Of a stretch of 64,000 nucleotides of DNA, positions 1 through 64,000 are shown one piece after another. The position numbers were made by a program, and so were the translations under genes. The notes below the pieces were generated by a model that ran no database searches, was not told the DNA's origin, and saw nothing but the letters and a program-made list of their open reading frames with translations. The stretch's first letter is position 1. The number at the start of each line of letters is the position of its first letter. Origin of the DNA: Bradyrhizobium guangzhouense (GTDB lineage Bacteria > Pseudomonadota > Alphaproteobacteria > Rhizobiales > Xanthobacteraceae); assembly GCF_004114955.1 (NCBI RefSeq), contig NZ_CP030054.1, positions 806,001 to 870,000 of the forward strand, in the 5' to 3' direction.

Positions 1-629
1 CCATCGCGTAGCAGCACGATACGATCCGCCAGCGTCATCGCCTCGACCTGATCGTGTGTAACGTAGATCATTGTGGTGGTGATCTCGTGATGCAGACGCT
101 TGATCTCGGTTCGCATTTCGTCACGCAATTGGGCGTCCAGATTCGAGAGCGGCTCGTCAAACAAGAAAAGATCCGCCTTGCGAACGATGGCCCGTCCGAT
201 CGCGACGCGTTGACGCTGTCCACCGGAGAGCTGACGTGGATAACGCTGGAGGAGATTGCCGATGCCGAGCATCTCGGCGGCTTCGCTGACCCGCTTCCTG
301 ATCTCGATTTCTGGCGTCTTGCGGGCGCGCAGGCCGAACGCGATATTCTCATTGACGGTTAAATAGGGATAGAGTGCGTAGTTCTGAAAGACCATCGCAA
401 TGTTGCGTTCGCGCGGACGCAGATCGTTGACGATAGCGCCGCCAATCGCGATCGTGCCGTCGTCCGGATCTTCGAGACCGGCGATCGTCCGCAAAAGCGT
501 GCTCTTGCCGCAGCCTGACGGACCCACGAGCACAGCGAATTCGCCATCGCTGATGGTTAAGTCTAGTCCCCGAACGGCATGCACGTTACCGTAGTATTTG
601 TGCACTCCGGTCAACTTGACGTCGGCCAC
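1..629 (-). CDS. ABC transporter ATP-binding protein (MalK/UgpC type), C-terminus cut by window edge
   Basis: Cytoplasmic ATPase that powers import by the two permeases encoded just upstream. About 209 N-terminal residues are visible. They include Walker A (GPSGCGKST), the Q-loop region VFQNYALYP, the signature [10 protein letters not shown], Walker B ([12 protein letters not shown]) and the switch histidine region [11 protein letters not shown]. The start is a GTG at 629, chosen because GAGGAG lies about 6 bases upstream and because it opens on the usual [11 protein letters not shown] start of the family. The C-terminal regulatory (TOBE-like) domain lies outside the window. It is the last visible gene of a binding protein-permease-permease-ATPase operon; the carbohydrate or polyol substrate is inferred from family only. 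Confidence 0.93.
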
Positions 630-639
630 TCTAATCTCC

Positions 640-1479
640 TCAACCTTTGACGGCGCCGAGCGAGATGCCGCGCACGAGATAGCGCTGCATTACCGTAACT
701 GCGACGAAGATCGGCAAAGTCCCCAGGACGGACATCGCCGCGATTTTGGCCCAGAAGTTCGACTGGCCACCGAAATAGTGCGTCAGCATGACCGGAAAAG
801 TGATCACTTCGGTACGCGTGAGCACCAGCGCGAAGAGGAAGTCGTTCCAGGCGAACACGAAAGTAAAGACCGAAGTCGCCATGAGCCCCGGGCGCACCAT
901 CGGGAAGACGACTTTCCAGATGACCTGCCATCGGTTCAGTCCGTCGACGAGGGCGCTTTCCTCCAGCTCGAGCGGAACATCAACGATATAACCCCGCATC
1001 ATCCAGATGACATAGGGCAGATTGAACGCGGTATAGAGCACGATCAGGCCGAAGTAGCCGTCAACCAAACCGAAATAGACGTAGATGAGGAAGATCGGGA
1101 AGACGACCGCAATCGGCGGGATCATGCGCTGGGAAATGATCCACATCGCAAGGTTCTCGCCACCCGTGCCGAAGCGGGCGAGGCTGTAGGCGCATAGGGT
1201 ACCAAGAATGATGGCAATGGCGGAGCTAACGCCGGCGACGATCAGGCTGTTCAGGATGGCCATGACGTCACCATCCTTGAATAGGACATAATAATTCGAG
1301 AACTGGATCTGCCCAGGCATCCACAATGGCGGCACGTGATAGATCTCGTCCGGCGTCTTGAACGAAATCATAAACAGCCAATAAACCGGAAATAGAAACA
1401 GCAAAGTGACGACGCCGGCGCCGATATAGCGTAGCACCAGAACGCGCCCCTTCCTGGTGGGCAGCTTCATCAGCCTCAT
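640..1479 (-). CDS. Carbohydrate ABC transporter permease, MalG-like
   Basis: Inner-membrane permease of 279 aa that pairs with the upstream MalF-like permease. Hydrophobic segments are seen from about residue 15 ([19 protein letters not shown]) to the C-terminus. The EAA loop that contacts the ATPase reads [20 protein letters not shown]. The ATG at 1479 overlaps the TGA of the upstream permease (ATGA), suggesting coupled translation; an in-frame upstream ATG at 1698 would lie inside the neighbouring gene and adds only low-complexity sequence. The ATPase gene begins 10 bases downstream. The family is MalFG-type (BPD_transp_1); the substrate is not determined by sequence. Confidence 0.92.
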
Positions 1480-2402
1480 CGCGCAATCTCCATGCGCTTG
1501 AGGACAAGCGTGGTAATGAGAGTGAGCAGCGCAATCACCAGGAAGGAGATCGCGGCGGTGTAGCTGGTTTCGAATTGCGAGAAGCCCTGCACATAGGTGT
1601 AGAGTGAAATCGTCTCGGTCATCGAGCCCGGCCCGCCTTCGGTGAGGGCCCAGATGATGTCGAAGATGCGCACGAGGTCGAGGCCGCGGATAAGGCATGC
1701 AACAGCTATCACGGGCGCGATCGCCGGCAGAATGATCGCGCGAAGCACGCGCAGATACGATGCCCCATCGATCTCAGCAGCCTCCAGTTGAGACTGATCG
1801 ACATTGGACAACGCAGCGAGCAGCAGCAGAAACATGAACGGCGACCACTGCCAAACTTCGCAGATGATGATCGCCGGATAGACGTAAGCAGGGTTGACGG
1901 TCCACAGGATCCGGATCGGTTCGCCGGCGAAAAAGCTGAGTATCTCACCGATGGGACCAAAGCGGACGTCGAACAACAGGCGCCAGGTCGCACCAGCAAC
2001 AATCGGAGAGATCACCGTCGGCAGCACCAAGAGCGCGACGAAGAGCTGGCGCCCGGGCATGCGGTCGATGAAGAGCTGCGCCATCAGGAAGCCGATCAGT
2101 AGCTCGAGAGGCAGGGCGATTGCTGTGATGATCGCGGTGTGGCCGAGCGATGCCCACAAACGGGTATCTCTGAACAACTCCGCATAGTTCAGCAAGCCGG
2201 CGAAAGACGTATCATTGTCCGTCATCGTGATGCGCTGGAAGCTCACGATCAACGAGTAGATGAGGGGAAAGAGGCCGACGAGGAGAAGAACCAATATTGC
2301 GGGCGCAACGATGAGATAGGGTAGGCGGTCCTCGAGCACACGCCCGAGCCGGCTCGGGCGGCGATGTTCAGTGCCATTAAAGCTTAAAGAGAACGTCATC
2401 AT
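1476..2402 (-). CDS. Carbohydrate ABC transporter permease, MalF-like
   Basis: Inner-membrane permease of about 308 aa. It has an N-terminal membrane segment (YLIVAPAILVLLLVGLFPLIYSL), further hydrophobic helices, and an EAA-type loop (QLEAAEIDGASYLRVLRAIIL) for docking the ATPase. An ATG pair lies at 2402 and 2399; I used 2402. The longer frame back to 2459 begins with arginine-rich residues that look non-coding. It sits between the binding-protein gene (stop at 2460) and the second permease, which it overlaps by ATGA. Confidence in the family is high; the exact start is less sure because no strong ribosome site is visible. Confidence 0.9.
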   Translation of the reverse strand: MMTFSLSFNGTEHRRPSRLGRVLEDRLPYLIVAPAILVLLLVGLFPLIYSLIVSFQRITMTDNDTSFAGLLNYAELFRDTRLWASLGHTAIITAIALPLELLIGFLMAQLFIDRMPGRQLFVALLVLPTVISPIVAGATWRLLFDVRFGPIGEILSFFAGEPIRILWTVNPAYVYPAIIICEVWQWSPFMFLLLLAALSNVDQSQLEAAEIDGASYLRVLRAIILPAIAPVIAVACLIRGLDLVRIFDIIWALTEGGPGSMTETISLYTYVQGFSQFETSYTAAISFLVIALLTLITTLVLKRMEIAR

Positions 2403-2459
2403 CAATCCAGGAATCGCGCCGCACGGGAGGCGGTGCCTCCCGCGCGCCCTCCAAGCCAA

Positions 2460-3896
2460 CTATTGCGGATAAGCGCCTGGTTTTGCTGCCCAGACCTTAT
2501 AAACCGCCTTCTGGTTTTCAATGCCCACCTTCTCGGTGATGGCATCAAACTGCTGCGCCATGCGGTCGAGAATGGTCTTCGGATCTTCGCCGGCCCAGAG
2601 GCTCGAAATGGCCTTGGTCATCGCCTCGTCGTACTTGTCCTGCTGCAGCAGGGAGAGATCGAGCAGGCCCTTCTCGCCAGATGTCTTGATCGTGTCGAGA
2701 TAGGCAGGAGCATCAGGCCAGAGCGCACGGTATTTCTCGCTCGCGTAGTGCGACAGGCGGAAGGGATCGCGGAGCGTATAGGGGAGCTGCACGCGCTCAA
2801 GGCTGGTCTTCTTGCTGTTCAGCCATTGGATGAAGAGATAAGCGGCCTCCTTGTTCTTGCTCGTGGCCGAGACGGACAGGTCGAAACCGACGCCAAGCTC
2901 CGGGCGACCGAGGGGCGTGAGCGCATACCCGACCTTGCCGGCGACTTGCGATTTGGGTACCCATTTCAGCGCTTCCTCGCCCGAGCCGTAGCCGGCGGCC
3001 CAACGCCCATAAGGGGGCCAGGAGATCGTCATGGCGGTGGTGCCCTGGAGGAACGCGGCCAAGTTGTCGACGAAATTCCATTGCTCCACGCCTGGTGGCA
3101 TGAACTTGTTCTCGGCCAACATCTGCTTGAAGACCTTCAGGCCGACATCGCTGTTCACCGTCGATTTCATCGTATCGGCATTGAAGAACTTGCCGCCCTC
3201 CATGCGGAAACGTTCCTGGAACATGTATTGCGGATAAGGCGCAGTTCGGAAGAAGCCGGCGCCATAGACCTTGGGCGCCATCTTGTCAGTGATGAACTGT
3301 CCGATGTCGTCAAGCTGCTTCCAATCCTTGGGCGGAGCGAGCTCGTAGCCGAACTTGGCCTTGAACCCCTCCTTCATCTTCGGATCCTCGAAAATGTCTT
3401 TGCGGTAGTAGAGCAGCATCACATCGCCGTCGTCCGGGAAGCCGAAGATCTTGCCGTCATACTGCATCTGGTTGTCGCGATAGGCTGCGGCGATGTCCTG
3501 CAACTCGTCGCGATAGCCGAACTTGTCGACATATTTGTCCAGGGGCTCGAGCGCTCCGGCCCGGGCCAGGTCGGGCATCCAGGATGGAATGACGTTCAGT
3601 GCGTCATAGGCCCCGGCGCCCGACTTGAAATCCTGCATGATCTTGGTGAACATCTGGTCGGTCGGCACCTCGACCACCTTCACCTTGATGCCAGTGAGCT
3701 TCTCCCATTTCGGACCCGAATAGTTGAGCGGGTCGAGCGATTGAAGGCCCGCCTCCCAGACGATACTGATCGTCGTGCCCGCATATTTCTTTGCTGCTTC
3801 GACAGCAATGTCGGCGGCATCCTTATCAGCGGCAGGAGCCGATACACCTGTGAGCGCAAGGATAGCGGCCACGCCCAACAATGTCCTGAACTTCAT
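2460..3896 (-). CDS. Extracellular solute-binding protein, family 1 (sugar ABC importer)
   Basis: Periplasmic receptor for the adjacent ABC importer, 478 aa. It has a typical Sec signal peptide (residues 1-22, MKFRTLLGVAAILALTGVSA, cleavage after APA). The mature part has the family-1 pattern: ISIVWEAG strand, later FTKIMQDFKSGAGAYD and a hinge segment GFPDDGDVMLLYYRKDIFED. AGGAGGA lies about 6 bases before the ATG. It is the first gene of the minus-strand operon, so its promoter should lie in 3897-4200. A 494-residue open frame on the opposite strand is only a shadow of this GC-rich gene. Confidence 0.93.
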   Translation of the reverse strand: MKFRTLLGVAAILALTGVSAPAADKDAADIAVEAAKKYAGTTISIVWEAGLQSLDPLNYSGPKWEKLTGIKVKVVEVPTDQMFTKIMQDFKSGAGAYDALNVIPSWMPDLARAGALEPLDKYVDKFGYRDELQDIAAAYRDNQMQYDGKIFGFPDDGDVMLLYYRKDIFEDPKMKEGFKAKFGYELAPPKDWKQLDDIGQFITDKMAPKVYGAGFFRTAPYPQYMFQERFRMEGGKFFNADTMKSTVNSDVGLKVFKQMLAENKFMPPGVEQWNFVDNLAAFLQGTTAMTISWPPYGRWAAGYGSGEEALKWVPKSQVAGKVGYALTPLGRPELGVGFDLSVSATSKNKEAAYLFIQWLNSKKTSLERVQLPYTLRDPFRLSHYASEKYRALWPDAPAYLDTIKTSGEKGLLDLSLLQQDKYDEAMTKAISSLWAGEDPKTILDRMAQQFDAITEKVGIENQKAVYKVWAAKPGAYPQ

Positions 3897-4503
3897 GCCT
3901 TCCTCCTCTTCATTTGAGCAATCCTAAGCCGCCAAGGTGGCCCCGGAGCTTTTGCCTCGGCGCGTCGACCGGTTACCCATGCTGGACGTCGACTGCCGCA
4001 CCGTCGGAGGGCTGTCGAACGAACAGATGAGTGTCTTCTGGGGATGGCCATCCGCGCTCAGGCCGCGCTGCCCGATAGGCACGAACGCGATTTCGCCTTG
4101 GTAAAACACGCCTTCCCCCCAAAAGCTCTCGATGTATTTGCTTTTGGCGTCACTCTGCTGTGAGGCGGAAGCGGCCGGCAAATGAGAACTTTGCAACCAC
4201 CGATGAGCCACATTCACCTGTCAGCAGTCTCTGCTGCGGCCCGCTCAAGCCTCAAAGCTGAAGAAAATCCGGTCAAAGCACGGCGGACCATTGGCCAAGC
4301 CAGTTGCGCCCTTGCGAGCCTTTGCTGAACTACGAATACGTTTCTTCAGGGATGGGAAGTACCTTGCCGAATATGGTTAGTTAGTTTGCGAGCGGCATCG
4401 CCTATTTTAAGGCGTAACTCGCTATCGACAGGGATTCTTTTGCAAGTGCAATCGCTTGGCGCCCTTTTACGCCATGGTCTTACTTGGCCTGAATATTGCT
4501 CAG
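3897..4503. other. Intergenic region between divergent ABC operon and nickel-uptake operon
   Basis: About 600 bases with no gene I can support. A minus-strand open frame of 97 codons (3924-4217) resembles nothing I recognise and is rich in S/R/G, so I leave it unannotated. Two short inverted repeats with similar half-sites are present: CGCCT-N6-AGGCG at 4399-4414 and TGGCG-N8-CGCCA at 4457-4474. The base composition becomes AT-richer towards 4500, fitting a promoter region for the nickel operon. Confidence 0.5.
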
Positions 4504-4533
4504 GGTATGAGAGTTCGACAAAAAGATCATACC
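4504..4533 (+). promoter_or_regulatory. NikR-type nickel operator before hupN
   Basis: The sequence is GTATGA at 4505-4510, 16 bases, then TCATAC at 4527-4532. It extends to a 7-base arm on each side (GGTATGA...TCATACC). This is exactly the GTATGA-N16-TCATAC operator architecture known for the nickel-responsive repressor NikR. It ends 17 bases before the hupN ATG, where a bound repressor would block transcription. No nikR gene is in the window. Confidence 0.85.
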
Positions 4534-4549
4534 AGGGGAGTGGCGCCGC

Positions 4550-5617
4550 ATGGGGCAGGTCACGTCACGAAGTGGCCTCTTGAAAGGCCTTAAGTTGAGA
4601 ACTGTCTTGTTGCTGGCAGGGCTGACGCTGACCAACATTGCAGCCTGGGGCTGGGCCGTTGCGCTGTTCGCCGGTCAGCCGTCGGTAATGGCAACCGCGC
4701 TGCTCGCTTGGGTGTTCGGTCTGCGCCATGCCGTGGATGCCGATCATATTGCGGCAATCGACAATGTCGTGCGGAAGCTGATGCATGCCGGCCGCGCCTC
4801 CGAAACTGCAGGTCTCTACTTTGCGCTCGGCCATTCCACGATCGTTCTCGCTTCAATGATCCTGCTTGCCGCCGGCGTCATGACCCTCGGCGGAGAGGGT
4901 TTGCTCAAAAACTTGGGCGGCCTTCTCGGAACCTCGGTTTCAGCCGTCTTCCTGCTCGGCGTGGCCGCCGTCAACTTTGCGATCTTCGCAAACTTGTGGC
5001 GCACAATGCGTGCAGCGCAGGCCAGCGGCGTCTACGGTGCACAATTACTCGATGCGCCCCTAGCCGGAAGCGGTCTTCTTTCGCATTTGCTCGGCCCGAT
5101 CTTCCGAATTGTGACGCAAAGCTGGCACATGTATCCGCTCGGATTCCTGTTCGGATTAAGTTTCGACACGGCGACCGAAATTGGCCTGCTCTCCCTCTCT
5201 GCCTCTGAGACTGCGCGCGGCCTGTCGCTCTGGCAGGCCATAGTCTTTCCTGCACTTTTCGCTGCCGGAATGTCCCTGGTTGATACCTTGGATTCAGCAT
5301 TTATGGCCAGCGCTTATCGCTGGGCTTTCGTCGATCCGGCCCGAAAGCTTTGGTACAATCTGACAATCACAGGTGCCTCAGTCGCGATTGCGCTGTTCAT
5401 CGGCAGCGTGGAAACGCTTGGCCTGATCAGCGATCAGCTTGAGCTCACGGGTGCCCTTTCGAGCCTCGTCGATCGCCTCAAGGGATCACAAGCCATCTTA
5501 GGCTTCGGCGTGATGTCATTGTTCGCTCTCGCCTGGCTAGCATCTCTCCTGCTGTATCGCGTTGCATGGAAGGGAAAGACCACTCGAACCGCCTTGCCGA
5601 CATCACGCGCGACTTAG
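4550..5617 (+). CDS. hupN: High-affinity nickel permease, HoxN/HupN/NixA (NiCoT) family
   Basis: Inner-membrane Ni2+ (possibly Co2+) permease of 355 aa. The NiCoT signature in the second membrane helix is seen as LRHAVDADHIAAIDNV (about residues 58-73). Further family motifs are LGHSTIV (about 99) and the LGFLFGLSFDTATEIGLL block (about 196). About eight hydrophobic segments are visible. It supplies nickel for the hydrogenase encoded 8 kb downstream. The ATG at 4550 follows AGGGGAG about 8 bases upstream and the NikR-type box. The TonB-receptor gene starts directly after it, so the two are probably co-transcribed. Confidence 0.95.
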   Translation: MGQVTSRSGLLKGLKLRTVLLLAGLTLTNIAAWGWAVALFAGQPSVMATALLAWVFGLRHAVDADHIAAIDNVVRKLMHAGRASETAGLYFALGHSTIVLASMILLAAGVMTLGGEGLLKNLGGLLGTSVSAVFLLGVAAVNFAIFANLWRTMRAAQASGVYGAQLLDAPLAGSGLLSHLLGPIFRIVTQSWHMYPLGFLFGLSFDTATEIGLLSLSASETARGLSLWQAIVFPALFAAGMSLVDTLDSAFMASAYRWAFVDPARKLWYNLTITGASVAIALFIGSVETLGLISDQLELTGALSSLVDRLKGSQAILGFGVMSLFALAWLASLLLYRVAWKGKTTRTALPTSRAT

Positions 5618-5628
5618 CGGCTGCAGCG

Positions 5629-7944
5629 ATGCTGTCGAGCCGCTCGAAGCCTGCCGTCTTTGCCCGCTGGACGAGCATTGCAGCACTAAGCATCTGCGCC
5701 CTCATGATCGACGCTGAACCTAGCTCTGGAGACAATATCCAGACTAGCTACACCTTGCCTGCAGTCATAGTCACTCGTGAGGAGATCCCACGGCGACCGC
5801 GAAGAGCTCCAACGCCACGCTCGGATCGAGCGCTCGGCATAGGGTCCAGTAGCCAGCTGGGCGGGCAAGCCTCAGCGGTATCGGCCAAGAGCAGCGCGGC
5901 CTTGGCTCCCGCGTCGAGCATGGCAAGCCAGATCACAGTATCAGGCGAAGACGTCAACGCGCGGCCCGTGATGCGCCCGGGCGAAGTGCTCGAAGCTGTA
6001 CCGGGGCTCATTGTGACGCAGCATTCCGGCGAGGGCAAAGCGAACCAGTACTTCTTGCGCGGCTATAATCTCGATCATGGCACGGATCTCGCGATCTATG
6101 TTGATGATGTGCCTGCCAACATGCGCACTCACGCCCACGGCCAGGGCTATGCCGACCTCAATTGGCTGATTCCTGAAGCGATCGCCGCCATGGAGGTAAA
6201 GAAGGGGCCTTACTTCGCCGATGAAGGCGACTTCTCCTCGGCCGGCGCCGTGCATATCGGCCTGATCGACCGCACGGTGAAGGGGCTAGCGCAGATGACC
6301 GCCGGCAGCTTTGGATATCGCCGCTTCCTCGGCATGGATTCGACGAGGCTCGGCGATGGGACATTGCTCCTCGCCGGCGAGGCTGGGACCTACAACGGCC
6401 CCTGGGACAACCCGGACAACCTCCGCAAGCTCAATGGGCTCTTGCGCTACAGTCAGGGCACGGCCACCGACGGCGTGTCGGTCACGGGCATGGCTTACGC
6501 CAACAGATGGAATTCGACCGATCAGGTGCCGCAGCGCGCCATGACGGACGGATTGATGGATCGGTTTGGATCTGAAGACCCGACTGACGGCGGCAACGCA
6601 AACCGTTTTGCCCTGTCGGCGCGCGTGGCGCAGAGCGATAATTCCGGGGCCTGGAAGGCGAACGCTTATGTCGTCAAGAGCGAGCTCGATCTCTACAATA
6701 ACTTCACTTATTTCCTGGCCAATCCCGTTGTCGGCGACCAATTTCACCAGCACGACGGCCGCCTAATGGCCGGCGCTAACATCGCACGGACGATGGATGG
6801 CTCATTCGCTGGGCTGCCGATGCAGACGACCTTCGGCCTGCAGTCCCGTTACGACGCCATCGATCTCGCGCTCACCGACACCCACCGGCGCAGTTTCCTG
6901 TCCAACGTACGCAGCGATAAGGTCGGGGAAGGCAGCATCGGCGCTTACGCCGAGAGTACGTTGCACTTTTCGGACTGGCTGAGGACCACGGTCGGTTGGC
7001 GCGGGGACTATTACGCGGCCGACGTGACGTCGCTGTTCGATGCGAACAACTCAGGCCATGCCAACGCTACGATCGGAAGTCCCAAGCTTCGCATCGTGGT
7101 CGGTCCCTTTAACAAGACCGAGTTCTTTTTCGGCGCCGGCTATGGCATGCACTCGAACGACGCGCGGGGTGCGACGACGACGGAAGATCCGAGCGATCCC
7201 GGGACAAAGCTGCCGCGCTCGCCGCTGCTGGTCCGCACCAGGGGCGCGGAGGTCGGCGTGCGTTCGAGGATCGTCCCGGATCTCGACACCTCGCTCAGCC
7301 TCTTCGTCCTCGACCAGGATTCCGAGATCCTGTTCTCAGGCGATGCCGGCGATACCACGACGGCGCGCGCGAGCCGCCGCTATGGATTCGAATGGACCAA
7401 CCATTACCGCCCACGGTCTTGGATTGACGTCGACGCCGATCTCGCGATGACCCATGCGCGCTTTCGCGGTTACGACAGCGACCAGGCGGAGGTTTATGCC
7501 TCACTCGCCGGCTATCCCGCCGCGCAGATCGGCAACGCGCCCGGCAACTATATCCCTAACGCACCGACCATGATGGCGTCCGCCGGCATCTCGCTCGGCG
7601 CGAAGACGGGCTGGTTCGGCGCCCTGCGTTGGCGCTATCTCGCCTCCAGTCCGCTGACGGAAGACAACGCCTTCCGATCGCAACCTACCGGCATCTTCAA
7701 CGCGCGGATCGGCTACCGCACCGACAAGGGCTGGCGCCTCCAGCTCGATTTGCTCAACCTCCTCAACAGCAAGGCGAACCAGATCACCTATGCCTATGGC
7801 TCCCTGCTGAAGACGGACAAACTTTACAATCTCTGTGCCGCCAATGCCGCCCCTGCGCCAGTCTGTGCCATTGGTGTGATGGACTATGTGCTTCACCCGG
7901 TCGAACCCTTGACCGTCCGAGTGACCCTAGCGGGCACATTCTGA
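5629..7944 (+). CDS. TonB-dependent outer-membrane receptor, probable nickel-chelate uptake
   Basis: Outer-membrane gated porin of about 771 aa. A signal-like N-terminus (KPAVFARWTSIAALSICALMI) is followed by a proline/serine-rich linker. Next is a plug domain beginning at ITVSGEDVNARPVMRPGEVL, with GLIVTQHSGEGKANQYFLRG and YVDDVPANMRTHAHGQGYAD. A 22-strand-type barrel follows, ending in aromatic F (VRVTLAGTF), the usual outer-membrane insertion signal. I chose the ATG at 5629, 11 bases after the hupN stop; an in-frame ATG at 5566 overlaps hupN. Position behind hupN and its NikR box suggests nickel as substrate, not iron. No TonB/ExbBD genes are nearby, so housekeeping ones would energise it. 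Confidence 0.92.
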   Translation: MLSSRSKPAVFARWTSIAALSICALMIDAEPSSGDNIQTSYTLPAVIVTREEIPRRPRRAPTPRSDRALGIGSSSQLGGQASAVSAKSSAALAPASSMASQITVSGEDVNARPVMRPGEVLEAVPGLIVTQHSGEGKANQYFLRGYNLDHGTDLAIYVDDVPANMRTHAHGQGYADLNWLIPEAIAAMEVKKGPYFADEGDFSSAGAVHIGLIDRTVKGLAQMTAGSFGYRRFLGMDSTRLGDGTLLLAGEAGTYNGPWDNPDNLRKLNGLLRYSQGTATDGVSVTGMAYANRWNSTDQVPQRAMTDGLMDRFGSEDPTDGGNANRFALSARVAQSDNSGAWKANAYVVKSELDLYNNFTYFLANPVVGDQFHQHDGRLMAGANIARTMDGSFAGLPMQTTFGLQSRYDAIDLALTDTHRRSFLSNVRSDKVGEGSIGAYAESTLHFSDWLRTTVGWRGDYYAADVTSLFDANNSGHANATIGSPKLRIVVGPFNKTEFFFGAGYGMHSNDARGATTTEDPSDPGTKLPRSPLLVRTRGAEVGVRSRIVPDLDTSLSLFVLDQDSEILFSGDAGDTTTARASRRYGFEWTNHYRPRSWIDVDADLAMTHARFRGYDSDQAEVYASLAGYPAAQIGNAPGNYIPNAPTMMASAGISLGAKTGWFGALRWRYLASSPLTEDNAFRSQPTGIFNARIGYRTDKGWRLQLDLLNLLNSKANQITYAYGSLLKTDKLYNLCAANAAPAPVCAIGVMDYVLHPVEPLTVRVTLAGTF

Positions 7945-7946
7945 TA

Positions 7947-8672
7947 TCAGTCAGGTCGCGAGTCGCGAAACGTCCGTTCGCCGGTAATAATGGCCGATAG
8001 CATGCTCTGACGCGACACGATGTCCTCGCGCACGGCAGCATATACATGCAGGATGACGAAAGTCACAATGAACCAGAGGCCGAGATGGTGCACTGTATGC
8101 ACGTCTTGACTGTTTGGGAAGATCGAGAACCACCAGCCGAACAGCGCATACCATAAGCTGTCGCGACCTTCGCCCTCAGCGTAAAGTGCAAATCCGGTCA
8201 GCATCATCAGGATCATCACAATCACGAACAAGAACATCGCAGTATTGGCCAAAGGATTGTGGCCGACGTATTTTTTCGGGTAGCGCACTAGGAACAGGTA
8301 CCATCGCAGCTCGTACAAAAGGCCCCAGCGCCAGATCCGGTTGTAGATCGGAAACGCGAACAACTGGCGGGCATACTGGTTGCCGACGAACGCCCAGTAG
8401 ACGCGATAAAGGAACGCGAAGGCGAGCACCTGTCCCGACGCGAAGTGAACAAATCGGATGTAGCCCATCGTGTACCAATTGCTAGCTTCACCAGGCATCG
8501 AGGGAAGCGGCGAGGCGATTAGATAACCGGTAACGGCCAGAAGAGAGATCGTTAGCGCATTTAACCAGTGCCAGATCCGTACCGGTGCCTCATAGACATA
8601 GATTGATTGGCGATCCGTGCCGACGGCGCCGACGGCGTCCAGCGTACCCGGAATCTCCGAGATTTTCGTCAT
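7947..8672 (-). CDS. Second HupC-like hydrogenase cytochrome b subunit
   Basis: Membrane di-heme cytochrome b of 241 aa, closely similar along its whole length to HupC at 18214. Shared stretches include VYEAPVRIWHWLNA, NPLA.TAMF, TGFALYAEGEGRDSLW, IFPNSQDVHTVHHLGLW and HVYAAVREDIVSRQS. Four to five hydrophobic segments and the conserved histidines that bind heme are present. The ATG at 8672 has AGGAG 7 bases upstream; another ATG at 8687 is possible. It is transcribed convergently with the TonB receptor, the two stops being only two bases apart. No hydrogenase structural genes are beside it on this strand. It may be a duplicate of hupC or serve another enzyme; I give it no symbol. Confidence 0.88.
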   Translation of the reverse strand: MTKISEIPGTLDAVGAVGTDRQSIYVYEAPVRIWHWLNALTISLLAVTGYLIASPLPSMPGEASNWYTMGYIRFVHFASGQVLAFAFLYRVYWAFVGNQYARQLFAFPIYNRIWRWGLLYELRWYLFLVRYPKKYVGHNPLANTAMFLFVIVMILMMLTGFALYAEGEGRDSLWYALFGWWFSIFPNSQDVHTVHHLGLWFIVTFVILHVYAAVREDIVSRQSMLSAIITGERTFRDSRPD

Positions 8673-9122
8673 CGCATGCTCCTGCATTGAGAGTGATTCG
8701 ACGCAGCGAACAAACGAATCAGCGCATGCCATCGAGAATATCGCGCGCATGCCGGCGCGAAATCACCGCCCTGCAATTTTTTTCTTCACGCTTCAGCGGC
8801 CCTACGCAACGAAGAATTGGAAACCCGCTTTAACCGCAGGTGGAAATCCTGCTTTCATATCTTTATTGAACCTCTTTGCTATTTTCCGCTGCATCCACGT
8901 GGGTTCGCGGTCTTTTTCCCTGCATGAGCAGCGAGCTTCCTTACCCGGCGCACGACACTTGCTGCGCGGCAGCTCGCTGCAATTTACCGATGATTAGGAG
9001 AGACGGCACATCGTTTGCTCATTTCCAGCTCCAGCGAACCGGGTATTTGCGATATGGATTTGAGCTTCATTCGGCGCGGCGGCGCATCGCGCCGGGCAGG
9101 CGTCTTCCAGACACAGGGCCGG
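8673..9122. other. Divergent intergenic region between hupC-like gene and chemoreceptor gene
   Basis: 450 bases with no supported gene. It must hold the promoters for the minus-strand cytochrome b gene and the plus-strand chemoreceptor. A weak -24/-12-like string on the plus strand (GG at 8839, GC at 8851, 10 bases between) matches only the invariant doublets. AGGAG at 8997-9001 precedes a possible upstream TTG start (9015) of the chemoreceptor. Confidence 0.4.
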
Positions 9123-11126
9123 ATGAATGCAGCGGCCATGAGCTTGCCGAAAAGCGAGCCAGTCATCGCCAACCTGTCAATTCGCCTGAAAATCATGATG
9201 GGATTTGCTATCGTTCTGCTGCTGTCGGCGGGCACCATGGCGGGCGCCTGGTTTGGCTATGAGGCGATCCTCGACGGCTTCGACGTTTATCGTATCAGCA
9301 TGTCGGAATCGGATTATGCGCGCGAAATCGACAGCTCGCTCTCGGCATACCAGAGCAACGCGCGCTATTACGCCCTGACGGGCATAAAGGAGGCGGAAGC
9401 TGCCGCGGAAGAGGCGCGACGCTTGCTCGAGCGAACGATCACGGCAGCCAAAACCGAGACTGCAACTCTCAGCTGGCAGCAGTCGATAAAGGAACTGTTC
9501 GAAGCCTACCGCGCCTATACCGATTCCTTCAACAAAGTGTTGGCGCTGCGCGCCGGGATCGATCGCTCGGCAGCCACGATGGGCGGACAGGCGCACGTCA
9601 TCCGGACCGCGCTCGATCAGGTGAAGGCGCCGGGCGCTCAAGCAGAAAATATCATTGAGCGTTTCGATACGATCGATCGCCTCGTAACGACAGAATTGAA
9701 GCTCCACGATGAAGTCCTCGCGAGGGACGTCTTACAGAGAATAGAAGGGTTTAAAGGTGCGATCGTGCGAGAGCGTCGCTCGCCGGACGTCGGCGGACAG
9801 GCGCTCGACGAGCTCGTCGCGTCTTACCGAGATGGGTTCGCCCGAGTGGAGGCCGCAGGCCAAGAGATCGATCGTTTGATGGCGGACATGTGGAAGCTGC
9901 GTCACGGACTATCCGGGGCGGCCGCCTCTCTGAAGCGAGTGGCTTTGGCGGAGCAGGCTGATGCCGAGAAAAAGACCGCGGTGCAAATCATCCACGGTCA
10001 ATCGGTAGTGGTTGCCCTTGCGCTCGCCTCGATTGCAATTGGCCTCGTGCTCTCCTTTGCGATCGGACGCGGTATCGCAAAACCTGTCATCGCGATGTGC
10101 AGCTCGATGATCGAGCTGGCAAACGGCCGCTATGAGATCGTGCTGCCGGGGCTCGGTCGGCACGACGAGGTCGGCAAGATGGCTGGCGCGGTCGAGAGCT
10201 TCAAGCGGCAAGCCATTGAGCGCGCCGAACGCGAAGCTGCGGAGATCGAAGAGCGTAACAGGTCGGCGGCCGAGCTGCGGCGCGCTGAGCTCGCTAAATT
10301 CGCTGGCGGCTTTGAGGCCGCGGTGGGTGACATCGTCAACGGCATTTCGGGTTCTGCTCAGCAACTCGAAGCAGCAGCATCAACGCTGTCACGCAATGCG
10401 GAGGCGACAGGGGGCCTGACCAACGCGGTGGTCGGCGCCGCGCGAGAATCGTCGAGCAGCATTGGTTTGGTCGCCTCGGCGGCCGAGGAGCTGTCGCTGT
10501 CGATCAATGATATTCGCACCCAGGTCCGCAACTCGAATGCGATCTCCGGTAATGCGGTAGCCCAGGCCAAGAGCACGGACGCCCGCATCGCGACGCTCGC
10601 GCAAGCCTCGCACCGGATTGGTGATGTCGTGAAGCTGATTACAGCGGTCGCAGAGCAGACCAATCTGCTCGCGCTCAATGCCACCATTGAGGCAGCCCGC
10701 GCCGGAGAGGCGGGCCGCGGCTTTGCCGTCGTCGCAGCCGAGGTGAAGTCGCTTGCAAGCCAAACCGCCCGTGCGACGGAGGAGATCGGCTCTCACGTCG
10801 AAGGTATGCAGCAAGCGACCGGAGATTCGATTGCCGCGATCAAGTCGATCGCCGGCATCATTGGCGATATCTCCGCCATCTCGGGTTCGATCGCGTCCGC
10901 CGTCGACCAGCAGACCGCGACGACACAGGCGATCGCACAGAGCGCGCAGCAGGCGGCCTCTGGCACCGCGCAGGTGTCATCCAATCTCGAGCAGGTCAAT
11001 CGCGAAGCAAGCGAGACCGGCTCGGCGGCTTCCGCCGTGCTGCAATCAGCGCGCGGACTAACCGAGGCGAGCCACCGCCTGCGCGCGGAGCTTGACCGTT
11101 TCATGGCCAACGTCGTCGCGGCGTAG
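9123..11126 (+). CDS. Methyl-accepting chemotaxis protein
   Basis: Inner-membrane chemoreceptor of about 667 aa. It has a first membrane helix at residues 25-47 ([20 protein letters not shown]) and a helical periplasmic sensor of about 240 residues. A second membrane helix ([21 protein letters not shown]) leads into a HAMP domain ([17 protein letters not shown]). The signalling domain hairpin tip reads [20 protein letters not shown], followed by [16 protein letters not shown]. The start is uncertain: in-frame options are TTG 9015, ATG 9054 and ATG 9123. I used 9123 because the first helix then sits close to the N-terminus as is usual. It lies inside the hydrogenase region, but nothing in the sensor domain shows its ligand. 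Confidence 0.92.
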
Positions 11127-11243
11127 TCTGGCTCGCAATGCGAGACGCCTGCGACTACCATTGCGCAAGTGCCAGAGACCTGCGCTAGTCAACGGACAAG
11201 CCGGCACCCTCGCGTGGGCAAACCGGTATCCTAGGGATCGTCG

Positions 11244-12560
11244 ATGGAGCATGGTCTGGATCTGGCCGGATTCGCGTTGCACCCGCAACGCGGTGCAGTG
11301 TTGGGTGAGGTGCATGCGCGTCCGTTCACGCGGCTCTCCGCGCCTCTCGCAGTGCTGCGATTTGCTTTTTTGGGCCAGGGAGAAGCGGCGGCCGCCGACC
11401 GGCAGGCCTTTGTAGGCTTTTGCACCGCGCAGGGCTTGGCGGCACCCGAGGTGTCGGCTAAGCACCACCAGGTGTCAATCGGAGCAGTTTCGCTACGCTG
11501 GGAACAGCATTCCGAATTCACGACTTTCACCTGGATCTGGAGTAATGAGGCATCCGCGCTGGCGTTCGCTCCCATCGGTGACGAACTTACCGCATTGATC
11601 CGGGCACTGCCGCAAACGGGACAGCTGCTTGTGGCGGTGAGGCTCGAGGTGGAGCAGACCGAAGCGGCCGTCGCGCGCGCTGAGGAGCTGTTTGATAAGA
11701 GCAGCCTCGCAATGGCGACAGTCCGCAGCGGCCCTGCGGTCGTCGCTTCCGACTTTCGTGCGGATGCGCAGGGCTTTGTCCGCATTCTCATCTGCAACGA
11801 CGGCCTGTCGCCGGGCCGGCTTGGCGCTCTTGTGCAGCGCGTGCTGGAGATCGAGACCTATCGCACGCTGGCGCTGCTCGGCCTGCCGGCCGCGCTCGAG
11901 CTCGCGCCCTCGGTCGATCACATTGGGCGGCGGCTGGTCGAAGTGCTCCAGGAGATGCAGGGCGCCGAGGACCTCAAGCTCAACAATCACCTCCTCACGG
12001 AGCTGACCGCATTGGCCGCCTCATTGGAGCGCGGCGCAGCGGGTAGCCTGTTCCGCTTCGGCGCGAGCCGGGCTTATTACGACATCGTGCAGGCCCGCCT
12101 TGGCGTGATCGAAGGAAGCGAGATCGGAGGGCGACCGACCTGGTCGTCCTTCCTTGCCCGGCGGATGGCGCCGGCGATGCGCACCTGCGCCGCGATGGAG
12201 GACCGCCAGGCCAACTTATCGATCAAGCTAGCGCGCGCCGCCGATCTCCTGCGCACGCGGGTGGACGTGGAACTGGAGGAGCAGAATCGTGACCTGCTGC
12301 GCTCAATGAACGAGCGCACCAAGCTGCAATTGCGCCTGCAGAGCACCGTCGAAGGCCTCTCCGTGGCGGCGATCGGCTATTACGTCGTCAGCCTGTTCGG
12401 CTACCTCGCTAAGGGCGCACATGACGGCGGCTTGCATGTCGAGCCGTCACTCGCGACAGCATTGTTCGTACCATTTGCCGTCGGTCTAATTTGGATCATC
12501 ACGCACCGGATCCGCCAGAGGCACCTTAAACATGAAGGCGCGCCGGGCGATCATGACTGA
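11244..12560 (+). CDS. DUF3422 family membrane-anchored protein
   Basis: A 438-residue protein of the DUF3422 family (function unknown). Its N-terminus has the family's hallmark RGAVLGEVHARPFTRL. The body is soluble and mostly helical, with a coiled-coil-like segment (EEQNRDLLRSMNERTKLQLRL). The C-terminus has two hydrophobic helices (VAAIGYYVVSLFGYLAKGA and LATALFVPFAVGLIWIITH), like CorA-type or DUF3422 anchors. Its stop overlaps a 25-codon open frame that in turn overlaps hupU, so it appears to be the first gene of the hupUV transcript. A role in hydrogenase regulation or metal homeostasis is only suggested by position. Confidence 0.88.
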   Translation: MEHGLDLAGFALHPQRGAVLGEVHARPFTRLSAPLAVLRFAFLGQGEAAAADRQAFVGFCTAQGLAAPEVSAKHHQVSIGAVSLRWEQHSEFTTFTWIWSNEASALAFAPIGDELTALIRALPQTGQLLVAVRLEVEQTEAAVARAEELFDKSSLAMATVRSGPAVVASDFRADAQGFVRILICNDGLSPGRLGALVQRVLEIETYRTLALLGLPAALELAPSVDHIGRRLVEVLQEMQGAEDLKLNNHLLTELTALAASLERGAAGSLFRFGASRAYYDIVQARLGVIEGSEIGGRPTWSSFLARRMAPAMRTCAAMEDRQANLSIKLARAADLLRTRVDVELEEQNRDLLRSMNERTKLQLRLQSTVEGLSVAAIGYYVVSLFGYLAKGAHDGGLHVEPSLATALFVPFAVGLIWIITHRIRQRHLKHEGAPGDHD

Positions 12561-12630
12561 GTTCCTTCGCGCCGAGGGCTTGCCATTCGAGCCGGGTCGG
12601 CCGAAGCTGGTGGAGCTGGAGGGCAAGTGA
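12553..12630 (+). CDS. Possible 25-residue leader peptide between DUF3422 gene and hupU
   Basis: A short frame, ATG at 12553 and TGA at 12628-12630, starts inside the end of the DUF3422 gene (ATGACTGA overlap) and ends on the hupU start (TGATG). It would encode MTEFLRAEGLPFEPGRPK followed by LVELEGK. It could translationally couple hupU to the upstream gene. Its last codons contain GGAGGGCAAG, which is also the hupU ribosome site, so the frame could be accidental. I do not recognise the peptide. Confidence 0.35.
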   Translation: MTEFLRAEGLPFEPGRPKLVELEGK

Positions 12631-13646
12631 TGAGCCAATCGAACGGAATGACCAACCTGCTCTGGCTGCAAGGCGCGAGCTGCGGCGGTTGCACCATGTC
12701 GATCCTCGAAAGCGGCTCTTCCGGCTGGTTCGACGAACTGAGGCAGTTCGGCATCAACCTGCTGTGGCATCCCTCGGTCAGCGAGGAGACAGGCGAGGAA
12801 GCGGCCGAGGTGCTCAACTCCGTGCGCGAGGGCAGGGTGCCGCTCGACCTACTGCTCCTCGAAGGCTCCGTTGCCCGCGGCCCGAACGATAGCGGCCGCT
12901 TCAACATGCTCGCGGGCACGGGCCGCTCGATCTACCACTGGATGCTAGATCTCGCGCCGCGGGCGGACTATGTCGTTGCGGTCGGAAGCTGTGCCGCCTA
13001 TGGCGGGGTGCCAGCCGCCGGCGCCAATCCAACCGACGCGGTCGGGCTGCAATTCGAGGGCGCCGATGCTGGCGGCGCGCTCGGCGCAGGCTTCCGCTCC
13101 CGGCTCGGCTTGCCGGTGATCAATGTGGCTGGCTGTGCGCCGCATCCGGGCTGGATGATGGAAACCATTTTGGCACTGACGTCCAAGGACTTGTCAGCGA
13201 CTGACCTCGACACCTATGGCCGACCGAAATTCGTTGCCAACCATCTTGCTCATCACGGCTGCTCCCGCAACGAGTTCTATGAGTTCAAGGCCAGCGCCGA
13301 AACCATGTCCGAGCGCGGCTGCCTCATGGAGCATCTCGGCTGCAAGGCGACTCAGGCTGTCGGCGATTGCAACCAGCGCTCCTGGAACGGCGGCGGTTCC
13401 TGCACGAAGGGCGGTTATGCCTGCATCGCCTGCACGTCACCTGGCTTCGAAGACGCGCAGAATTTCCTGGAGACCGCCAAGCTTGCCGGCATCCCAGTCG
13501 GCTTGCCGACCGACATGCCAAAAGCCTGGTTCGTCGCGCTCGCGGCGTTGTCGAAATCGGCGACTCCGCGGCGCGTGAGGCTGAATGCGACCGCTGATCA
13601 TGTGGTGGTGCCGCCCGGCCGCACCACGGCCAAGCGCACGCCATGA
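12630..13646 (+). CDS. hupU: Regulatory (H2-sensing) hydrogenase small subunit
   Basis: Small subunit of the cytoplasmic H2 sensor, 338 aa. It carries the FeS-cluster cysteines (ASCGGCTMSILESG near residue 18, VGSCAAYGG, GCAPHPG, HHGCSRNEFYEF, GYACIACTSPGFED). It lacks the twin-arginine signal seen in HupS, as expected for HupU/HoxB proteins that stay in the cytoplasm. GGAGGG lies just before the ATG at 12630; a GTG at 12627 is an alternative. The stop overlaps hupV by ATGA. With HupV it signals H2 to the kinase HupT at 32279. Confidence 0.96.
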   Translation: MSQSNGMTNLLWLQGASCGGCTMSILESGSSGWFDELRQFGINLLWHPSVSEETGEEAAEVLNSVREGRVPLDLLLLEGSVARGPNDSGRFNMLAGTGRSIYHWMLDLAPRADYVVAVGSCAAYGGVPAAGANPTDAVGLQFEGADAGGALGAGFRSRLGLPVINVAGCAPHPGWMMETILALTSKDLSATDLDTYGRPKFVANHLAHHGCSRNEFYEFKASAETMSERGCLMEHLGCKATQAVGDCNQRSWNGGGSCTKGGYACIACTSPGFEDAQNFLETAKLAGIPVGLPTDMPKAWFVALAALSKSATPRRVRLNATADHVVVPPGRTTAKRTP

Positions 13647-15082
13647 CGAGGATTACGATCGGCCCGTTCAACCGCGTCGAGGGCGATCTCGAAGTCCGCC
13701 TCGACGTCGAAAGCGGCCGGGTCCAGCGCGCCGAAGTGACGGCGCCGCTCTATCGCGGGTTCGAGCAAATTCTGGAGGGGCGGCCACCGCTTGATGCGCT
13801 GGTGTTGGCGCCGCGCATCTGCGGCATCTGCTCGGTCTCGCAGTCGGTCGCCGCCGCTGCCGCGCTTCGCCATGCGATGGGAACCGAGGCGGCGCCGAAC
13901 GGTCTGCTCGCCACTAATATCGCGCACGCGGCAGAGAATGCCGCCGATCATCTTACGCATTTCTACATCTTCTTCATGCCTGACTTCGCCCGTGAAGCCT
14001 ACGCTTCGCAGGATTGGTACCAGGAGACTCGCGAGCGCTTTGCGGCCACCCGCGGCAGTGCGGCGCGCGATGCGCTGCCGGCGCGGGCGCGGCTGCTCGA
14101 GACTATGGGAATCATTGCTGGCAAATGGCCACACAGCCTTGCCTTCCAGCCGGGCGGCGCGACGCGCGCGATCGAACTCGGCGAGCGCGTACGGCTGTTG
14201 TCGATCGTGACCTCATTTCGCACGTTCCTTGAACGTACAGTGTTCGCCGATACTCTAGAGAACATGCTGTCGCTCTCGACCGCAGACGAGCTCGACCGCT
14301 GGCGCGCGGGGCGCAGCGGTGATTTCGCTCATTTCCTCAGGCTTGCCGACAGCCTCGCGCTCAGTGAGCTCGGCAAGGGACCGGGCGTGTTGATGAGCTA
14401 TGGCGCCTATCAAGGCGCCGATTGCGGACTGTTCCCGCGCGGCATTGTTGGTCCAGACATGGTTGTGGAGCCGTTGCCGCTGAGTCAGATCAGCGAGGAC
14501 GTTTCCCATGCATGGATGCGGGATTGCTCCTCCGATCCTGCGCACAGCAACACCGTACCTGATCCCGACAAGGCAGGCGCCTATAGCTGGTGCAAGGCGC
14601 CGCGGCTTTCGGGCCAGCCGGTCGAGGTCGGGGCGATTGCGCGCCAGACCGTGGCCGGGCAAGCGCTGATAGCCGATCTCGTCGCCCCAAGCGGCACCAA
14701 TGTCCGCAACCGTGTGATCGCCCGGCTGATCGAGACTGCGCGCATCGCACTTGCGATGGAGCAGTGGACCCGCGCGCTACGACTTTCGGAACCGTTCTGT
14801 GCTCCCTCGCAGGAGATGCCCGACGGGGCATATGTCGGTCTCGTCGAGGCCGCGCGCGGCAGCCTCGGGCATTGGGTGGCGGTGCGCGGTGGAAAGATCG
14901 AGCGCTACCAGATCATCGCGCCGACCACCTGGAATTTTTCACCGCGCGATTCCCTCGGCGTGGCAGGCCCTCTGGAACAGGCGCTGGTCGGCACCGATGT
15001 GGGCGAGGCTGGCGCACGTTCCGTTGCGGTTCAGCATGTCGTGCGCTCGTTCGATCCTTGCATGGTGTGCACTGCGCATTGA
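13643..15082 (+). CDS. hupV: Regulatory (H2-sensing) hydrogenase large subunit
   Basis: NiFe large subunit of the H2 sensor, 479 aa. The first metal motif is RICGICSVSQS (C60, C63) and the second is DPCMVC at C473/C476. The protein ends at the histidine of DPCMVCTAH with no C-terminal extension. HupD-type proteolytic maturation is therefore not needed, a hallmark of the HupV/HoxC sensor class and a clear difference from HupL here. A 210-base gap with the hupS promoter follows. Confidence 0.96.
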   Translation: MTRITIGPFNRVEGDLEVRLDVESGRVQRAEVTAPLYRGFEQILEGRPPLDALVLAPRICGICSVSQSVAAAAALRHAMGTEAAPNGLLATNIAHAAENAADHLTHFYIFFMPDFAREAYASQDWYQETRERFAATRGSAARDALPARARLLETMGIIAGKWPHSLAFQPGGATRAIELGERVRLLSIVTSFRTFLERTVFADTLENMLSLSTADELDRWRAGRSGDFAHFLRLADSLALSELGKGPGVLMSYGAYQGADCGLFPRGIVGPDMVVEPLPLSQISEDVSHAWMRDCSSDPAHSNTVPDPDKAGAYSWCKAPRLSGQPVEVGAIARQTVAGQALIADLVAPSGTNVRNRVIARLIETARIALAMEQWTRALRLSEPFCAPSQEMPDGAYVGLVEAARGSLGHWVAVRGGKIERYQIIAPTTWNFSPRDSLGVAGPLEQALVGTDVGEAGARSVAVQHVVRSFDPCMVCTAH

Positions 15083-15188
15083 AACGGGCTCGGCGGCGTA
15101 AACCTCGTTACCGCCTGCAAATCGAATTGTTTCCGCTTCTTTCGTGCAGTGCCGCTCGATCTTCGCGTCTTGCACAATTCAGATCTCG

Positions 15189-15201
15189 CAACCTTTTGAC
15201 A
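15189..15201 (+). promoter_or_regulatory. Possible IHF site in hupS promoter
   Basis: CAACCTTTTGACA matches the inverse of the IHF consensus (YAA-N4-TTGATW) with one mismatch. It lies about 32-44 bases upstream of the -24 GG of the sigma-54 promoter, where IHF normally bends DNA between an enhancer-bound activator and RNA polymerase. Weak on its own; supported by position. Confidence 0.4.
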
Positions 15202-15231
15202 TTCCTCTAATTTCATTTTGCGCCACGCAGT

Positions 15232-15247
15232 TGGCCTGCTTCTTGCT
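15232..15247 (+). promoter_or_regulatory. Sigma-54 (-24/-12) promoter of hupSLCDF
   Basis: TGGCCTGCTTCTTGCT fits the consensus TGGCACGN4TTGCW, with GG at 15233-15234 and GC at 15245-15246, 10 bases between. Transcription should start near 15258, about 35 bases before the hupS ATG. The NtrC-type activator HoxA encoded at 30850 is the obvious partner. I found no NifA-type TGT-N10-ACA element upstream. Confidence 0.85.
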
Positions 15248-15292
15248 GTCCCTAAGCGTCATTGAAAGCCAAAGCTGACGGCGGGAGGATTT

Positions 15293-16384
15293 ATGGGCAC
15301 GGCGACGGAAACATTTTACAGCGTGATCAGGCGGCAAGGCATCACGCGTCGAAGCTTTCACAAGTTCTGCAGCCTGACCGCGACGAGCCTCGGCCTCGGC
15401 CCGCTGGCGGCGAGCCGCATCGCCAATGCGCTCGAGACCAAGCCGCGTGTGCCCGTGATCTGGATGCACGGTCTCGAATGCACCTGCTGCTCCGAGAGCT
15501 TCATCCGCTCCGCGCATCCCCTGGTGAAGGATGCGGTGCTGTCGATGATCTCGCTAGACTACGATGACACGATCATGGCGGCCGCGGGCCATCAGGCGGA
15601 AGCGATCCTCGAGGAGACCCGTGCCAAGCATAAAGGTCAGTACATTCTGGCCGTTGAAGGTAATCCGCCGCTCAACGAGGGCGGCATGTTCTGTATCGAC
15701 GGCGGCAAACCATTCGTCGAAAAGCTGAAGATGATGGCCGAGGACGCGATGGCGATCATCGCTTGGGGCGCTTGCGCGTCCTGGGGCTGCGTACAGGCGG
15801 CAAAGCCCAATCCGACCCAGGCCACACCGATCGACAAGGTCATCACCAACAAGCCGATCATCAAGGTGCCGGGATGCCCCCCGATCGCCGAAGTGATGAC
15901 CGGCGTCGTCACCTTCATCACCACCTTCGGCAAGCTGCCCGAGCTCGACCGCCAGGGCCGGCCTAAGATGTTCTACTCGCAGCGCATCCACGACAAGTGT
16001 TACCGGCGCCCGCATTTCGACGCCGGCCAGTTTGTCGAGGAGTGGGACGATGAGGCGGCGCGCAAAGGCTACTGCCTCTACAAGATGGGCTGCAAGGGGC
16101 CAACGACCTATAACGCCTGCTCAACCGTGCGCTGGAACGGGGGGGTCTCATTCCCCATCCAATCGGGACACGGCTGCATCGGCTGCTCAGAGGACGGCTT
16201 TTGGGACAAGGGCTCGTTCTACGATCGCCTCACCAACATCAAGCAGTTCGGCATCGAGAAAAACGCCGATCAGATCGGCATGGCGGCAGCGGGCGCCGTG
16301 GGTGCGGCGGTGGCCGCGCACGCCGCCGTCACTGCGGTAAAGCGGCTTGCCAGCAAGCGCGAAGACGCCGGCCACAACAGCTGA
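15293..16384 (+). CDS. hupS: Uptake [NiFe] hydrogenase small subunit
   Basis: Electron-transferring small subunit of the membrane-bound uptake hydrogenase, 363 aa. It has a twin-arginine signal (TRRSFHKF, residues 18-25) that exports the folded HupSL dimer. Cysteine ligands of the three FeS clusters are seen in [58 protein letters not shown] and [14 protein letters not shown]. The C-terminal hydrophobic helix ([21 protein letters not shown]) anchors it next to HupC. GGGAGGA lies 4-5 bases before the ATG. It is the first gene after the sigma-54 promoter. Confidence 0.97.
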
Positions 16385-16413
16385 TCAAAAGACACATTAG
16401 GGTAGAAACGATC

Positions 16414-18204
<1,791 letters not shown>

Positions 18205-18213
18205 GAGGCGGCC

Positions 18214-18957
18214 ATGATGGATGCAATTGCTCCCCCGGTGGAAAGCGAGCCGGACCTGACGGCGATCGCGGCCGATGCTGCTGGCGAGCATGCGGTGGGC
18301 CGGCCCACCGTCTATGTCTACGAAGCGCCGGTGCGCATCTGCCATTGGGTGAACGCGTTCTCGATCATCATCCTGATGGTCACCGGGTTTCTGATCGGGA
18401 CGCCGCTGCCGGCGGTCGAGGGGGAGGCGTCGGCCAACTTCGTGATGGGCTATATGCGCTTCGCCCATTTCGCGGCGGGGCAGGTGCTCGCGGTGTTCTT
18501 CCTCGCGCGTATCCTGTGGGCCTTCACCGGCAACCACCATTCCCGGCAGATCTTCTATCTGCCGGTGCATCGCCGGCAATTCTGGAAGGAAGTCTGGCAC
18601 GAGATCCGCTGGTACGCCTTCCTGGAACGTCAGCCGAAGATGTATGTCGGGCACAACCCGCTGGCGCAGACCGCGATGTTCACGGGCTTCACGTTGTTCG
18701 TGACCTTCATGATCGTGACCGGCTTTGCGCTCTATTCGGAAGGAGAAGGCATCGATAGCTGGCAGCACAAACTGTTCGGCTGGGTGTTCTCGATCTGGCC
18801 GAACAGCCAGGACGTTCACACCTGGCATCATCTGGGCATGTGGGCGCTGGTCGTGTTCGTGATGGTACACATCTACGCTGCGATCCGCGAGGACATCATG
18901 TCACGCCAGAGTATCATCTCCTCGATGATCTCGGGCGAACGGCAATTCCGTGACTGA
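18214..18957 (+). CDS. hupC: Uptake hydrogenase cytochrome b subunit
   Basis: Membrane di-heme cytochrome b of 247 aa that passes electrons from HupSL to the quinone pool and anchors the enzyme. Hydrophobic segments include FSIIILMVTGFLIG, GQVLAVFFLARILWAF, GFTLFVTFMIVTGFAL and MWALVVFVMVHIYAAI. Heme histidines lie in ICHWVNAF, MRFAHFAAGQ and HTWHHLGMW. TAGGAGG precedes the ATG pair by about 5 bases. It lies 9 bases after hupL and overlaps the GTG start of hupD. A close paralogue lies at 7947-8672 on the other strand. Confidence 0.96.
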   Translation: MMDAIAPPVESEPDLTAIAADAAGEHAVGRPTVYVYEAPVRICHWVNAFSIIILMVTGFLIGTPLPAVEGEASANFVMGYMRFAHFAAGQVLAVFFLARILWAFTGNHHSRQIFYLPVHRRQFWKEVWHEIRWYAFLERQPKMYVGHNPLAQTAMFTGFTLFVTFMIVTGFALYSEGEGIDSWQHKLFGWVFSIWPNSQDVHTWHHLGMWALVVFVMVHIYAAIREDIMSRQSIISSMISGERQFRD

Positions 18958-19552
18958 AACTGGAACGATCTCGATGTTGAACGCCCCAAACGACGACCAC
19001 ATCTTGGTGCTCGGCATCGGCAACATCCTGTGGGCCGATGAAGGCTTTGGCGTGCGCGCGGTGGAGGACTTCCACCGCCGCTACGCCGTGCCTGATAATG
19101 TCACGATTCTCGATGGCGGAACGCAGGGGCTCTATCTCGTCAACTATCTGGAGGACGCTGATCGCTTGCTCGTGTTCGATGCCATCGATTATGGTCTGCC
19201 GCCAGGCAAGCTGAAGCTCGTGCGCGGCGACGAGGTGCCACGCTTCACCGGCGCGAAGAAGATGAGTCTGCATCAAACCGGCTTCCAGGAGGTGATCAGC
19301 GCAGCCGACCTGCTCGGCCGCTGCCCGAAGCACCTCGTCCTGATCGGCTGCCAACCGCTCGATCTCGAAGACTGGGGAGGTCCATTGACGGCGTCCGTAC
19401 GCGATCAGATCGCACCGGCCATCGAGCTTGCCTGCAAAGTTCTGGCCGAGTGGGGCATCGAGGTGAAGCTGCGCGATACGCCGTTGGCAGACTCCGAGCG
19501 CCTGCTCGCCAACGACATCGACCATGCGAGTTACGAGATGCGGCCGGCCTGA
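18950..19552 (+). CDS. hupD: Hydrogenase maturation endopeptidase
   Basis: Protease that cuts the C-terminal peptide of HupL after nickel insertion, 200 aa (HyaD/HybD family). ILVLGIGNILWADEGFGVR near the N-terminus carries the acidic nickel-binding residue, and DGGTQGLYLVNYL and the later HQTGFQEV with its histidine complete the nickel-recognition set. The GTG at 18950 overlaps the hupC stop region; an ATG at 18974 would give a 192-residue protein and cannot be excluded. Confidence 0.95.
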   Translation: MTETGTISMLNAPNDDHILVLGIGNILWADEGFGVRAVEDFHRRYAVPDNVTILDGGTQGLYLVNYLEDADRLLVFDAIDYGLPPGKLKLVRGDEVPRFTGAKKMSLHQTGFQEVISAADLLGRCPKHLVLIGCQPLDLEDWGGPLTASVRDQIAPAIELACKVLAEWGIEVKLRDTPLADSERLLANDIDHASYEMRPA

Positions 19553-19578
19553 CCGCCGGAGCGTGCCGGAGAAGACGG

Positions 19579-19875
19579 ATGTGCCTTGGACTGCCGATGA
19601 CTATCGTCGAGACCGATGGAATTTCGGCTTTGTGCGAGTTTCGCGGCGAGCAACGCCGCGTCTCCGTGCTTCTGCTCTCGCATCCTCCGGCCGGTGCCCA
19701 CGTGCTGGTCTACATCGACACGGCGATCCGCCTACTTGAGAAAGAAGAAGCGTGCCTGATTGCGGCTGCCATCGACGGTCTCGGTGCAGCGCTCGACGGC
19801 AACGATTTCGACTGCTTCTTCGCCGATCTGATCGACCGCGAACCGCAATTGCCTGCGCACCTCCTGACTGATTAA
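19579..19875 (+). CDS. hupF: HypC-family hydrogenase chaperone
   Basis: A HypC paralogue of 98 aa dedicated to HupL assembly. It begins MCLGLPMTIVE; the N-terminal cysteine (C2 after the initiator Met) is the family's metal/CN-Fe transfer residue. It has a longer acidic C-terminus than HypC at 26732. The start is the ATG at 19579; upstream in-frame codons overlap hupD. In rhizobia HupF is reported to stabilise HupL under oxygen. It ends the first hup transcription block: a gap with its own promoter follows. Confidence 0.94.
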   Translation: MCLGLPMTIVETDGISALCEFRGEQRRVSVLLLSHPPAGAHVLVYIDTAIRLLEKEEACLIAAAIDGLGAALDGNDFDCFFADLIDREPQLPAHLLTD

Positions 19876-20068
19876 GCGGGTTGTCATCCTAGAATGACTT
19901 GGCCGGCTGACCTCAGCCGCTGGCCGAGGTGCTCGCCGGAAGACAAGTTTCTAGTCTGGAAAGAAGGCTTTCGTTTGTAGTGGAAAGTAGCTTATCATTC
20001 GCATCCACTCGGCTTGATGGCGTTGAAAATAGATCAGTGAATTCAACTACATAAATCCTGACTGTCCC
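19876..20068. other. hupF-hupG intergenic region upstream of the second sigma-54 promoter
   Basis: Contains a hairpin (GGCTGA-CC-TCAGCC, near 19905-19918) without a T-run, then AT-rich sequence (20020-20065) of the kind found between an enhancer and a -24/-12 promoter. No NifA-type TGT-N10-ACA element was found. A HoxA site may lie here but I know no consensus to apply. Confidence 0.4.
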
Positions 20069-20084
20069 TGGCACGCAGCTTGCT
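20069..20084 (+). promoter_or_regulatory. Sigma-54 (-24/-12) promoter of hupGHIJK-hyp
   Basis: TGGCACGCAGCTTGCT is a perfect match to the consensus TGGCACGN4TTGCW. GG lies at 20070-20071 and GC at 20082-20083. The expected start of transcription is about 20095, with GGGAGG then ATG at 20129. It is a better match than the hupS promoter and would let the maturation genes be expressed in parallel with the structural genes. Confidence 0.9.
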
Positions 20085-20128
20085 AACACTATCCCGATCA
20101 GAAAGATAAGTCTGTTTTGGGAGGTCAA

Positions 20129-20575
20129 ATGGAATTCCAGGTAGGACGGCATGATCTCAGTCGGCATGGCCTCAATGAGGTCGATGTCGCGACCGTCGAT
20201 CATTTTCTTAAACATGCCGACCAAGCCGGTGCTGTCGCCGTGCTGCTATCGGCGGGTAATCCCAACCGTTTTCCGGAGGCCATTGATGTCGCCGTAGTGC
20301 TGCCTGAGCTGGTTACGGCGTTCGGAGGCCGCCTGCGCGCCGCGATCATTGCACCCCATGCCGAAGAGGCGCTTGGCGAACGTTTCGGGGTGCGAGTGCA
20401 GCCGACCCTTATCTTCGTGGCCAAGGGCGAGACGCTGGGGCTGATCGCCAAGATCCAGGATTGGTCAGTCTATGTCGACCGCATCACTAAGCTGATCGAC
20501 CGCCCGCGCGGGCAAAGCGCAGCCATTGCCGTTACCATTGTTCCCCAGCATCGCGCAAAAGGTGTCGAGCTATGA
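20129..20575 (+). CDS. hupG: Hydrogenase maturation protein HupG (HyaE-like)
   Basis: A 148-residue thioredoxin-fold protein of the HyaE/HupG family, believed to help assemble the HupS subunit before twin-arginine export. Visible are the thioredoxin-like core ([27 protein letters not shown]) and [19 protein letters not shown], the cis-proline region. The usual CxxC is absent, as in HyaE. GGGAGG lies 5 bases before the ATG at 20129. The stop overlaps hupH (ATGA). Confidence 0.9.
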
Positions 20576-21435
20576 AGGTCGGATTCTGGGATGCGCCGGA
20601 AGGCGCCGAGCAACCCGTCAGCGTGTTCCCTATCGGAGAAGAGAGTCTCAATGCCTCAAGTGGCAGCCTGACGGCGGCCGGCGCACTCGCAAGACTCGCA
20701 ACATTAGACAGTGTCGAGCTCGCTAAGAACTGCCCCAAAGCCGTCACGCTGCTCTCCAACATCGCGGAGGCCATTGCAGGTCAAAGGGCGGACGCACCCT
20801 CGCAACTGTTCCGGCTCGGCAATCTCAACGATCTCGAAAGCAAGCTCGTCGCCGATGTTCTCGGCGAGGGGGAGGTCGGCGGCGTCGTAGCGCTGCCGGA
20901 CGGATCGCTGGCGCAGATTCAAGAATCGGTGCTCGCAGGGATCTGGCGTGTCAGGATCGAAACTGACGCGGCTTCCGAATATATTGAAGTAGGCGCTGTT
21001 CCCGAGATCGTCAGACGCGCAGCAGCCGATCTGACAGCCGCCGATTTCGAAATCGGACAGGCCCCTGAAGGCGCCATGAACGTCCTACCGGTGCTCGCCG
21101 AGATCCGCGAGCGGGCGCTAGCCTGGCGTCCTGGCATCCGCTCGCAGATCATCAATTTCACTCTGTTGCCGATGAGCCCGGTGGATATGAGCTTTTTGCA
21201 GGAGACTATTCGGAACGGGCCGATCCAGCTTGTCTCGCGCGGCTATGGCACCTGTCGGGTGCTGTCGACTGGCATTCGCAATGTCTGGTCGGTGCAGTTT
21301 TTCAACGCCATGGACACCATCATCCTCGACACGCTGGAAGTTGGCGGGGTACCCACGGTTGCGCTTGCTGCAGACGAAGATTTCGAGGATTCCGCCGAAC
21401 GGCTCCAAGAAATCATTGAGGCATATTTCAAATGA
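20572..21435 (+). CDS. hupH: Hydrogenase maturation protein HupH (HyaF-like)
   Basis: 287-residue HyaF/HupH family protein needed for small-subunit maturation. The C-terminal half carries the typical [36 protein letters not shown] block and the motif [12 protein letters not shown]. Overlaps both neighbours (hupG and hupI) by four bases. Cytoplasmic; no signal or membrane segment. Confidence 0.93.
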
Positions 21436-21641
21436 GCGCCTTTGAGAACTTTGGCGTGCGCCAAGACGTCACTGAGGCTGCGCGGCTTGAATGCGGCATC
21501 TGTTGGACCGTCTATGATCCGGCCGATGGTGATGCGGTGGCGCAGATCGCACCCGGCACACCGTTCTCACTTCTGCCGGAGGAGTGGCGATGCCCCAACT
21601 GCGACGCCCCGAAATCGAAGTTCATGGCGATCGAAACATGA
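21432..21641 (+). CDS. hupI: Hydrogenase-associated rubredoxin
   Basis: A 69-residue rubredoxin. Two knuckles, [10 protein letters not shown] and [11 protein letters not shown], hold a single iron. Length and spacing are normal for the family. HupI-type rubredoxins are linked to oxygen-tolerant assembly of the small-subunit clusters. The start overlaps hupH, and the stop overlaps hupJ by ATGA. Confidence 0.96.
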
Positions 21642-22147
21642 CTGCCAGCGCGCCAAGCTCTCCCAGCGACGCCGACGCGGTGACATGGGGCGAGCTATTG
21701 GCAGGAATGTATCGCCAGATCGGCGAGCGCGCGATGCGCGATTTGCCAATCTACAACGAGGCCCTCGATGTTGAGGCCATTGGTTTCCGTCGCTTCGAGG
21801 GAACGTTTGTCGGCATCATGGTCACTCCTTGGTTCATGAACGTGGTGATGCCGGCGAGCGCCGCTGGGGATAGGTCGGGCGCGACCGTGCGTATTCGCTT
21901 TCCAGCCGGTGATATCGAATTTACCCTCAGCGAGGTGCAAATGGGCCGCATCGCTAGCTGCTCGCTGTTCTCGCCAATGTTCCAATTTGCGGACATGGCA
22001 TCGGCGCGAGCAACGGCTGACGCCGCTCTTGCCGAGCTGATGCTGCCGGCCGACAGCGAGGAGGCGGTCCGCCGGCGCGAACCACCGACGACCCCGATTG
22101 ATCGTCGGAGCTTCCTGCGCGGTACCTTGACGGAGCGGCCGGGATGA
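21638..22147 (+). CDS. hupJ: Hydrogenase assembly chaperone HupJ (HybE family)
   Basis: 169-residue protein of the HybE/HupJ family, a chaperone of the hydrogenase subunits. Family residues are seen in MRDLPIYNEALDVEAIGFR and the later TPWFMNVVMPA, FPAGDIEFTL and SCSLFSPMFQFADMASAR. The C-terminal RRSFLRGTL resembles a twin-arginine motif, which is also found in some HybE-type proteins, but here it is at the wrong end to act as a signal. Start at 21638 overlapping hupI. Confidence 0.92.
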   Translation: MTASAPSSPSDADAVTWGELLAGMYRQIGERAMRDLPIYNEALDVEAIGFRRFEGTFVGIMVTPWFMNVVMPASAAGDRSGATVRIRFPAGDIEFTLSEVQMGRIASCSLFSPMFQFADMASARATADAALAELMLPADSEEAVRRREPPTTPIDRRSFLRGTLTERPG

Positions 22148-23235
22148 GTCGCCCCTTTCGAAACGAAATTGACATAATGGTGTGGCTCACTGGTACCACA
22201 ATTTCGGACGTTGCTATCCGGCCACGGAGCCGGCCTCCCCTGACGAGGCTGTTTGCCGGAAAGCCGGCAAGCGCGCTCATCCCTGTGCTGCCGCGCCTGT
22301 TCTCCTTATGCTCGGTCGCCCACCAAGTGGCCTTCCTTTCAGCAATCGAGGCGGCGCAGGGGCTGGAGACGATCAAGCCGATAGCGATGCATCGTCTCAC
22401 GGCCGTTGTCGCCGAGCGCTTAACTGAATTGATACGCGGCCTGTTCGTCGCAGGCCTCGAACTCGATCAGGAGAGCGCACCCGCAGTGCGAAGCATGATA
22501 CAGGCGAGCACCACTCTCAGTGGTGCGGTTGAAACCGTGCCAGATACCGTGCGCCGCGATGTCATTGCACACGTCAAGGCTGCGCTCCGCGCGCTCGGAG
22601 TTTCGGGTGAACACCAGCCTCCGGCGCCAGGCAGCGTACTTTCCACCTATCTGACGCGCTGCGATCGTGAGGTGATGTCATTGCCGGCGGCCGACCAATT
22701 CTTTCTGACCCCCGCTGACGATCTTGAGATCGTGACGCGCCTCATGGCTGAAGGGACGGCTTATTCCGAAGCGCCGGAACTCTGCGGGAAGGTTCCGGAA
22801 ACGGGCGTCTGGGCGCGGCGGGCGCAGCGCGAACAGATTTTGTCCTTAAGTGCTAGCGGCGCCGCGCGCGTGAGAGCGCGCATCGACGAGATCGCCCGGC
22901 TCACCTGTTGGCTGGACGCCAGGCGGGACGCTCCCGATAATGGCGTCGTTGCGAGCTATCGGCTCGGCGAGCGCCGGGGCGCAGCGGCAGTGGAATGCGC
23001 CCGAGGCCGGCTCCATCACGCGGTTAAGCTCGATGAGGAAGGACGTATCGTCGGCTTCGAATATATCGCTCCGACCGAGTGGAATTTTCACGAACGCGGA
23101 CCGCTGGTGCGAAGCCTCAAGGGCGCGCTCCTCTCCGCCGGCCGGCAGGGCCAAGACGCGGTGCGGACACTTGTCGGGGCGTTCGACCCCTGCGTCGGAT
23201 TCAGCGTCAGCTTCCGCGAGGCCAGCCATGCATGA
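22144..23235 (+). CDS. hupK: Hydrogenase maturation protein HupK (degenerate large-subunit-like)
   Basis: A 363-residue scaffold-like protein related to HupL. The conserved ends survive: YIAPTEWNFHERGPLVRSLKG corresponds to the large-subunit region before the second metal motif, and the motif itself is reduced to FDPCVGFSVSF with one cysteine. The first CxxC is lost (SLCSVAHQVAFLSAIEAAQG). It is thought to hold the Fe(CN)2CO unit on its way to HupL. Overlaps hupJ by ATGA and runs 8 bases into hypA. Confidence 0.93.
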   Translation: MSRPFRNEIDIMVWLTGTTISDVAIRPRSRPPLTRLFAGKPASALIPVLPRLFSLCSVAHQVAFLSAIEAAQGLETIKPIAMHRLTAVVAERLTELIRGLFVAGLELDQESAPAVRSMIQASTTLSGAVETVPDTVRRDVIAHVKAALRALGVSGEHQPPAPGSVLSTYLTRCDREVMSLPAADQFFLTPADDLEIVTRLMAEGTAYSEAPELCGKVPETGVWARRAQREQILSLSASGAARVRARIDEIARLTCWLDARRDAPDNGVVASYRLGERRGAAAVECARGRLHHAVKLDEEGRIVGFEYIAPTEWNFHERGPLVRSLKGALLSAGRQGQDAVRTLVGAFDPCVGFSVSFREASHA

Positions 23236-23569
23236 GATGGCCTTGTGCGAGGGCATCATCGGGATCGTCGAGGAAGAGGCGCGCAAGCGCTCGTTCTTGC
23301 GAGTGAAGGCGGTGTGTTTAGAGATCGGTGCGCTCAGCCATGTCGCGCCGGACGCAATGCAATTCTGCTTCGAGGCCGTCGCGGCGCGGACCATCGCGCA
23401 AGGCGCAAGACTCGAGATCATCGCGACGCCGGGCACGGCCTGGTGCATGGCCTGCTCGCAAAACGTCGAGATCAAGCAGCGCTACGAGCCGTGTCCATCC
23501 TGCGGCAGCTATCAATTGCAGGTCACCGGCGGCGAAGAGATGCGTGTGAAGGAACTGGAGGTCGACTGA
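23228..23569 (+). CDS. hypA: Nickel insertion metallochaperone HypA
   Basis: 113-residue nickel chaperone. The N-terminal [10 protein letters not shown] supplies the nickel ligand H2. The zinc site has two CxxC pairs, CMAC and CPSC. It works with HypB to load nickel into HupL and HupV precursors. The start at 23228 lies inside the hupK end; the stop overlaps the hypB ATG (TGATG). Confidence 0.96.
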
Positions 23570-24474
23570 TGTGTACGGTCTGCGGCTGCAGCGACGGCAA
23601 AGCGTCCAACGAACATACGCATGATCATAATCAGGATCACGAGCACGCTCATGGAGGTCATCATCACCACCATGGCCCCGGTCACCATCACCACCACCAT
23701 CACGACGGAAGCCACGATCATGGGCCTGGCGATACGGGCCTGCTCGACTGCAGTGCAGACGCCGCCGGCCAACAGATCGCGGGCATGAGCAGCGATCGCA
23801 TCATCCAGATCGAACGCGATATTCTCGGCAAGAACGACAGACTCGCCGCCGACAACCGCGCTCGCTTCCGTGCCGACGGCGTGCTCGCCTTCAACTTGGT
23901 TTCGAGCCCCGGAGCCGGCAAAACCTCGCTGCTAGTCCGCACCGTCAGTGAGCTGAAGGACAGTTTCCCGATCGGCGTGATCGAGGGTGACCAGCAAACC
24001 TCCAACGATGCCGAGCGCATCCGCGCAACCGGCGTGCCGGCGATCCAGGTCAACACCGGAAAGGGCTGCCATCTCGACGCGGCCATGGTCGGTGAAGCCT
24101 ATGACCGGCTGCCCTGGCTGAACGGTGGGGTCGTGTTCATCGAGAATGTCGGTAATCTCGTCTGTCCGGCGGCATTCGACCTCGGTGAAGCCTGCAAGAT
24201 CGTGGTGTTCTCGACCACCGAAGGCGAGGACAAGCCGCTGAAATATCCGGACATGTTCGCTGCCTCCGCGCTTATGCTGATCAACAAGATCGATCTTGCG
24301 CCCGTGCTCGATTTCGACCTCGCCAGGACCATCGAATATGCGCGGCGGGTCAATCCCAGGATCGAGGTGCTGACGGTGTCGGCGCGCACCGGCGAAGGCT
24401 TCCTGGCCTTCTATGCCTGGCTCCGCAAGCGGGCTTCGAAGGCGAAGCCGGCCGAGATGACGGCAGCGGAGTGA
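23569..24474 (+). CDS. hypB: Nickel-binding GTPase HypB with His-rich region
   Basis: 301-residue GTPase for nickel delivery and storage. The N-terminal CTVCGC (residues 2-7) is the high-affinity nickel site. A histidine-rich stretch at residues 16-51 has 20 histidines, including runs of five and seven. The GTPase domain has P-loop SSPGAGKTS (112-120), [10 protein letters not shown] (switch), ENVGNLVCP and NKID. The His tail is like the nickel-storage HypB described in Bradyrhizobium. It starts on the last base of the hypA stop. Confidence 0.97.
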
Positions 24475-24476
24475 GG

Positions 24477-26732
24477 ATGAGCGACAAGGCCACAGCGCGG
24501 GACGGACAGCGGCTGCGCCTGCATGTGCGTGGCGCCGTGCAGGGCGTCGGCTTTCGTCCCTACGTCTATGGTCTCGCCACCCGCTATCGCCTCGGCGGCT
24601 TCGTCGCCAACGATCCGAACGGCGTTCTTATCGAAGTCGAAGGCGAGCGGGCGTCCGATTTCGTCGCCGCGCTGCCACTGGAAAAGCCGCCGCTTGCCAG
24701 GATCGACGAGATCTCGGTTCAGCCGATCGGCGCCGCCGCCACCGAGGAGTTCTCGATTCGCACCAGCGAGCAGGGTAGGGTGTCGACGCGCATCGTCGCG
24801 GACGCCGCGACTTGCCGGGAATGCCTGAGCGAGCTGTTCGATCCGGCAAGCCGATTCCACCGCTATCCCTTCATCAACTGCACGCATTGCGGTCCGCGCT
24901 ACACCATCGCCGAGCGGCTGCCCTATGATCGTCCGGCCACCGCAATGAAGCGCTTTGCGATGTGCGCAGCCTGTGCCGCTGATTATGCTGACCCCGGCAG
25001 TCGCCGCTTCCATACCGAGGCGATTGCGTGCCCGCGATGCGGGCCGCGGCTCAGCCATGGCATCGCCGAGATCGCCGCCGCCGTCGCGGGCGGCAAGATT
25101 GTCGCGATCAAGGGCCTCGGCGGTTATCAGCTCATCTGCGATGCTCACAATGATGCGGCCGTGCGGCAACTGCGCCTGCGCAAGCAGCGCGATCAGAAGC
25201 CCTTCGCCGTCATGGTCGGTACGCTGGAGGCAGTCGCCGAGTTCGCCGAGGCCGACGCTGTCGAACTTGCGCTGCTCGAGTCACGGCCGCGGCCGATCGT
25301 GTTGCTGACGTCGCGCGGGCGCCTTGTGCAGTCAATCGCGCCGGAGCTGGCGCGCATCGGCATCATGCTGCCGGTCGCACCGCTTCACCACCTGATTTTC
25401 GATGCGCTGAATGCGGCGCATGCGCCGGTCGGCGAGAGCTGGGCGATTGTCGCGACCAGCGCCAATCTCAGCGGCGAGCCGCTGCTGATCGATAATCGCG
25501 AAGCGGAGCAACGACTTGCCGGCATCGCCGATCTCATCGTCACGCATGACCGCGACATCGTCACCCGCGCCGATGATTCCTTGGCTGCGGTGGTCGCCGG
25601 ACGGCCCCAGTTCATTCGGCGTGCGCGAGGCTATGTCCCGGAGCCTGTCCGGCTTGCGCGCTCGGTGGCGCCCCTGCTTGCCGTCGGCGGAGCGCTGAAG
25701 TCGACGGTGGCGGTGACGCGCGGCAACGAGGCCTTTGTCTCCCAGCACATCGGCGACCTCGACACCGCAGAAGGCATCCGATTCTTCGAGGAAACTGTGG
25801 ACCATCTGCTGTCTACCCTCGACGTCGAGCCTGTCGCCCTGATCCACGACTTGCATCCGAACATGGCATCGACCCGTTTCGCCGAGGCACGCGGGACCAG
25901 GCTGATCGCGGTCCAGCACCATCACGCCCATGCGGCCTCGGTGATGGCGGAGCATGGCATCGCAGGTCCGGTGCTTGCCTTAGTGCTTGACGGGTTCGGC
26001 TACGGCAGCGACGGCGGCAATTGGGGGGGCGAACTGCTTGCCTGTGAAGGCGCGCGGTTCCGGCGGCTCGGGCATCTGGCGCCGCTGAAGATGCCGGGCG
26101 GCGATCGGGTCGCGCGCGAGCCGTGGCGGATGGCCGCCAGCGTGCTGCACGCGCTTCGGCGCGGCGATGCGATTGCGTCTCGCTTTGCGGCACAGCCGCA
26201 GGCCGCGCGCCTATCGGCTCTGCTCGAACAACCCGGTATGCCCACGACGACCAGCGCCGGCCGGCTGTTCGATGCGGCCGCAGGGCTGCTCGGGGTCTGC
26301 ACCGTACAAACCTACGAAGGCGAGGCTGCCATGAAGCTAGAGGCGCGGGTCCGCGAGCCGCGCGTTGTGTCCGGCGGCTGGGTGATCGAGAATGGCGTGC
26401 TGTCGCTGCTCCCATTGCTCGACCGTCTGGTGGTCGATGCGCCGGATCCCACCGACGGGGCCGGGCTGTTTCACGGCACCTTCGCTGCCGCTTGCGTCGA
26501 TTGGATCTCCCAAGCGGCTCGTGAGACCGGACTTGAGACCGTCGCCTTGAGCGGCGGCTGCTTCCTGAACGCCCGCCTCAGCACCGGGATTTCGCGCGGT
26601 TGCATCGCTGCCGGGCTCACCCCGCTCTTGCCGCGCCAACTGCCGCCGAATGATGGCGGCCTAAGCCTGGGTCAGGCCTGGATCGCGGGGCTGCAACTTC
26701 TCGAACACCAAGGCTTAGAAGGAACCGCCTGA
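24477..26732 (+). CDS. hypF: Carbamoyltransferase HypF
   Basis: 751-residue enzyme that makes the cyanide ligand precursor from carbamoyl phosphate and passes it to HypE. Domains in order: acylphosphatase-like (RGAVQGVGFRPYVYGLA), two zinc fingers (CRECLSELFD..., CTHCGPRYT, CAACAADYAD, CPRCGP), a YrdC-like domain (GLGGYQLICDAHNDAAV), and a Kae1-like carbamoyltransferase domain (QHHHAHAASVMAEHG, LDGFGYGSDGGNWGGE, SGGCFLNARL). The ATG at 24477 has GGAG upstream; a GTG at 24471 is in frame. The stop overlaps hypC (TGATG). Confidence 0.96.
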   Translation: MSDKATARDGQRLRLHVRGAVQGVGFRPYVYGLATRYRLGGFVANDPNGVLIEVEGERASDFVAALPLEKPPLARIDEISVQPIGAAATEEFSIRTSEQGRVSTRIVADAATCRECLSELFDPASRFHRYPFINCTHCGPRYTIAERLPYDRPATAMKRFAMCAACAADYADPGSRRFHTEAIACPRCGPRLSHGIAEIAAAVAGGKIVAIKGLGGYQLICDAHNDAAVRQLRLRKQRDQKPFAVMVGTLEAVAEFAEADAVELALLESRPRPIVLLTSRGRLVQSIAPELARIGIMLPVAPLHHLIFDALNAAHAPVGESWAIVATSANLSGEPLLIDNREAEQRLAGIADLIVTHDRDIVTRADDSLAAVVAGRPQFIRRARGYVPEPVRLARSVAPLLAVGGALKSTVAVTRGNEAFVSQHIGDLDTAEGIRFFEETVDHLLSTLDVEPVALIHDLHPNMASTRFAEARGTRLIAVQHHHAHAASVMAEHGIAGPVLALVLDGFGYGSDGGNWGGELLACEGARFRRLGHLAPLKMPGGDRVAREPWRMAASVLHALRRGDAIASRFAAQPQAARLSALLEQPGMPTTTSAGRLFDAAAGLLGVCTVQTYEGEAAMKLEARVREPRVVSGGWVIENGVLSLLPLLDRLVVDAPDPTDGAGLFHGTFAAACVDWISQAARETGLETVALSGGCFLNARLSTGISRGCIAAGLTPLLPRQLPPNDGGLSLGQAWIAGLQLLEHQGLEGTA

Positions 26733-26968
26733 TGTGTCTTGCCATACCCGCCGAGGTGACAAAGCTCCTGCCTGACGACATGGCCATTGTGTCCATCGAC
26801 GGCGTCAGCAAGGAGATCTCCGTCGCGCTCATCGAGGATCTCGCCATCGGCGACTACGTGATCATCCATGTCGGCTACGCGCTTACCAAAATCGATCCGG
26901 AAGAGGCGCAACGGACGCTGGAATTGCTGCACGAGCTTAGCGCCGAGGCCCTGGGAGCCATGCCATGA
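26732..26968 (+). CDS. hypC: Hydrogenase chaperone HypC
   Basis: 78-residue chaperone that works with HypD to build and deliver Fe(CN)2CO. N-terminal MCLAIPAEV contains the essential C2. It overlaps hypF and hypD (CCATGA). It is shorter than its paralogue HupF at 19579. Confidence 0.96.
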   Translation: MCLAIPAEVTKLLPDDMAIVSIDGVSKEISVALIEDLAIGDYVIIHVGYALTKIDPEEAQRTLELLHELSAEALGAMP

Positions 26969-28107
26969 AGTATGCCGACGAGTTCCGCGACAAGGAGATC
27001 GCGCTCGGGCTTGCGAACGCGATCCAGTCCGAAGCAGATCCGCAGCGCCCCTATCGCTTCATGGAATTCTGCGGCGGCCACACGCATGCGATCTCGCGTT
27101 ATGGCCTGGAGGACATGCTGCCTAAAAACGTGCGGATGATCCACGGTCCGGGTTGCCCGGTTTGCGTACTGCCGGCGGGGCGCATCGACATGGCGATCCG
27201 ACTGGCCGAACGGCCCGAAATCATCTTCTGCGTCTATGGCGATCTGATGCGCGTGCCGGGCTCGCAAGGCGCCTCGTTGCTGAAGGCAAAGGCGAAAGGC
27301 GCCGACATCCGCATGGTCTATTCCACCATCGATGCGCTCAGGATCGCCGAGGAGAATCCGCAGCGCCAGATCGTATTCTTCGCCATCGGCTTCGAAACGA
27401 CGACGCCGCCCACTGCGGTCATGATCCGTTTGGCCGAAAAGAAGCAGCTCGCCAATTTCAGCGTCTTCTGCAACCACGTGCTGACGCCGCCGGCGATGCA
27501 GAACATCTTGGAGAGCCCGGATATTCGCAACATCGGCCGGGTCGAGATCGACGGCTTTGTCGGACCTGCGCATGTCTCGACTATTATCGGGACGGCTCCT
27601 TACGAGTTCTTCGCGGAAGAATTCGGCAAGCCGGTCGTGATCTCGGGCTTCGAGCCTCTCGACATGATGCAGGCGATCCTGATGCTGGTGCGGCAGGTCA
27701 ATGAGAACCGGCACGAGGTCGAGAACCAGTACAGCCGCGCTGTAAAGCGTGACGGCAATCTGCGCGCCAAGGAGGAGGTCTCCGACATTTTCGAGCTGCG
27801 CGACCAGTTCGAATGGCGCGGGCTCGGGCAGGTACCCTATAGCGGCCTGAAGCTGAAGCGCGCTTTCGCGAAATACGATGCCGAAGCGCGCTTCGACATG
27901 AAGGAGCTCCGCGTTGCCGACAATCCGGCCTGTGAATGCGGCGCCATCCTGCGCGGCGTGAAGAAACCGGTCGATTGCAAGCTGTTCGGCACGGTCTGCA
28001 CGCCGGAAACGCCGATAGGGTCTTGCATGGTCTCGTCCGAGGGCGCCTGCGCTGCGCACTGGACCTATGGCCGCTTCCGCGACCATCAGCAGAGGCGGGC
28101 ATCATGA
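26965..28107 (+). CDS. hypD: Fe(CN)2CO assembly scaffold HypD
   Basis: 380-residue FeS protein on which the Fe(CN)2CO unit is assembled. The family motifs are FCGGHTHAISRYG, HGPGCPVCVLP, FAIGFETTTPPTA and FCNHVLTPPAM. The C-terminal [4Fe-4S] region is CECGAILRGVKKPVDCKLFG with later CTPETPIGSC and EGACAAHW. Overlaps hypC and hypE by four bases each. Confidence 0.97.
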   Translation: MKYADEFRDKEIALGLANAIQSEADPQRPYRFMEFCGGHTHAISRYGLEDMLPKNVRMIHGPGCPVCVLPAGRIDMAIRLAERPEIIFCVYGDLMRVPGSQGASLLKAKAKGADIRMVYSTIDALRIAEENPQRQIVFFAIGFETTTPPTAVMIRLAEKKQLANFSVFCNHVLTPPAMQNILESPDIRNIGRVEIDGFVGPAHVSTIIGTAPYEFFAEEFGKPVVISGFEPLDMMQAILMLVRQVNENRHEVENQYSRAVKRDGNLRAKEEVSDIFELRDQFEWRGLGQVPYSGLKLKRAFAKYDAEARFDMKELRVADNPACECGAILRGVKKPVDCKLFGTVCTPETPIGSCMVSSEGACAAHWTYGRFRDHQQRRAS

Positions 28108-29144
28108 AGGCCCATCAACGCAAGCTCGACATCAAGAACGGCTGCGTAGACCTGTCCCACGGCTCTGGCGGCCGCGCGATGGCACAGCTGATCTCGGGTC
28201 TTTTCCACTCGGCCTTCGGCAACGAATGGCTGGCGCGCGGCAATGACCAGTCGGCCTTCGATGTCGCAGCCGGACGCATGGTCATGACGACCGACGGTTA
28301 CGTGGTCTCGCCGCTATTCTTCCCGGGCGGCAATATCGGCTCGCTCGCCGTGCACGGCACGGTCAACGACATCGCCATGGCCGGCGCGCGGCCGCTCTAC
28401 CTCTCGGCGAGCTTCATCATCGAGGAGGGCTTTCGCTTCTCCGACCTGAAGATGATCGCGGAATCTATGGGCGAGGCGGCGCGCGCGGCCGGCGTCCATA
28501 TCATCACGGGCGATACCAAGGTGGTCGAGCGCGGCAAGGCCGACGGCCTCTTCATCTCGACCGCCGGCGTCGGCGTCGTACCCGATGGCCTCGATCTATC
28601 CGCCGAGAAGGCTCGCGTCGGCGATCGCGTCCTGATCTCCGGCACGCTCGGGGACCACGGCGTCGCTATCATGTCGAAGCGGCAGAACCTCGCCTTCGAG
28701 ACCGAGATCGTCTCGGACTCAGCCTCGCTGCATGATCTCGTGGCAAAGATGGTCACCGCAGGCGGAGAGGGCATCCGCCTGATGCGCGATCCGACCCGCG
28801 GCGGGCTAGCCGCCGCGCTCAACGAGATCGCCCAGCAGTCTGGCCTCGGCTTCCGTGTGCAGGAGGAGGCGATCCCAGTGAAGCCGGGCGTGGCCGCGGC
28901 CTGCGAACTGCTGGGCCTCGACCCGCTCTATGTGGCCAACGAAGGCAAGCTGGTTGCAATTGTGGCCCCGGAGGCGGCCGCTGCCGTGCTCGCGACGATG
29001 CGCGCGCATCCGCTCGGCTGTGATGCGGCCGACATCGGCGAGGCCGTGGCCGACGATCACCATTTCGTGCAGATGGCGACGAGCTTTGGCGGTGGCCGGA
29101 TCGTCGACTGGCTGTCGGGCGAACAACTGCCGAGGATCTGCTGA
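28104..29144 (+). CDS. hypE: Thiocarbamate dehydratase HypE
   Basis: 346-residue PurM-like enzyme that turns the carbamoyl group on its C-terminal cysteine into thiocyanate with ATP, giving CN to HypCD. The protein ends PRIC, with the acceptor cysteine as the last residue. ATP-binding motifs are LSHGSGGRAM, VMTTDGYVVSPLFFPGG and RDPTRGGLAAALNEI. Start at 28104 overlapping hypD. Confidence 0.97.
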   Translation: MKAHQRKLDIKNGCVDLSHGSGGRAMAQLISGLFHSAFGNEWLARGNDQSAFDVAAGRMVMTTDGYVVSPLFFPGGNIGSLAVHGTVNDIAMAGARPLYLSASFIIEEGFRFSDLKMIAESMGEAARAAGVHIITGDTKVVERGKADGLFISTAGVGVVPDGLDLSAEKARVGDRVLISGTLGDHGVAIMSKRQNLAFETEIVSDSASLHDLVAKMVTAGGEGIRLMRDPTRGGLAAALNEIAQQSGLGFRVQEEAIPVKPGVAAACELLGLDPLYVANEGKLVAIVAPEAAAAVLATMRAHPLGCDAADIGEAVADDHHFVQMATSFGGGRIVDWLSGEQLPRIC

Positions 29145-29152
29145 GGCCGGTC

Positions 29153-30853
29153 ATGCGCATCCTGCTTCTCACGCACTCCTTCAACAGCCTGACGCAACGG
29201 CTCCACGTCGAGCTCAGGGAGGGCGGCCACGAGGTCTCGGTCGAGCTGGATATCCACCCCGACGTTACGCGCGAAAGCGTGGCGCTGTATCAGCCAGATC
29301 TGGTGATCGCGCCGTTCCTCAAGCGCGCAATCCCCGAAGATGTCTGGCGTAGCGTGCGCTGCCTGATCGTCCATCCCGGTCCGCCCGGCGACCGCGGTCC
29401 GGCGGCGCTCGACTGGGCGATTCTGGAAGGTGTTTCCAATTGGGGCGTGACTGTGCTTCAGGCCGACGGCGGGTTCGACGCTGGTCCGATCTGGGCTTTC
29501 AGAACCTTCCCGATGCGGTGCGCGGCTAAATCCAGCATCTACCGCAACGAGGTCACGACGTGCGCGGTCGCGGCGGTGCTCGAAGCCATTGCAGCAATCG
29601 AAGCCGGACAGCCGACACCGTCGCCGATGCCTGCCGATGATCCCCGCATTCGGGTGCGCGGGCCCTGCCGGCAGGCCGACCGGATGATCGATTGGCAGCA
29701 CGACACGAGCGAGACCGTCCTGCGCAAGATCCACAGTGCAGACGGAATGCCGGGCTTGGTCGACAGCTTGTTCTTCAAAGATGTCAGGCTGTTCGACGCC
29801 CACGAGGCGCGCGGCATCTCCGGTGTGCCCGGAACCATTGTGGCGCATTGCGATGGAGCCTTGGCCCGGGCCACGGTCGATGGTGCCGTCTGGATCGGCC
29901 ATGTGCGGCAGCTTGTACCGAAAAGCCTGAAACGATCCGCAGCAAAGGTCTTTGCGGAGCAGGCGATGCGCCTGCCGTACCGACCCGATTGCGGCTATGC
30001 GCCCATACGATATCGCGAGCAGGGCGAGGTCGGCGAGTTGCAGTTTTCCTTTTACAATGGCGCCATGGCGACCTCTGACTGCGAAGCGTTGTTGAACGCC
30101 TACCGAGCTGCGCTGGCCCGCCCAACCAAGGTGCTTCTCCTGACCGGTGGACGTGATTACTGGTCCAACGGCATTCACCTCGCCGAGATCGAGGCGGCTG
30201 ACAGCGCTGCGGACGAGTCTTGGCGCAACATCAATGCGATCGACGATCTTGCGCACACTGTCATCGAGACCACCGATCGGCTCGTCGTTTCCGTCATTCG
30301 CGGCAACGCCGGGGCGGGAGGGGTATTTTTAAGTCTCGCTGCCGACGAGGTCTGGGCGAGCGATCAGGTCGTCCTGAATCCACATTATAAGGACATAGGC
30401 AATCTCTTCGGCTCGGAATACTGGACTTATCTGCTGCCGCGCCGCGCGGGTGCAGCGAACGCCACCCGGATCACGCAATGCCGCCTGCCGATGGGCGTGG
30501 CAGAGGCGGGGCGCCTTGGCATCATCGATCGTGCTCTGTCGGGCGGGGAGCTGGCGGAGGGCCGCCTCATGAGCCTTGCCGCGAGCATGGCGGCGGATGA
30601 ACGCTTTGCGACGCGTCTTGCTGACAAGCAGCGACGTCGCGCAGCGGACGAAGCCCACAAGCCCTTGCAGGCCTATCGCGACGAGGAGCTGCGGCGGATG
30701 CGGCTTAATTTCTACGGATTCGATCCGAGTTACCACGTCGCCCGCTACAACTTCATTCACAAGGTGCCGAAGTCGCGCACGCCACTCACAATCGCACCCC
30801 ATAGGTCGCCTCGCGCGCTCGACAAATCTACCCGCATGGCGGTGCGCATATGA
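29153..30853 (+). CDS. hypX: HypX (HoxX), CO-ligand biosynthesis enzyme
   Basis: 566-residue two-domain cytoplasmic enzyme that makes CO for the NiFe site from formyl-tetrahydrofolate through formyl-CoA in aerobic hydrogenase producers. The N-terminal formyl-transferase-like domain (about 1-250) has VHPGPPGDRGPAALDWAI, GVTVLQADGGFDAGPIW and the folate/hydrolase-type tail. The C-terminal crotonase-like domain (about 270-560) has LLLTGGRDYWSNGIHL and IRGNAGAGGVFLSLAADEVWA. It lies 8 bases after hypE, and its stop overlaps hoxA (ATGA). Confidence 0.95.
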   Translation: MRILLLTHSFNSLTQRLHVELREGGHEVSVELDIHPDVTRESVALYQPDLVIAPFLKRAIPEDVWRSVRCLIVHPGPPGDRGPAALDWAILEGVSNWGVTVLQADGGFDAGPIWAFRTFPMRCAAKSSIYRNEVTTCAVAAVLEAIAAIEAGQPTPSPMPADDPRIRVRGPCRQADRMIDWQHDTSETVLRKIHSADGMPGLVDSLFFKDVRLFDAHEARGISGVPGTIVAHCDGALARATVDGAVWIGHVRQLVPKSLKRSAAKVFAEQAMRLPYRPDCGYAPIRYREQGEVGELQFSFYNGAMATSDCEALLNAYRAALARPTKVLLLTGGRDYWSNGIHLAEIEAADSAADESWRNINAIDDLAHTVIETTDRLVVSVIRGNAGAGGVFLSLAADEVWASDQVVLNPHYKDIGNLFGSEYWTYLLPRRAGAANATRITQCRLPMGVAEAGRLGIIDRALSGGELAEGRLMSLAASMAADERFATRLADKQRRRAADEAHKPLQAYRDEELRRMRLNFYGFDPSYHVARYNFIHKVPKSRTPLTIAPHRSPRALDKSTRMAVRI

Positions 30854-32304
30854 GCTTCCAGGGTACTATTTTGGTAGTCGACGACGAGGTCAGGTCACAG
30901 GAGGCGCTACGCCGCGTCCTCAACGAGGATTTTGAGGTACTCTGCGCCGGCAGCGCAGCAGACGCTGAAAAGCTGCTCGAAGGGGAGATCGTCCACGCCA
31001 TCATCTGCGATCAGCGCATGCCGCACGAATCCGGCGTCAGTTTCCTCAAGCGGGTGCGCGAGCTCTGGCCCGATCCGGTTCGCATGATCATCTCCGGCTA
31101 TTCGGAATCGGACGACATCATCGCAGGGCTCAATGAGGCGGGCATCTATCAATACATCACGAAGCCCTGGCAGCCGGACCGGCTGATCGACATTGTCAAG
31201 GAGGCGGTCCAGCTCTATCGGCTTCAGAAGGAGACAGAGACCGCAGGGGTCGACGTCAAAGCAACGCCCGAGCACATCAAGAGGGTCGTTTCGGTCAAGC
31301 GCGGCGCAGCTAAGCATCTCTATGACTTCAACCGAATTGTGCACGCCCCGGACAGCCCGATGCATGCGGTCATTGAACTCGGCCGGCGGGCGGCCGAATA
31401 CGACATCTCCGTGCTGATCACGGGCGAATCCGGAACCGGCAAAGAGCTGCTGGCACGCGCGATCCACTACGGCTCAGCCCGAGCCGGTAAGGCTTTCGTC
31501 GTTGAGAACTGTGGGGCGCTGCCTGACGAGCTCCTCGAAAGCGAGTTGTTCGGGTGTAAGAAGGGCGCTTTCACAGGCGCCTACCAGGATCGCATCGGTC
31601 TGTTCGAAGTTGCCGATGGCGGTACCATCTTCCTTGATGAAATCGGAGAGACCTCGCCGGCGTTTCAGGTGAAGCTGCTCCGCGTGCTGCAGGAGAGCGA
31701 GATCCGTCCGCTGGGCGCGCAACGTGTAAGGAAAGTCGACGTCCGTGTGGTGGCAGCCACCAATCGGGATCTTGAGGCCGAGGTGGAGGCGGGCCGCTTC
31801 CGCCGTGATCTCTATTACCGGCTGGCGGCGTTCCCGGTTCACATGCCGGCGCTTTGGGAGCGGCCGATGGATATACCCTTGATCGCAGAAGGAGTACTGT
31901 CTCAAGTCAAGACTTCCTTCAACCGGCCAGGTCTGCGCTTTGCCTCCGCTGCTCTTGAGGGCTTCGTCAAATACCTTTGGCCAGGGAACGTGCGCGAACT
32001 GCAGAACGAGATCCAGCGTATGGCCGTGCTGGCTGACTCGGACGAATTGCAGGCTCCCACGCTGCTCGGCCGGCGCAACGGCAGGCGGACCGCCACGGGG
32101 GTCATACAGAACCTGAACGGCGCAGCGAGCCTGAAGGACAGGGTGGAGGATCTGGAGAAGTCGGTTATCATCAACTCCCTGGAGAAGTATGAGGGCAATA
32201 TCAGCCGGGTTGCCAGCGAGCTCGGCCTGTCCCGGGTAGGCCTGCGGAACAAGCTGTCCAGGTATGATTTGAGAAAAAATGGCAAAGGCGACGCATTCTC
32301 CTGA
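30850..32304 (+). CDS. hoxA: NtrC-type transcriptional activator HoxA
   Basis: 484-residue sigma-54 activator for hup genes. Receiver domain (1-120): acidic pocket D11 D12, phospho-acceptor D54 in IICDQRMP, and KPWQPDRL. AAA+ domain: Walker A GESGTGKE, the sigma-54-contacting loop GAFTGA, Walker B GGTIFLDEIGE and the arginine finger region. C-terminal Fis-type helix-turn-helix: LEKYEGNISRVASELGLSRVGL. It should act at the -24/-12 promoters at 15232 and 20069. Overlaps hypX and hupT. In related systems unphosphorylated HoxA is the active form. Confidence 0.96.
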   Translation: MSFQGTILVVDDEVRSQEALRRVLNEDFEVLCAGSAADAEKLLEGEIVHAIICDQRMPHESGVSFLKRVRELWPDPVRMIISGYSESDDIIAGLNEAGIYQYITKPWQPDRLIDIVKEAVQLYRLQKETETAGVDVKATPEHIKRVVSVKRGAAKHLYDFNRIVHAPDSPMHAVIELGRRAAEYDISVLITGESGTGKELLARAIHYGSARAGKAFVVENCGALPDELLESELFGCKKGAFTGAYQDRIGLFEVADGGTIFLDEIGETSPAFQVKLLRVLQESEIRPLGAQRVRKVDVRVVAATNRDLEAEVEAGRFRRDLYYRLAAFPVHMPALWERPMDIPLIAEGVLSQVKTSFNRPGLRFASAALEGFVKYLWPGNVRELQNEIQRMAVLADSDELQAPTLLGRRNGRRTATGVIQNLNGAASLKDRVEDLEKSVIINSLEKYEGNISRVASELGLSRVGLRNKLSRYDLRKNGKGDAFS

Positions 32305-33640
32305 CGGATCCGACTCGCTGCTCAAGTTGATCAGCGATCGCGGTGCTATCGAGTTCGACCACGAGCGTGAGGGCGCTTGGATCGAAGTCATCCGCAAGAT
32401 GGATGAGGTTTATTCCGACCTATTGCGTTATGAGGTCGATCTGGAACACAAGAATGCCGAGCTCGAGGAAGCTCAAGCATTTGTCACCAACGTCATCGAA
32501 TCTGTCTCTGATATCCTCATCGTTTGCGACGCGAAAGGCCAGATCCAGCAAGTCAATTCCGCTTTACAGCGCACGCTTGACCGCGCCAATGACGAAATCG
32601 TCGGCTGGAGGATGGCAGACATCATTGACGCTGCCGATGGCGCCAAGCTCATGTCGCTCCTCAAGCCTCGGAGCCCGTCCGAGGTTGTGGATGGCGAACT
32701 CCGTTTCTTGACCGAAGGCGGCAGCTCAGACCTGTTCGCAATCAACAGCTCGCCCCGACACGACCATCGGGGCCGCTTCATTGGCGTGGTTCTGACTGGA
32801 AGGCCTATCGGCGAGCTTCGCCGAGCCTATGAAGCATTGCACACGGCTCATCAGGAGCTACAGCGAGTGCAGCGTCAATTGGTAGAACAGGAGAAAATGG
32901 CAAGTCTCGGCCGACTGGTGGCCGGTGTCGCTCACGAACTTAATAATCCCATCAGCTTCGTCTATGGAAACGTGCACACCTTGATGCGCTATCGCACGGC
33001 GCTGACATCCTACCTTGATGCCGTCCACGGCACATCGATAAGCTCCGAAGCTGCAGCCTTGAAGAAAAGCCTCCGCATTGACGCCATTCTAGAGGATCTC
33101 GGCCCGCTCCTGGACGGGACAATGGAAGGCGCCGTGCGCATTAGCGAAATTGTAAAAAACTTACGCCGGCTTTCCCTCAGCAAGCTCGGGGAGTTTGATC
33201 GCGTCAACATCGAGCCTCTGATCAACACCGCCGTGCTCTGGGCAGTCCGCACGAAGCAGGTTCGCCTCGACATTCACATGGACATCGAGGCGGATCTTTG
33301 GACTTGCGGGAATGAAGGGCAGCTCCACCAGGTTATCGTAAATCTCGTCGAAAACGCAATTGACGCGACGCGCGGCACTCAGGAGCCACGGCTAAAGATA
33401 TCGGCTCGCCGCAATCAGAACGAGATCCTGATTCGTTTGTCCGATAACGGGCCCGGGATCGAACAGCACAACATAGGTCGCATATTTGAGCCGTTCTTTA
33501 CGACCAAGCGCGTTGGAGAGGGCACCGGGCTCGGCCTTTGGATCAGCTACGGAATCGTGCGCGAACATGGTGCCGAACTGACTGTTGTCAACGCACCAGA
33601 GGGAGGGGCAATATTCTCCTTCGCTCTCCCGGCGGCGTAG
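32279..33640 (+). CDS. hupT: Hydrogenase-sensing histidine kinase HupT (HoxJ)
   Basis: 453-residue soluble kinase partner of HupUV and HoxA. A PAS domain lies at about residues 70-180 (VIESVSDILIVCDAKGQIQQVN), then a short coiled coil (YEALHTAHQELQRVQRQLVEQ). The phospho-acceptor is H219 in GVAHELNNPISFV. The ATPase boxes are N (QVIVNLVENAIDA), G1 (LSDNGPGI), F (IFEPFFTTK) and G2 (GTGLGLWIS). No membrane segment is present, fitting a complex with cytoplasmic HupUV. It starts 26 bases inside the hoxA end and is the last intact hup gene. Confidence 0.95.
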   Translation: MAKATHSPDGSDSLLKLISDRGAIEFDHEREGAWIEVIRKMDEVYSDLLRYEVDLEHKNAELEEAQAFVTNVIESVSDILIVCDAKGQIQQVNSALQRTLDRANDEIVGWRMADIIDAADGAKLMSLLKPRSPSEVVDGELRFLTEGGSSDLFAINSSPRHDHRGRFIGVVLTGRPIGELRRAYEALHTAHQELQRVQRQLVEQEKMASLGRLVAGVAHELNNPISFVYGNVHTLMRYRTALTSYLDAVHGTSISSEAAALKKSLRIDAILEDLGPLLDGTMEGAVRISEIVKNLRRLSLSKLGEFDRVNIEPLINTAVLWAVRTKQVRLDIHMDIEADLWTCGNEGQLHQVIVNLVENAIDATRGTQEPRLKISARRNQNEILIRLSDNGPGIEQHNIGRIFEPFFTTKRVGEGTGLGLWISYGIVREHGAELTVVNAPEGGAIFSFALPAA

Positions 33641-33694
33641 AGTTAGTCAGGGCTGCGACGGTTCGGCGCCGCTTCCGCCCTCAGGGCTTCTAAT

Positions 33695-34256
33695 TTACTC
33701 GCTAGCGCGAGGTTCGGCCGCTGGCCAGGCTGTCGGCCAAGCCGGATGCGGAGGCTGTCGGCGCGAGATTAACGATCTCGACGTCCTGGAGCGCTAGCGC
33801 GTACGACCACATTCGACGTTCTCGTCAACAAGGCCGGTCAGTCGCAGCGTAGCAACATCCTAGACCTTGCGTCTGACGAAATCCACGCGCTGCTCGACGT
33901 CAATCTGCGCGCGGCACTGCACGTGAAACGGCTGATCGTGACAAGAATGCCGATGCGCGCCGCTACGTGGTTGACGTCTGGTCGGTCGCTGGCCACTACG
34001 CCTTTCCAGAACGCCCTGGCTTTCTTCATCCCTAGCCATCATGCCACCAAGGCCAGCGTATTGCGCGTTCGCGGGCTGAGCCCCGTTCTTTACTGATCTC
34101 GCGCTCGCGTCACCGAGATCTCGCCCGGTCGTGTGGCGACAAGCATCTTTAAGTGCGTTCGATACACTTCAACTCCGAGGACATCGCCCATGCCGTTGCC
34201 ATCGCGCAGGTGTCACGGAAAGAGCACCTCCCTTTCCCGCTCCGGAGCTCTAATAA
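33695..34256 (+). pseudogene. Decayed short-chain dehydrogenase/reductase
   Basis: Pieces of an SDR appear in order but in different plus-strand frames. LARLSAKPDAEAVGARLTIS lies near 33720-33775. FDVLVNKAGQSQ with LLDVNLRAALHVKRLIV lies near 33812-33945; this is the NNAG motif region, here NKAG. SVAGHYAFP lies near 33975, SHHATKASVL near 34036 (the YxxxK region with Y replaced) and FNSEDIAHAVAIA near 34168. At least three frameshifts and a stop codon break it. It marks the border between the GC-rich hup locus and the AT-richer catabolic cluster. Confidence 0.65.
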
Positions 34257-34667
34257 TGGAGACCGCCATCGAGACTGCCGCTCAGCGGTTCGCGAGGCCC
34301 CGCAACGCACAATCAATGGATGGCGCGTTTTGTCCTAGCATGGGCCATTTTTTGTGCTGAGGGTCGGCCTATGCCTTGGATGCATACTGACCTTGATAGA
34401 ATGAATTTGATCCAAAATAGCCCGCCCCTTAGCGTTGCTAATTAGCACCGTCGAGCTGTGGCGGCAGGAAAGCAACACTTTACGAGTTGCGAAACTGCCG
34501 CCCAGCTTCCCGTGTCGAGCCCAAGCACGCTTCGCGGTTTGCCGTGCTGGCCAATGGAAGACGTCGGTGCCGCGTCATTGAGGTCTAATTTCCTACCCTC
34601 AACAGCACGCGGCCGAGTGAAACACGTGCCCCTGAAGGCAAGGGCTACCAATAGGGAGGAGAAATAG
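34257..34667. other. AT-richer non-coding stretch upstream of the amino-acid ABC operon
   Basis: About 410 bases with no supported gene. Two short open frames here (34133-34360 and 34458-34667) show no recognisable sequence. It must contain the promoter of the ABC operon; GGAGGAG lies 6 bases before the ATG at 34668. Confidence 0.4.
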
Positions 34668-35543
34668 ATGGGACCGTGGCGAGTAAACGGGTTCACCAGT
34701 CAAATCGCGAAAGTTGTTGCCCTATCAGCAATTGTAGGGCTTTCCATTGCCTCCTGGAGGGTAGTGAGTGCAGCAGAGATCCAGGTGCCCGACGCAGTCA
34801 AAACGGCGGGAGTCCTGCGCATGGGTCTCAGCAATGCATTGCCACCGCTGCAGTTCAAGGATCCGGAGACGGGCGAATTCAGAGGGATGAATGTAGATAT
34901 TGGCCGGGAAATCGCAGCACGTTTGGGCGTCAAGGCCGAATTCAATGAAATGCTATTTGCGCAGTACATCCCGTCACTGCAGACCGGTCGGATCGATATC
35001 ATCATGGGTGGACTTAGCGACCTCCCTGAACGTCATTCCATTATGGAGATGGTCGATTACTTCAGGGATTTCTATCAGGTCTACGCACTTTCCAATTCTC
35101 AGCTAAAGGAGTTGTCCGATCTTTGCGGTAAGCGGGCCGGCGCCATTCGGTCCACTGTTTGGTACAAAGTGATGCTTGCAAAGAGCGAGTCGGACTGCGT
35201 TCAGAAGGGAATGCCGGCTGTGAAGTTGATTGGCACCGAATCAACGCCAGATACGCGGCTGCAGCTAACGCAAGGCCGAATTGATGCAGCACTGCAGGGC
35301 TTCGTCGAGGTTCCTTACATGATTGCGGAGTCCAAAGGCCTTTACAAGACGATCGGCGAGCCCTTCGCGCCAGAATTCAAGGCAATTGGTGTGCGTAAGG
35401 GCGATGTCGCGCTGCGTGACGCGATCGCCGACGCTCTGGATGCGATGATTAAGGACGGCACTTATGCAAAGATCCTGGCTAGATATCAGTTGAGCAAACT
35501 CGCTATTTCGGAAGTATATCTAAATTCGGAACCGCGAAAATGA
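34668..35543 (+). CDS. Polar amino-acid-type ABC transporter substrate-binding protein
   Basis: Periplasmic binding protein of 291 aa (SBP_bac_3 family). A signal peptide is seen (KVVALSAIVGLSIASWRVVSAAE, cleavage near residue 36). The mature domain has VLRMGLSNALPPLQFKDPETG, FRGMNVDIGREIAARLGVKAEF and DIIMGGLSDLPERHSIMEMVDYF, typical of amino-acid or opine receptors. GGAGGAG lies before the ATG. The stop overlaps the permease start (ATGA). First gene of the catabolic cluster; the ligand is probably the pathway's starting compound. Confidence 0.93.
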   Translation: MGPWRVNGFTSQIAKVVALSAIVGLSIASWRVVSAAEIQVPDAVKTAGVLRMGLSNALPPLQFKDPETGEFRGMNVDIGREIAARLGVKAEFNEMLFAQYIPSLQTGRIDIIMGGLSDLPERHSIMEMVDYFRDFYQVYALSNSQLKELSDLCGKRAGAIRSTVWYKVMLAKSESDCVQKGMPAVKLIGTESTPDTRLQLTQGRIDAALQGFVEVPYMIAESKGLYKTIGEPFAPEFKAIGVRKGDVALRDAIADALDAMIKDGTYAKILARYQLSKLAISEVYLNSEPRK

Positions 35544-36430
35544 GCGCGGTGTCAAACAAGCCTGTACGATCGAGCAGCGGTTCCTCCACTCTCTTTTCAC
35601 GGCCCGATCTGTCGTTGGTCGAGATCGTGCCGCCGCGTTACGTCGGCCGCTGGATAATGGGCGTACTAGTTCTTGGTCTGTTGGTCCTTATTGTAAGGGC
35701 CTTCGCTAACGCGCAGATCGAATGGAACGTTGTTGCCAAATACTTAGCGGCGCCTACAATTCTCGCGGGCTTCTGGCATACGATGATCTTGTCCGTGCTG
35801 GCGATGATTGTCGGTGTCGCGCTCGGCTTGGCTATCTCGATTATGCGAATGTCGGATAATCCGCTCCTAGTCATCGTCGCATTTGGCTACCAATGGTTCT
35901 TTCGCGGGACGCCGGTAATCCTCCAGCTTCTGATTTGGTATAATCTAGCCTTAATCATCCCAGTCATCGGCATTCCCGGTCTGTGGACGGCCCCGACTGT
36001 CGATGTCATCACGCCCTTTTGGGCCGCGCTGCTTGGCCTTGGCATCAATCAGGGTGCCTATACCTCGGAGGTCATTCGCGCCGGAATCCTCTCGGTTGAT
36101 GCGGGCCAGCACGAAGCGGCACAGTCGATTGGCATGACCCGTCTACACGCGCTCTGGAGAATCGTCCTACCTCAAGCAATGCGCGTGATAGTTCCGCCGA
36201 TTGGTAACGAGTTTATTGGAATGGTAAAAATGACGTCACTCGCCAGCGTGATCCAGTACACCGATTTACTTTACAGCGCACAGAACGTGTACTTCGTCAA
36301 TCAGCGCGTGATTGAGCTACTGATCGTAGCAGGCGCTTGGTATCTCCTCGCTGTCTCCATTCTCACGCCGCTTCAGTTGCTGCTCGAATGGCGGTTCGCG
36401 CGGGGAACATCTGTCGTGAGGGTCCGATGA
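35540..36430 (+). CDS. Amino-acid ABC transporter permease (HisMQ family)
   Basis: Inner-membrane permease of 296 aa with five to six hydrophobic segments ([39 protein letters not shown] and others). The conserved EAA loop is [28 protein letters not shown], and the [12 protein letters not shown] segment is typical of the HisMQ family. One permease gene serves as a homodimer. It overlaps both the binding-protein gene and the ATPase gene by four bases. Confidence 0.94.
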
Positions 36431-37194
36431 CCAAGCCTTTGCTCTCAATGAGAAGAGTTAAGAAGCGGTATGGAAATCTACAAGTTCTGGACGGCGTCTC
36501 CCTCGACGTCATGCCCAATGAAGTAGTGTGTTTGATCGGCTCATCAGGCTCAGGCAAAACGACGCTCTTGAGATGTATTAATCAACTGGTTTCCGTCGAC
36601 TCAGGACATATCTGGATAGACGACGAAATCGTGGGCTATCGCCAAGTGGGGTCGCAATTGCGGCCACTAGGCGGTGCGGAACTCGCCCGCCAGCGGACGA
36701 AGACCGCGATGGTGTTTCAACGATTTAATCTCTTTCCCCATATGACTGCTCTTGACAATGTCATTGAGGGACCCGTGCGTGTCTTAAAGCGCAATAAGGC
36801 TGACGTCGTTTGTGAGGCGGAAGCCCTCCTAGCACGCGTAGGCTTATCCGAGAAGCGTAACGCGTACCCTTCCAGCCTGTCTGGCGGCCAGCAACAACGT
36901 GTGGCCATCGCGCGGGCTATGGCTATGCACCCGCGCCTTATGCTCTTCGACGAGCCGACATCTGCACTCGATCCTGAACTCGTTGCCGAAGTCCTCGCGG
37001 CGATGAAGGAATTGGCACGCACCGGCATGACTATGGTGGTCGTTACGCACGAACTTGGATTTGCGAGCGAGGTCGCAGATCGCGTGATCTTTATGGAACA
37101 AGGCCAAATCGCAGAAGAAGGCACTGCCCGAGAGGTTCTTATGCACCCCAAGGGCGCAAGGACCAAAGAGTTCATTTCGGCGGTGCTCGATTAA
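36427..37194 (+). CDS. Amino-acid ABC transporter ATP-binding protein (GlnQ/HisP type)
   Basis: 255-residue ATPase. Walker A is GSSGSGKTT, the Q-loop [17 protein letters not shown], the signature [17 protein letters not shown], Walker [16 protein letters not shown] and the switch VVTHELGFA. The start is the ATG at 36427 overlapping the permease stop; a longer frame upstream is permease sequence. Completes the importer; the LLM monooxygenase gene follows after 45 bases. Confidence 0.95.
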
Positions 37195-37239
37195 CACGCA
37201 GCATCTCTACATACGACCAGAGAGGAATTGAGGAACGAA

Positions 37240-38589
37240 ATGGCAAAGGAAATCGCTTTCGCCGCACTCATACATGCAGCCGGTAGCGCAAGTGCCGCGT
37301 GGCGCCATCCAGATACGGATCCAAAGAAGGCGTTGAGTCTTCAGTACTACACAGAGCTCGCAAAGCTATGTGAAGCAGGCCGCTTCGATCTGATGTTTCT
37401 AGCGGACAGTCCGGGCGTTGATGTCGACAATCTCCACGCAATGGCGCAATGGCCACGCGGGCAAAACGTACTTGAGCCCTTGACGCTTCTCTCTGCGCTA
37501 GCTGCGAGCACAGAAGAGCTTGGCCTCGGCGCCACGGTATCTGCGAGCTTCACTGAGCCGTTTAATATCGCCCGGCAATTCGCATCGCTCGATCACCTTT
37601 CGGGAGGGCGAGCAGCGTGGAACGTTGTGACGACTGCAAACCAGTATTCATGCCGCAACTATGGCTATAAGACGATGCCGCCACACGACGAGCGCTATGC
37701 CAGAGCCAGAGAAGCCCTGGAGGTGGTCCGAGCTTACTGGGATACTTGGGACGATGATGCCTTCATCTTCGACAAGGCAAGAGCTATGAACTTCGATCCG
37801 AACCGATTTCACCACGTTCGATACGAAGGGAAACATTTCAAGGTACAAGGCGGACTCAATATTGCACGTGCTCCGCAGGGGCAACCCGTCATTATCCAGG
37901 CGGGCGCGTCCTCGGTGGGTAGGGAATTTGCCGCAGAAACCGCTGAGGTCGTCTTCGGAACGGGCGCAACTCTTGAGGAGGCTGCGTCCCTCTACAAGGA
38001 TATCAAAAGCAGGATGGCGAAGTACCGCCGTGATCCTTCCGAACTTAAGGTACTCGCCGGCTTCCGCGCGATGGTCGGTTCAACCGAAGCAGAAGCGAAG
38101 GAAAAGCTTCGCCTACTAAACAGTGTGATGCCGATTGAAGCCAAGGTCGCGTATGTCAGTACGGACCTTGAAGTCGACCTGTCGAAGCTGCCACTGGACG
38201 AACTCGTTCCCGAACAGATGATCCCGACTTCCTCAAACCTTCATCAGGGTTATTTCAATATACTTGCGGACATGATCCGATCGCGTAAATTCACGCTAAG
38301 GGAGATTGCACAGCGCTACGAACGCGGATTCGAGATTTTCTGTGGCACTCCAAGCCAGATCGCCGACGAGATGGAACGTTGGATCGACAATGAAGCTGGA
38401 GATGGGTTTATGATAACGTTCCCTTACATGCCGACCTGCCTGGAAGATTTTGTGTCGATGGTAGTCCCCGTGCTCCAGGAACGCGGACTTATGCGCAAAA
38501 GCTACCGCGGCAAGACACTTCGCGAAAACCTCGGGTTACGCTATCCCAAAAACGTCAATACGAAACGTCCAGCTACAGGCGTTCCATAA
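37240..38589 (+). CDS. LLM-class FMNH2-dependent monooxygenase (NtaA/SnaA/DszA family), copy 1
   Basis: 449-residue TIM-barrel monooxygenase that uses reduced flavin and O2. Family marks are FDLMFLADSPGVD, LSALAASTEELGLGATVSASFTEPFNIARQFASLDHLSGGR.AWNVVT (several short motifs in order), HDERYARAREALEVVRAYWDTW, HFKVQGGLNIARAPQGQPVIIQAGAS and FCGTPSQIADEMERW. GAGGAA lies 5 bases before the ATG at 37240. It needs a flavin reductase, most likely the one at 47594, now separated by the IS element. Relatives open N-containing or sulfur-containing rings, or cut N-C bonds of aminopolycarboxylates; the substrate here is unknown. Confidence 0.93.
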   Translation: MAKEIAFAALIHAAGSASAAWRHPDTDPKKALSLQYYTELAKLCEAGRFDLMFLADSPGVDVDNLHAMAQWPRGQNVLEPLTLLSALAASTEELGLGATVSASFTEPFNIARQFASLDHLSGGRAAWNVVTTANQYSCRNYGYKTMPPHDERYARAREALEVVRAYWDTWDDDAFIFDKARAMNFDPNRFHHVRYEGKHFKVQGGLNIARAPQGQPVIIQAGASSVGREFAAETAEVVFGTGATLEEAASLYKDIKSRMAKYRRDPSELKVLAGFRAMVGSTEAEAKEKLRLLNSVMPIEAKVAYVSTDLEVDLSKLPLDELVPEQMIPTSSNLHQGYFNILADMIRSRKFTLREIAQRYERGFEIFCGTPSQIADEMERWIDNEAGDGFMITFPYMPTCLEDFVSMVVPVLQERGLMRKSYRGKTLRENLGLRYPKNVNTKRPATGVP

Positions 38590-38640
38590 GAGATCTCGTG
38601 GCGCGCCGCCTTTGTCGAGCCTTTCAATGCGCATACAAAA

Positions 38641-38675
38641 GGGCCGCGGTGCAACAAAGCGCCGCGGCCTTTCTT
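38641..38675 (+). terminator. Rho-independent terminator after the LLM monooxygenase gene
   Basis: A GC stem GGCCGCGG (38642-38649) and CCGCGGCC (38662-38669) with a 12-base loop is followed by a T-rich tail (TTTCTTATT), and an A-run precedes it. It closes the ABC-LLM operon about 50 bases after the stop codon. Confidence 0.85.
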
Positions 38676-38788
38676 ATTGTGGGAGCTGAAGTTCATCCGT
38701 CGAACGACTTGACGCATGGCCGAGAATACCATTTGATTTATTCGAATCGGGCTTATGCATCTAAAATGTAAATTTGTTTGGGCGGCAT

Positions 38789-39724
38789 ATGGCTAGAGCG
38801 CTCAGTTCCCGCGAGATCGATGCGTTTCGGGCTATGATGCAATGTGGGACAACGCTTGCCGCAGCCGAAATTCTAAATACAACGCAACCGTCGGTGAGCC
38901 GGCTGTTGGCGCAAGCGCAAGACGCTGTGAAATTTCGACTGTTCGATTATCGACGGGGCCGTTTGGTTCCAACCCCTGAAGCCAAAATGCTCTTTGAAAT
39001 CGTCCAAAAGCACTATCTTGGCTTGGAAACGATACAGCAAGCCGCTGAAAGTATCAGGTCATCCGGCACCGGCCTATTGCGCATCGCTGCCACTCCGTCC
39101 CTGGCTATGGGCGTTATTCCAACGATCATGAAGGCATTCCGGCAGTCTAGCCCCGGTGTGAGCATCAACCTTCAGACGGGAGGGTCGCTGCAGATCAGAG
39201 ACGGGCTCCTCAATGGCATTTATGATGTTGGCCTGACGACGAGCGGAGCTCATTTCCGAACAGGAGAGTTCGAAATCGAGGTGTGTGACGAATCTGAGGC
39301 CCTATGTGCGGTCTGCGCAAACAGCCCGCTTGCTTCGAAGAAGGAGGTTGCGGTCTCTGATTTTCAAGAGGCAACGCTGCTCACTCTCAATCGTGGAGAC
39401 GATCTAAGTGATTTGTGGCGTCAGACACTCGCGCAGCACGGCGTGAAACCCTCGTCCGAGATCGAGGTCACCTATTCGGCGATCCTCTGTTCGCTCGCCG
39501 CCGCCGACCTTGGCATCGGCGTCGTAAGTCCCTACATCAAACCGCTTATTTCCGATAACGTTCGATTTGTTCGTATTTCGCCGAGAATCTCGGTTAAGAT
39601 GTTCGCAATCTTTCCGGGACATCTTGTGAAGTCATCGCTGTCGCAGCGTTTCACGCGTAGCTTGAAGGAAACGTTCCTGCACAACGACCCCCATGTCGTG
39701 AAGTGCGGCGACTGCACGGAGTAA
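38789..39724 (+). CDS. LysR-family transcriptional regulator
   Basis: 311-residue LysR regulator. N-terminal winged helix: SSREIDAFRAMMQCGTTLAAAEILNTTQPSVSRLLAQAQ with FRLFDYRRGRLVPTPEA. The co-inducer domain follows (LLRIAATPSLAMGVIPTIMKAFRQ). The ATG at 38789 was chosen; a TTG at 38774 is in frame. It sits between the LLM operon and the hydantoinase genes, all on the plus strand, and is the likely pathway regulator. The AT-rich 38735-38785 just upstream may be its operator. Confidence 0.92.
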   Translation: MARALSSREIDAFRAMMQCGTTLAAAEILNTTQPSVSRLLAQAQDAVKFRLFDYRRGRLVPTPEAKMLFEIVQKHYLGLETIQQAAESIRSSGTGLLRIAATPSLAMGVIPTIMKAFRQSSPGVSINLQTGGSLQIRDGLLNGIYDVGLTTSGAHFRTGEFEIEVCDESEALCAVCANSPLASKKEVAVSDFQEATLLTLNRGDDLSDLWRQTLAQHGVKPSSEIEVTYSAILCSLAAADLGIGVVSPYIKPLISDNVRFVRISPRISVKMFAIFPGHLVKSSLSQRFTRSLKETFLHNDPHVVKCGDCTE

Positions 39725-39962
39725 GCCCCCTAGCGGGATTTCGGATCGAGCTAGGCAACTCTCGCGGGCCGACGTGCCCGCCAAACAATCCCAATGCTAT
39801 ATCACCCGCGTATAGAGCGTGCAGCAAGAAGAATTGGCTGACGCGTTTAGCCTGACTTAATGTCCCGCAGAATGCCCGAGCTGGTGCGACTGTCGCGCAG
39901 CGCTTCGTGGGCGAGTGCAAGACCGTAGGGCAAGGCCGCGGGCGCTCCAAGGAGACTGACAC

Positions 39963-41558
39963 GTGCTTGATGCAATCCAGCTTGAATTGATTTGGCGAAG
40001 GCTGATTTCTCTGACTGAAGAGGCCGCTACGACGCTGCTGCGTACCTCCTTCTCATCCGTCGTTCGCGAGTCTAATGATTTTGCGTGCGTTCTCATGGAT
40101 GCCGAAGGACGCTCGTTAGCGCAACCCGCTAACAGCATTCCATCCTTTATCGGTACCGTTCCGCGGACGGTTCGTGGCTTTCTCAAACAGTTTCCACATG
40201 AGACCCTCTCCGAGGGCGATATCCTGATCACCAACGATGTCTGGCTTGGCACCGGCCATCTGCCCGATATCACGGTAGCCAAGCCCATTTTCTTGAATGG
40301 CAATATTGTTGCGTTCGCTGGGTCGGTCACGCACGCTCCTGACATTGGTGGACGCATCCGTTCTGCCGATGCACGCGAGGTGTACGAGGAGGGATTCCAA
40401 ATCCCAATGATGAAGGTGGTTGAGGCGGGTCGAATGAACCGCACATTTGAAAGCCTGCTTCGCCAGAACGTTCGTACGCCAGATCAGACGGTAGGCGACC
40501 TTTATGCGCAGTTTTCTGCACTGCATCTGATGGAGGTGCGCCTCATTTCTTTGCTAAAGGAGTGGGAGCTCCGTTCATTCTCCGAAGTGTCTCAACAGAT
40601 CCGCGGTCGGACGGAAGCCGCGATGCGGCGTGCGATTTCCGCAATACCGGATGGCGTCTATCATGCCACCGCCGTCAGCGATGGATTTGAAAATAGCATC
40701 GTGTTGCGGATGGCGCTTAAAGTTCATGGTGATGAAATCGAGGTTGATTACCGAGGTACAGATCCTCAAGTGCAGCGCTCCATCAACGTCTGCGCTGCTT
40801 ATACGACGGCATACACTGCCTATGGAATCAAAGCCGTTCTTACGCCCGACACGCCAAACAATGACGGTGCGTTGGAACCGCTCAATATTCATGCACCTCT
40901 TGGCTCAATTCTTAATTCAAAGCCGCCCGCAGCGGGCGGGGCACGCGCACTTATCGGACATTTCCTGCCGGCGATGGTCTTGCGTGCGCTGTCACAAGTC
41001 GTGCCGGAGAGAGTCATCTCCGACGTCGGCTCACCTCTCTGGTGCGTAAACCTGGCCGGCGTCAAAGAGGATGGAAAGACTTTCGCTAACTTATTCTTCC
41101 TGAACGGAGGCTATGGGGCCAGCGCGGCCTCGGACGGCGCAAGCGTGTTGTCTTGGCCGAGCAACATTTCCTCCACGCCCGTCGAGGTGCTGGAACGAAC
41201 CGCGCCGATCAGAATTTGCCACCGCCGAATCCGATCGCGGACAGCGGGCAGCGGTCGGTTCACAGGGGGGGCTGGGCAGGAGTTTCTCTTCGAGAATCTA
41301 AATAAAGGGCCTACCATAATTTCCTTTATGGCTGAACGAACTAAGCCAGAAGCTGTGGCGAATGGCTTAGCAGGCGGCGATCCCGGCGCTGCCGGTGAGA
41401 TCCAGATCAACACCGTTCGGGTTGATCCCAAGATACAACACACTATCGACTTTGGTGCCCGCGTTCTGCTGCGCACACCTGGCGCTGGCGGATTTGGTGT
41501 TCCGATCCGCGCTCAGGAAGCGCTGGCCGAAGCCGATGGCGCCAAAGATTTTGTATAA
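39963..41558 (+). CDS. hyuB: Hydantoinase B / oxoprolinase family protein
   Basis: 531-residue HyuB-type subunit. Family motifs are TSFSSVVRESNDFACVLMD, GDILITNDVWLGTGHLPDI, PDIGGRIRSADAREVYEEG and the later DYRGTDPQVQRSINVC, GALEPLNIHAPLGSILN and SGRFTGGAGQE. With HyuA it hydrolyses a lactam or hydantoin bond with ATP, or carboxylates a ketone; the family includes 5-oxoprolinase, N-methylhydantoinase and acetone/acetophenone carboxylase. The GTG at 39963 follows AAGGAG. The hyuA gene begins 17 bases after its stop. Confidence 0.92.
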   Translation: MLDAIQLELIWRRLISLTEEAATTLLRTSFSSVVRESNDFACVLMDAEGRSLAQPANSIPSFIGTVPRTVRGFLKQFPHETLSEGDILITNDVWLGTGHLPDITVAKPIFLNGNIVAFAGSVTHAPDIGGRIRSADAREVYEEGFQIPMMKVVEAGRMNRTFESLLRQNVRTPDQTVGDLYAQFSALHLMEVRLISLLKEWELRSFSEVSQQIRGRTEAAMRRAISAIPDGVYHATAVSDGFENSIVLRMALKVHGDEIEVDYRGTDPQVQRSINVCAAYTTAYTAYGIKAVLTPDTPNNDGALEPLNIHAPLGSILNSKPPAAGGARALIGHFLPAMVLRALSQVVPERVISDVGSPLWCVNLAGVKEDGKTFANLFFLNGGYGASAASDGASVLSWPSNISSTPVEVLERTAPIRICHRRIRSRTAGSGRFTGGAGQEFLFENLNKGPTIISFMAERTKPEAVANGLAGGDPGAAGEIQINTVRVDPKIQHTIDFGARVLLRTPGAGGFGVPIRAQEALAEADGAKDFV

Positions 41559-41575
41559 GAAGGGTTAGATCCGAT

Positions 41576-43699
41576 ATGTACTCGCTTGGTATCGATATTG
41601 GCGGCACGTTCACCGACATTGTCCTCTATTGCACTGATGATGGTCGCGTTGTCGCACACAAGGAGCTGACGACGCCCCATGATCCAACAATTGGAGCCCT
41701 CGCCGGCGTAAAGCAGGTCGTTAACGCCAGCGGCACCGATCCCGATCAGATTGGTCGCGTGGTCCATGCGACAACGTTGTTCACTAACGCTCTCATCGAG
41801 CGTCGTGGCGCAAGGACCGGATTGATCACAACGAGCGGCTTTAGGGATACGCTCGACTTACAGCGGGAGTTTAAATACGATCTGTATGATCTATTTCTGA
41901 AATTGCCAAAACCATTGATTGAGCAGGATGATCGCGTTGAAGTTAATGAACGCACCTTGTTCAACGGGCACATCCAGCATCCACTCAACGAAGACGAACT
42001 TCTAATAAAAACACGCCGGCTGCTCGACAGGGGCGTCACTTCGCTGGCAGTTTCATTCTTGCATTCATATGCCAATGGGACAAATGAACTGCGAGCCAAG
42101 AGCCTAATCGAGCGGCATTTCCCACAAGTCCAACTGTCGATCTCGTCCGAGGTCTGCCCACAAATCCGGGAGTACGAACGAACGTCAACGACCGCCGCGA
42201 ACGCGTATATCAAGCCCATTGCAGACAAATATTTGCGTGAACTCGAGGTGCAGCTAAAGGCCTTTGGAATACCAGGAGCACTTTTCATGATGCTCTCAAA
42301 CGGCGGATTGACGCATATCGAGGAAGCGCGCCGTACGCCGATCGAACTGTTGGAGTCGGGGCCGGCTGCTGGCACATTGGTGGCCGCGTATTTCGGCAAA
42401 CGCTCCGGATTTGACAATGTGCTTGCCTTCGACATGGGCGGGACAACTGCAAAGCTTGGCGTGATTGAGAACGGCGAGCCCCTGATCGCGTATCAGTTTG
42501 AAGCGGCTCGCCAGAAGCGGTTCGCCCCAGGAAGCGGATTGCCGGTGAACATCTCGACTGTTGAGCTTATCGAAATCGGTGCGGGCGGCGGGAGCATCGC
42601 ACATGTTGATGAGCTAGGAATGCTCAAGGTGGGGCCGCAAAGTGCGGGATCGCGACCTGGCCCCGCCTGCTACCCGAACGGCGGAACTGCGCCAACGGTT
42701 ACCGATGCAAACGTTGTTTCGGGGGCGATTGACGTTGATAACTTTGCCGGTGGCACTATGGTTTTGCGCCGCGGAGCTGCAGAGGCGGCGCTCACAGGCG
42801 TCGGGCACGCCATAGAGATGCCATTCATCAAAGTGGCGAATGGCATTCAGGCCATTGTTAACGAGACGATGGCAGCCGCCGCGCGTGTCCATGTTGCTGA
42901 GCGAGGCCACGATATAACTAAGTACAAGCTCATCGTGACGGGCGGTGGCGGCCCGATGCACGGTTGTGACGTCGCCAGACGTCTCGGCATCAAACAGGTT
43001 ATCTGTCCGCCGAATGCTGGCGTCGCGTCGGCACTCGGCTTGTTGATTGCACCCGCGCGTGTTGATCGCTCGAGAACGCTTGGCGCCCTGCTGGGATCGA
43101 TGGAAATCGAGAAACTCGAAGCAGCCTTCAGGCGCCTGGAAGACGACACAAGGCGCGTGATTGCGCAGGCCAGATCTCCGCACAGTACACTTCAGATGGA
43201 GCGCCGCGCCGACATTCGCTTTGTGGGCCAAGGGTCGGAGCTGGTAACAGGACTGCCCGTTGGACCCTACAGCGAGAGCGAACGTGAAACTATTCGCGCT
43301 GCGTTCATCCAGACCTATAAAGGTATCTTCGGCGATATCATACCCGATCTTGATCTTGAGATTATGAACATCCGTGTAACCCTGAAAGAAGTACGAGAAC
43401 CCGCGAAACTTGGTCGGATGGAAGACCCTCCTCGCTCGGAGGGATCTCGCTATCGACCCGTGTATGATGATGCAACTCGCGCTTGGGTTAAAGTCCCAGT
43501 TCTTCGACGATCGGAACTCGGGATTGCAGGATCGATCGAAGGCCCGGCCCTTTTGGATGAGCAATCATCAACACTAGTTGTGCCGCGCGGGAGCCGCATG
43601 ACGTTGGACGCCTCTGGCAATGTCATTGTTCAGCTCAGGGATGATGGTGACAGTGTTACCGTTCCAGTAGCAGAGCACGCCACCGAAATCGGGGCGTAG
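41576..43699 (+). CDS. hyuA: Hydantoinase A / oxoprolinase family protein
   Basis: 707-residue ATP-dependent HyuA subunit. The actin-like ATPase motifs are YSLGIDIGGTFTDIVL (start), VVHATTLFTNALIERRGARTGLITT, VLAFDMGGTTAKLGVI, EIGAGGGSIAHVD and the metal-binding GPACYPNGGTAPTVTDANVVSG. AGAAGGG lies upstream of the ATG. Together with HyuB it is the core of the proposed lactam/hydantoin step. The transcript probably once ran on to the flavin reductase and aldehyde dehydrogenase genes before the IS66 insertion, 266 bases downstream. Confidence 0.94.
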   Translation: MYSLGIDIGGTFTDIVLYCTDDGRVVAHKELTTPHDPTIGALAGVKQVVNASGTDPDQIGRVVHATTLFTNALIERRGARTGLITTSGFRDTLDLQREFKYDLYDLFLKLPKPLIEQDDRVEVNERTLFNGHIQHPLNEDELLIKTRRLLDRGVTSLAVSFLHSYANGTNELRAKSLIERHFPQVQLSISSEVCPQIREYERTSTTAANAYIKPIADKYLRELEVQLKAFGIPGALFMMLSNGGLTHIEEARRTPIELLESGPAAGTLVAAYFGKRSGFDNVLAFDMGGTTAKLGVIENGEPLIAYQFEAARQKRFAPGSGLPVNISTVELIEIGAGGGSIAHVDELGMLKVGPQSAGSRPGPACYPNGGTAPTVTDANVVSGAIDVDNFAGGTMVLRRGAAEAALTGVGHAIEMPFIKVANGIQAIVNETMAAAARVHVAERGHDITKYKLIVTGGGGPMHGCDVARRLGIKQVICPPNAGVASALGLLIAPARVDRSRTLGALLGSMEIEKLEAAFRRLEDDTRRVIAQARSPHSTLQMERRADIRFVGQGSELVTGLPVGPYSESERETIRAAFIQTYKGIFGDIIPDLDLEIMNIRVTLKEVREPAKLGRMEDPPRSEGSRYRPVYDDATRAWVKVPVLRRSELGIAGSIEGPALLDEQSSTLVVPRGSRMTLDASGNVIVQLRDDGDSVTVPVAEHATEIGA

Positions 43700-43909
43700 G
43701 GCTCTAATATGCAGGCCTGTCACGTCACGGCAGTCGCGTGGCGCCGCAGGATGTCATGCCGGGAGGCCTTCGGATCTCGAAGTCAACCAAGGCGCGAGGC
43801 AAGCTCTCGGATGGAAACGATCATACTCGCCCCCTCAGTCGCGTTCGTATGCATGCTCTAGCGACACCACCGGGCGGCAACGCGCGAGCCAGGAGGTGTC
43901 GAGCACGAT

Positions 43910-43955
43910 CCGCCGATCGATCGGCGGTGTTGTGCGGTAGAACGGTTTTCTACCG
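43910..43955. repeat. Perfect palindrome and hairpin next to the IS66 insertion site
   Basis: CCGCCGATCGATCGGCGG (43910-43927) is a perfect 18-base palindrome. It is followed by a hairpin with stem CGGTAGAA (43935-43942) and TTCTACCG (43948-43955) around a 5-base loop. Only two bases separate the hairpin from the target duplication. It may be a terminator without a T-run for hyuBA, or the end of an older element. Confidence 0.5.
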
Positions 43956-43957
43956 TT

Positions 43958-43965
43958 GCCCTTCT
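43958..43965. repeat. Target-site duplication of the IS66 element, left copy
   Basis: GCCCTTCT is found immediately before the left terminal repeat and again immediately after the right one (47140-47147). Eight bases is the known target duplication length of the IS66 family. Confidence 0.95.
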
Positions 43966-44049
43966 GTAACCGGCATGAGCCCCCCACCTGGGCATCGCGC
44001 GAATGAGCTGCGATACAGCCTGGCATGAACTGTTTTTTGGAGGTGGGCT

Positions 44050-44523
44050 ATGGCAGATGCCATGCATGAAGCCAGGCTTGATGCCAGGCAGGAAAGCGGC
44101 TCCTATCGTCGGATCGAGGTGATCACAGGGCAGCGTCGACGACGGCGCTGGACGGCTGAAGAGAAGGCTCGGATCGTGGCCGAGAGCTTCGAGGAAGGGG
44201 CCAATATTTCCGAGGTCGCTCGGCGCCATGGCGTTGTCCGTGGGTTGCTGACGGTGTGGCGGCGCAAGTTCGCGACGGCAGTGAGCTTTCAGGCGCCAGG
44301 CTTCGTGCCGGTCCGGATCGCTTCCGAGAGCGGTCCGGCGACGGCAGACGAGTCGGACCGGTTAGCGTGCGCGCATAAGGTGCCGCCGCAGATGGCATCG
44401 GCTCCAGGCAAGCTTGGCGGAATGATCGAGATCGAGCTGGGCGGGGCACGCATCCGGGTCGAGCCCGGAGTGGAGCTGGCGACGCTTTCGACAGTGCTAT
44501 CGGCGCTTCGGGGCATCCGTTGA
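44050..44523 (+). CDS. tnpA: IS66 family TnpA (Orf1)
   Basis: 157-residue accessory transposition protein. It has a helix-turn-helix region (RRWTAEEKARIVAESFEEGANISEVARRHGVVRGLLTVWRRKF as consecutive motifs) of the IS3/IS66 OrfA type, and the conserved IEIELGGARIRVEPGVE tail. GGAGGTG lies before the ATG at 44050. The stop overlaps the TTG start of tnpB. Confidence 0.93.
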   Translation: MADAMHEARLDARQESGSYRRIEVITGQRRRRRWTAEEKARIVAESFEEGANISEVARRHGVVRGLLTVWRRKFATAVSFQAPGFVPVRIASESGPATADESDRLACAHKVPPQMASAPGKLGGMIEIELGGARIRVEPGVELATLSTVLSALRGIR

Positions 44524-44874
44524 TTGCATTACGGTCTGACCTCAAGGTGGTGCTGGCGGCACAGCCAGTCGACTTTCGCAAGTCGGTGCACACGCTGTCG
44601 GCGCTGGTGAGCGAAGCGTTGCACGCGAACCTCGTATTGCGGCGACATCTTCGTGTTCCGCAGCAAGCGCGCGGACAGAGTGAAGCTTCTGGCATGGGAT
44701 GGTAGCGGCATGGTGCTGGTGACGAAGTGGCTGCACCAGGGACACTTCACCTGGCCGCCGGTCCGCGACGGCGTGGTGCATCTGAGTGCGACACAACTCG
44801 CGATGCTGCTCGACGGACTTGAGTGGACGCGTGTTTCACACAAGCCTGTGAAGCAGCCGGCCGTTGTCGGCTGA
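44520..44874 (+). pseudogene. tnpB: IS66 family TnpB (Orf2), frameshifted
   Basis: The N-terminal part reads MIALRSDLKVVLAAQPVDF then RKSVHTLSALVSEALHAN in one frame, from TTG at 44520. The rest (CGDIFVFRSKRADRVKLLAW and on to KQPAVVG) is in the next frame, ending at TGA 44872. The switch falls near 44630, where AACCTCGTATTGC looks like the family's AACCCGTATTGC with one extra base. A normal TnpB is about 117 residues. The frame-1 product would stop at 61 residues. Sequencing error or programmed slippage are alternatives, but no slippery run is present. Confidence 0.8.
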
Positions 44875-44924
44875 GAGGCGAAGATTTTGCTGGAGCCTGT
44901 GATGGGCGGATATATCGTTCGATC

Positions 44925-46484
44925 ATGGCGATTCGTCCCGAAGCTCTTCCGACCGATGCAGCGGCTCTGGCCGAGATGGTGCTCGCGCTTGACGCCGAGA
45001 ACGAGAAGCTACGTGTGGCGATGCAGACGCTGAAGGAGATGATCTTCGGCAAGCGCTCAGAGCGGCTGGCGGCGATCGTGGCCGAGCAGCTCGCGCTCGA
45101 ACTGGACGATCTCGCGACTGGCGTCACATCACCTGCGCCAGCCAACGACGATTTGCCTGCGACGAAGCCGGCTGGGAAGCCGCGCAAGAAGGCGAGGCGC
45201 AACATCGGCGCGCTACCCAAGCATTTGCCTCGCTGCGAGCAGGTGCTCGAGCCAGACACGACAGCGTGCCCGTGCTGCCAGGGCCTTCTGCACCGGATCG
45301 GCGAGGATGTGAGCGAGGTACTGGACGTGATCCCGGCGATCCTGCGGGTACTGCGCACGATTCGTCCCAAATACGCCTGCCGCGGCTGCACCGACGGCGT
45401 GGTGCAGGCGAAGGTGCTGCCGCGTCTGATCGACAGCGGCATGGCATCGACGGCACTCGTGGCTCACGTGGTGATCTCGAAGTTCGCCTGGTATCTGCCG
45501 CTGTACCGCCAGGTGCAGATCCTGGCCGGTCAGGGCCTTCATCTCGACCGCGCGACGCTCGCCGGCTGGGTGAAGCGTGCGGCATGGTGGCTTAAGAGTC
45601 TTTATGAGCTTCAGCTGCGGACGATCCAGGCTTCGCCGCGGCTGTTCTGCGACGAGACGCCGATGCCGGTGCTCGATCCCGGACGACATCGCACTCGTAT
45701 CTGCCAGTTCTGGGCGCATGCGATGGATGATCGCCCATGGGGTGGCCCATCGCCGCCGGCGGTCGCCTATGTGTTTGCGGATGGCCGCGGCACCGAGGAG
45801 ATCGCCGGGCAATTGGCCGGCTTCTCCGGCATTCTGCAGGTGGATGGCTATGCCGCCTACAAAGCGCTTGCCCGCGGTCAAGGCGGGGCGATCCAGCTGG
45901 CTTTTTGTCTCGCGCATGCCCGACGCAAATTCGTCGAGGTGTACAAGACGATGCAGTCGCCGTTCGCTCACGAAGTGATCGAGCGCCTGCAAGCGGTCTA
46001 CGCCATCGAGGCCGAGATCCGTGGCTTGAGCGCCGAACAGCGGCTTGCCGCCCGCCGCACCAGGTCCGCACCGCTGATGGAGGTGCTGAAGGCGCGACTG
46101 ACCTCGATGCTCGACCACCTGTTCTCCCAATCGAAGCTAGTGGAGGCCATCAACTATACGCTCAATCACTGGGACGGACTGACGCTATTTCTCCGCGATG
46201 GCCGCGTCGAGGTCGACAGCAACACCGTCGAGCGTTCAATGCGCCCGATTGCGATGGGGCGCCGTAACTCATTGTTCAGCGGCAGCGAGGGCGGCGCCGA
46301 GAGCTGGGCAATCCTTGCGTCGCTGGTCAATACGGCAAAGCTCCACGAACTCGATCCGCAGGCCTATCTGGCCGATGTGCTGGAGCGCATCGTCTCCGGT
46401 CAGACCAAGAGCCACCAGCTGCACGAACTTCTCCCCTGGAACTGGAAGGCGACCCGCGAGCTCAGCGCACGGGTGGCCGCATGA
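44925..46484 (+). CDS. tnpC: IS66 family transposase (TnpC, Orf3)
   Basis: 519-residue DDE transposase. An N-terminal leucine-zipper-like helix (ALAEMVLALDAENEKLRVAMQTLKEM in pieces) precedes IFGKRSERL and a CxxC zinc-binding part (CPCCQGLLHRIGEDVSEVLDVIP, CRGC). The catalytic domain has CDETPMPVLDPG (first D), LQVDGYAAYKAL (second D) and DSNTVERSMRPIAMGRRN (E). Intact. The ATG at 44925 was chosen by family length; an upstream frame overlaps tnpB. The stop overlaps the next gene by ATGA. Confidence 0.95.
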   Translation: MAIRPEALPTDAAALAEMVLALDAENEKLRVAMQTLKEMIFGKRSERLAAIVAEQLALELDDLATGVTSPAPANDDLPATKPAGKPRKKARRNIGALPKHLPRCEQVLEPDTTACPCCQGLLHRIGEDVSEVLDVIPAILRVLRTIRPKYACRGCTDGVVQAKVLPRLIDSGMASTALVAHVVISKFAWYLPLYRQVQILAGQGLHLDRATLAGWVKRAAWWLKSLYELQLRTIQASPRLFCDETPMPVLDPGRHRTRICQFWAHAMDDRPWGGPSPPAVAYVFADGRGTEEIAGQLAGFSGILQVDGYAAYKALARGQGGAIQLAFCLAHARRKFVEVYKTMQSPFAHEVIERLQAVYAIEAEIRGLSAEQRLAARRTRSAPLMEVLKARLTSMLDHLFSQSKLVEAINYTLNHWDGLTLFLRDGRVEVDSNTVERSMRPIAMGRRNSLFSGSEGGAESWAILASLVNTAKLHELDPQAYLADVLERIVSGQTKSHQLHELLPWNWKATRELSARVAA

Positions 46485-47107
46485 CCCGCCGCCGCCGTTC
46501 ATCATCTTCATCATCGATGGCGGCAGCCGCGATGCCGCTCGACGAACTTGAGCCTTGGCTACAGGCTCGTGCCGAGCAGCATCCCGTCGCCACCAGTCTT
46601 CCCATGCTCGACGGCTATGTCGCCGCGATCGTGGCCGGGCCGGTGTCGATGAGTCCGCTCGACTGGATCTGTCCGCTGCTCGCCATCGACGCCGACGCAT
46701 TCAACCATGGCGGCACGCCGGAGTTCGCCGCGATTTCGGCCGTCGCGCTGCGCCACAACGACATCAGTAATGTTCTTTCCACCGCACCACATCGGTTCGC
46801 ACCGGTCCATGGCCGCAAGCCGAATGGCGACGTTGATGCGCGGCCGTGGTGTCAGGGATTCCATGCCGCCATGCGGTTGCGACTATCAGCCTGGGGCCCA
46901 CTGCTCGACGTCAGCAACATACACCACGGCTTGCTCCTGCCCATCCTGCTGCATTGCGTCGACGATCAAGGGCGTCCACTGCTTGGACCACCAAGGAAAG
47001 GCCGCGAGACCGAGGAATTCCTGCGCAACGCCCATGCCGACATTCCGGACGTCGTCGAGGCCATGCGTCAGTACTGGATGCCGACCCGCTACGCTCGCAC
47101 AGGCTGA
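46481..47107 (+). CDS. UPF0149/YecA-like protein carried by the IS66 element
   Basis: 208-residue protein resembling the YecA/UPF0149 family. Seen are LPMLDGYVAAIVAGPVSMSPLDWICPLL and WCQGFHAAMRLRLSAWGPLLD, the usual conserved blocks. A low-complexity N-terminus (RRRRSSSSSSMAAAA) precedes them. The C-terminal SEC-C zinc motif of some family members is absent. It overlaps tnpC by ATGA and ends 32 bases before the right terminal repeat, so it is part of the element. Its role in transposition is unknown. Confidence 0.82.
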   Translation: MTRRRRSSSSSSMAAAAMPLDELEPWLQARAEQHPVATSLPMLDGYVAAIVAGPVSMSPLDWICPLLAIDADAFNHGGTPEFAAISAVALRHNDISNVLSTAPHRFAPVHGRKPNGDVDARPWCQGFHAAMRLRLSAWGPLLDVSNIHHGLLLPILLHCVDDQGRPLLGPPRKGRETEEFLRNAHADIPDVVEAMRQYWMPTRYARTG

Positions 47108-47139
47108 TCACTGCAGACGTGGGAGCTCATACCGGTTAC

Positions 47140-47147
47140 GCCCTTCT
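47140..47147. repeat. Target-site duplication of the IS66 element, right copy
   Basis: GCCCTTCT, identical to 43958-43965. Confidence 0.95.
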
Positions 47148-47593
47148 GTGCGTCCCTCCCGAACTCGGCCGCCAGCCTCAGAGGTCGGCGCTCCTTTTTT
47201 CTGAGGAGTGAATGGCTACCGTCGCGGTTTGAGAGCGGCTTGGCTCGAGGATGAACGGATTCTGCGTAGGGGACTCCGAAGCATCGTCGCCTGGTCATCG
47301 TGACCGTTGGAGACCACCGGGCTGCCTAACACAGCTGGCATTTGAGGCGCCCGTGACCACGGATGAGTGGCGTTGGTAGGAGTATAATCAACGGTCAATG
47401 GCAATCAGCGCGCTGCGCGCCGCGCGCGGAACATGCGAGTTTGGTGCAACTATGCCTGATCCGAATACATGCCTTCAGTATCTCAATTGGATGAAGGCCA
47501 ATGGCAATGATACGTCTTTGTTCGCTGTGGACGGGGCCGTCCTTCGCCACCGCTATCATGCTTTCGCTGGTACCTCAAAGGAGGGTCCATTAG
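47148..47593. other. Region between the IS66 element and the flavin reductase gene
   Basis: 446 bases without a supported gene. On the minus strand an open frame from 47298 continues, if the IS and one duplication are removed, to a stop at 43835 (about 93 codons); I do not recognise it. TATAAT occurs at 47383-47388 without a clear -35 box. AAAGGAGGG precedes the ATG at 47594. Confidence 0.4.
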
Positions 47594-48088
47594 ATGATCG
47601 ATGCAGGTCGCGCCATTGCCACAGCGACGCCCGAAACATTTCGAGAAGTGTCGCGGAAGTGGGCCTCTGGAATCGCCGTCGTAACTGCAGTCGATAGTCA
47701 CGGAGCGCTTTTCGGCACCACGATGAGCGCCGTCGTCAGCCTATCGATCAGCCCCCTGCAATACCTGATATGCATCGACAGAAAGTCGAACTCGCTCCCC
47801 GCCATCACTTCGACAGGGTGGTTTTGCATCAACATGCTCTCCTCATCCCAAGAGCGCATTGCGATGACGTTTGCAAAGAAGGGGACAGATAAGTTTTCGG
47901 CGATTTCCTATCGAGAAGGTCTAAATCGATTACCAATTATCCAGGACGTCGCCTCATATATTATCTGTCACCTGAACAGCAGCTTTGATGGCGGCGATCA
48001 CGTCATAATCGTTGGCGATGTCATCGAGATCGGTCTCCACGATGCGTCTCCGCTGGTCTATTTGAATGGACGCTTTAATAACGGATGA
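47594..48088 (+). CDS. Flavin reductase (FMN-binding split-barrel), probable partner of LLM monooxygenase
   Basis: 164-residue NAD(P)H:flavin oxidoreductase of the two-component monooxygenase type. Motifs: FREVSRKWASGIAVVTAVDSHG, GTTMSAVVSLSISPLQYLICIDRKSNS and FCINMLSSSQERIAMTFA. The end, VIIVGDVIEIGLHDASPLVYLNGRF, is typical of the family. AAAGGAGGG lies about 7 bases before the ATG. It would supply FMNH2 to the LLM enzyme at 37240. The stop overlaps an in-frame start of the next gene. Confidence 0.92.
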   Translation: MIDAGRAIATATPETFREVSRKWASGIAVVTAVDSHGALFGTTMSAVVSLSISPLQYLICIDRKSNSLPAITSTGWFCINMLSSSQERIAMTFAKKGTDKFSAISYREGLNRLPIIQDVASYIICHLNSSFDGGDHVIIVGDVIEIGLHDASPLVYLNGRFNNG

Positions 48089-48102
48089 CTTGCGGGGAAC
48101 AC

Positions 48103-49539
48103 ATGAAATATGAGAATACGCTCCTCTTTATTGACGGAGAATGGTGCTCCGGCTCTGAGAAGCAAACGATCCCGATCTTTAATCCAGCAACTGACGAGGA
48201 GATCGGTCACGTCGCTAAGGCGACGGTGGCCGATCTCGACCGTGCAGCTGCGTCCGCCGAGAAGGCGTTCCATGTTTGGCGGAGAACGCCCGCGGTGGAA
48301 CGCGGAGTTACGCTACGTAAGGCAGCTGGCCTGCTCCGCGATCGACTAGAGTCCATCGCCCATGTTCTCACCTTGGAGCAAGGTAAGCCTCTTTTGGAAG
48401 CGCGAGCGGAGATCGCGAGTTGCGCCGATGCCTTCGAATGGGCTGCTGAAGAGGGAAGGCGGCTCTATGGGCGCGTGATACCGTCGCGTGCAGCAGGCGT
48501 TGCGCAATATGTCGTACGTGCTCCAGTAGGCCCGGTTGCTGCGTTCACCCCGTGGAATTTCCCCGCGAGCCAAGTCGCGAAGAAGCTTGCTCCAGCGTTG
48601 GCTGCCGGATGCTCCGTGATCGTCAAGGCCTCGGAAGAGGTGCCACGATCTGCCGCGGCAATCATCACGTCACTTGTCGATGCTGGCATTCCAACAGGTG
48701 TTGTCCAGCTCGCATACGGCACTCCCGATGAAATATCGCGGCACCTGATTGCCCACCCGGCGATTCGGAAGATCTCCTTCACCGGCTCTGTTCCGGTTGG
48801 AAAACATCTAGCTGCGCTCTCGGGCGAGCAGATGAAGAGGACGACGATGGAACTCGGCGGGCATGGGCCGGCGATTGTCTTCAAAGACGCCGACATATCC
48901 TCAGCCGCGGCGCTGCTCGTTTCAGGCAAGTATCGCAACGCCGGTCAAACCTGCGCCGCGCCGACGCGGTTTATGGTACACAACGATGTTTATCATGAGT
49001 TCGTCGCAGCTTTTGTTGAAAAGACACAATCGCTTGTCGTTGGCAACGGTCTGGATGCGACAACGCAGATGGGCCCCCTCGCGAACGAACGCAGAGGGAA
49101 ACTCTTCGATCAATTTGTGGACGACGCGAGGCAGCGAGGCGCAAAGCTCATGTGCGGCGGCGAGAGCTTATTTACTCGCGGAACATTCAGGCAGCCAACA
49201 GTACTTGCGAATGTCGATCCATCGATGCGAGTCATGAACGATGAGCCATTCTGCCCAATCGCGCTCATTAGCGGCTTTGACAATCCAAATGAAGCTGTTG
49301 CAGAGGCTAACCGATTGCCCTTCGGGCTCGCCGGATATGCCTTCACGGAATCATCGGCGAACGCTCAGTTCCTGGCGGAGAATCTTGAGGTCGGTATGCT
49401 CAGCATCAACCACCTGGGCCTTGCCTTGCCGGAAACGCCCTTTGGCGGCGTCAAAGAGTCTGGGTACGGTTCCGAGGGTGGCCTAGAATCAACTGAAGGC
49501 TATCTCAATACCAGATTCATCACCAATAAGGCCTACTAG
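48103..49539 (+). CDS. Aldehyde dehydrogenase family protein
   Basis: NAD(P)+-dependent aldehyde dehydrogenase of 478 aa. Cofactor and catalytic motifs: TPWNFPASQVAKKLAPALAAGCSVIVK, FTGSVPVGKHLA, MELGGHGPAIVF (catalytic Glu), GQTCAAPTRF (catalytic Cys) and ETPFGGVKESGYGSEGG. It is closest in pattern to succinate-semialdehyde or NAD-linked succinylating-independent ALDHs. ATG 48103 was chosen; an ATG at 48085 overlaps the flavin reductase stop. It likely oxidises an aldehyde made by the LLM or FAD monooxygenase. Confidence 0.94.
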   Translation: MKYENTLLFIDGEWCSGSEKQTIPIFNPATDEEIGHVAKATVADLDRAAASAEKAFHVWRRTPAVERGVTLRKAAGLLRDRLESIAHVLTLEQGKPLLEARAEIASCADAFEWAAEEGRRLYGRVIPSRAAGVAQYVVRAPVGPVAAFTPWNFPASQVAKKLAPALAAGCSVIVKASEEVPRSAAAIITSLVDAGIPTGVVQLAYGTPDEISRHLIAHPAIRKISFTGSVPVGKHLAALSGEQMKRTTMELGGHGPAIVFKDADISSAAALLVSGKYRNAGQTCAAPTRFMVHNDVYHEFVAAFVEKTQSLVVGNGLDATTQMGPLANERRGKLFDQFVDDARQRGAKLMCGGESLFTRGTFRQPTVLANVDPSMRVMNDEPFCPIALISGFDNPNEAVAEANRLPFGLAGYAFTESSANAQFLAENLEVGMLSINHLGLALPETPFGGVKESGYGSEGGLESTEGYLNTRFITNKAY

Positions 49540-49586
49540 GCGTCATGCCATTTGGGCAATCGACCACGACGACTCTGTGAGGAGCA

Positions 49587-50858
49587 ATGTCCCCTTCAAC
49601 TATCAACGAAAGAGTCAGCATCACACGACTTGGTGGTCAGGATTACAACTTCTTTTTTGGTTACTATAATAAGACGCCGTGGGACGGGCAGGGTCGCCTT
49701 ATCCTAGGCCACCAAGTCGATGAACCTAACTTCCGCATTGGCAGAAATAGCGGCTGCAATGTCGGTTATTTTGATGAAGCGCGTGAGTTTCGGCTGGTTG
49801 ATCGAACCCAAGCCTGGAACTGGCAAATGGGGAGCCAACTACAATGGCTCACCGGCATGCCTGGCCGTAACATAATCTACAATATTCGTACGTCGCACGA
49901 CGCGGGTGGCCCGTATCCCAACATCGGTGCGCGGATTACCGACGTGGATACGGGGCGCACTCGCGATCTCAATATCCCGATTTACGTCGTAGCCGCGAAC
50001 AGCAAATTCGCGATGTGCATTGACTATCGACGTCTCTACAAAACGCATGAGACGATCGGCTACTGCGCACTCGCGGGACGGCTTCCACTGGATAATGCAC
50101 CGGACGATGATGGCATTTGGCGCCTCGACATTGCAAGCGGCGACTCGACACTCGTTGTCAGTTACCGCCAACTTTACGAGCTTGCTCATAAGCCATCCAT
50201 GGATAAGGCAATTCATTGGGTGAGCCATATTGAGATAAATCCGTCATCAACACGTGTGCTCTTCCTTCACCGATGGACAGAGCGTGTTGAAGACGAGACC
50301 TGCTTCTTGCATCGCTTGATCACAATGGATCCGGATGGAAGCAACTTACGTCTCCTTGAATGCTCTGATCATCCATTGCCGCAGCTGGCTCGGCGGTTCG
50401 ATTCAAAGGCCGTAGGTACCTACGACTACGAAAAGTCCGAATACCAGATCTCTCACCCGTTATGGCGGGATGATAGCAGCATCGTCGTCTGGGGACCTCA
50501 CGCCGGACGTATAAACTATCAGGTTTACCAAGACGCGCACAATGGCTTAGTCCAGACTATTGGCGACGGCCTCCTAAGAGAGAACGGACACATGTCCTAT
50601 TCACCTGTGAATATGCGCTGGCTTTTGAGCGATACGTATCCGCATTCCGAGACCAACCTGCGTGATCTCTTCCTTTTCGATGCCAACAATGAAGTCCGGC
50701 TCGACCTCGGAAGCTTTTATACTGATCCAACTCTGGCTAAAGAGAACCGGTGTGATCTTCACCCAAGGTGGAGCCGCGATGGGAAGTGCGTTTGCATCGA
50801 CTCCTATCACGAGAGACGGAGGCGAATGTACACAATTGATGTCTCCGCTCTCGTGTAG
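49587..50858 (+). CDS. Unrecognised protein, predicted beta-propeller
   Basis: 423-residue protein with no signal peptide. I do not recognise a named family, but the pattern FFFGYYNKTPWDGQGRLIL, repeated HP.W..D / SPVNMRWLLSD / LHPRWSRDGKCVCID blades and GPYPNIGARITDVDTGRTRDL suggest a WD40/TolB-like or oligogalacturonide-lyase-like beta-propeller. GAGGAG lies 4 bases before the ATG. It sits between the aldehyde dehydrogenase and glutamate-type dehydrogenase genes on the same strand. It could be a lyase or hydrolase of the pathway. Confidence 0.6.
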   Translation: MSPSTINERVSITRLGGQDYNFFFGYYNKTPWDGQGRLILGHQVDEPNFRIGRNSGCNVGYFDEAREFRLVDRTQAWNWQMGSQLQWLTGMPGRNIIYNIRTSHDAGGPYPNIGARITDVDTGRTRDLNIPIYVVAANSKFAMCIDYRRLYKTHETIGYCALAGRLPLDNAPDDDGIWRLDIASGDSTLVVSYRQLYELAHKPSMDKAIHWVSHIEINPSSTRVLFLHRWTERVEDETCFLHRLITMDPDGSNLRLLECSDHPLPQLARRFDSKAVGTYDYEKSEYQISHPLWRDDSSIVVWGPHAGRINYQVYQDAHNGLVQTIGDGLLRENGHMSYSPVNMRWLLSDTYPHSETNLRDLFLFDANNEVRLDLGSFYTDPTLAKENRCDLHPRWSRDGKCVCIDSYHERRRRMYTIDVSALV

Positions 50859-51101
50859 TGCTTGTTGTTTTCCCTATCCAGCGACAGCAGGTGTCTAAAA
50901 GCAAGGGAACGTTGTTTTCCGCAAGGCATCCGTCCAAGGGCATTTCGACCTACCTTGAGCGCTCAGCTCATCGAATCTCGTTGAAATTCAGCATAACGAC
51001 CTCGCTGAAGGGGCTTGCTTGCCTCTTACAGCGGCGGGAATACTTCGAATGGTAGCTATCCGCCGTCCGATCCGGTTTCGATCGAGTACAATGGAGCAAA
51101 C

Positions 51102-52361
51102 GTGACCACATACAGTGGACCTGTCTTTGACATGGCCGTACAACAGTTCGAAGTGATCGCTGATCACCTGTCTGTGCCGCAGGACGCGAGGGCGCGCTTG
51201 TTAATACCAAAGCGCGCGATCACTGTATCTTGTCCTATTCATCGAGACGACGGCACGACGGCGGTTTTTGAAGGGTATCGAGTTCAGCATCACCTCACGC
51301 TAGGACCTACGAAAGGCGGCACGCGCTTCGCGGCTAGTGTGGACCTCGGCGAGGTTGCTGCGCTTGCGATCTGGATGAGTTGGAAGTGCGCCCTAACCGG
51401 CTTGCCCTATGGTGGCGCCAAGGGCGGCATCAGCGTCGATCCATCGAATCTATCAAGGCGCGAACTAGAGGCATTATCACGCCGCTACATGCAGGAGATG
51501 ATCCCCTTCGTTGGCCCTCACACTGATGTCATGGCCCCCGATATGGGGACCAACGAGCAGGTGATGGCGTGGTTTATGGACACCTATTCGATGTATCAGG
51601 GCCGGACCGTGACGGAGATCGTTACCGGTAAACCGGTCAGCGCCGGAGGGACATTGGGACGCCGCGAGGCGACAGGGCGGGGCGTCGCGCATCTGACGCG
51701 CCGCGTGATGAACGAACAGGGCATCAATCTGAACCATGCAACGGCTGCTGTGCAGGGCTTCGGAAATGTCGGCTCGATCGCCGCACTTGAGCTTCACCAT
51801 ATGGGCGTTAAAGTGATCGCCGTCAGCGACCACACCGGCGCGCTCTACTGCGCTTCCGGCCTCAACATTCCAGAACTCGTGGTACATGCGGCAACACATG
51901 GCAGTCTCTCGGGGTATTCGAGTGAACTAGCCTTCGATCCGCAGGAAGTCCTCACGCTGTCTTGTGATGTTCTTGTGCCAGCCGCGATGGAGCGGGTCAT
52001 CGACGCTGCTGTCGCCACGAAGCTGCGTTGCCGTATTGTCGCTGAAGGGGCCAATGGGCCGACGACACCGGAAGCCGATCTGGTTCTTACGCAGCGACAG
52101 AATGAGATCTTCCTGATCCCGGATATTCTGTGCAATTCCGGCGGGGTAGTGGTGAGCTATTTCGAATGGGTGCAGGATCTGCAACAACTCTTCTGGGAAG
52201 AGGAGGAAGTAGTACGACGCGAATACCAGATTCTCGATCGAGCGTTCGATCGGATGGTGGCGAGGGCGAGCCGCGACAAGGTGTTCAATCGCACGGCGGC
52301 CATGGCCATAGGCGTCGAGCGGGTGCGGGGCGCCAAGAATACGCGAGGTCTATTTCCATGA
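51102..52361 (+). CDS. Glu/Leu/Phe/Val dehydrogenase family protein (glutamate dehydrogenase type)
   Basis: 419-residue NAD(P)-dependent amino-acid dehydrogenase. Motifs: GYRVQHHLTLGPTKGGTRF, PYGGAKGGISVDP with the catalytic lysine, VMAPDMGTNEQVMAWFMDTY, the Rossmann GFGNVGSIAALEL, and the later AEGANGPTTPEAD and LCNSGGVVVSYFEWVQ, diagnostic of the glutamate branch. The GTG at 51102 has GGAG 5 bases upstream; a longer frame from 51015 starts in non-coding-looking sequence. It would remove ammonia from glutamate formed in the pathway. Confidence 0.92.
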   Translation: MTTYSGPVFDMAVQQFEVIADHLSVPQDARARLLIPKRAITVSCPIHRDDGTTAVFEGYRVQHHLTLGPTKGGTRFAASVDLGEVAALAIWMSWKCALTGLPYGGAKGGISVDPSNLSRRELEALSRRYMQEMIPFVGPHTDVMAPDMGTNEQVMAWFMDTYSMYQGRTVTEIVTGKPVSAGGTLGRREATGRGVAHLTRRVMNEQGINLNHATAAVQGFGNVGSIAALELHHMGVKVIAVSDHTGALYCASGLNIPELVVHAATHGSLSGYSSELAFDPQEVLTLSCDVLVPAAMERVIDAAVATKLRCRIVAEGANGPTTPEADLVLTQRQNEIFLIPDILCNSGGVVVSYFEWVQDLQQLFWEEEEVVRREYQILDRAFDRMVARASRDKVFNRTAAMAIGVERVRGAKNTRGLFP

Positions 52362-52677
52362 GGGACGGCCTGGTCGGATTCCGTGATGTATTTGCCCGAA
52401 CCCGCAATGGTTCACATCGAGCCTTATTAGCGCCGGCGAGCCGCAATGGCCACAACCTGAATGGGATGGCGGTTGTATCAAGCGCACGGATAGTCGCTAA
52501 TTCCATAGCGGTATGATGCCATCATGTTGCAACTCCGCGCTCAGTTTCAGAACAGCTTCTGCGGCGCATAGATGCAGGCCTAAGCGCTCCGACATAATCC
52601 CACATGATCATGCTCGCCTCCAAACTCTCGAACCGGATTTCCTCCATGTTCGACGCGATCACTCAATCGAATTAGAA
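52362..52677. other. Gap between glutamate-type dehydrogenase and FAD monooxygenase genes
   Basis: 316 bases. No gene, hairpin or promoter that I can support. The open frame of the next gene extends back to 52513 but without monooxygenase similarity. Confidence 0.35.
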
Positions 52678-53979
52678 ATGGATACAGAGATGTCATTAGA
52701 AGTAGTAGATACGATCGTGATCGGAGCCGGTCAGGCAGGGCTGGCTATGAGTGAACATCTGACTTCGGCTGGTATTCCTCACGTCGTCTTGGAAAGGCAC
52801 CGGATCGCGGAGAGATGGCGAACAGCCCGGTGGGACTCGCTGGTGGCTAATGGTCCCGCGTGGCATGACCGTTTCCCCGGCCTAACATTTCAGACGCACC
52901 CTGATGCGTTCCCGGGTAAGGAGGAGATCGCGGACTATTTCGTTGCCTACGCAAAGAAGATTGCCGCGCCGGTGCGCTGTGGGGTGGAGGTTACGGCCGT
53001 ACAACGGAACGAGGGACGATTGGGCTTTCGAGTGGAAACCTCGCAAGGGACGTTGGAGGCAAATAACGTAGTTGCAGCGATCGGTCCATTCCAGATTCCG
53101 ACAATACCTCAAGTAGTACCGCAGGACATTGGAGTCGTCCAAATTCACTCGAGCGACTACCGAAACCCGGAGCAGTTGCCTAGAGGGGCCGTGTTGGTTG
53201 TTGGCGCAGGATCTTCCGGAAGCCAGATCGCAGACGAACTTCTGCGCTCTGATCGGAAGGTCTATCTCTCCGTGGGCCCCCACGAACGCCCCCCGCGCTC
53301 CTACCGCGGCTACGACTTCTGCTGGTGGCTCGGCGTCTTGGGAAAGTGGGATAATGAAGCAAGAGTTCGCGGTACCGAGCACGTAACGATCTCCGTCAGT
53401 GGGGCCCGTGGGGGATACACGGTCGACTTCAGGAAGCTCGCCGCAGACGGAATGATGCTTGTTGGCTCAACTGAAGCGTTCGAGGCAGGCAACGTAACGT
53501 TTGCCAGTGATCTCGCGAAGAATGTCGCGATGGGTGACGCCTCGCTCTTCACTCTGTTGGATGAGGCCGATGAATACGTTAGGCGGAATGGACTTGCACT
53601 TCCGGAGGAGCCTGAAGCGCGCAGGTTACTCCCGGACCCGGACTGCCTAATGAATCCGCAGCGTGAGCTCAATCTAAAGACTGCCGGCGTGAATACGATC
53701 ATCTGGGCGACGGGCTTTTCGTCGGACTACAGCTGGCTTAAGGTCAAGGCCTTCGACGAGGCCGGAAAACCCGAACACCAACGTGGGGTATCCTCGGAGC
53801 CGGGCGTCTACTTTGTGGGCTTGCCTTGGCAATCTAGGCGAGGGTCCGCTTTTATCTGGGGTGTCTGGCATGACGCTAAATATATTGCTGATCGTATCTC
53901 TACTCGGCGGCGTTACCTGGAACATCACGTCGTAAAATCGGAGAAAGTTGATCCACGAAAAGCGACGGGAGGCCCCTAA
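52678..53979 (+). CDS. FAD-dependent NAD(P)H monooxygenase, CzcO/FMO-like
   Basis: 433-residue flavoprotein. FAD site VIGAGQAGLAMSEHL near residue 15, NADPH site VVGAGSSGSQIADELL, the FMO-like linker HSSDYRNPEQLPRG, and WATGFSSDYSWL near the C-terminus. These mark the CzcO/flavin-monooxygenase family that N- or S-oxygenates or performs Baeyer-Villiger reactions. The ATG at 52678 was chosen, with 52690 as the alternative. Its end overlaps a longer version of the RidA frame, but the likely RidA start is 65 bases downstream. Confidence 0.9.
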   Translation: MDTEMSLEVVDTIVIGAGQAGLAMSEHLTSAGIPHVVLERHRIAERWRTARWDSLVANGPAWHDRFPGLTFQTHPDAFPGKEEIADYFVAYAKKIAAPVRCGVEVTAVQRNEGRLGFRVETSQGTLEANNVVAAIGPFQIPTIPQVVPQDIGVVQIHSSDYRNPEQLPRGAVLVVGAGSSGSQIADELLRSDRKVYLSVGPHERPPRSYRGYDFCWWLGVLGKWDNEARVRGTEHVTISVSGARGGYTVDFRKLAADGMMLVGSTEAFEAGNVTFASDLAKNVAMGDASLFTLLDEADEYVRRNGLALPEEPEARRLLPDPDCLMNPQRELNLKTAGVNTIIWATGFSSDYSWLKVKAFDEAGKPEHQRGVSSEPGVYFVGLPWQSRRGSAFIWGVWHDAKYIADRISTRRRYLEHHVVKSEKVDPRKATGGP

Positions 53980-54043
53980 GTTTTTTGGCGAAACAGTTCA
54001 CCAGTTGGGGTTGCGGGTGCTGACACGTAAGAAGGAGCAAGAA

Positions 54044-54460
54044 GTGGCTCATAGGCGGATTCGGAAATTCAATACGAAACACACTTATCCGGAGCAGAAG
54101 CTCGACAATGATCTATGTCAGGCAGTGGTGACTAGCGGCGGAAAAATTATTTGGCTACGGGGCCAGTGCCCCCAGAGCTTGAATGACGCCGTCAACATCG
54201 ACAGCCATGATCCTGTCGAGCAGACGCATAAGGTGATGCAGAATATTAAGCAACTCATCGAAGAAAGTGGCGGTAAGATTGAACATTTGGTCAAGGTTGT
54301 CGTTTACCTTACCGACGTGCGGCATCGGGAGGCCGTTTATCGAACGATGGGTCAGTACATAAAGGGCGTGCATCCCGTGTCCACAGGACTTGTTGTCCAA
54401 GCGTTGGCGCGACCTGAGTGGCTTGTTGAAATCGACGCCACAGCGGTGATACCCGAGTGA
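54044..54460 (+). CDS. RidA/YjgF/UK114 family protein
   Basis: 138-residue enamine/imine deaminase-type protein. Family residues: YPEQKLDNDLCQAVVTSGG, WLRGQCPQSL, EQTHKVMQNIKQLIEESGGKIEHLVKVVVYLTDV (short motifs in order) and the C-terminal RPEWLVEIDATAVIP, where the ligand-binding Arg/Glu lie. The GTG at 54044 follows AAGGAG by 6 bases. It probably hydrolyses a reactive enamine or imine made by the oxygenases or amino-acid dehydrogenase. The DUF1028 gene follows after 4 bases. Confidence 0.9.
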   Translation: MAHRRIRKFNTKHTYPEQKLDNDLCQAVVTSGGKIIWLRGQCPQSLNDAVNIDSHDPVEQTHKVMQNIKQLIEESGGKIEHLVKVVVYLTDVRHREAVYRTMGQYIKGVHPVSTGLVVQALARPEWLVEIDATAVIPE

Positions 54461-54464
54461 GCGT

Positions 54465-55139
54465 ATGACGTTTTCCCTAGTTGCTCGGTGCGACCAGACT
54501 GGAATGTTCGGCGTAGCGATTTCGTCTTCATCTCCGGCTGTCGCTTCAAGGTGTTCATTCGCGCGAGCTGGTGTCGGCGCGGTCGCTTCGCAGAACGTAA
54601 CTGATCCCTCGCTAGGACCATTGGCCTTGGATGCGATGGAGAGCGGCATGTCCGCGTGGGAAGCCGTCGAAGAAGTGAAACAACGTAGTCGATTTATCGA
54701 GTATCGCCAGCTACTGGCAGTTGACCGCGACGGAAATGCCGCTGTTTATTCAGGGCCCAATTCACTAGGCATATGGGCTCAGACGAGCGGAGAAAATGTC
54801 GCGGCCGGCGGCAATCTCCTAGCAAATGACGGAGTACCGCACGCAATTGTCGATGCATTCATTGGTTCGTCAGGGCATCTTGGTGACCGCCTGATTGCGT
54901 CACTAAGAGCCGGGTTGGCCGCCGGCGGGGAGGCCGGTCCGTTACACTCAGCCGGCATGAAGCTTGTTGACCAAGTCAGTTGGCCAGTCGTGGACCTGCG
55001 CTGCGACTGGACACAAGAGTGTCCGATCGAACTGCTCGTTTCTGCCTGGAAGGTCTACAAACCCCAACTTAACGCCTACGTGAAGCGCGCGCTTGATCCA
55101 CGAGCGGCTCCTTCGTTCGGCGTCCCGGGTGACGAATAG
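54465..55139 (+). CDS. DUF1028 family protein (Ntn-hydrolase-like)
   Basis: 224-residue protein of DUF1028. It opens MTFSLVARCDQTGMFGVAISSSSPAVASRC and has GVGAVASQNVTDPSLGPLALD, LLAVDRDGNAAVYSG, NLLANDGV and HLGDRLIASLRAGLAAGGEAGPLHSAG, all typical. The family is predicted to be N-terminal-nucleophile hydrolases and is often next to RidA proteins, as here. It could hydrolyse an amide in the pathway. ATG at 54465, four bases after ridA. Confidence 0.88.
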   Translation: MTFSLVARCDQTGMFGVAISSSSPAVASRCSFARAGVGAVASQNVTDPSLGPLALDAMESGMSAWEAVEEVKQRSRFIEYRQLLAVDRDGNAAVYSGPNSLGIWAQTSGENVAAGGNLLANDGVPHAIVDAFIGSSGHLGDRLIASLRAGLAAGGEAGPLHSAGMKLVDQVSWPVVDLRCDWTQECPIELLVSAWKVYKPQLNAYVKRALDPRAAPSFGVPGDE

Positions 55140-55155
55140 CGCTCCGACGAGCGCT
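55138..55155. terminator. Possible hairpin terminator after the DUF1028 gene
   Basis: AGCGCTC (55138-55144) and GAGCGCT (55149-55155) form a perfect 7-base stem with a 4-base loop, beginning at the stop codon. No T-run follows, so it is a weak case. Confidence 0.35.
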
Positions 55156-55443
55156 CGCCATTGGCCGCACCGCTCCCTTGATCGTCTTCATGACGCGGTG
55201 CCAGAGCACAGAGTAGATTGAGCTATACGCTTCAAGTCAGCAGTCTACGCAAACCCGCGGATGTTGACAGAAGACCCCTGAATTGTGGGCATTGGCAAAT
55301 GTCGGGCAGATTGGGGTTAATTTTGTATCGACCTTTCATAGCGGAGATCTGATGCTGTCTCGGACAACCATGATGACGCTGTAGTCTGGCGACGAGCGAA
55401 CGCTACGAACCTCAGAAGAACTGGAAAACTGAGCAAAATACAG
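55156..55443. other. Gap upstream of the M20 deacylase gene
   Basis: About 290 bases with no gene I can support. The region is AT-richer after 55300 and may carry a separate promoter for the gene at 55444. Confidence 0.35.
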
Positions 55444-56607
55444 ATGGACAGCATCGCCATTATTCAGAGGTTGGTTGCGTTTCCGACCGTCAGCCAGGAA
55501 TCAAACCTCAATTTGATTGACTTTGTCGTTCAGCTGCTTCGCGAAAACGGCGTGACCTGCCGTCTTGTCTATTCGCAGGACGGGCGAAAAGCGAGTTTGC
55601 TGGCTACGATCGGACCCGATGATCGGCCAGGCGCAATTCTCTCAGGTCATACGGACGTCGTTACGGCCGATGATCAGAGCTGGACCAAACCGCCATTTAG
55701 CGCCACACGACAAGACGGTAAGCTGTATGGTCGTGGAACTGCAGACATGAAAGGCTTTGTGGGCTGTGCCATTTCCGCCGCGCTTAAGGCGTCGAAGACA
55801 CGCTTAAATGCGCCTCTCTACCTGGCACTATCATATGATGAAGAGATTGGCTGTGTAGGAGTGCGAGGTCTGCTTGACTCGATGGTGAATGAGCTGCAAC
55901 GGCAATCTTTCTGTATCGTTGGTGAGCCAACAAATATGAACGTTGCAATCGGACACAAAGGCAAGGTTGCGGCTCGCGTTACTTGCGTTGGCCGGGAATG
56001 CCATTCCGCATTGGCGCCTACCGGGATAAACGCGATCCATTTGGGTTGCGAATTTGTCGAAGCCATCCGCAGAGAGCAAGCTAAGTTGTGCGACGAGGGC
56101 GCGCGGGATGCGAGCTACGAAATTCCGTATACAACGCTTCACGTCGGCACGATTAAATCGGGGGGAATGCTCAATATTGTGCCGAGCCGATGCGAGTTAG
56201 AGTTCGAGATCAGGAATGTCGCAGCGGAGATACCTGAGGAGATATTGAGTAGGCTGCGAACTAGAGCGAGTGAAATCGCCAATGGCGCAAGGACCATCGC
56301 GTCCGAAGCCGCTATAAATATTGATGTAGTCAACAGTTATCCCGGGCTCAATATCGCCTGCGACGCCCCGGTCGTCCATCTTGTCAAGTCTCTCACCGGT
56401 GACGCCAACGTGGTGAAGGTGCCATTCGGAACGGAAGCCGGCCTGTTTTTGCAGAGACTGGGGGTTCCAACGATCGTTTGCGGACCGGGGTCGATGCAGC
56501 AGGGTCACAAGCCGGATGAGTTTATCGAAATTGACCAGATTGACCGCTGCGACAAGATGTTAGATAGATTGATTGACCGACTAGCAAGCGGCCATGGCTT
56601 CCCCTGA
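55444..56607 (+). CDS. M20 family deacylase (ArgE/acetylornithine deacetylase-like)
   Basis: 387-residue metallo-deacylase of the ArgE/DapE group. Metal and catalytic motifs: LSGHTDVVTADD (first His and Asp), GRGTADMKGFVGC (bridging Asp), SYDEEIGCVGVRGL (catalytic Glu and ligand Glu), CIVGEPTN and the later GPGSMQQGHKPDEFIEIDQI with the last His. The dimerisation domain has GRECHSALAPTGINAI. It removes an N-acyl group from an amino acid. Its catabolic neighbours suggest it works on a pathway intermediate rather than in arginine synthesis. Last gene of the cluster. Confidence 0.93.
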   Translation: MDSIAIIQRLVAFPTVSQESNLNLIDFVVQLLRENGVTCRLVYSQDGRKASLLATIGPDDRPGAILSGHTDVVTADDQSWTKPPFSATRQDGKLYGRGTADMKGFVGCAISAALKASKTRLNAPLYLALSYDEEIGCVGVRGLLDSMVNELQRQSFCIVGEPTNMNVAIGHKGKVAARVTCVGRECHSALAPTGINAIHLGCEFVEAIRREQAKLCDEGARDASYEIPYTTLHVGTIKSGGMLNIVPSRCELEFEIRNVAAEIPEEILSRLRTRASEIANGARTIASEAAINIDVVNSYPGLNIACDAPVVHLVKSLTGDANVVKVPFGTEAGLFLQRLGVPTIVCGPGSMQQGHKPDEFIEIDQIDRCDKMLDRLIDRLASGHGFP

Positions 56608-56983
56608 GCGAGGCGTTGCGGCCCGATGCGGCAGGAACTCGCGCAACGATGTGACTTGCGCCCAGACATAGAGTGAGCCCGGGAGACCGCGGCGGTGAGA
56701 TCGCCGAACTACCCCGCTAGACCATCACCCACTTGGGTGGCGCGGGAACCGAGCTGCCTGCGGGGTTGGACCAGCCGCTCCCGCCCGGCTGGGGCGAGAC
56801 ATAGGCTTCTTGGCACCACCGACCATCAAATCAGCACTCGAAGACTGCGAAGCTCGGACTGCTCAAAATCCAGCTCGCGAAGGATTTCAGCCGGCGTCCG
56901 CTCGAGGATATCGCCTCGCGAATCGCTGACGCCTGACGCGCTCTGCTCTGAACTCGACCGGACGCAAGACTGCAAGCTCAAGT
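56608..56983. other. Convergent gap between the two catabolic units
   Basis: About 375 bases at the switch from AT-richer to GC-rich DNA. A plus-strand fragment (LGLLKIQLAKDFSRRPL..., near 56850-56930) and a minus-strand fragment (RTPAEILRELDFEQ...) look faintly protein-like, but neither is open for long or recognisable. I call no gene. Confidence 0.35.
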
Positions 56984-57723
56984 TCAAAGGCGGGAGAGCT
57001 GTTGGCCACCGCCAACGTCGATATGAATGCCGATCGCATAAGGGATCTCTCCGCGAACAGGGAGGGTCACGGCCCGGCCGATCTCTTCAGGCCCCAGCGC
57101 GCCATTGGAATGCCGCCGGTGGCGATCAAATCGTCATAACGATCCTTCGCCGCGGCTGTCATCTCGGTGCGAATGATGACGAAGCTGTTCGCCTCACGAC
57201 TGGCTTCCGAGCCTATCACCATCTACGACGTCAGGCCGGGTGTCATTCCAACGCCCGCCTTGCTGATACAACAGTCGGCCCTGTTTTCGCCGATGATCTC
57301 TGCATTCGCCGAGCCGATGAAGATCACCGATCCCGGGCGCCTTTCGACGAGGCCCAGGCACCTCCTCGCAAAACACTGTGTGAGGAAAAAGCCGGCACGA
57401 AGGTTGATGTCCAGCGTCCGATCGTAGCTTTCCGGCTCAAGGTCGAGGATATCCCCGCGCTGCAGTGCTGCAGTGAGCTTACGCTAGCATTGTTGACCAG
57501 GCAGGTGGCTCGCCGAGCTCTCCCGCAATCCGGGCCAGCAACGCATCGTTTCCCGATCTCGGAAAACATCGTATCTATAATACCGGTCGGGAGCCGGAAT
57601 TGGCTCCTGCTCCAGATCCTCGGGACTCACGTGGGCGACGGTGAAATTGGCCTTACCGAGCGCGTCGGCGATTGCACGACCGATTCCACGCCCTGCGCCC
57701 GTAACGACCGCCACGTCCCTCAT
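56984..57723 (-). pseudogene. Broken short-chain dehydrogenase/reductase (FabG-like)
   Basis: Read on the minus strand, an SDR can be followed from start to stop through several frames. MRDVAVVTGAGRGIGRAIAD starts at 57723 (cofactor motif TGAGRGIG), with YDVFRDRETM later. CLVNNAS lies near 57505, then SVIFIGSANAEIIGENRADCCISKAGVGM near 57330-57240 in another frame; the catalytic Y has become C in CCISKAG. VIRTEMTAAAKDRYDDLI and IGIHIDVGGGQQLSRL follow, ending at 56984. The total span of about 246 codons fits an intact ancestor. Several frameshifts and a stop break it. Confidence 0.78.
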
Positions 57724-57807
57724 CGGTCGCGTCCTCCCACCGGCGCCGCCAGCGCACGAGACGGCCACCACAAACCGCACCTCGGAGCTCACCTGCGAAC
57801 GATTGAA

Positions 57808-58827
57808 CTAAGCTGGAAGTACCGCTCCGCCTTCTCGACCGAGTTCGGCAAGTTGTTCGAAGAGATTGCGCTCGATCGCGATCCCGACCTGGTCCGCTTG
57901 CGCGCGCAGTTCTGCCGCGCGCTCGCCGGGAATGCGGCCATTTCCTCCGACCGCTGCGAGATAGCGCTGCGTCCAAGCCTGCATGTTCTGATCGAAAGCA
58001 TCTTTGCCGATGAGCGCCGCCGGATCGAACACGAAGCCGAAGGCGCCGACGCCGCCCGGGGCGCCGCCTTCCGACAACAGGGGCCTTGCCCCGGTCAGCA
58101 CTCCCGCAAGCACTTCCACGATCATCGCCAGCGCGAGTCCCTTGTGACCGGCGGCCGGTAGGATCGAGCCGGCGAGCGCCGCGGTCGGGTCGGTCGTCGG
58201 CCGGCCCTCCGCGTCGATCGCCCAGCCTTCCGGGATCGGCAGGCCATCGCGTAGGGCGACGTGGATCTTGCCGCGCGCGACATTGCTCATCGCGAAGTCG
58301 ATCAGCAGCGGTGGTCCGTCCGGCCTCGGCGCTGCAAATGCAATGGGATTGTTACCGATTGCCGGCCGCGTTGCGCCCCCGGGAGCCATCACCGGCTGGG
58401 TCACCTGCGACAGGAAGCCGACCCTGCCGCTTTCGGCGACGTCGAGCAGATGCGAGCCGACTGCGCCAAGATGTCCGGCGTTGCGGATCAAAAAGGGGAC
58501 GAACGGTCGGGTCGGGCCAAGCGCATCCATCGCCAGTGCCAACGCCTTGGGGCCAACGATTTGTCCAAGCCCAAGATCGGCGTCGATTACCAACACCGTG
58601 CCATGCCAGCCGCATTTGATATCCGGCCTCGGGTTCAAGCCGCGGCGCGCGAGCTGGCGCCAATACGAGGGCAGACGCGCGATGCCATGGGTCCGTACGC
58701 CCGTGATGTCGGCGAGCAGCAGACGACGGGCTGCCAGCCTCGCGTCATCTTCGCCGAGTCCGGCCCGCGCGAAGATGGTTGCGACCCACGCTTCGAGCGG
58801 CGGCAGCAGCATGTTGATCGTCTCCAT
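57808..58827 (-). CDS. Malate/L-lactate/ureidoglycolate dehydrogenase-type oxidoreductase (Ldh2 family)
   Basis: 339-residue NAD(P)-dependent dehydrogenase of the Ldh2/YbiC/YlbC family. Seen are the catalytic-site THGIARLPSYWRQL (His in DITGVRTHG), NAGHLGAVGSHLLDVAE, SQVTQPVMAPGGATRPAIGNNPIAFAAPR and GHKGLALAMIVEVLAGVLTGA. The ATG at 58827 starts METINMLLPP; the longer open frame is arginine/serine-rich and runs into the next gene. It lies 16 bases after the PanE-like gene, in one minus-strand operon. Confidence 0.9.
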   Translation of the reverse strand: METINMLLPPLEAWVATIFARAGLGEDDARLAARRLLLADITGVRTHGIARLPSYWRQLARRGLNPRPDIKCGWHGTVLVIDADLGLGQIVGPKALALAMDALGPTRPFVPFLIRNAGHLGAVGSHLLDVAESGRVGFLSQVTQPVMAPGGATRPAIGNNPIAFAAPRPDGPPLLIDFAMSNVARGKIHVALRDGLPIPEGWAIDAEGRPTTDPTAALAGSILPAAGHKGLALAMIVEVLAGVLTGARPLLSEGGAPGGVGAFGFVFDPAALIGKDAFDQNMQAWTQRYLAAVGGNGRIPGERAAELRAQADQVGIAIERNLFEQLAELGREGGAVLPA

Positions 58828-58843
58828 CGCCCGGCTTTCTATC

Positions 58844-59902
58844 TCAAATCTCGAACAGCAGCTCCGGGCGCGGGGTAACCTCGCCGCGTTCGACCTTGCG
58901 GACGATATCGACGATCCGCTCATGCGCCGGCGCTGCGCAGCCGGCCTCCTTCGCCTTGCGGACGATGAAGCCGTTGATCTCACCGATCTCGGTGCGCCGC
59001 CCCTTCTGGATATCCTGTGCCATCGAGGGACGCTGCAAATTGCTGCGCGCCTGCGAACCGGTTCCCTTCTGCATGTGCCGCTCGACCTCGGCCAGCGCCG
59101 TGGCGTCGCCTTCGGATGCCGAGCGTAGCAGGTTCGGCTCGATGCCCGTGATGTGCTCGAGGTCGAGGCCGAGCGACTGGCCGGTCCGGATCGCTTCGCC
59201 GCCGAGGCGGATGACGAGGCGGCGGATCACGGGATGGGCGTCGCGTTCGTTTCCGCTCATGCCGGTCGCGGCGCTGACGCCGTTGCGCATGCCGTTGACG
59301 CAGAGCTTCGACCAGCGCACGCCCCACAGATTGGTAGTGACGCCAGAGCCGTCGATCGGGGTAAACAGGGCGTGCAGCTCCTTCACGCGCGGCGTCACGC
59401 GCCCATGGACCTCACCGACGAGAATCGATTTGGTCTCGAAGTCGCGCGGCATGGTGCGACGGACGCAGCCCGGTTCATAGAGATCGACGGCGAAATTATT
59501 GCCGACGATGCAGCCGACCGTGCGTCCCCATCCGACGACGCCGGCGATGATCTCCTCGTTGATCGAATTCTGCGCCGAGACGACGTAGCCCTGCGGCGAG
59601 AGATACGGCCTGATGAGGGTCGTGCACCATTCGGTATCGTAGGATTTGCTGGAGATGATCGCGATATCGATCGGCCGCTGCCTCGAAAGGCTCTGCACCT
59701 CGGTGAGGTGCATCGTCGGGACCGAAACGATGCAGGTTTCCTCATCCCTCATGCCGGACAGATGCAGCCCGCGTTGGCGGATCGTCTCGATGTGCTCGGG
59801 CCAGGGATCGATCAGCGTGACGTCGTTGCCGGTGCGCGCCAAATGGCCGCCGAGATAGCTGCCGACAGCGCCGGCGCCGACGATTGCGATACGTTTCTTC
59901 AT
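58844..59902 (-). CDS. Ketopantoate reductase-like (PanE/ApbA family) oxidoreductase
   Basis: 352-residue NADPH-dependent 2-oxoacid reductase-like protein. N-terminal Rossmann motif KKRIAIVGAGAVGSYLGGHLARTGNDV; central SAQNSINEEIIAG with the catalytic-region N; KLCVNGMRNGVSAATG (catalytic Lys) and the later RPSMAQDIQKGRRTEIGEINGFIVRKA with the substrate-binding Ser/Glu. Catabolic context argues against pantothenate synthesis. ATG 59902 has AAGGA 9 bases upstream; ATG 59908 is the alternative. Confidence 0.9.
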   Translation of the reverse strand: MKKRIAIVGAGAVGSYLGGHLARTGNDVTLIDPWPEHIETIRQRGLHLSGMRDEETCIVSVPTMHLTEVQSLSRQRPIDIAIISSKSYDTEWCTTLIRPYLSPQGYVVSAQNSINEEIIAGVVGWGRTVGCIVGNNFAVDLYEPGCVRRTMPRDFETKSILVGEVHGRVTPRVKELHALFTPIDGSGVTTNLWGVRWSKLCVNGMRNGVSAATGMSGNERDAHPVIRRLVIRLGGEAIRTGQSLGLDLEHITGIEPNLLRSASEGDATALAEVERHMQKGTGSQARSNLQRPSMAQDIQKGRRTEIGEINGFIVRKAKEAGCAAPAHERIVDIVRKVERGEVTPRPELLFEI

Positions 59903-59937
59903 TACCATTGTTCCTTCGTCGTCGGCCTTGGTTCTTA

Positions 59938-60921
59938 CTATGCCGTCGGTGCGCGGCGAACGAGCTTGTCGAGAACGTGCCGGCAACTCGCGATCTCGCC
60001 GGGCGAAATGCCGGACAGTTCCTTTGCCTCGATTGCGCGGGCGCGCGCGTGTAGTGCGTGGTTGCGGTCGCGTCCCATGGCCGTGAGTGTCAAGCCGCCG
60101 CTAGCGTCGGCCTCGACGAGGCCCATGCGCACTAGCTCGTTCACGGTGCTCTCCGCGGCGTTGAGCCCGAGAAACAATTCAGGCAGCAAGCTCGCGAGCG
60201 TGCGTCCCGGCAACGTTTCGATCGCGGCCATCAACCGGCTCTGCAGGACGCTGAGACCTTCGGCATGGCGACCCTCGTCGAGCGCTGCCGAGAGCACGCC
60301 ATGGGCACGATACATCAGCGCCGTCATGAACTCATTCATCGGGCCGCCGGCGTGCGCCTGTCCGGTCGCCTTCGACAGGTCGGTGGGATCGGCGAAGTCG
60401 GCGGCCATGCAATAGCGTCCTTGCGCAAACAGTAGCGGGCCGCGGTCGTGGCGCACGAAGCGTTCGACTTCACCCAGCATGATCAGATGATCGCCGCCGG
60501 GATATTCGGCCGCCTTGCGGCATTCGAAGCTGCACAGCGTTCCCTCGAGCAGCGGTGCGCCGCCGATGCCGCGCTTCCAGGAGACGCCCCCGAACTTGTC
60601 GCCGCCCGAGCGGCCAAAATGATTTGAGAGAGCGATCTGGTCGCTGGATAGAATGTTTACGGCGAAATGCGTGGCGACCTTGAAGGTCGGGAAGCTCTGG
60701 CTCGTTCGCTTGGCCGACCACAGCACGAGCGGTGGATCGAGCGAGACCGAGGAGAACGAGTTCGCCGTCATTCCGACGAGCTCGTCACCGTGAGCGGCGG
60801 TGACGACGGTCACGCCGGTCCCGAATTGGCCGAGGCAGCGCCGAAACGCGGCCGGATCTGCCTTGGGATCGCCGCTGTCGACGGCCGCGATGGTCGGGGA
60901 GAACTGCTGCATGGCGTGCAC
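59938..60921 (-). CDS. Flavin reductase fused to a MarR-like winged-helix domain
   Basis: 327-residue protein. The N-terminal split-barrel flavin reductase covers about residues 20-180 (FRRCLGQFGTGVTVVTAAHGDELVGMTANSFSSVSLDPPLVLWSAKRTS in order; HFAVNILSSDQIALSNHF; ECRKAAEYPGGDHLIMLGEVERF). The C-terminal ~130 residues look like a MarR-type winged helix (GLSVLQSRLMAAIETLPGRTLASLLPEL, STVNELVRMGLVEADASGGLTLTAMGRDR). The same two-part design is known for reductase C1 of p-hydroxyphenylacetate hydroxylase, where the MarR-like part senses the substrate. It should feed the LLM monooxygenase at 62090. GTG 60921 or ATG 60912 as start. Confidence 0.88.
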   Translation of the reverse strand: MHAMQQFSPTIAAVDSGDPKADPAAFRRCLGQFGTGVTVVTAAHGDELVGMTANSFSSVSLDPPLVLWSAKRTSQSFPTFKVATHFAVNILSSDQIALSNHFGRSGGDKFGGVSWKRGIGGAPLLEGTLCSFECRKAAEYPGGDHLIMLGEVERFVRHDRGPLLFAQGRYCMAADFADPTDLSKATGQAHAGGPMNEFMTALMYRAHGVLSAALDEGRHAEGLSVLQSRLMAAIETLPGRTLASLLPELFLGLNAAESTVNELVRMGLVEADASGGLTLTAMGRDRNHALHARARAIEAKELSGISPGEIASCRHVLDKLVRRAPTA

Positions 60922-60966
60922 TCGGCCTTCTGGTCAGTCGCTCGGAGGTTGCTGCGAATATCCTGA

Positions 60967-61884
60967 TCACGCAGCGTGGGAGTACATCGGCCGTCCCGCC
61001 ACCGGCATTTCCGCTGCGAGGATCGTACCGCTCTTCGATTCCGTGATGAAGAGTGTCCGCCGATCCGGACCGCCATAGGCGCAATTGGTGGTGAGAAGTC
61101 CCTTCGGAGACTTGATGCGCAGCATCGGTTCTCCGAGCGCGCTGAACAGCCAGGTGGCGCCGAGGCCGACGTGACAGATCGCGATATTGTCGTCCTCGTC
61201 GATCGCAAGGCCATCGGGGCCGCCACCTCCGGAAAGCTGGATGAAGGTGCCAACCTTGCTTGCGGTGCCGTCGCGCATCAGCGGCACCCGCCAGATCGCA
61301 TTGGCGCGCGTCACCGCCAGAAACAGCATCGTCTCGGCCTTGTTGAGCACGAGGCCATTCGGGCTCGGAATCCGGTCGAGCACGCAATCGAGCTGGCCAC
61401 TGGGTCGCAATCGATAGAGGCGGCCGCTCGGATCATGCAATCCGGTCTGCCCCTGATCGGTGAAGTACATGTCGCCGTTCGAGGCGAACACGAGATCATT
61501 GACGCCCTTGAATCGCTGCAACAGCGAGCGCTCCAGGAAGGGCTCGACGCGACCCGTGGCCGGGTCGAACACCATGATGCCCTGCTTGTGGTCGGTGATG
61601 AAGCCGCGCCCGTCCCTGTGAAACTTCAGGCCGTTCGGCTCACCGTCGTACTCCGCGCCAACACTGACCTCACCGTTCGGCGTGATGCGCAACAGGCGGC
61701 CCCAAGGAATGTCGACGACCCAGAGATCGTCATTGCGGTCAAAGGATGGGCCTTCGAGAAAGGTCGGCGTCGGTGCGCCGTGAAACTGCACCTCAGCCCA
61801 TTCCGAGCGCTGGCCGCTCTTGAACAGATGCTCGGGGATTGCAGTGAAGACGCGCGCCTCCACGCTTGGCGGTGCTGCATACAT
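60967..61884 (-). CDS. SMP-30/gluconolactonase/LRE family protein
   Basis: 305-residue six-bladed beta-propeller lactonase. The motifs are FLEGPSFDRNDDLWVVDIPWGRLLRI (metal Glu), EYDGEPNGLKFHRDGRGFITD, GVNDLVFASNGDMYFTDQG, PSPNGLVLNKAETMLFLAVTRANAIWRV (Asn ligand) and GGGGPDGLAIDEDDNIAI (Asp ligand). It opens a lactone, perhaps one produced by oxygenation of a cyclic ketone or acid. First gene of the minus operon, divergent from the LLM gene. Confidence 0.92.
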   Translation of the reverse strand: MYAAPPSVEARVFTAIPEHLFKSGQRSEWAEVQFHGAPTPTFLEGPSFDRNDDLWVVDIPWGRLLRITPNGEVSVGAEYDGEPNGLKFHRDGRGFITDHKQGIMVFDPATGRVEPFLERSLLQRFKGVNDLVFASNGDMYFTDQGQTGLHDPSGRLYRLRPSGQLDCVLDRIPSPNGLVLNKAETMLFLAVTRANAIWRVPLMRDGTASKVGTFIQLSGGGGPDGLAIDEDDNIAICHVGLGATWLFSALGEPMLRIKSPKGLLTTNCAYGGPDRRTLFITESKSGTILAAEMPVAGRPMYSHAA

Positions 61885-61964
61885 CGTCGAGTTCTCCCGT
61901 GCGCGGAGTTAATCCGCGTCTCGTTAAGCCGCGCATTCCGTGACGACACGTGAGCGCAACCGGC

Positions 61965-61993
61965 TTGACAGCCGTGGTGATTGGCTATCTATT
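61965..61993 (+). promoter_or_regulatory. Predicted sigma-70-type promoter of the second LLM operon
   Basis: TTGACA at 61965-61970, a 17-base spacer and TCTATT at 61988-61993 (4 of 6 to TATAAT). Transcription would start near 62000, just ahead of the inverted repeat at 62009. Confidence 0.6.
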
Positions 61994-62008
61994 CTTATAT
62001 AAGGATAA

Positions 62009-62026
62009 CGTTCCGAAATGAGAACG
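62009..62026. promoter_or_regulatory. Candidate operator in the divergent gap
   Basis: CGTTC (62009-62013), 8 bases, GAACG (62022-62026): an 18-base inverted repeat at the expected start of transcription of the LLM gene, where a repressor would act. The regulator is not identified. Confidence 0.45.
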
Positions 62027-62089
62027 CAAGGAAAAACCGGGGCGTCGCGCCAGCGCGATGCGGCTCGGCTTTTCGGAGGGAGCGACTTC

Positions 62090-63388
62090 ATGCGTGGCGG
62101 CATGCACTTGATCGGGTTTCTGATCAACTCGCCTATCAATCACACGATCCTGAGCTGGTCGGATCCCGCCGATCAGCGTCTCGAGGCGATGGGAAGCCTG
62201 AAGCGCTGGCAGAGGCTTGCGCAGACCTATGAGCGCGGCCTGTTCGATGGGCTGTTCTTCGCGGATACGCCGGGTGTGTTCGACCGCTACAAGGAGCGTT
62301 CCGACGAGGCGGTGCGCTACGGCGTGTGCTGGCCGCCGCACGATCCGGTCGTTCTGCTGAGTGCACTCGCCGCCGCCACCGATCGGCTCGGCCTTGCGGT
62401 GACGCTCTCCATTTCGGCCAATCATCCCTATCAGGCGGTCCGCTCGCTCTCGACGCTCGACTATATGAGCGGCGGTCGGGTCGGCTGGAACATCGTCACT
62501 GGCCATCTGCGCGGCGAGTACCGTGCACTCGGTCTCAATCAACTCGATCACGACCAGCGCTACGATCGCGCCGATGAATATATGGAAGTCTGTCGTGCGC
62601 TCTGGAGCGGGGTGCGCGAGGGCGCGGTCCAGGCCGACAGGACGACAGGCGTCTATGCTGATCCGGCCAAGGTGGACATCATCAATCACGAGGGCGAGTA
62701 TTTCCGCTGCCATACGGTGCCGCCGGCTTTGCCGTCGCGGCAGGGCCATCCGGTGCTGTTCCAGGCCGGATCCTCCGGCCGCGGCCAGCGCTTCGCGCAG
62801 AAGCACGCCGACGTGGTGTTCTCCATTCAACCGCATCTGGGCGGCATGAAAACCTTCATGCAGGAGCTCGGCGCAGCATCGGGGAGCGCGGCCGCGCCCA
62901 AGGTGACGTTCGGCGTGCAGCCGATTCTCGGAAGCTCCGAGGCGGAGGCGAGGCGCCGGCTCGACGAATTCGCCGCGCGCATTCCGCTTGAGGCCGCGCT
63001 GAGCCGCTTGTCCGGTTCGCTCGGGGTGGATTTCAGCCAAGTCGAGCTCGATCTGCCGCTCGAGGAGCAGAAGACGCAGGCATCGCAGGGTCTGATGAAG
63101 GCCATGTCGGCCTCGTTCGAGAATCGCCGCTTCACGCTGCGCGAGGCGGCGGTACGCTGGGGCCTTGCGGTCGGCATGCCGCAACTGATCGGAACACCGG
63201 AGCAGGTTGCCGATCAGCTCGAGACGATCTGGCGGGAGACCGGGTGCCACGGTTTCAATATCACGCCGACGACCACGCCCTCCAGCGTCGAGGAATTCGT
63301 TGACCAGGTGATCCCAATTCTGCAGAAACGAGGTGTGTTCCGCACCGCATATGAGGGCGAGACGTTCCGCGAAAATTTGCTGAACTGA
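62090..63388 (+). CDS. LLM-class FMNH2-dependent monooxygenase (NtaA/SnaA/DszA family), copy 2
   Basis: 432-residue flavin-dependent monooxygenase. Motifs: FDGLFFADTPGVFDRYKER, LLSALAAATDRLGLAVTLSISANHPYQAVRSLSTLDYMSGGR in short blocks, WNIVTGHLR, HDQRYDRADEYMEVCRALW, GHPVLFQAGSSGRGQRFA and LIGTPEQVADQLE. The ATG at 62090 has GGAGGGAG 8 bases upstream; an upstream ATG at 62018 lacks a ribosome site and would overlap the operator-proximal leader. It is divergent from the flavin reductase fusion that should supply FMNH2. Confidence 0.93.
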   Translation: MRGGMHLIGFLINSPINHTILSWSDPADQRLEAMGSLKRWQRLAQTYERGLFDGLFFADTPGVFDRYKERSDEAVRYGVCWPPHDPVVLLSALAAATDRLGLAVTLSISANHPYQAVRSLSTLDYMSGGRVGWNIVTGHLRGEYRALGLNQLDHDQRYDRADEYMEVCRALWSGVREGAVQADRTTGVYADPAKVDIINHEGEYFRCHTVPPALPSRQGHPVLFQAGSSGRGQRFAQKHADVVFSIQPHLGGMKTFMQELGAASGSAAAPKVTFGVQPILGSSEAEARRRLDEFAARIPLEAALSRLSGSLGVDFSQVELDLPLEEQKTQASQGLMKAMSASFENRRFTLREAAVRWGLAVGMPQLIGTPEQVADQLETIWRETGCHGFNITPTTTPSSVEEFVDQVIPILQKRGVFRTAYEGETFRENLLN

Positions 63389-63457
63389 ACGGCAACGGCC
63401 ACGCGAGTTGGCCGCGTTCCAACGAGTATCGTTACGAGCAGGGAGGAGATCGTGACA

Positions 63458-64000
63458 ATGAATCACACTCGGAGAGCGTTCGTGAAGACGACGCTGCTCG
63501 CGGGCATCGGCGCGCCGGCCCTTGGTCTTTTCGCGCCGAACATCGCGCGGGGGCAGGGGGCGGTCACCCTGAAATTCGCTCATCCCGACAGCAACCTCCA
63601 TCCCAACCACAAGATGGCGGAAGCCTTTGCGGGCCGGGTAGGCGAACGCACCAATGGCGCTGTCAAGATCGATATCTTCGCCGGCGGACAGCTTGGCTCC
63701 AGTGTCAGCATCGCGACCGGCGTTGCGACCGGGACGGTCGATCTCGTGTACCACACCGCGGGATTCCTCTCCTCCATCTTCCCAATGATGCAGGTGCTCG
63801 ATCTGCCGTTCCTGTTCCGCGACGCGCGCAGCGGCGAAAGGGTGACCGATGGCGAGATCGGCCAGATGATCTTCGCCAGCCTCGCGCCGAAGAATGTCTA
63901 TGGCCTGGCCTGGAGCACCAATGGCTGGCGGGTGGTGGAGACCACCAGAAAGGTCGTGCGAGCTCCCGACGACCTTTCCGGGATGAAGTTCAGGATCCAG
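63458..64000 (+). CDS. TRAP transporter substrate-binding protein (DctP family), C-terminus cut by window end
   Basis: Periplasmic receptor of a TRAP importer for carboxylate-type solutes; about 181 residues visible. A twin-arginine-like signal (TRRAFVKTTLLAGIGAPALGL) is followed by the mature start VTLKFAHPDSNLHPNHKMAEAF, and FAGGQLGSSVSIATGVATGTVDLVYH, LDLPFLFRD and WSTNGWRVVETTRK are typical of DctP. GGGAGGAG precedes the ATG at 63458 (GTG 63452 is possible). It probably imports the substrate of the LLM enzyme encoded 69 bases upstream. Confidence 0.92.
   Translation, partial: MNHTRRAFVKTTLLAGIGAPALGLFAPNIARGQGAVTLKFAHPDSNLHPNHKMAEAFAGRVGERTNGAVKIDIFAGGQLGSSVSIATGVATGTVDLVYHTAGFLSSIFPMMQVLDLPFLFRDARSGERVTDGEIGQMIFASLAPKNVYGLAWSTNGWRVVETTRKVVRAPDDLSGMKFRIQ

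Follow-up and report, generated by a model that had tools for sequence, protein, structure and literature searches.

De la Torre 2018 is reportedly the source paper for the hin operon, known from Pseudomonas putida U and P. aeruginosa. Other described systems share families with the locus analysed here: the Rut pyrimidine pathway likewise combines an LLM monooxygenase with a flavin reductase and a member of the RidA family, caprolactamase and N-methylhydantoinase represent the same two-subunit, ATP-dependent amide-opening family as HyuA-HyuB, and Bacillus YtnJ and NtaA/EmoA belong to the LLM family of our enzyme. An amino-acid ABC importer presumably adjoins the YtnJ genes in the Bacillus operon, as it does here. 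According to PMC8231116, hinFLHG (PA5393-PA5390 in P. aeruginosa) is an operon for the conversion of imidazole-acetate to aspartate, and PMC6467879, which also supplies the accessions AWA45227-AWA45230, gives HinF as a FAD-monooxygenase (EC 1.14.13.5), HinL as an enamine deaminase, HinH as an amidase, HinG as an amidase of EC 3.5.1.8 and HinI as an aspartate ammonia-lyase. Imidazole-4-acetate derived from histamine is converted to aspartate in Pseudomonas via the hin genes, with HinA/HinC/HinD as the histamine front end. HinK is described as an imidazole-acetate sensor with a solved structure.

Gene Content and Distribution of the Cluster

The cluster is located on a plasmid of a peanut-nodulating Bradyrhizobium, at positions 34668-56607 of the window, by which we mean the whole analysed stretch of 64,000 nucleotides. 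Profile searches and the public annotation of a matching plasmid indicated that all named genes lie on the plus strand with whole reading frames. The original prediction had listed an importer, an LLM monooxygenase, a LysR regulator, HyuB/HyuA, a flavin reductase, an aldehyde dehydrogenase, a glutamate-type dehydrogenase, a FAD monooxygenase, RidA, DUF1028 and M20, all of which are indeed present, and had missed a gene of 423 aa at 49587-50858. It also rightly saw genes for catabolism, the substrate very probably being an N-heterocycle that is taken up, oxygenated, ring-opened and deacylated, and rightly set the locus apart from the Rut pathway: the matches to RutA, RutC and RutF reached 51.7, 36.4 and 65.8 bits, far from the equivalog cut-offs of 498, 169 and 255, and none of the scanned cluster proteins matched RutB/D/E. 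The full-length stretch is carried at 100.0% identity by five public Bradyrhizobium plasmids of ~980 kb each, and is 1 base shorter on two of them. The overall layout is modular, consisting of a hinFLHG-type block, a probable importer/LLM front end and a HyuBA-propeller module. Among the opened loci, the combination of ABC importer, LLM, HyuAB and hinFLHG was seen on this plasmid lineage only; in the open-access literature, we found neither a described pathway uniting them nor any account of rhizobial hin genes together with LLM or HyuAB.

A Probable hinFLHG-Type Block

The right-hand end of the cluster starts with the gene for a HinF-type FAD monooxygenase (52690..53979), a predicted imidazole-4-acetate hydroxylase sharing 55-73% identity with those of 54 other opened loci. 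In a quick tree, on which the clade placement rests, the clade holding the window protein comprises 59 rows, 51 of which (window included) are linked to RidA and DUF1028, whereas Bradyrhizobium paralogs with 45-49% identity fall outside it (8 rows, 6 of them distinct). Identity with the MSMEG_0569 nitrilase-cluster flavoprotein was rejected on missing the cut-off (350 vs. 498 bits). The next gene (54044..54460) codes for a HinL-type RidA protein, a predicted formimino deiminase with 50-86% identity to the RidA proteins of 15 hin-like clusters; speaking against the assignment, the arginine of canonical imine deaminases is missing in 16 of 16 aligned HinL-type sequences. It is followed by a HinH-type DUF1028 hydrolase (54465..55139; PF06267, 5.4e-63), a predicted ring-opening amidase with 47-77% identity to 15 cluster members. 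Thr2, following Met, is invariant in all 16 aligned DUF1028 proteins, and we infer that it serves as the N-terminal nucleophile of an Ntn-hydrolase; our search of the open-access literature returned no mention of "DUF1028". The last gene (55444..56607; PF01546/PF07687) codes for a HinG-type M20 deacylase, a predicted N-formylaspartate deformylase with 38-61% identity to the M20 proteins of hin-like clusters. It exceeds the NCBIfam equivalog cut-off for acetylornithine deacetylase (ArgE, TIGR01892; 372.1 vs. 297.7 bits), and would count as an ArgE in that library, but because this same name is given to a gene in 14 of 16 opened plasmid clusters, it cannot separate the ArgE and HinG roles.

These four families and their order F-L-H-G are the same as in hinFLHG of P. 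putida U and P. aeruginosa, HinH and HinG being equated here with DUF1028 and M20 from order and names. The likeness to the tested Pseudomonas enzymes is indirect, through order, names and HinK. Next to the Burkholderia multivorans block, on its far side, lies a LysR gene whose product scores 545 bits to 3fzv and 6m5f, the latter titled in the PDB as HinK of P. aeruginosa, and a P. aeruginosa protein that shares 80% identity with this LysR aligns end to end with 3fzv with one mismatch. A HinK fold model of low quality (pLDDT 51.5) served only for reading PDB titles. Unlike Pseudomonas hin, the block of the window is preceded by genes for an ABC importer, an LLM enzyme and a flavin reductase, and no HinK gene adjoins. 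No HinK ortholog was found in the window's genome, where the best match shows 30% identity (83 bits); a query with the LysR of an alphaproteobacterial cluster reached 63 bits. Aspartate ammonia-lyase, the next pathway step, is annotated in two clusters; contig C1 of the genome contains homologs at 50% and 44% identity, which may be aspartases or fumarases.

Further copies of the block occur in Proteobacteria and on two plasmids of actinobacteria, and rhizobia, Rhodobacterales and enterobacteria have plasmids with hin-like clusters. The linkage of DUF1028 and RidA goes beyond chance, because RidA is present in 44 of the 46 loci opened on account of DUF1028 (at a distance of at most 1 kb in 40). 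Over all 50 opened DUF1028 loci, RidA was present in 48, M20 in 38 and the complete set of FMO, RidA, DUF1028 and M20 in 29, while the order F-L-H on one strand was kept in 26 of the 34 loci having all three and broken in 8.

Through gene families, their order and their linkage, the sequence comparisons argue with a probability of about 0.8 for a hinFLHG-type operon at 52690-56607 that would convert imidazole-4-acetate to aspartate. The originally proposed undescribed ring-opening pathway gives way here to a match with a known one of defined substrate, an outcome that the original prediction had itself listed as a refutation, and the claim of a wholly new pathway falls away for the window, whose right-hand end is of an already described kind. 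The predicted products are aspartate, formate and ammonia rather than glutamate, which had been proposed before. Routes for vitamin B6, thiamine-pyrimidine, ergothioneine and indole-acetate, partly suggested by GMC, NCS1 permease and M20 genes, were considered and dropped because the family order, the neighbouring aspartate ammonia-lyase genes and the match to HinK point to imidazole-acetate.

From family chemistry, the following sequence of steps may be proposed, including the intermediates and which of the two middle steps falls to HinH and which to HinL. HinF would hydroxylate the imidazole ring of imidazole-4-acetate, and DUF1028 (HinH) would open the resulting imidazolone to N-formimino-aspartate. 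RidA (HinL) would release the imino nitrogen as ammonia, yielding N-formyl-aspartate, which M20 (HinG) would cleave to formate and L-aspartate for entry into the TCA cycle. This would give a concrete series of reactions to the unnamed family DUF1028 and to its neighbours, for which acetylornithine deacetylase is the usual annotation.

The Importer and LLM Monooxygenase as a Probable Front End

Upstream lie the genes for the solute-binding protein (34668..35543; SBP_bac_3, PF00497, 1.2e-28), the permease (35540..36430; PF00528) and the ATPase (36427..37194; PF00005, start from annotation) of an ABC importer of the polar amino-acid type. The closest NCBIfam models for the permease are cystine and ectoine permeases, both under cut-off. 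The adjacent LLM flavin monooxygenase (37240..38589) belongs to the NtaA/DmoA family (TIGR03860, 513 bits vs. cut-off 280), with YtnJ as its closest solved structure; in contrast to the Bacillus YtnJ system, the cluster contains no N-acetyltransferase. Further enzymes are a flavin reductase (47594..48088; PF01613, 9e-34), the likely FMNH2 source for the LLM enzyme, an aldehyde dehydrogenase (48103..49539; PF00171, 1.5e-153) which stays under the cut-offs of all 25 NCBIfam models listed, and a Glu/Leu/Phe/Val dehydrogenase (51102..52361; PF00208/PF02812, start from annotation) which is absent from the other clusters (0/50 and 0/20 opened loci).

Because 8 of 12 non-self LLM relatives with at least 49% identity have a DUF1028 gene in a hin-like cluster nearby, importer, LLM enzyme and flavin reductase probably form the step feeding the hin-type block; the other 4 of the 12 have no hin-like cluster nearby. 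Their recurrent linkage suggests that the importer most likely brings in an imidazole-bearing compound, which the LLM enzyme and flavin reductase, perhaps with the aldehyde dehydrogenase, would trim oxidatively to imidazole-acetate. LLM, importer and FMO/HpaB-RidA-DUF1028-M20 were also found together at other loci, and at L139-L141 and L037 the LLM gene is surrounded by a spermidine/putrescine importer, as opposed to the polar amino-acid type of the window. Front ends vary among the 50 loci, with OYE-type enzymes in 11, GMC in 6, LLM in 5 and NCS1 permeases in 3, counted with queries drawn from members of the same set. Imidazole-acetate-type clusters on plasmids have varied entry routes, and since the front-end enzymes vary, the natural substrate may differ from free imidazole-acetate.

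The HyuBA-Propeller Module and the IS66 Element

The LysR regulator (38789..39724) resembles that of a HyuBA-propeller module, with 38-44% identity to LysR proteins accompanying HyuBA in Burkholderiales, and is not a HinK ortholog (~33 bits to the HinK chains 3fzv/6m5f). It is followed by HyuB (39963..41558; PF02538, 7.8e-138), which is 64-66% identical to its Burkholderiales relatives, and HyuA (41576..43699; PF01968/PF05378/PF19278), whose closest solved structure is N-methylhydantoinase. The 423-aa product of 49587..50858 is an oligogalacturonate-lyase-like beta-propeller with the propeller fold of Ogl that neighbours HyuBA in Burkholderiales, where the module recurs without FLHG genes in the opened loci. 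It distinguishes the HyuAB of the window from caprolactamase and N-methylhydantoinase, and a caprolactam pathway was dropped, since HyuAB missed the CapA/CapB equivalog cut-offs (466 and 190 vs. 1000 bits); acetophenone carboxylase was likewise dropped on a missed cut-off. Judged from gene neighbourhoods, HyuB-HyuA and the propeller gene are a separate module now lying inside the cluster, and the role of HyuAB as ring opener in the original prediction is unsupported.

HyuBA lacks its usual TctC neighbour and is separated from the propeller gene by an IS66 element, the flavin reductase and the aldehyde dehydrogenase genes. The element (43966..47139; transposase genes and a UPF0149 passenger) has ends matching at 17 of 20 positions and a perfect 8-bp target duplication. 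Its insertion site looks intergenic, because the rejoined flanks hold no open stretch longer than 104 aa.

Alternative Readings

The FLHG enzymes might act on a related imidazole- or pyrimidine-like ring, e.g. an N-methylated or hydroxymethylated one, with Pseudomonas hin as a specialised branch of a broader family. Differing importers and front-end oxidoreductases between clusters speak for this, but the core is stable (RidA 48/50, M20 38/50) and diverse front ends can converge on imidazole-acetate, which leaves it a possible but rather unlikely reading. A little less probable is a mosaic of unrelated catabolic pieces without joint function, marked by the IS66 insertion and by HyuBA without TctC and cut off from its propeller gene; against it stand the intact frames, the 100.0% identity across five plasmids, the apparently intergenic IS and the joint recurrence of LLM, importer and the F/HpaB-L-H-G genes elsewhere.

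Integration of all parts into one route appears doubtful: the importer would take up an amino-acid-like compound bearing an imidazole, LLM and flavin reductase would remove a side group, aldehyde dehydrogenase would yield imidazole-acetate, HinFLHG would form aspartate, and HyuAB would clear over-oxidised hydantoin-acetate as N-carbamoyl-aspartate. If true, the imidazole-acetate core would be a hub with interchangeable front ends, whose ring hydroxylase could be replaced by an unrelated HpaB-type enzyme. The original scheme of a single undescribed route that degrades a lactam, a hydantoin or an N-acyl amino acid, in which HyuAB opens the ring and M20 frees glutamate, is quite improbable, for despite the contiguous, intact genes on one strand and the kinship of HyuA with caprolactamase and N-methylhydantoinase, the opened loci include FLHG blocks lacking HyuBA-propeller genes and the converse, a substrate is named for FLHG in Pseudomonas and the glutamate-type dehydrogenase does not recur.

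HpaB-Type Monooxygenases in Other Clusters

For the hinFLHG-type block, the LLM front end and an exchange of HinF for HpaB offer testable predictions; no paper on HpaB replacing HinF was found in the open-access literature. Among the 50 opened clusters, HinF was present in 34 and an HpaB-type monooxygenase in 12, with neither in 4 and both in 0; Paracoccus versutus and Aminobacter provide examples of environmental clusters that have the HpaB-type enzyme and no HinF. The corresponding Fisher values, which ignore shared ancestry and come from hand-picked loci, are 1.5e-8 for the 50 loci and 1.0e-7 for 46.

Gene Content and Distribution of the Cluster

The second contig of the 8.2-Mb genome, 979,173 bases long, carries the cluster. 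Five public plasmids from peanut Bradyrhizobium, each about 980 kb long, have the whole stretch 34400-58900 at 100.0% identity; in two of them, named B. guangdongense, it is one base shorter. The FAD monooxygenase (FMO, 52690-53979) recurs at 100% identity in G036, another genome from this genus, and a contig of B. zhengyangense holds every gene between the solute-binding protein and HyuA, both included, at 100% identity and stops just past HyuA. The genes listed in the original prediction were borne out by Pfam, NCBIfam and the public annotation, which were all in agreement. The cluster consists, on the + strand, of three ABC importer genes, an LLM monooxygenase, a LysR regulator, HyuB, HyuA and an IS66 copy, followed on the same strand by genes for a flavin reductase, an aldehyde dehydrogenase, an unnamed 423-aa protein, a glutamate-type dehydrogenase, FMO, RidA, DUF1028 and M20/ArgE. 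The ends of the IS66 copy (43966-47139) match at 17 of 20 positions, and its 8-bp duplication is perfect. After joining the flanks of this site, no open stretch of more than 104 aa was found across it, so the insertion probably did not break a gene. A UPF0149 gene (46481-47107) is contained in the IS66 copy as a passenger; related IS66 elements from other Bradyrhizobium plasmids are annotated with this passenger as well.

Upstream of the cluster, a plasmid hydrogenase region (16201-33640) codes for a [NiFe] hydrogenase large subunit, HypF, a HoxX-like protein, a sigma-54 response regulator and a histidine kinase. The - strand at 57808-60921 carries genes for an Ldh_2-type dehydrogenase, a ketopantoate reductase-like protein and a second flavin reductase, which is longer than the first and resembles the reductase of p-hydroxyphenylacetate hydroxylase.

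Identification of a Probable hin-Type Block

The conversion of imidazole-acetate to aspartate is textbook chemistry. Independently of the papers on the hin genes, the enzyme set of a flavin monooxygenase, an imine hydrolase, an Ntn amidase and an M20 deacylase, together with neighbouring genes for aspartate ammonia-lyase (annotated in two opened clusters), suggests this route. In the respective papers, HinF is described as an FAD-monooxygenase (EC 1.14.13.5), HinL as an enamine deaminase, HinH as an amidase, HinG as an amidase (EC 3.5.1.8) and HinI as an aspartate ammonia-lyase (PMC6467879), while the conversion of imidazole-4-acetate to aspartate is assigned to hinFLHG (PA5393-PA5390 in P. 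aeruginosa) and HinK is identified as the LysR regulator sensing imidazole-4-acetate (PMC8231116), which is also named as the cofactor of HinK (PMC10912698). The gene order F-L-H-G reported for Pseudomonas is the same in the window block (52690-56607, + strand).

The window M20 protein exceeds the NCBIfam cut-offs for acetylornithine deacetylase (372 vs. 298 bits and 495 vs. 412 bits), a result that speaks against the hin reading. In 14 of 16 plasmid regions, however, the M20 gene of the cluster is also annotated as acetylornithine deacetylase, so that the name cannot separate ArgE from HinG; it is the block, and not the M20 name, that carries the probable hin identification of the window cluster. 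Thr2 of DUF1028 is invariant in 16 of 16 aligned proteins, as would be expected for an N-terminal-nucleophile hydrolase, and a GVPGD motif near the C-terminus is likewise invariant among them. In all 16 aligned RidA proteins, the segment corresponding to the one with the substrate-binding arginine in canonical RidA reads P-[VIC]-x-T-G; the cluster RidA is therefore a divergent Rid protein. The HinL-type proteins, with a conserved N-terminal FNTxxTYPxQ motif and without the canonical RidA arginine, represent a recognisable Rid subfamily.

The LysR protein adjoining the block in Burkholderia multivorans matched the PDB chains 3fzv and 6m5f with 545 bits over 301 residues. The title of 6m5f is HinK, and a protein of P. 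aeruginosa that shares 80% identity with the B. multivorans LysR differs from 3fzv by one residue. This similarity lends independent support to the hin identification of the block. A LysR at 55–92% to the Burkholderia protein accompanies the block in 8 of 20 phylum loci, all from non-Alphaproteobacteria, and also occurs beside the block on a Pantoea plasmid; a search for a HinK ortholog in the window's genome found none.

Conservation of the Core Block

FMO was matched at E ≤ 1e-100 in 35 of 398 genomes of the phylum, including the window's own and three at only 48%. The order FMO-RidA-DUF1028 was found at 18 of the 20 opened FMO places, with M20 also present in 15. In a maximum-likelihood tree (quick method), the window FMO falls inside a 59-row clade with 100% support, of which 51 rows (window counted) are linked to RidA and DUF1028, two to RidA only, and six are unlinked. 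The eight rows outside this clade (six distinct) are unlinked Bradyrhizobium paralogs with 45–49% identity.

We also opened 50 loci with a DUF1028 relative, consisting of 34 Hyphomicrobiales loci, most of which were top hits of a search that matched 139 of 397 genomes, and 16 plasmid regions chosen by hand among 235 matching records; L044 was first taken for its FMO, and L139-L141 were reached via an LLM search. Using hand-set thresholds for gene presence, RidA was found in 48 of the 50 loci (at most 1 kb from DUF1028 in 44), M20 in 38, a HinK-like LysR in 37 (loose threshold of 33% identity), FMO in 34 and all four core genes in 29. Without the four loci reached otherwise (n = 46), these numbers are 44, 40, 34, 33, 31 and 26, respectively. 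Of the 34 loci having FMO, RidA and DUF1028, 26 carry them in this order on a single strand and inside 4 kb, whereas eight are arranged otherwise. Because several of the opened genomes are closely related, the locus counts do not represent independent events. The core block is also present on one Streptomyces and one Mycolicibacterium plasmid.

Among the same 50 loci, HinF is present in 34, an HpaB-type two-component monooxygenase in 12 (L142, L143, L139, L085, L100, L101, L105-L107, L111, L116 and L117) and neither in four, one of which (L110) carries an HpaB fragment. Because none of the 50 has both, we infer that HpaB-type enzymes probably replace HinF at ring hydroxylation. A flavin-reductase match occurs in the region of eight of the 12 HpaB-type loci. 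The FMO-selected locus L197 has both HinF and HpaB, the latter about 5 kb off and next to its own LysR.

Of the 235 plasmid records that match DUF1028, 105 are from Klebsiella. In the one Klebsiella record opened, a conjugative plasmid (L146, NC_023332.1), a RidA-DUF1028-ArgE cluster is accompanied by an ABC importer, a quinone oxidoreductase, a GST and a type II dehydroquinase; from this single record, the cluster is probably a catabolic island for an imidazole compound.

Variable Front-End Genes

With queries drawn from members of the 50-locus set, the genes around the core proved variable: an OYE-type flavoenzyme was found in 11 loci, a second type of aldehyde dehydrogenase in 10, a GMC oxidoreductase in six, LLM in five and an NCS1 permease in three. 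Non-self relatives of the window LLM (37240-38589) with at least 49% identity occur at 12 places (six from the order search, five on plasmids and one in genome G015). At eight of these, a DUF1028 gene is no more than about 10 kb away (L217, L220, L221, L139, L140, L141, CP155823 and L037), CP155823 being placed from match coordinates in an unopened region, and L037 not being independent for this linkage because it was found through its FMO. The other four (L218, L219, L222 and L206) have no DUF1028 gene within about 10 kb, and two plasmid relatives of 45–46% (L207 and L208) have no hin genes nearby. The window's placement of the LLM gene among genes of an ABC importer is shared by L139-L141 and L037, although their importer is of the spermidine/putrescine type, unlike that of the window. 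Because LLM relatives recur near DUF1028 and among ABC importer genes, the ABC importer and LLM probably provide a feeding step for the core block. In two Leisingera loci (L137 and L151), the hin-like cluster includes another kind of LLM as well as two aldehyde dehydrogenases, an OYE-type enzyme and dodecin; the cluster of L137 lies a few genes downstream of hutIHGU.
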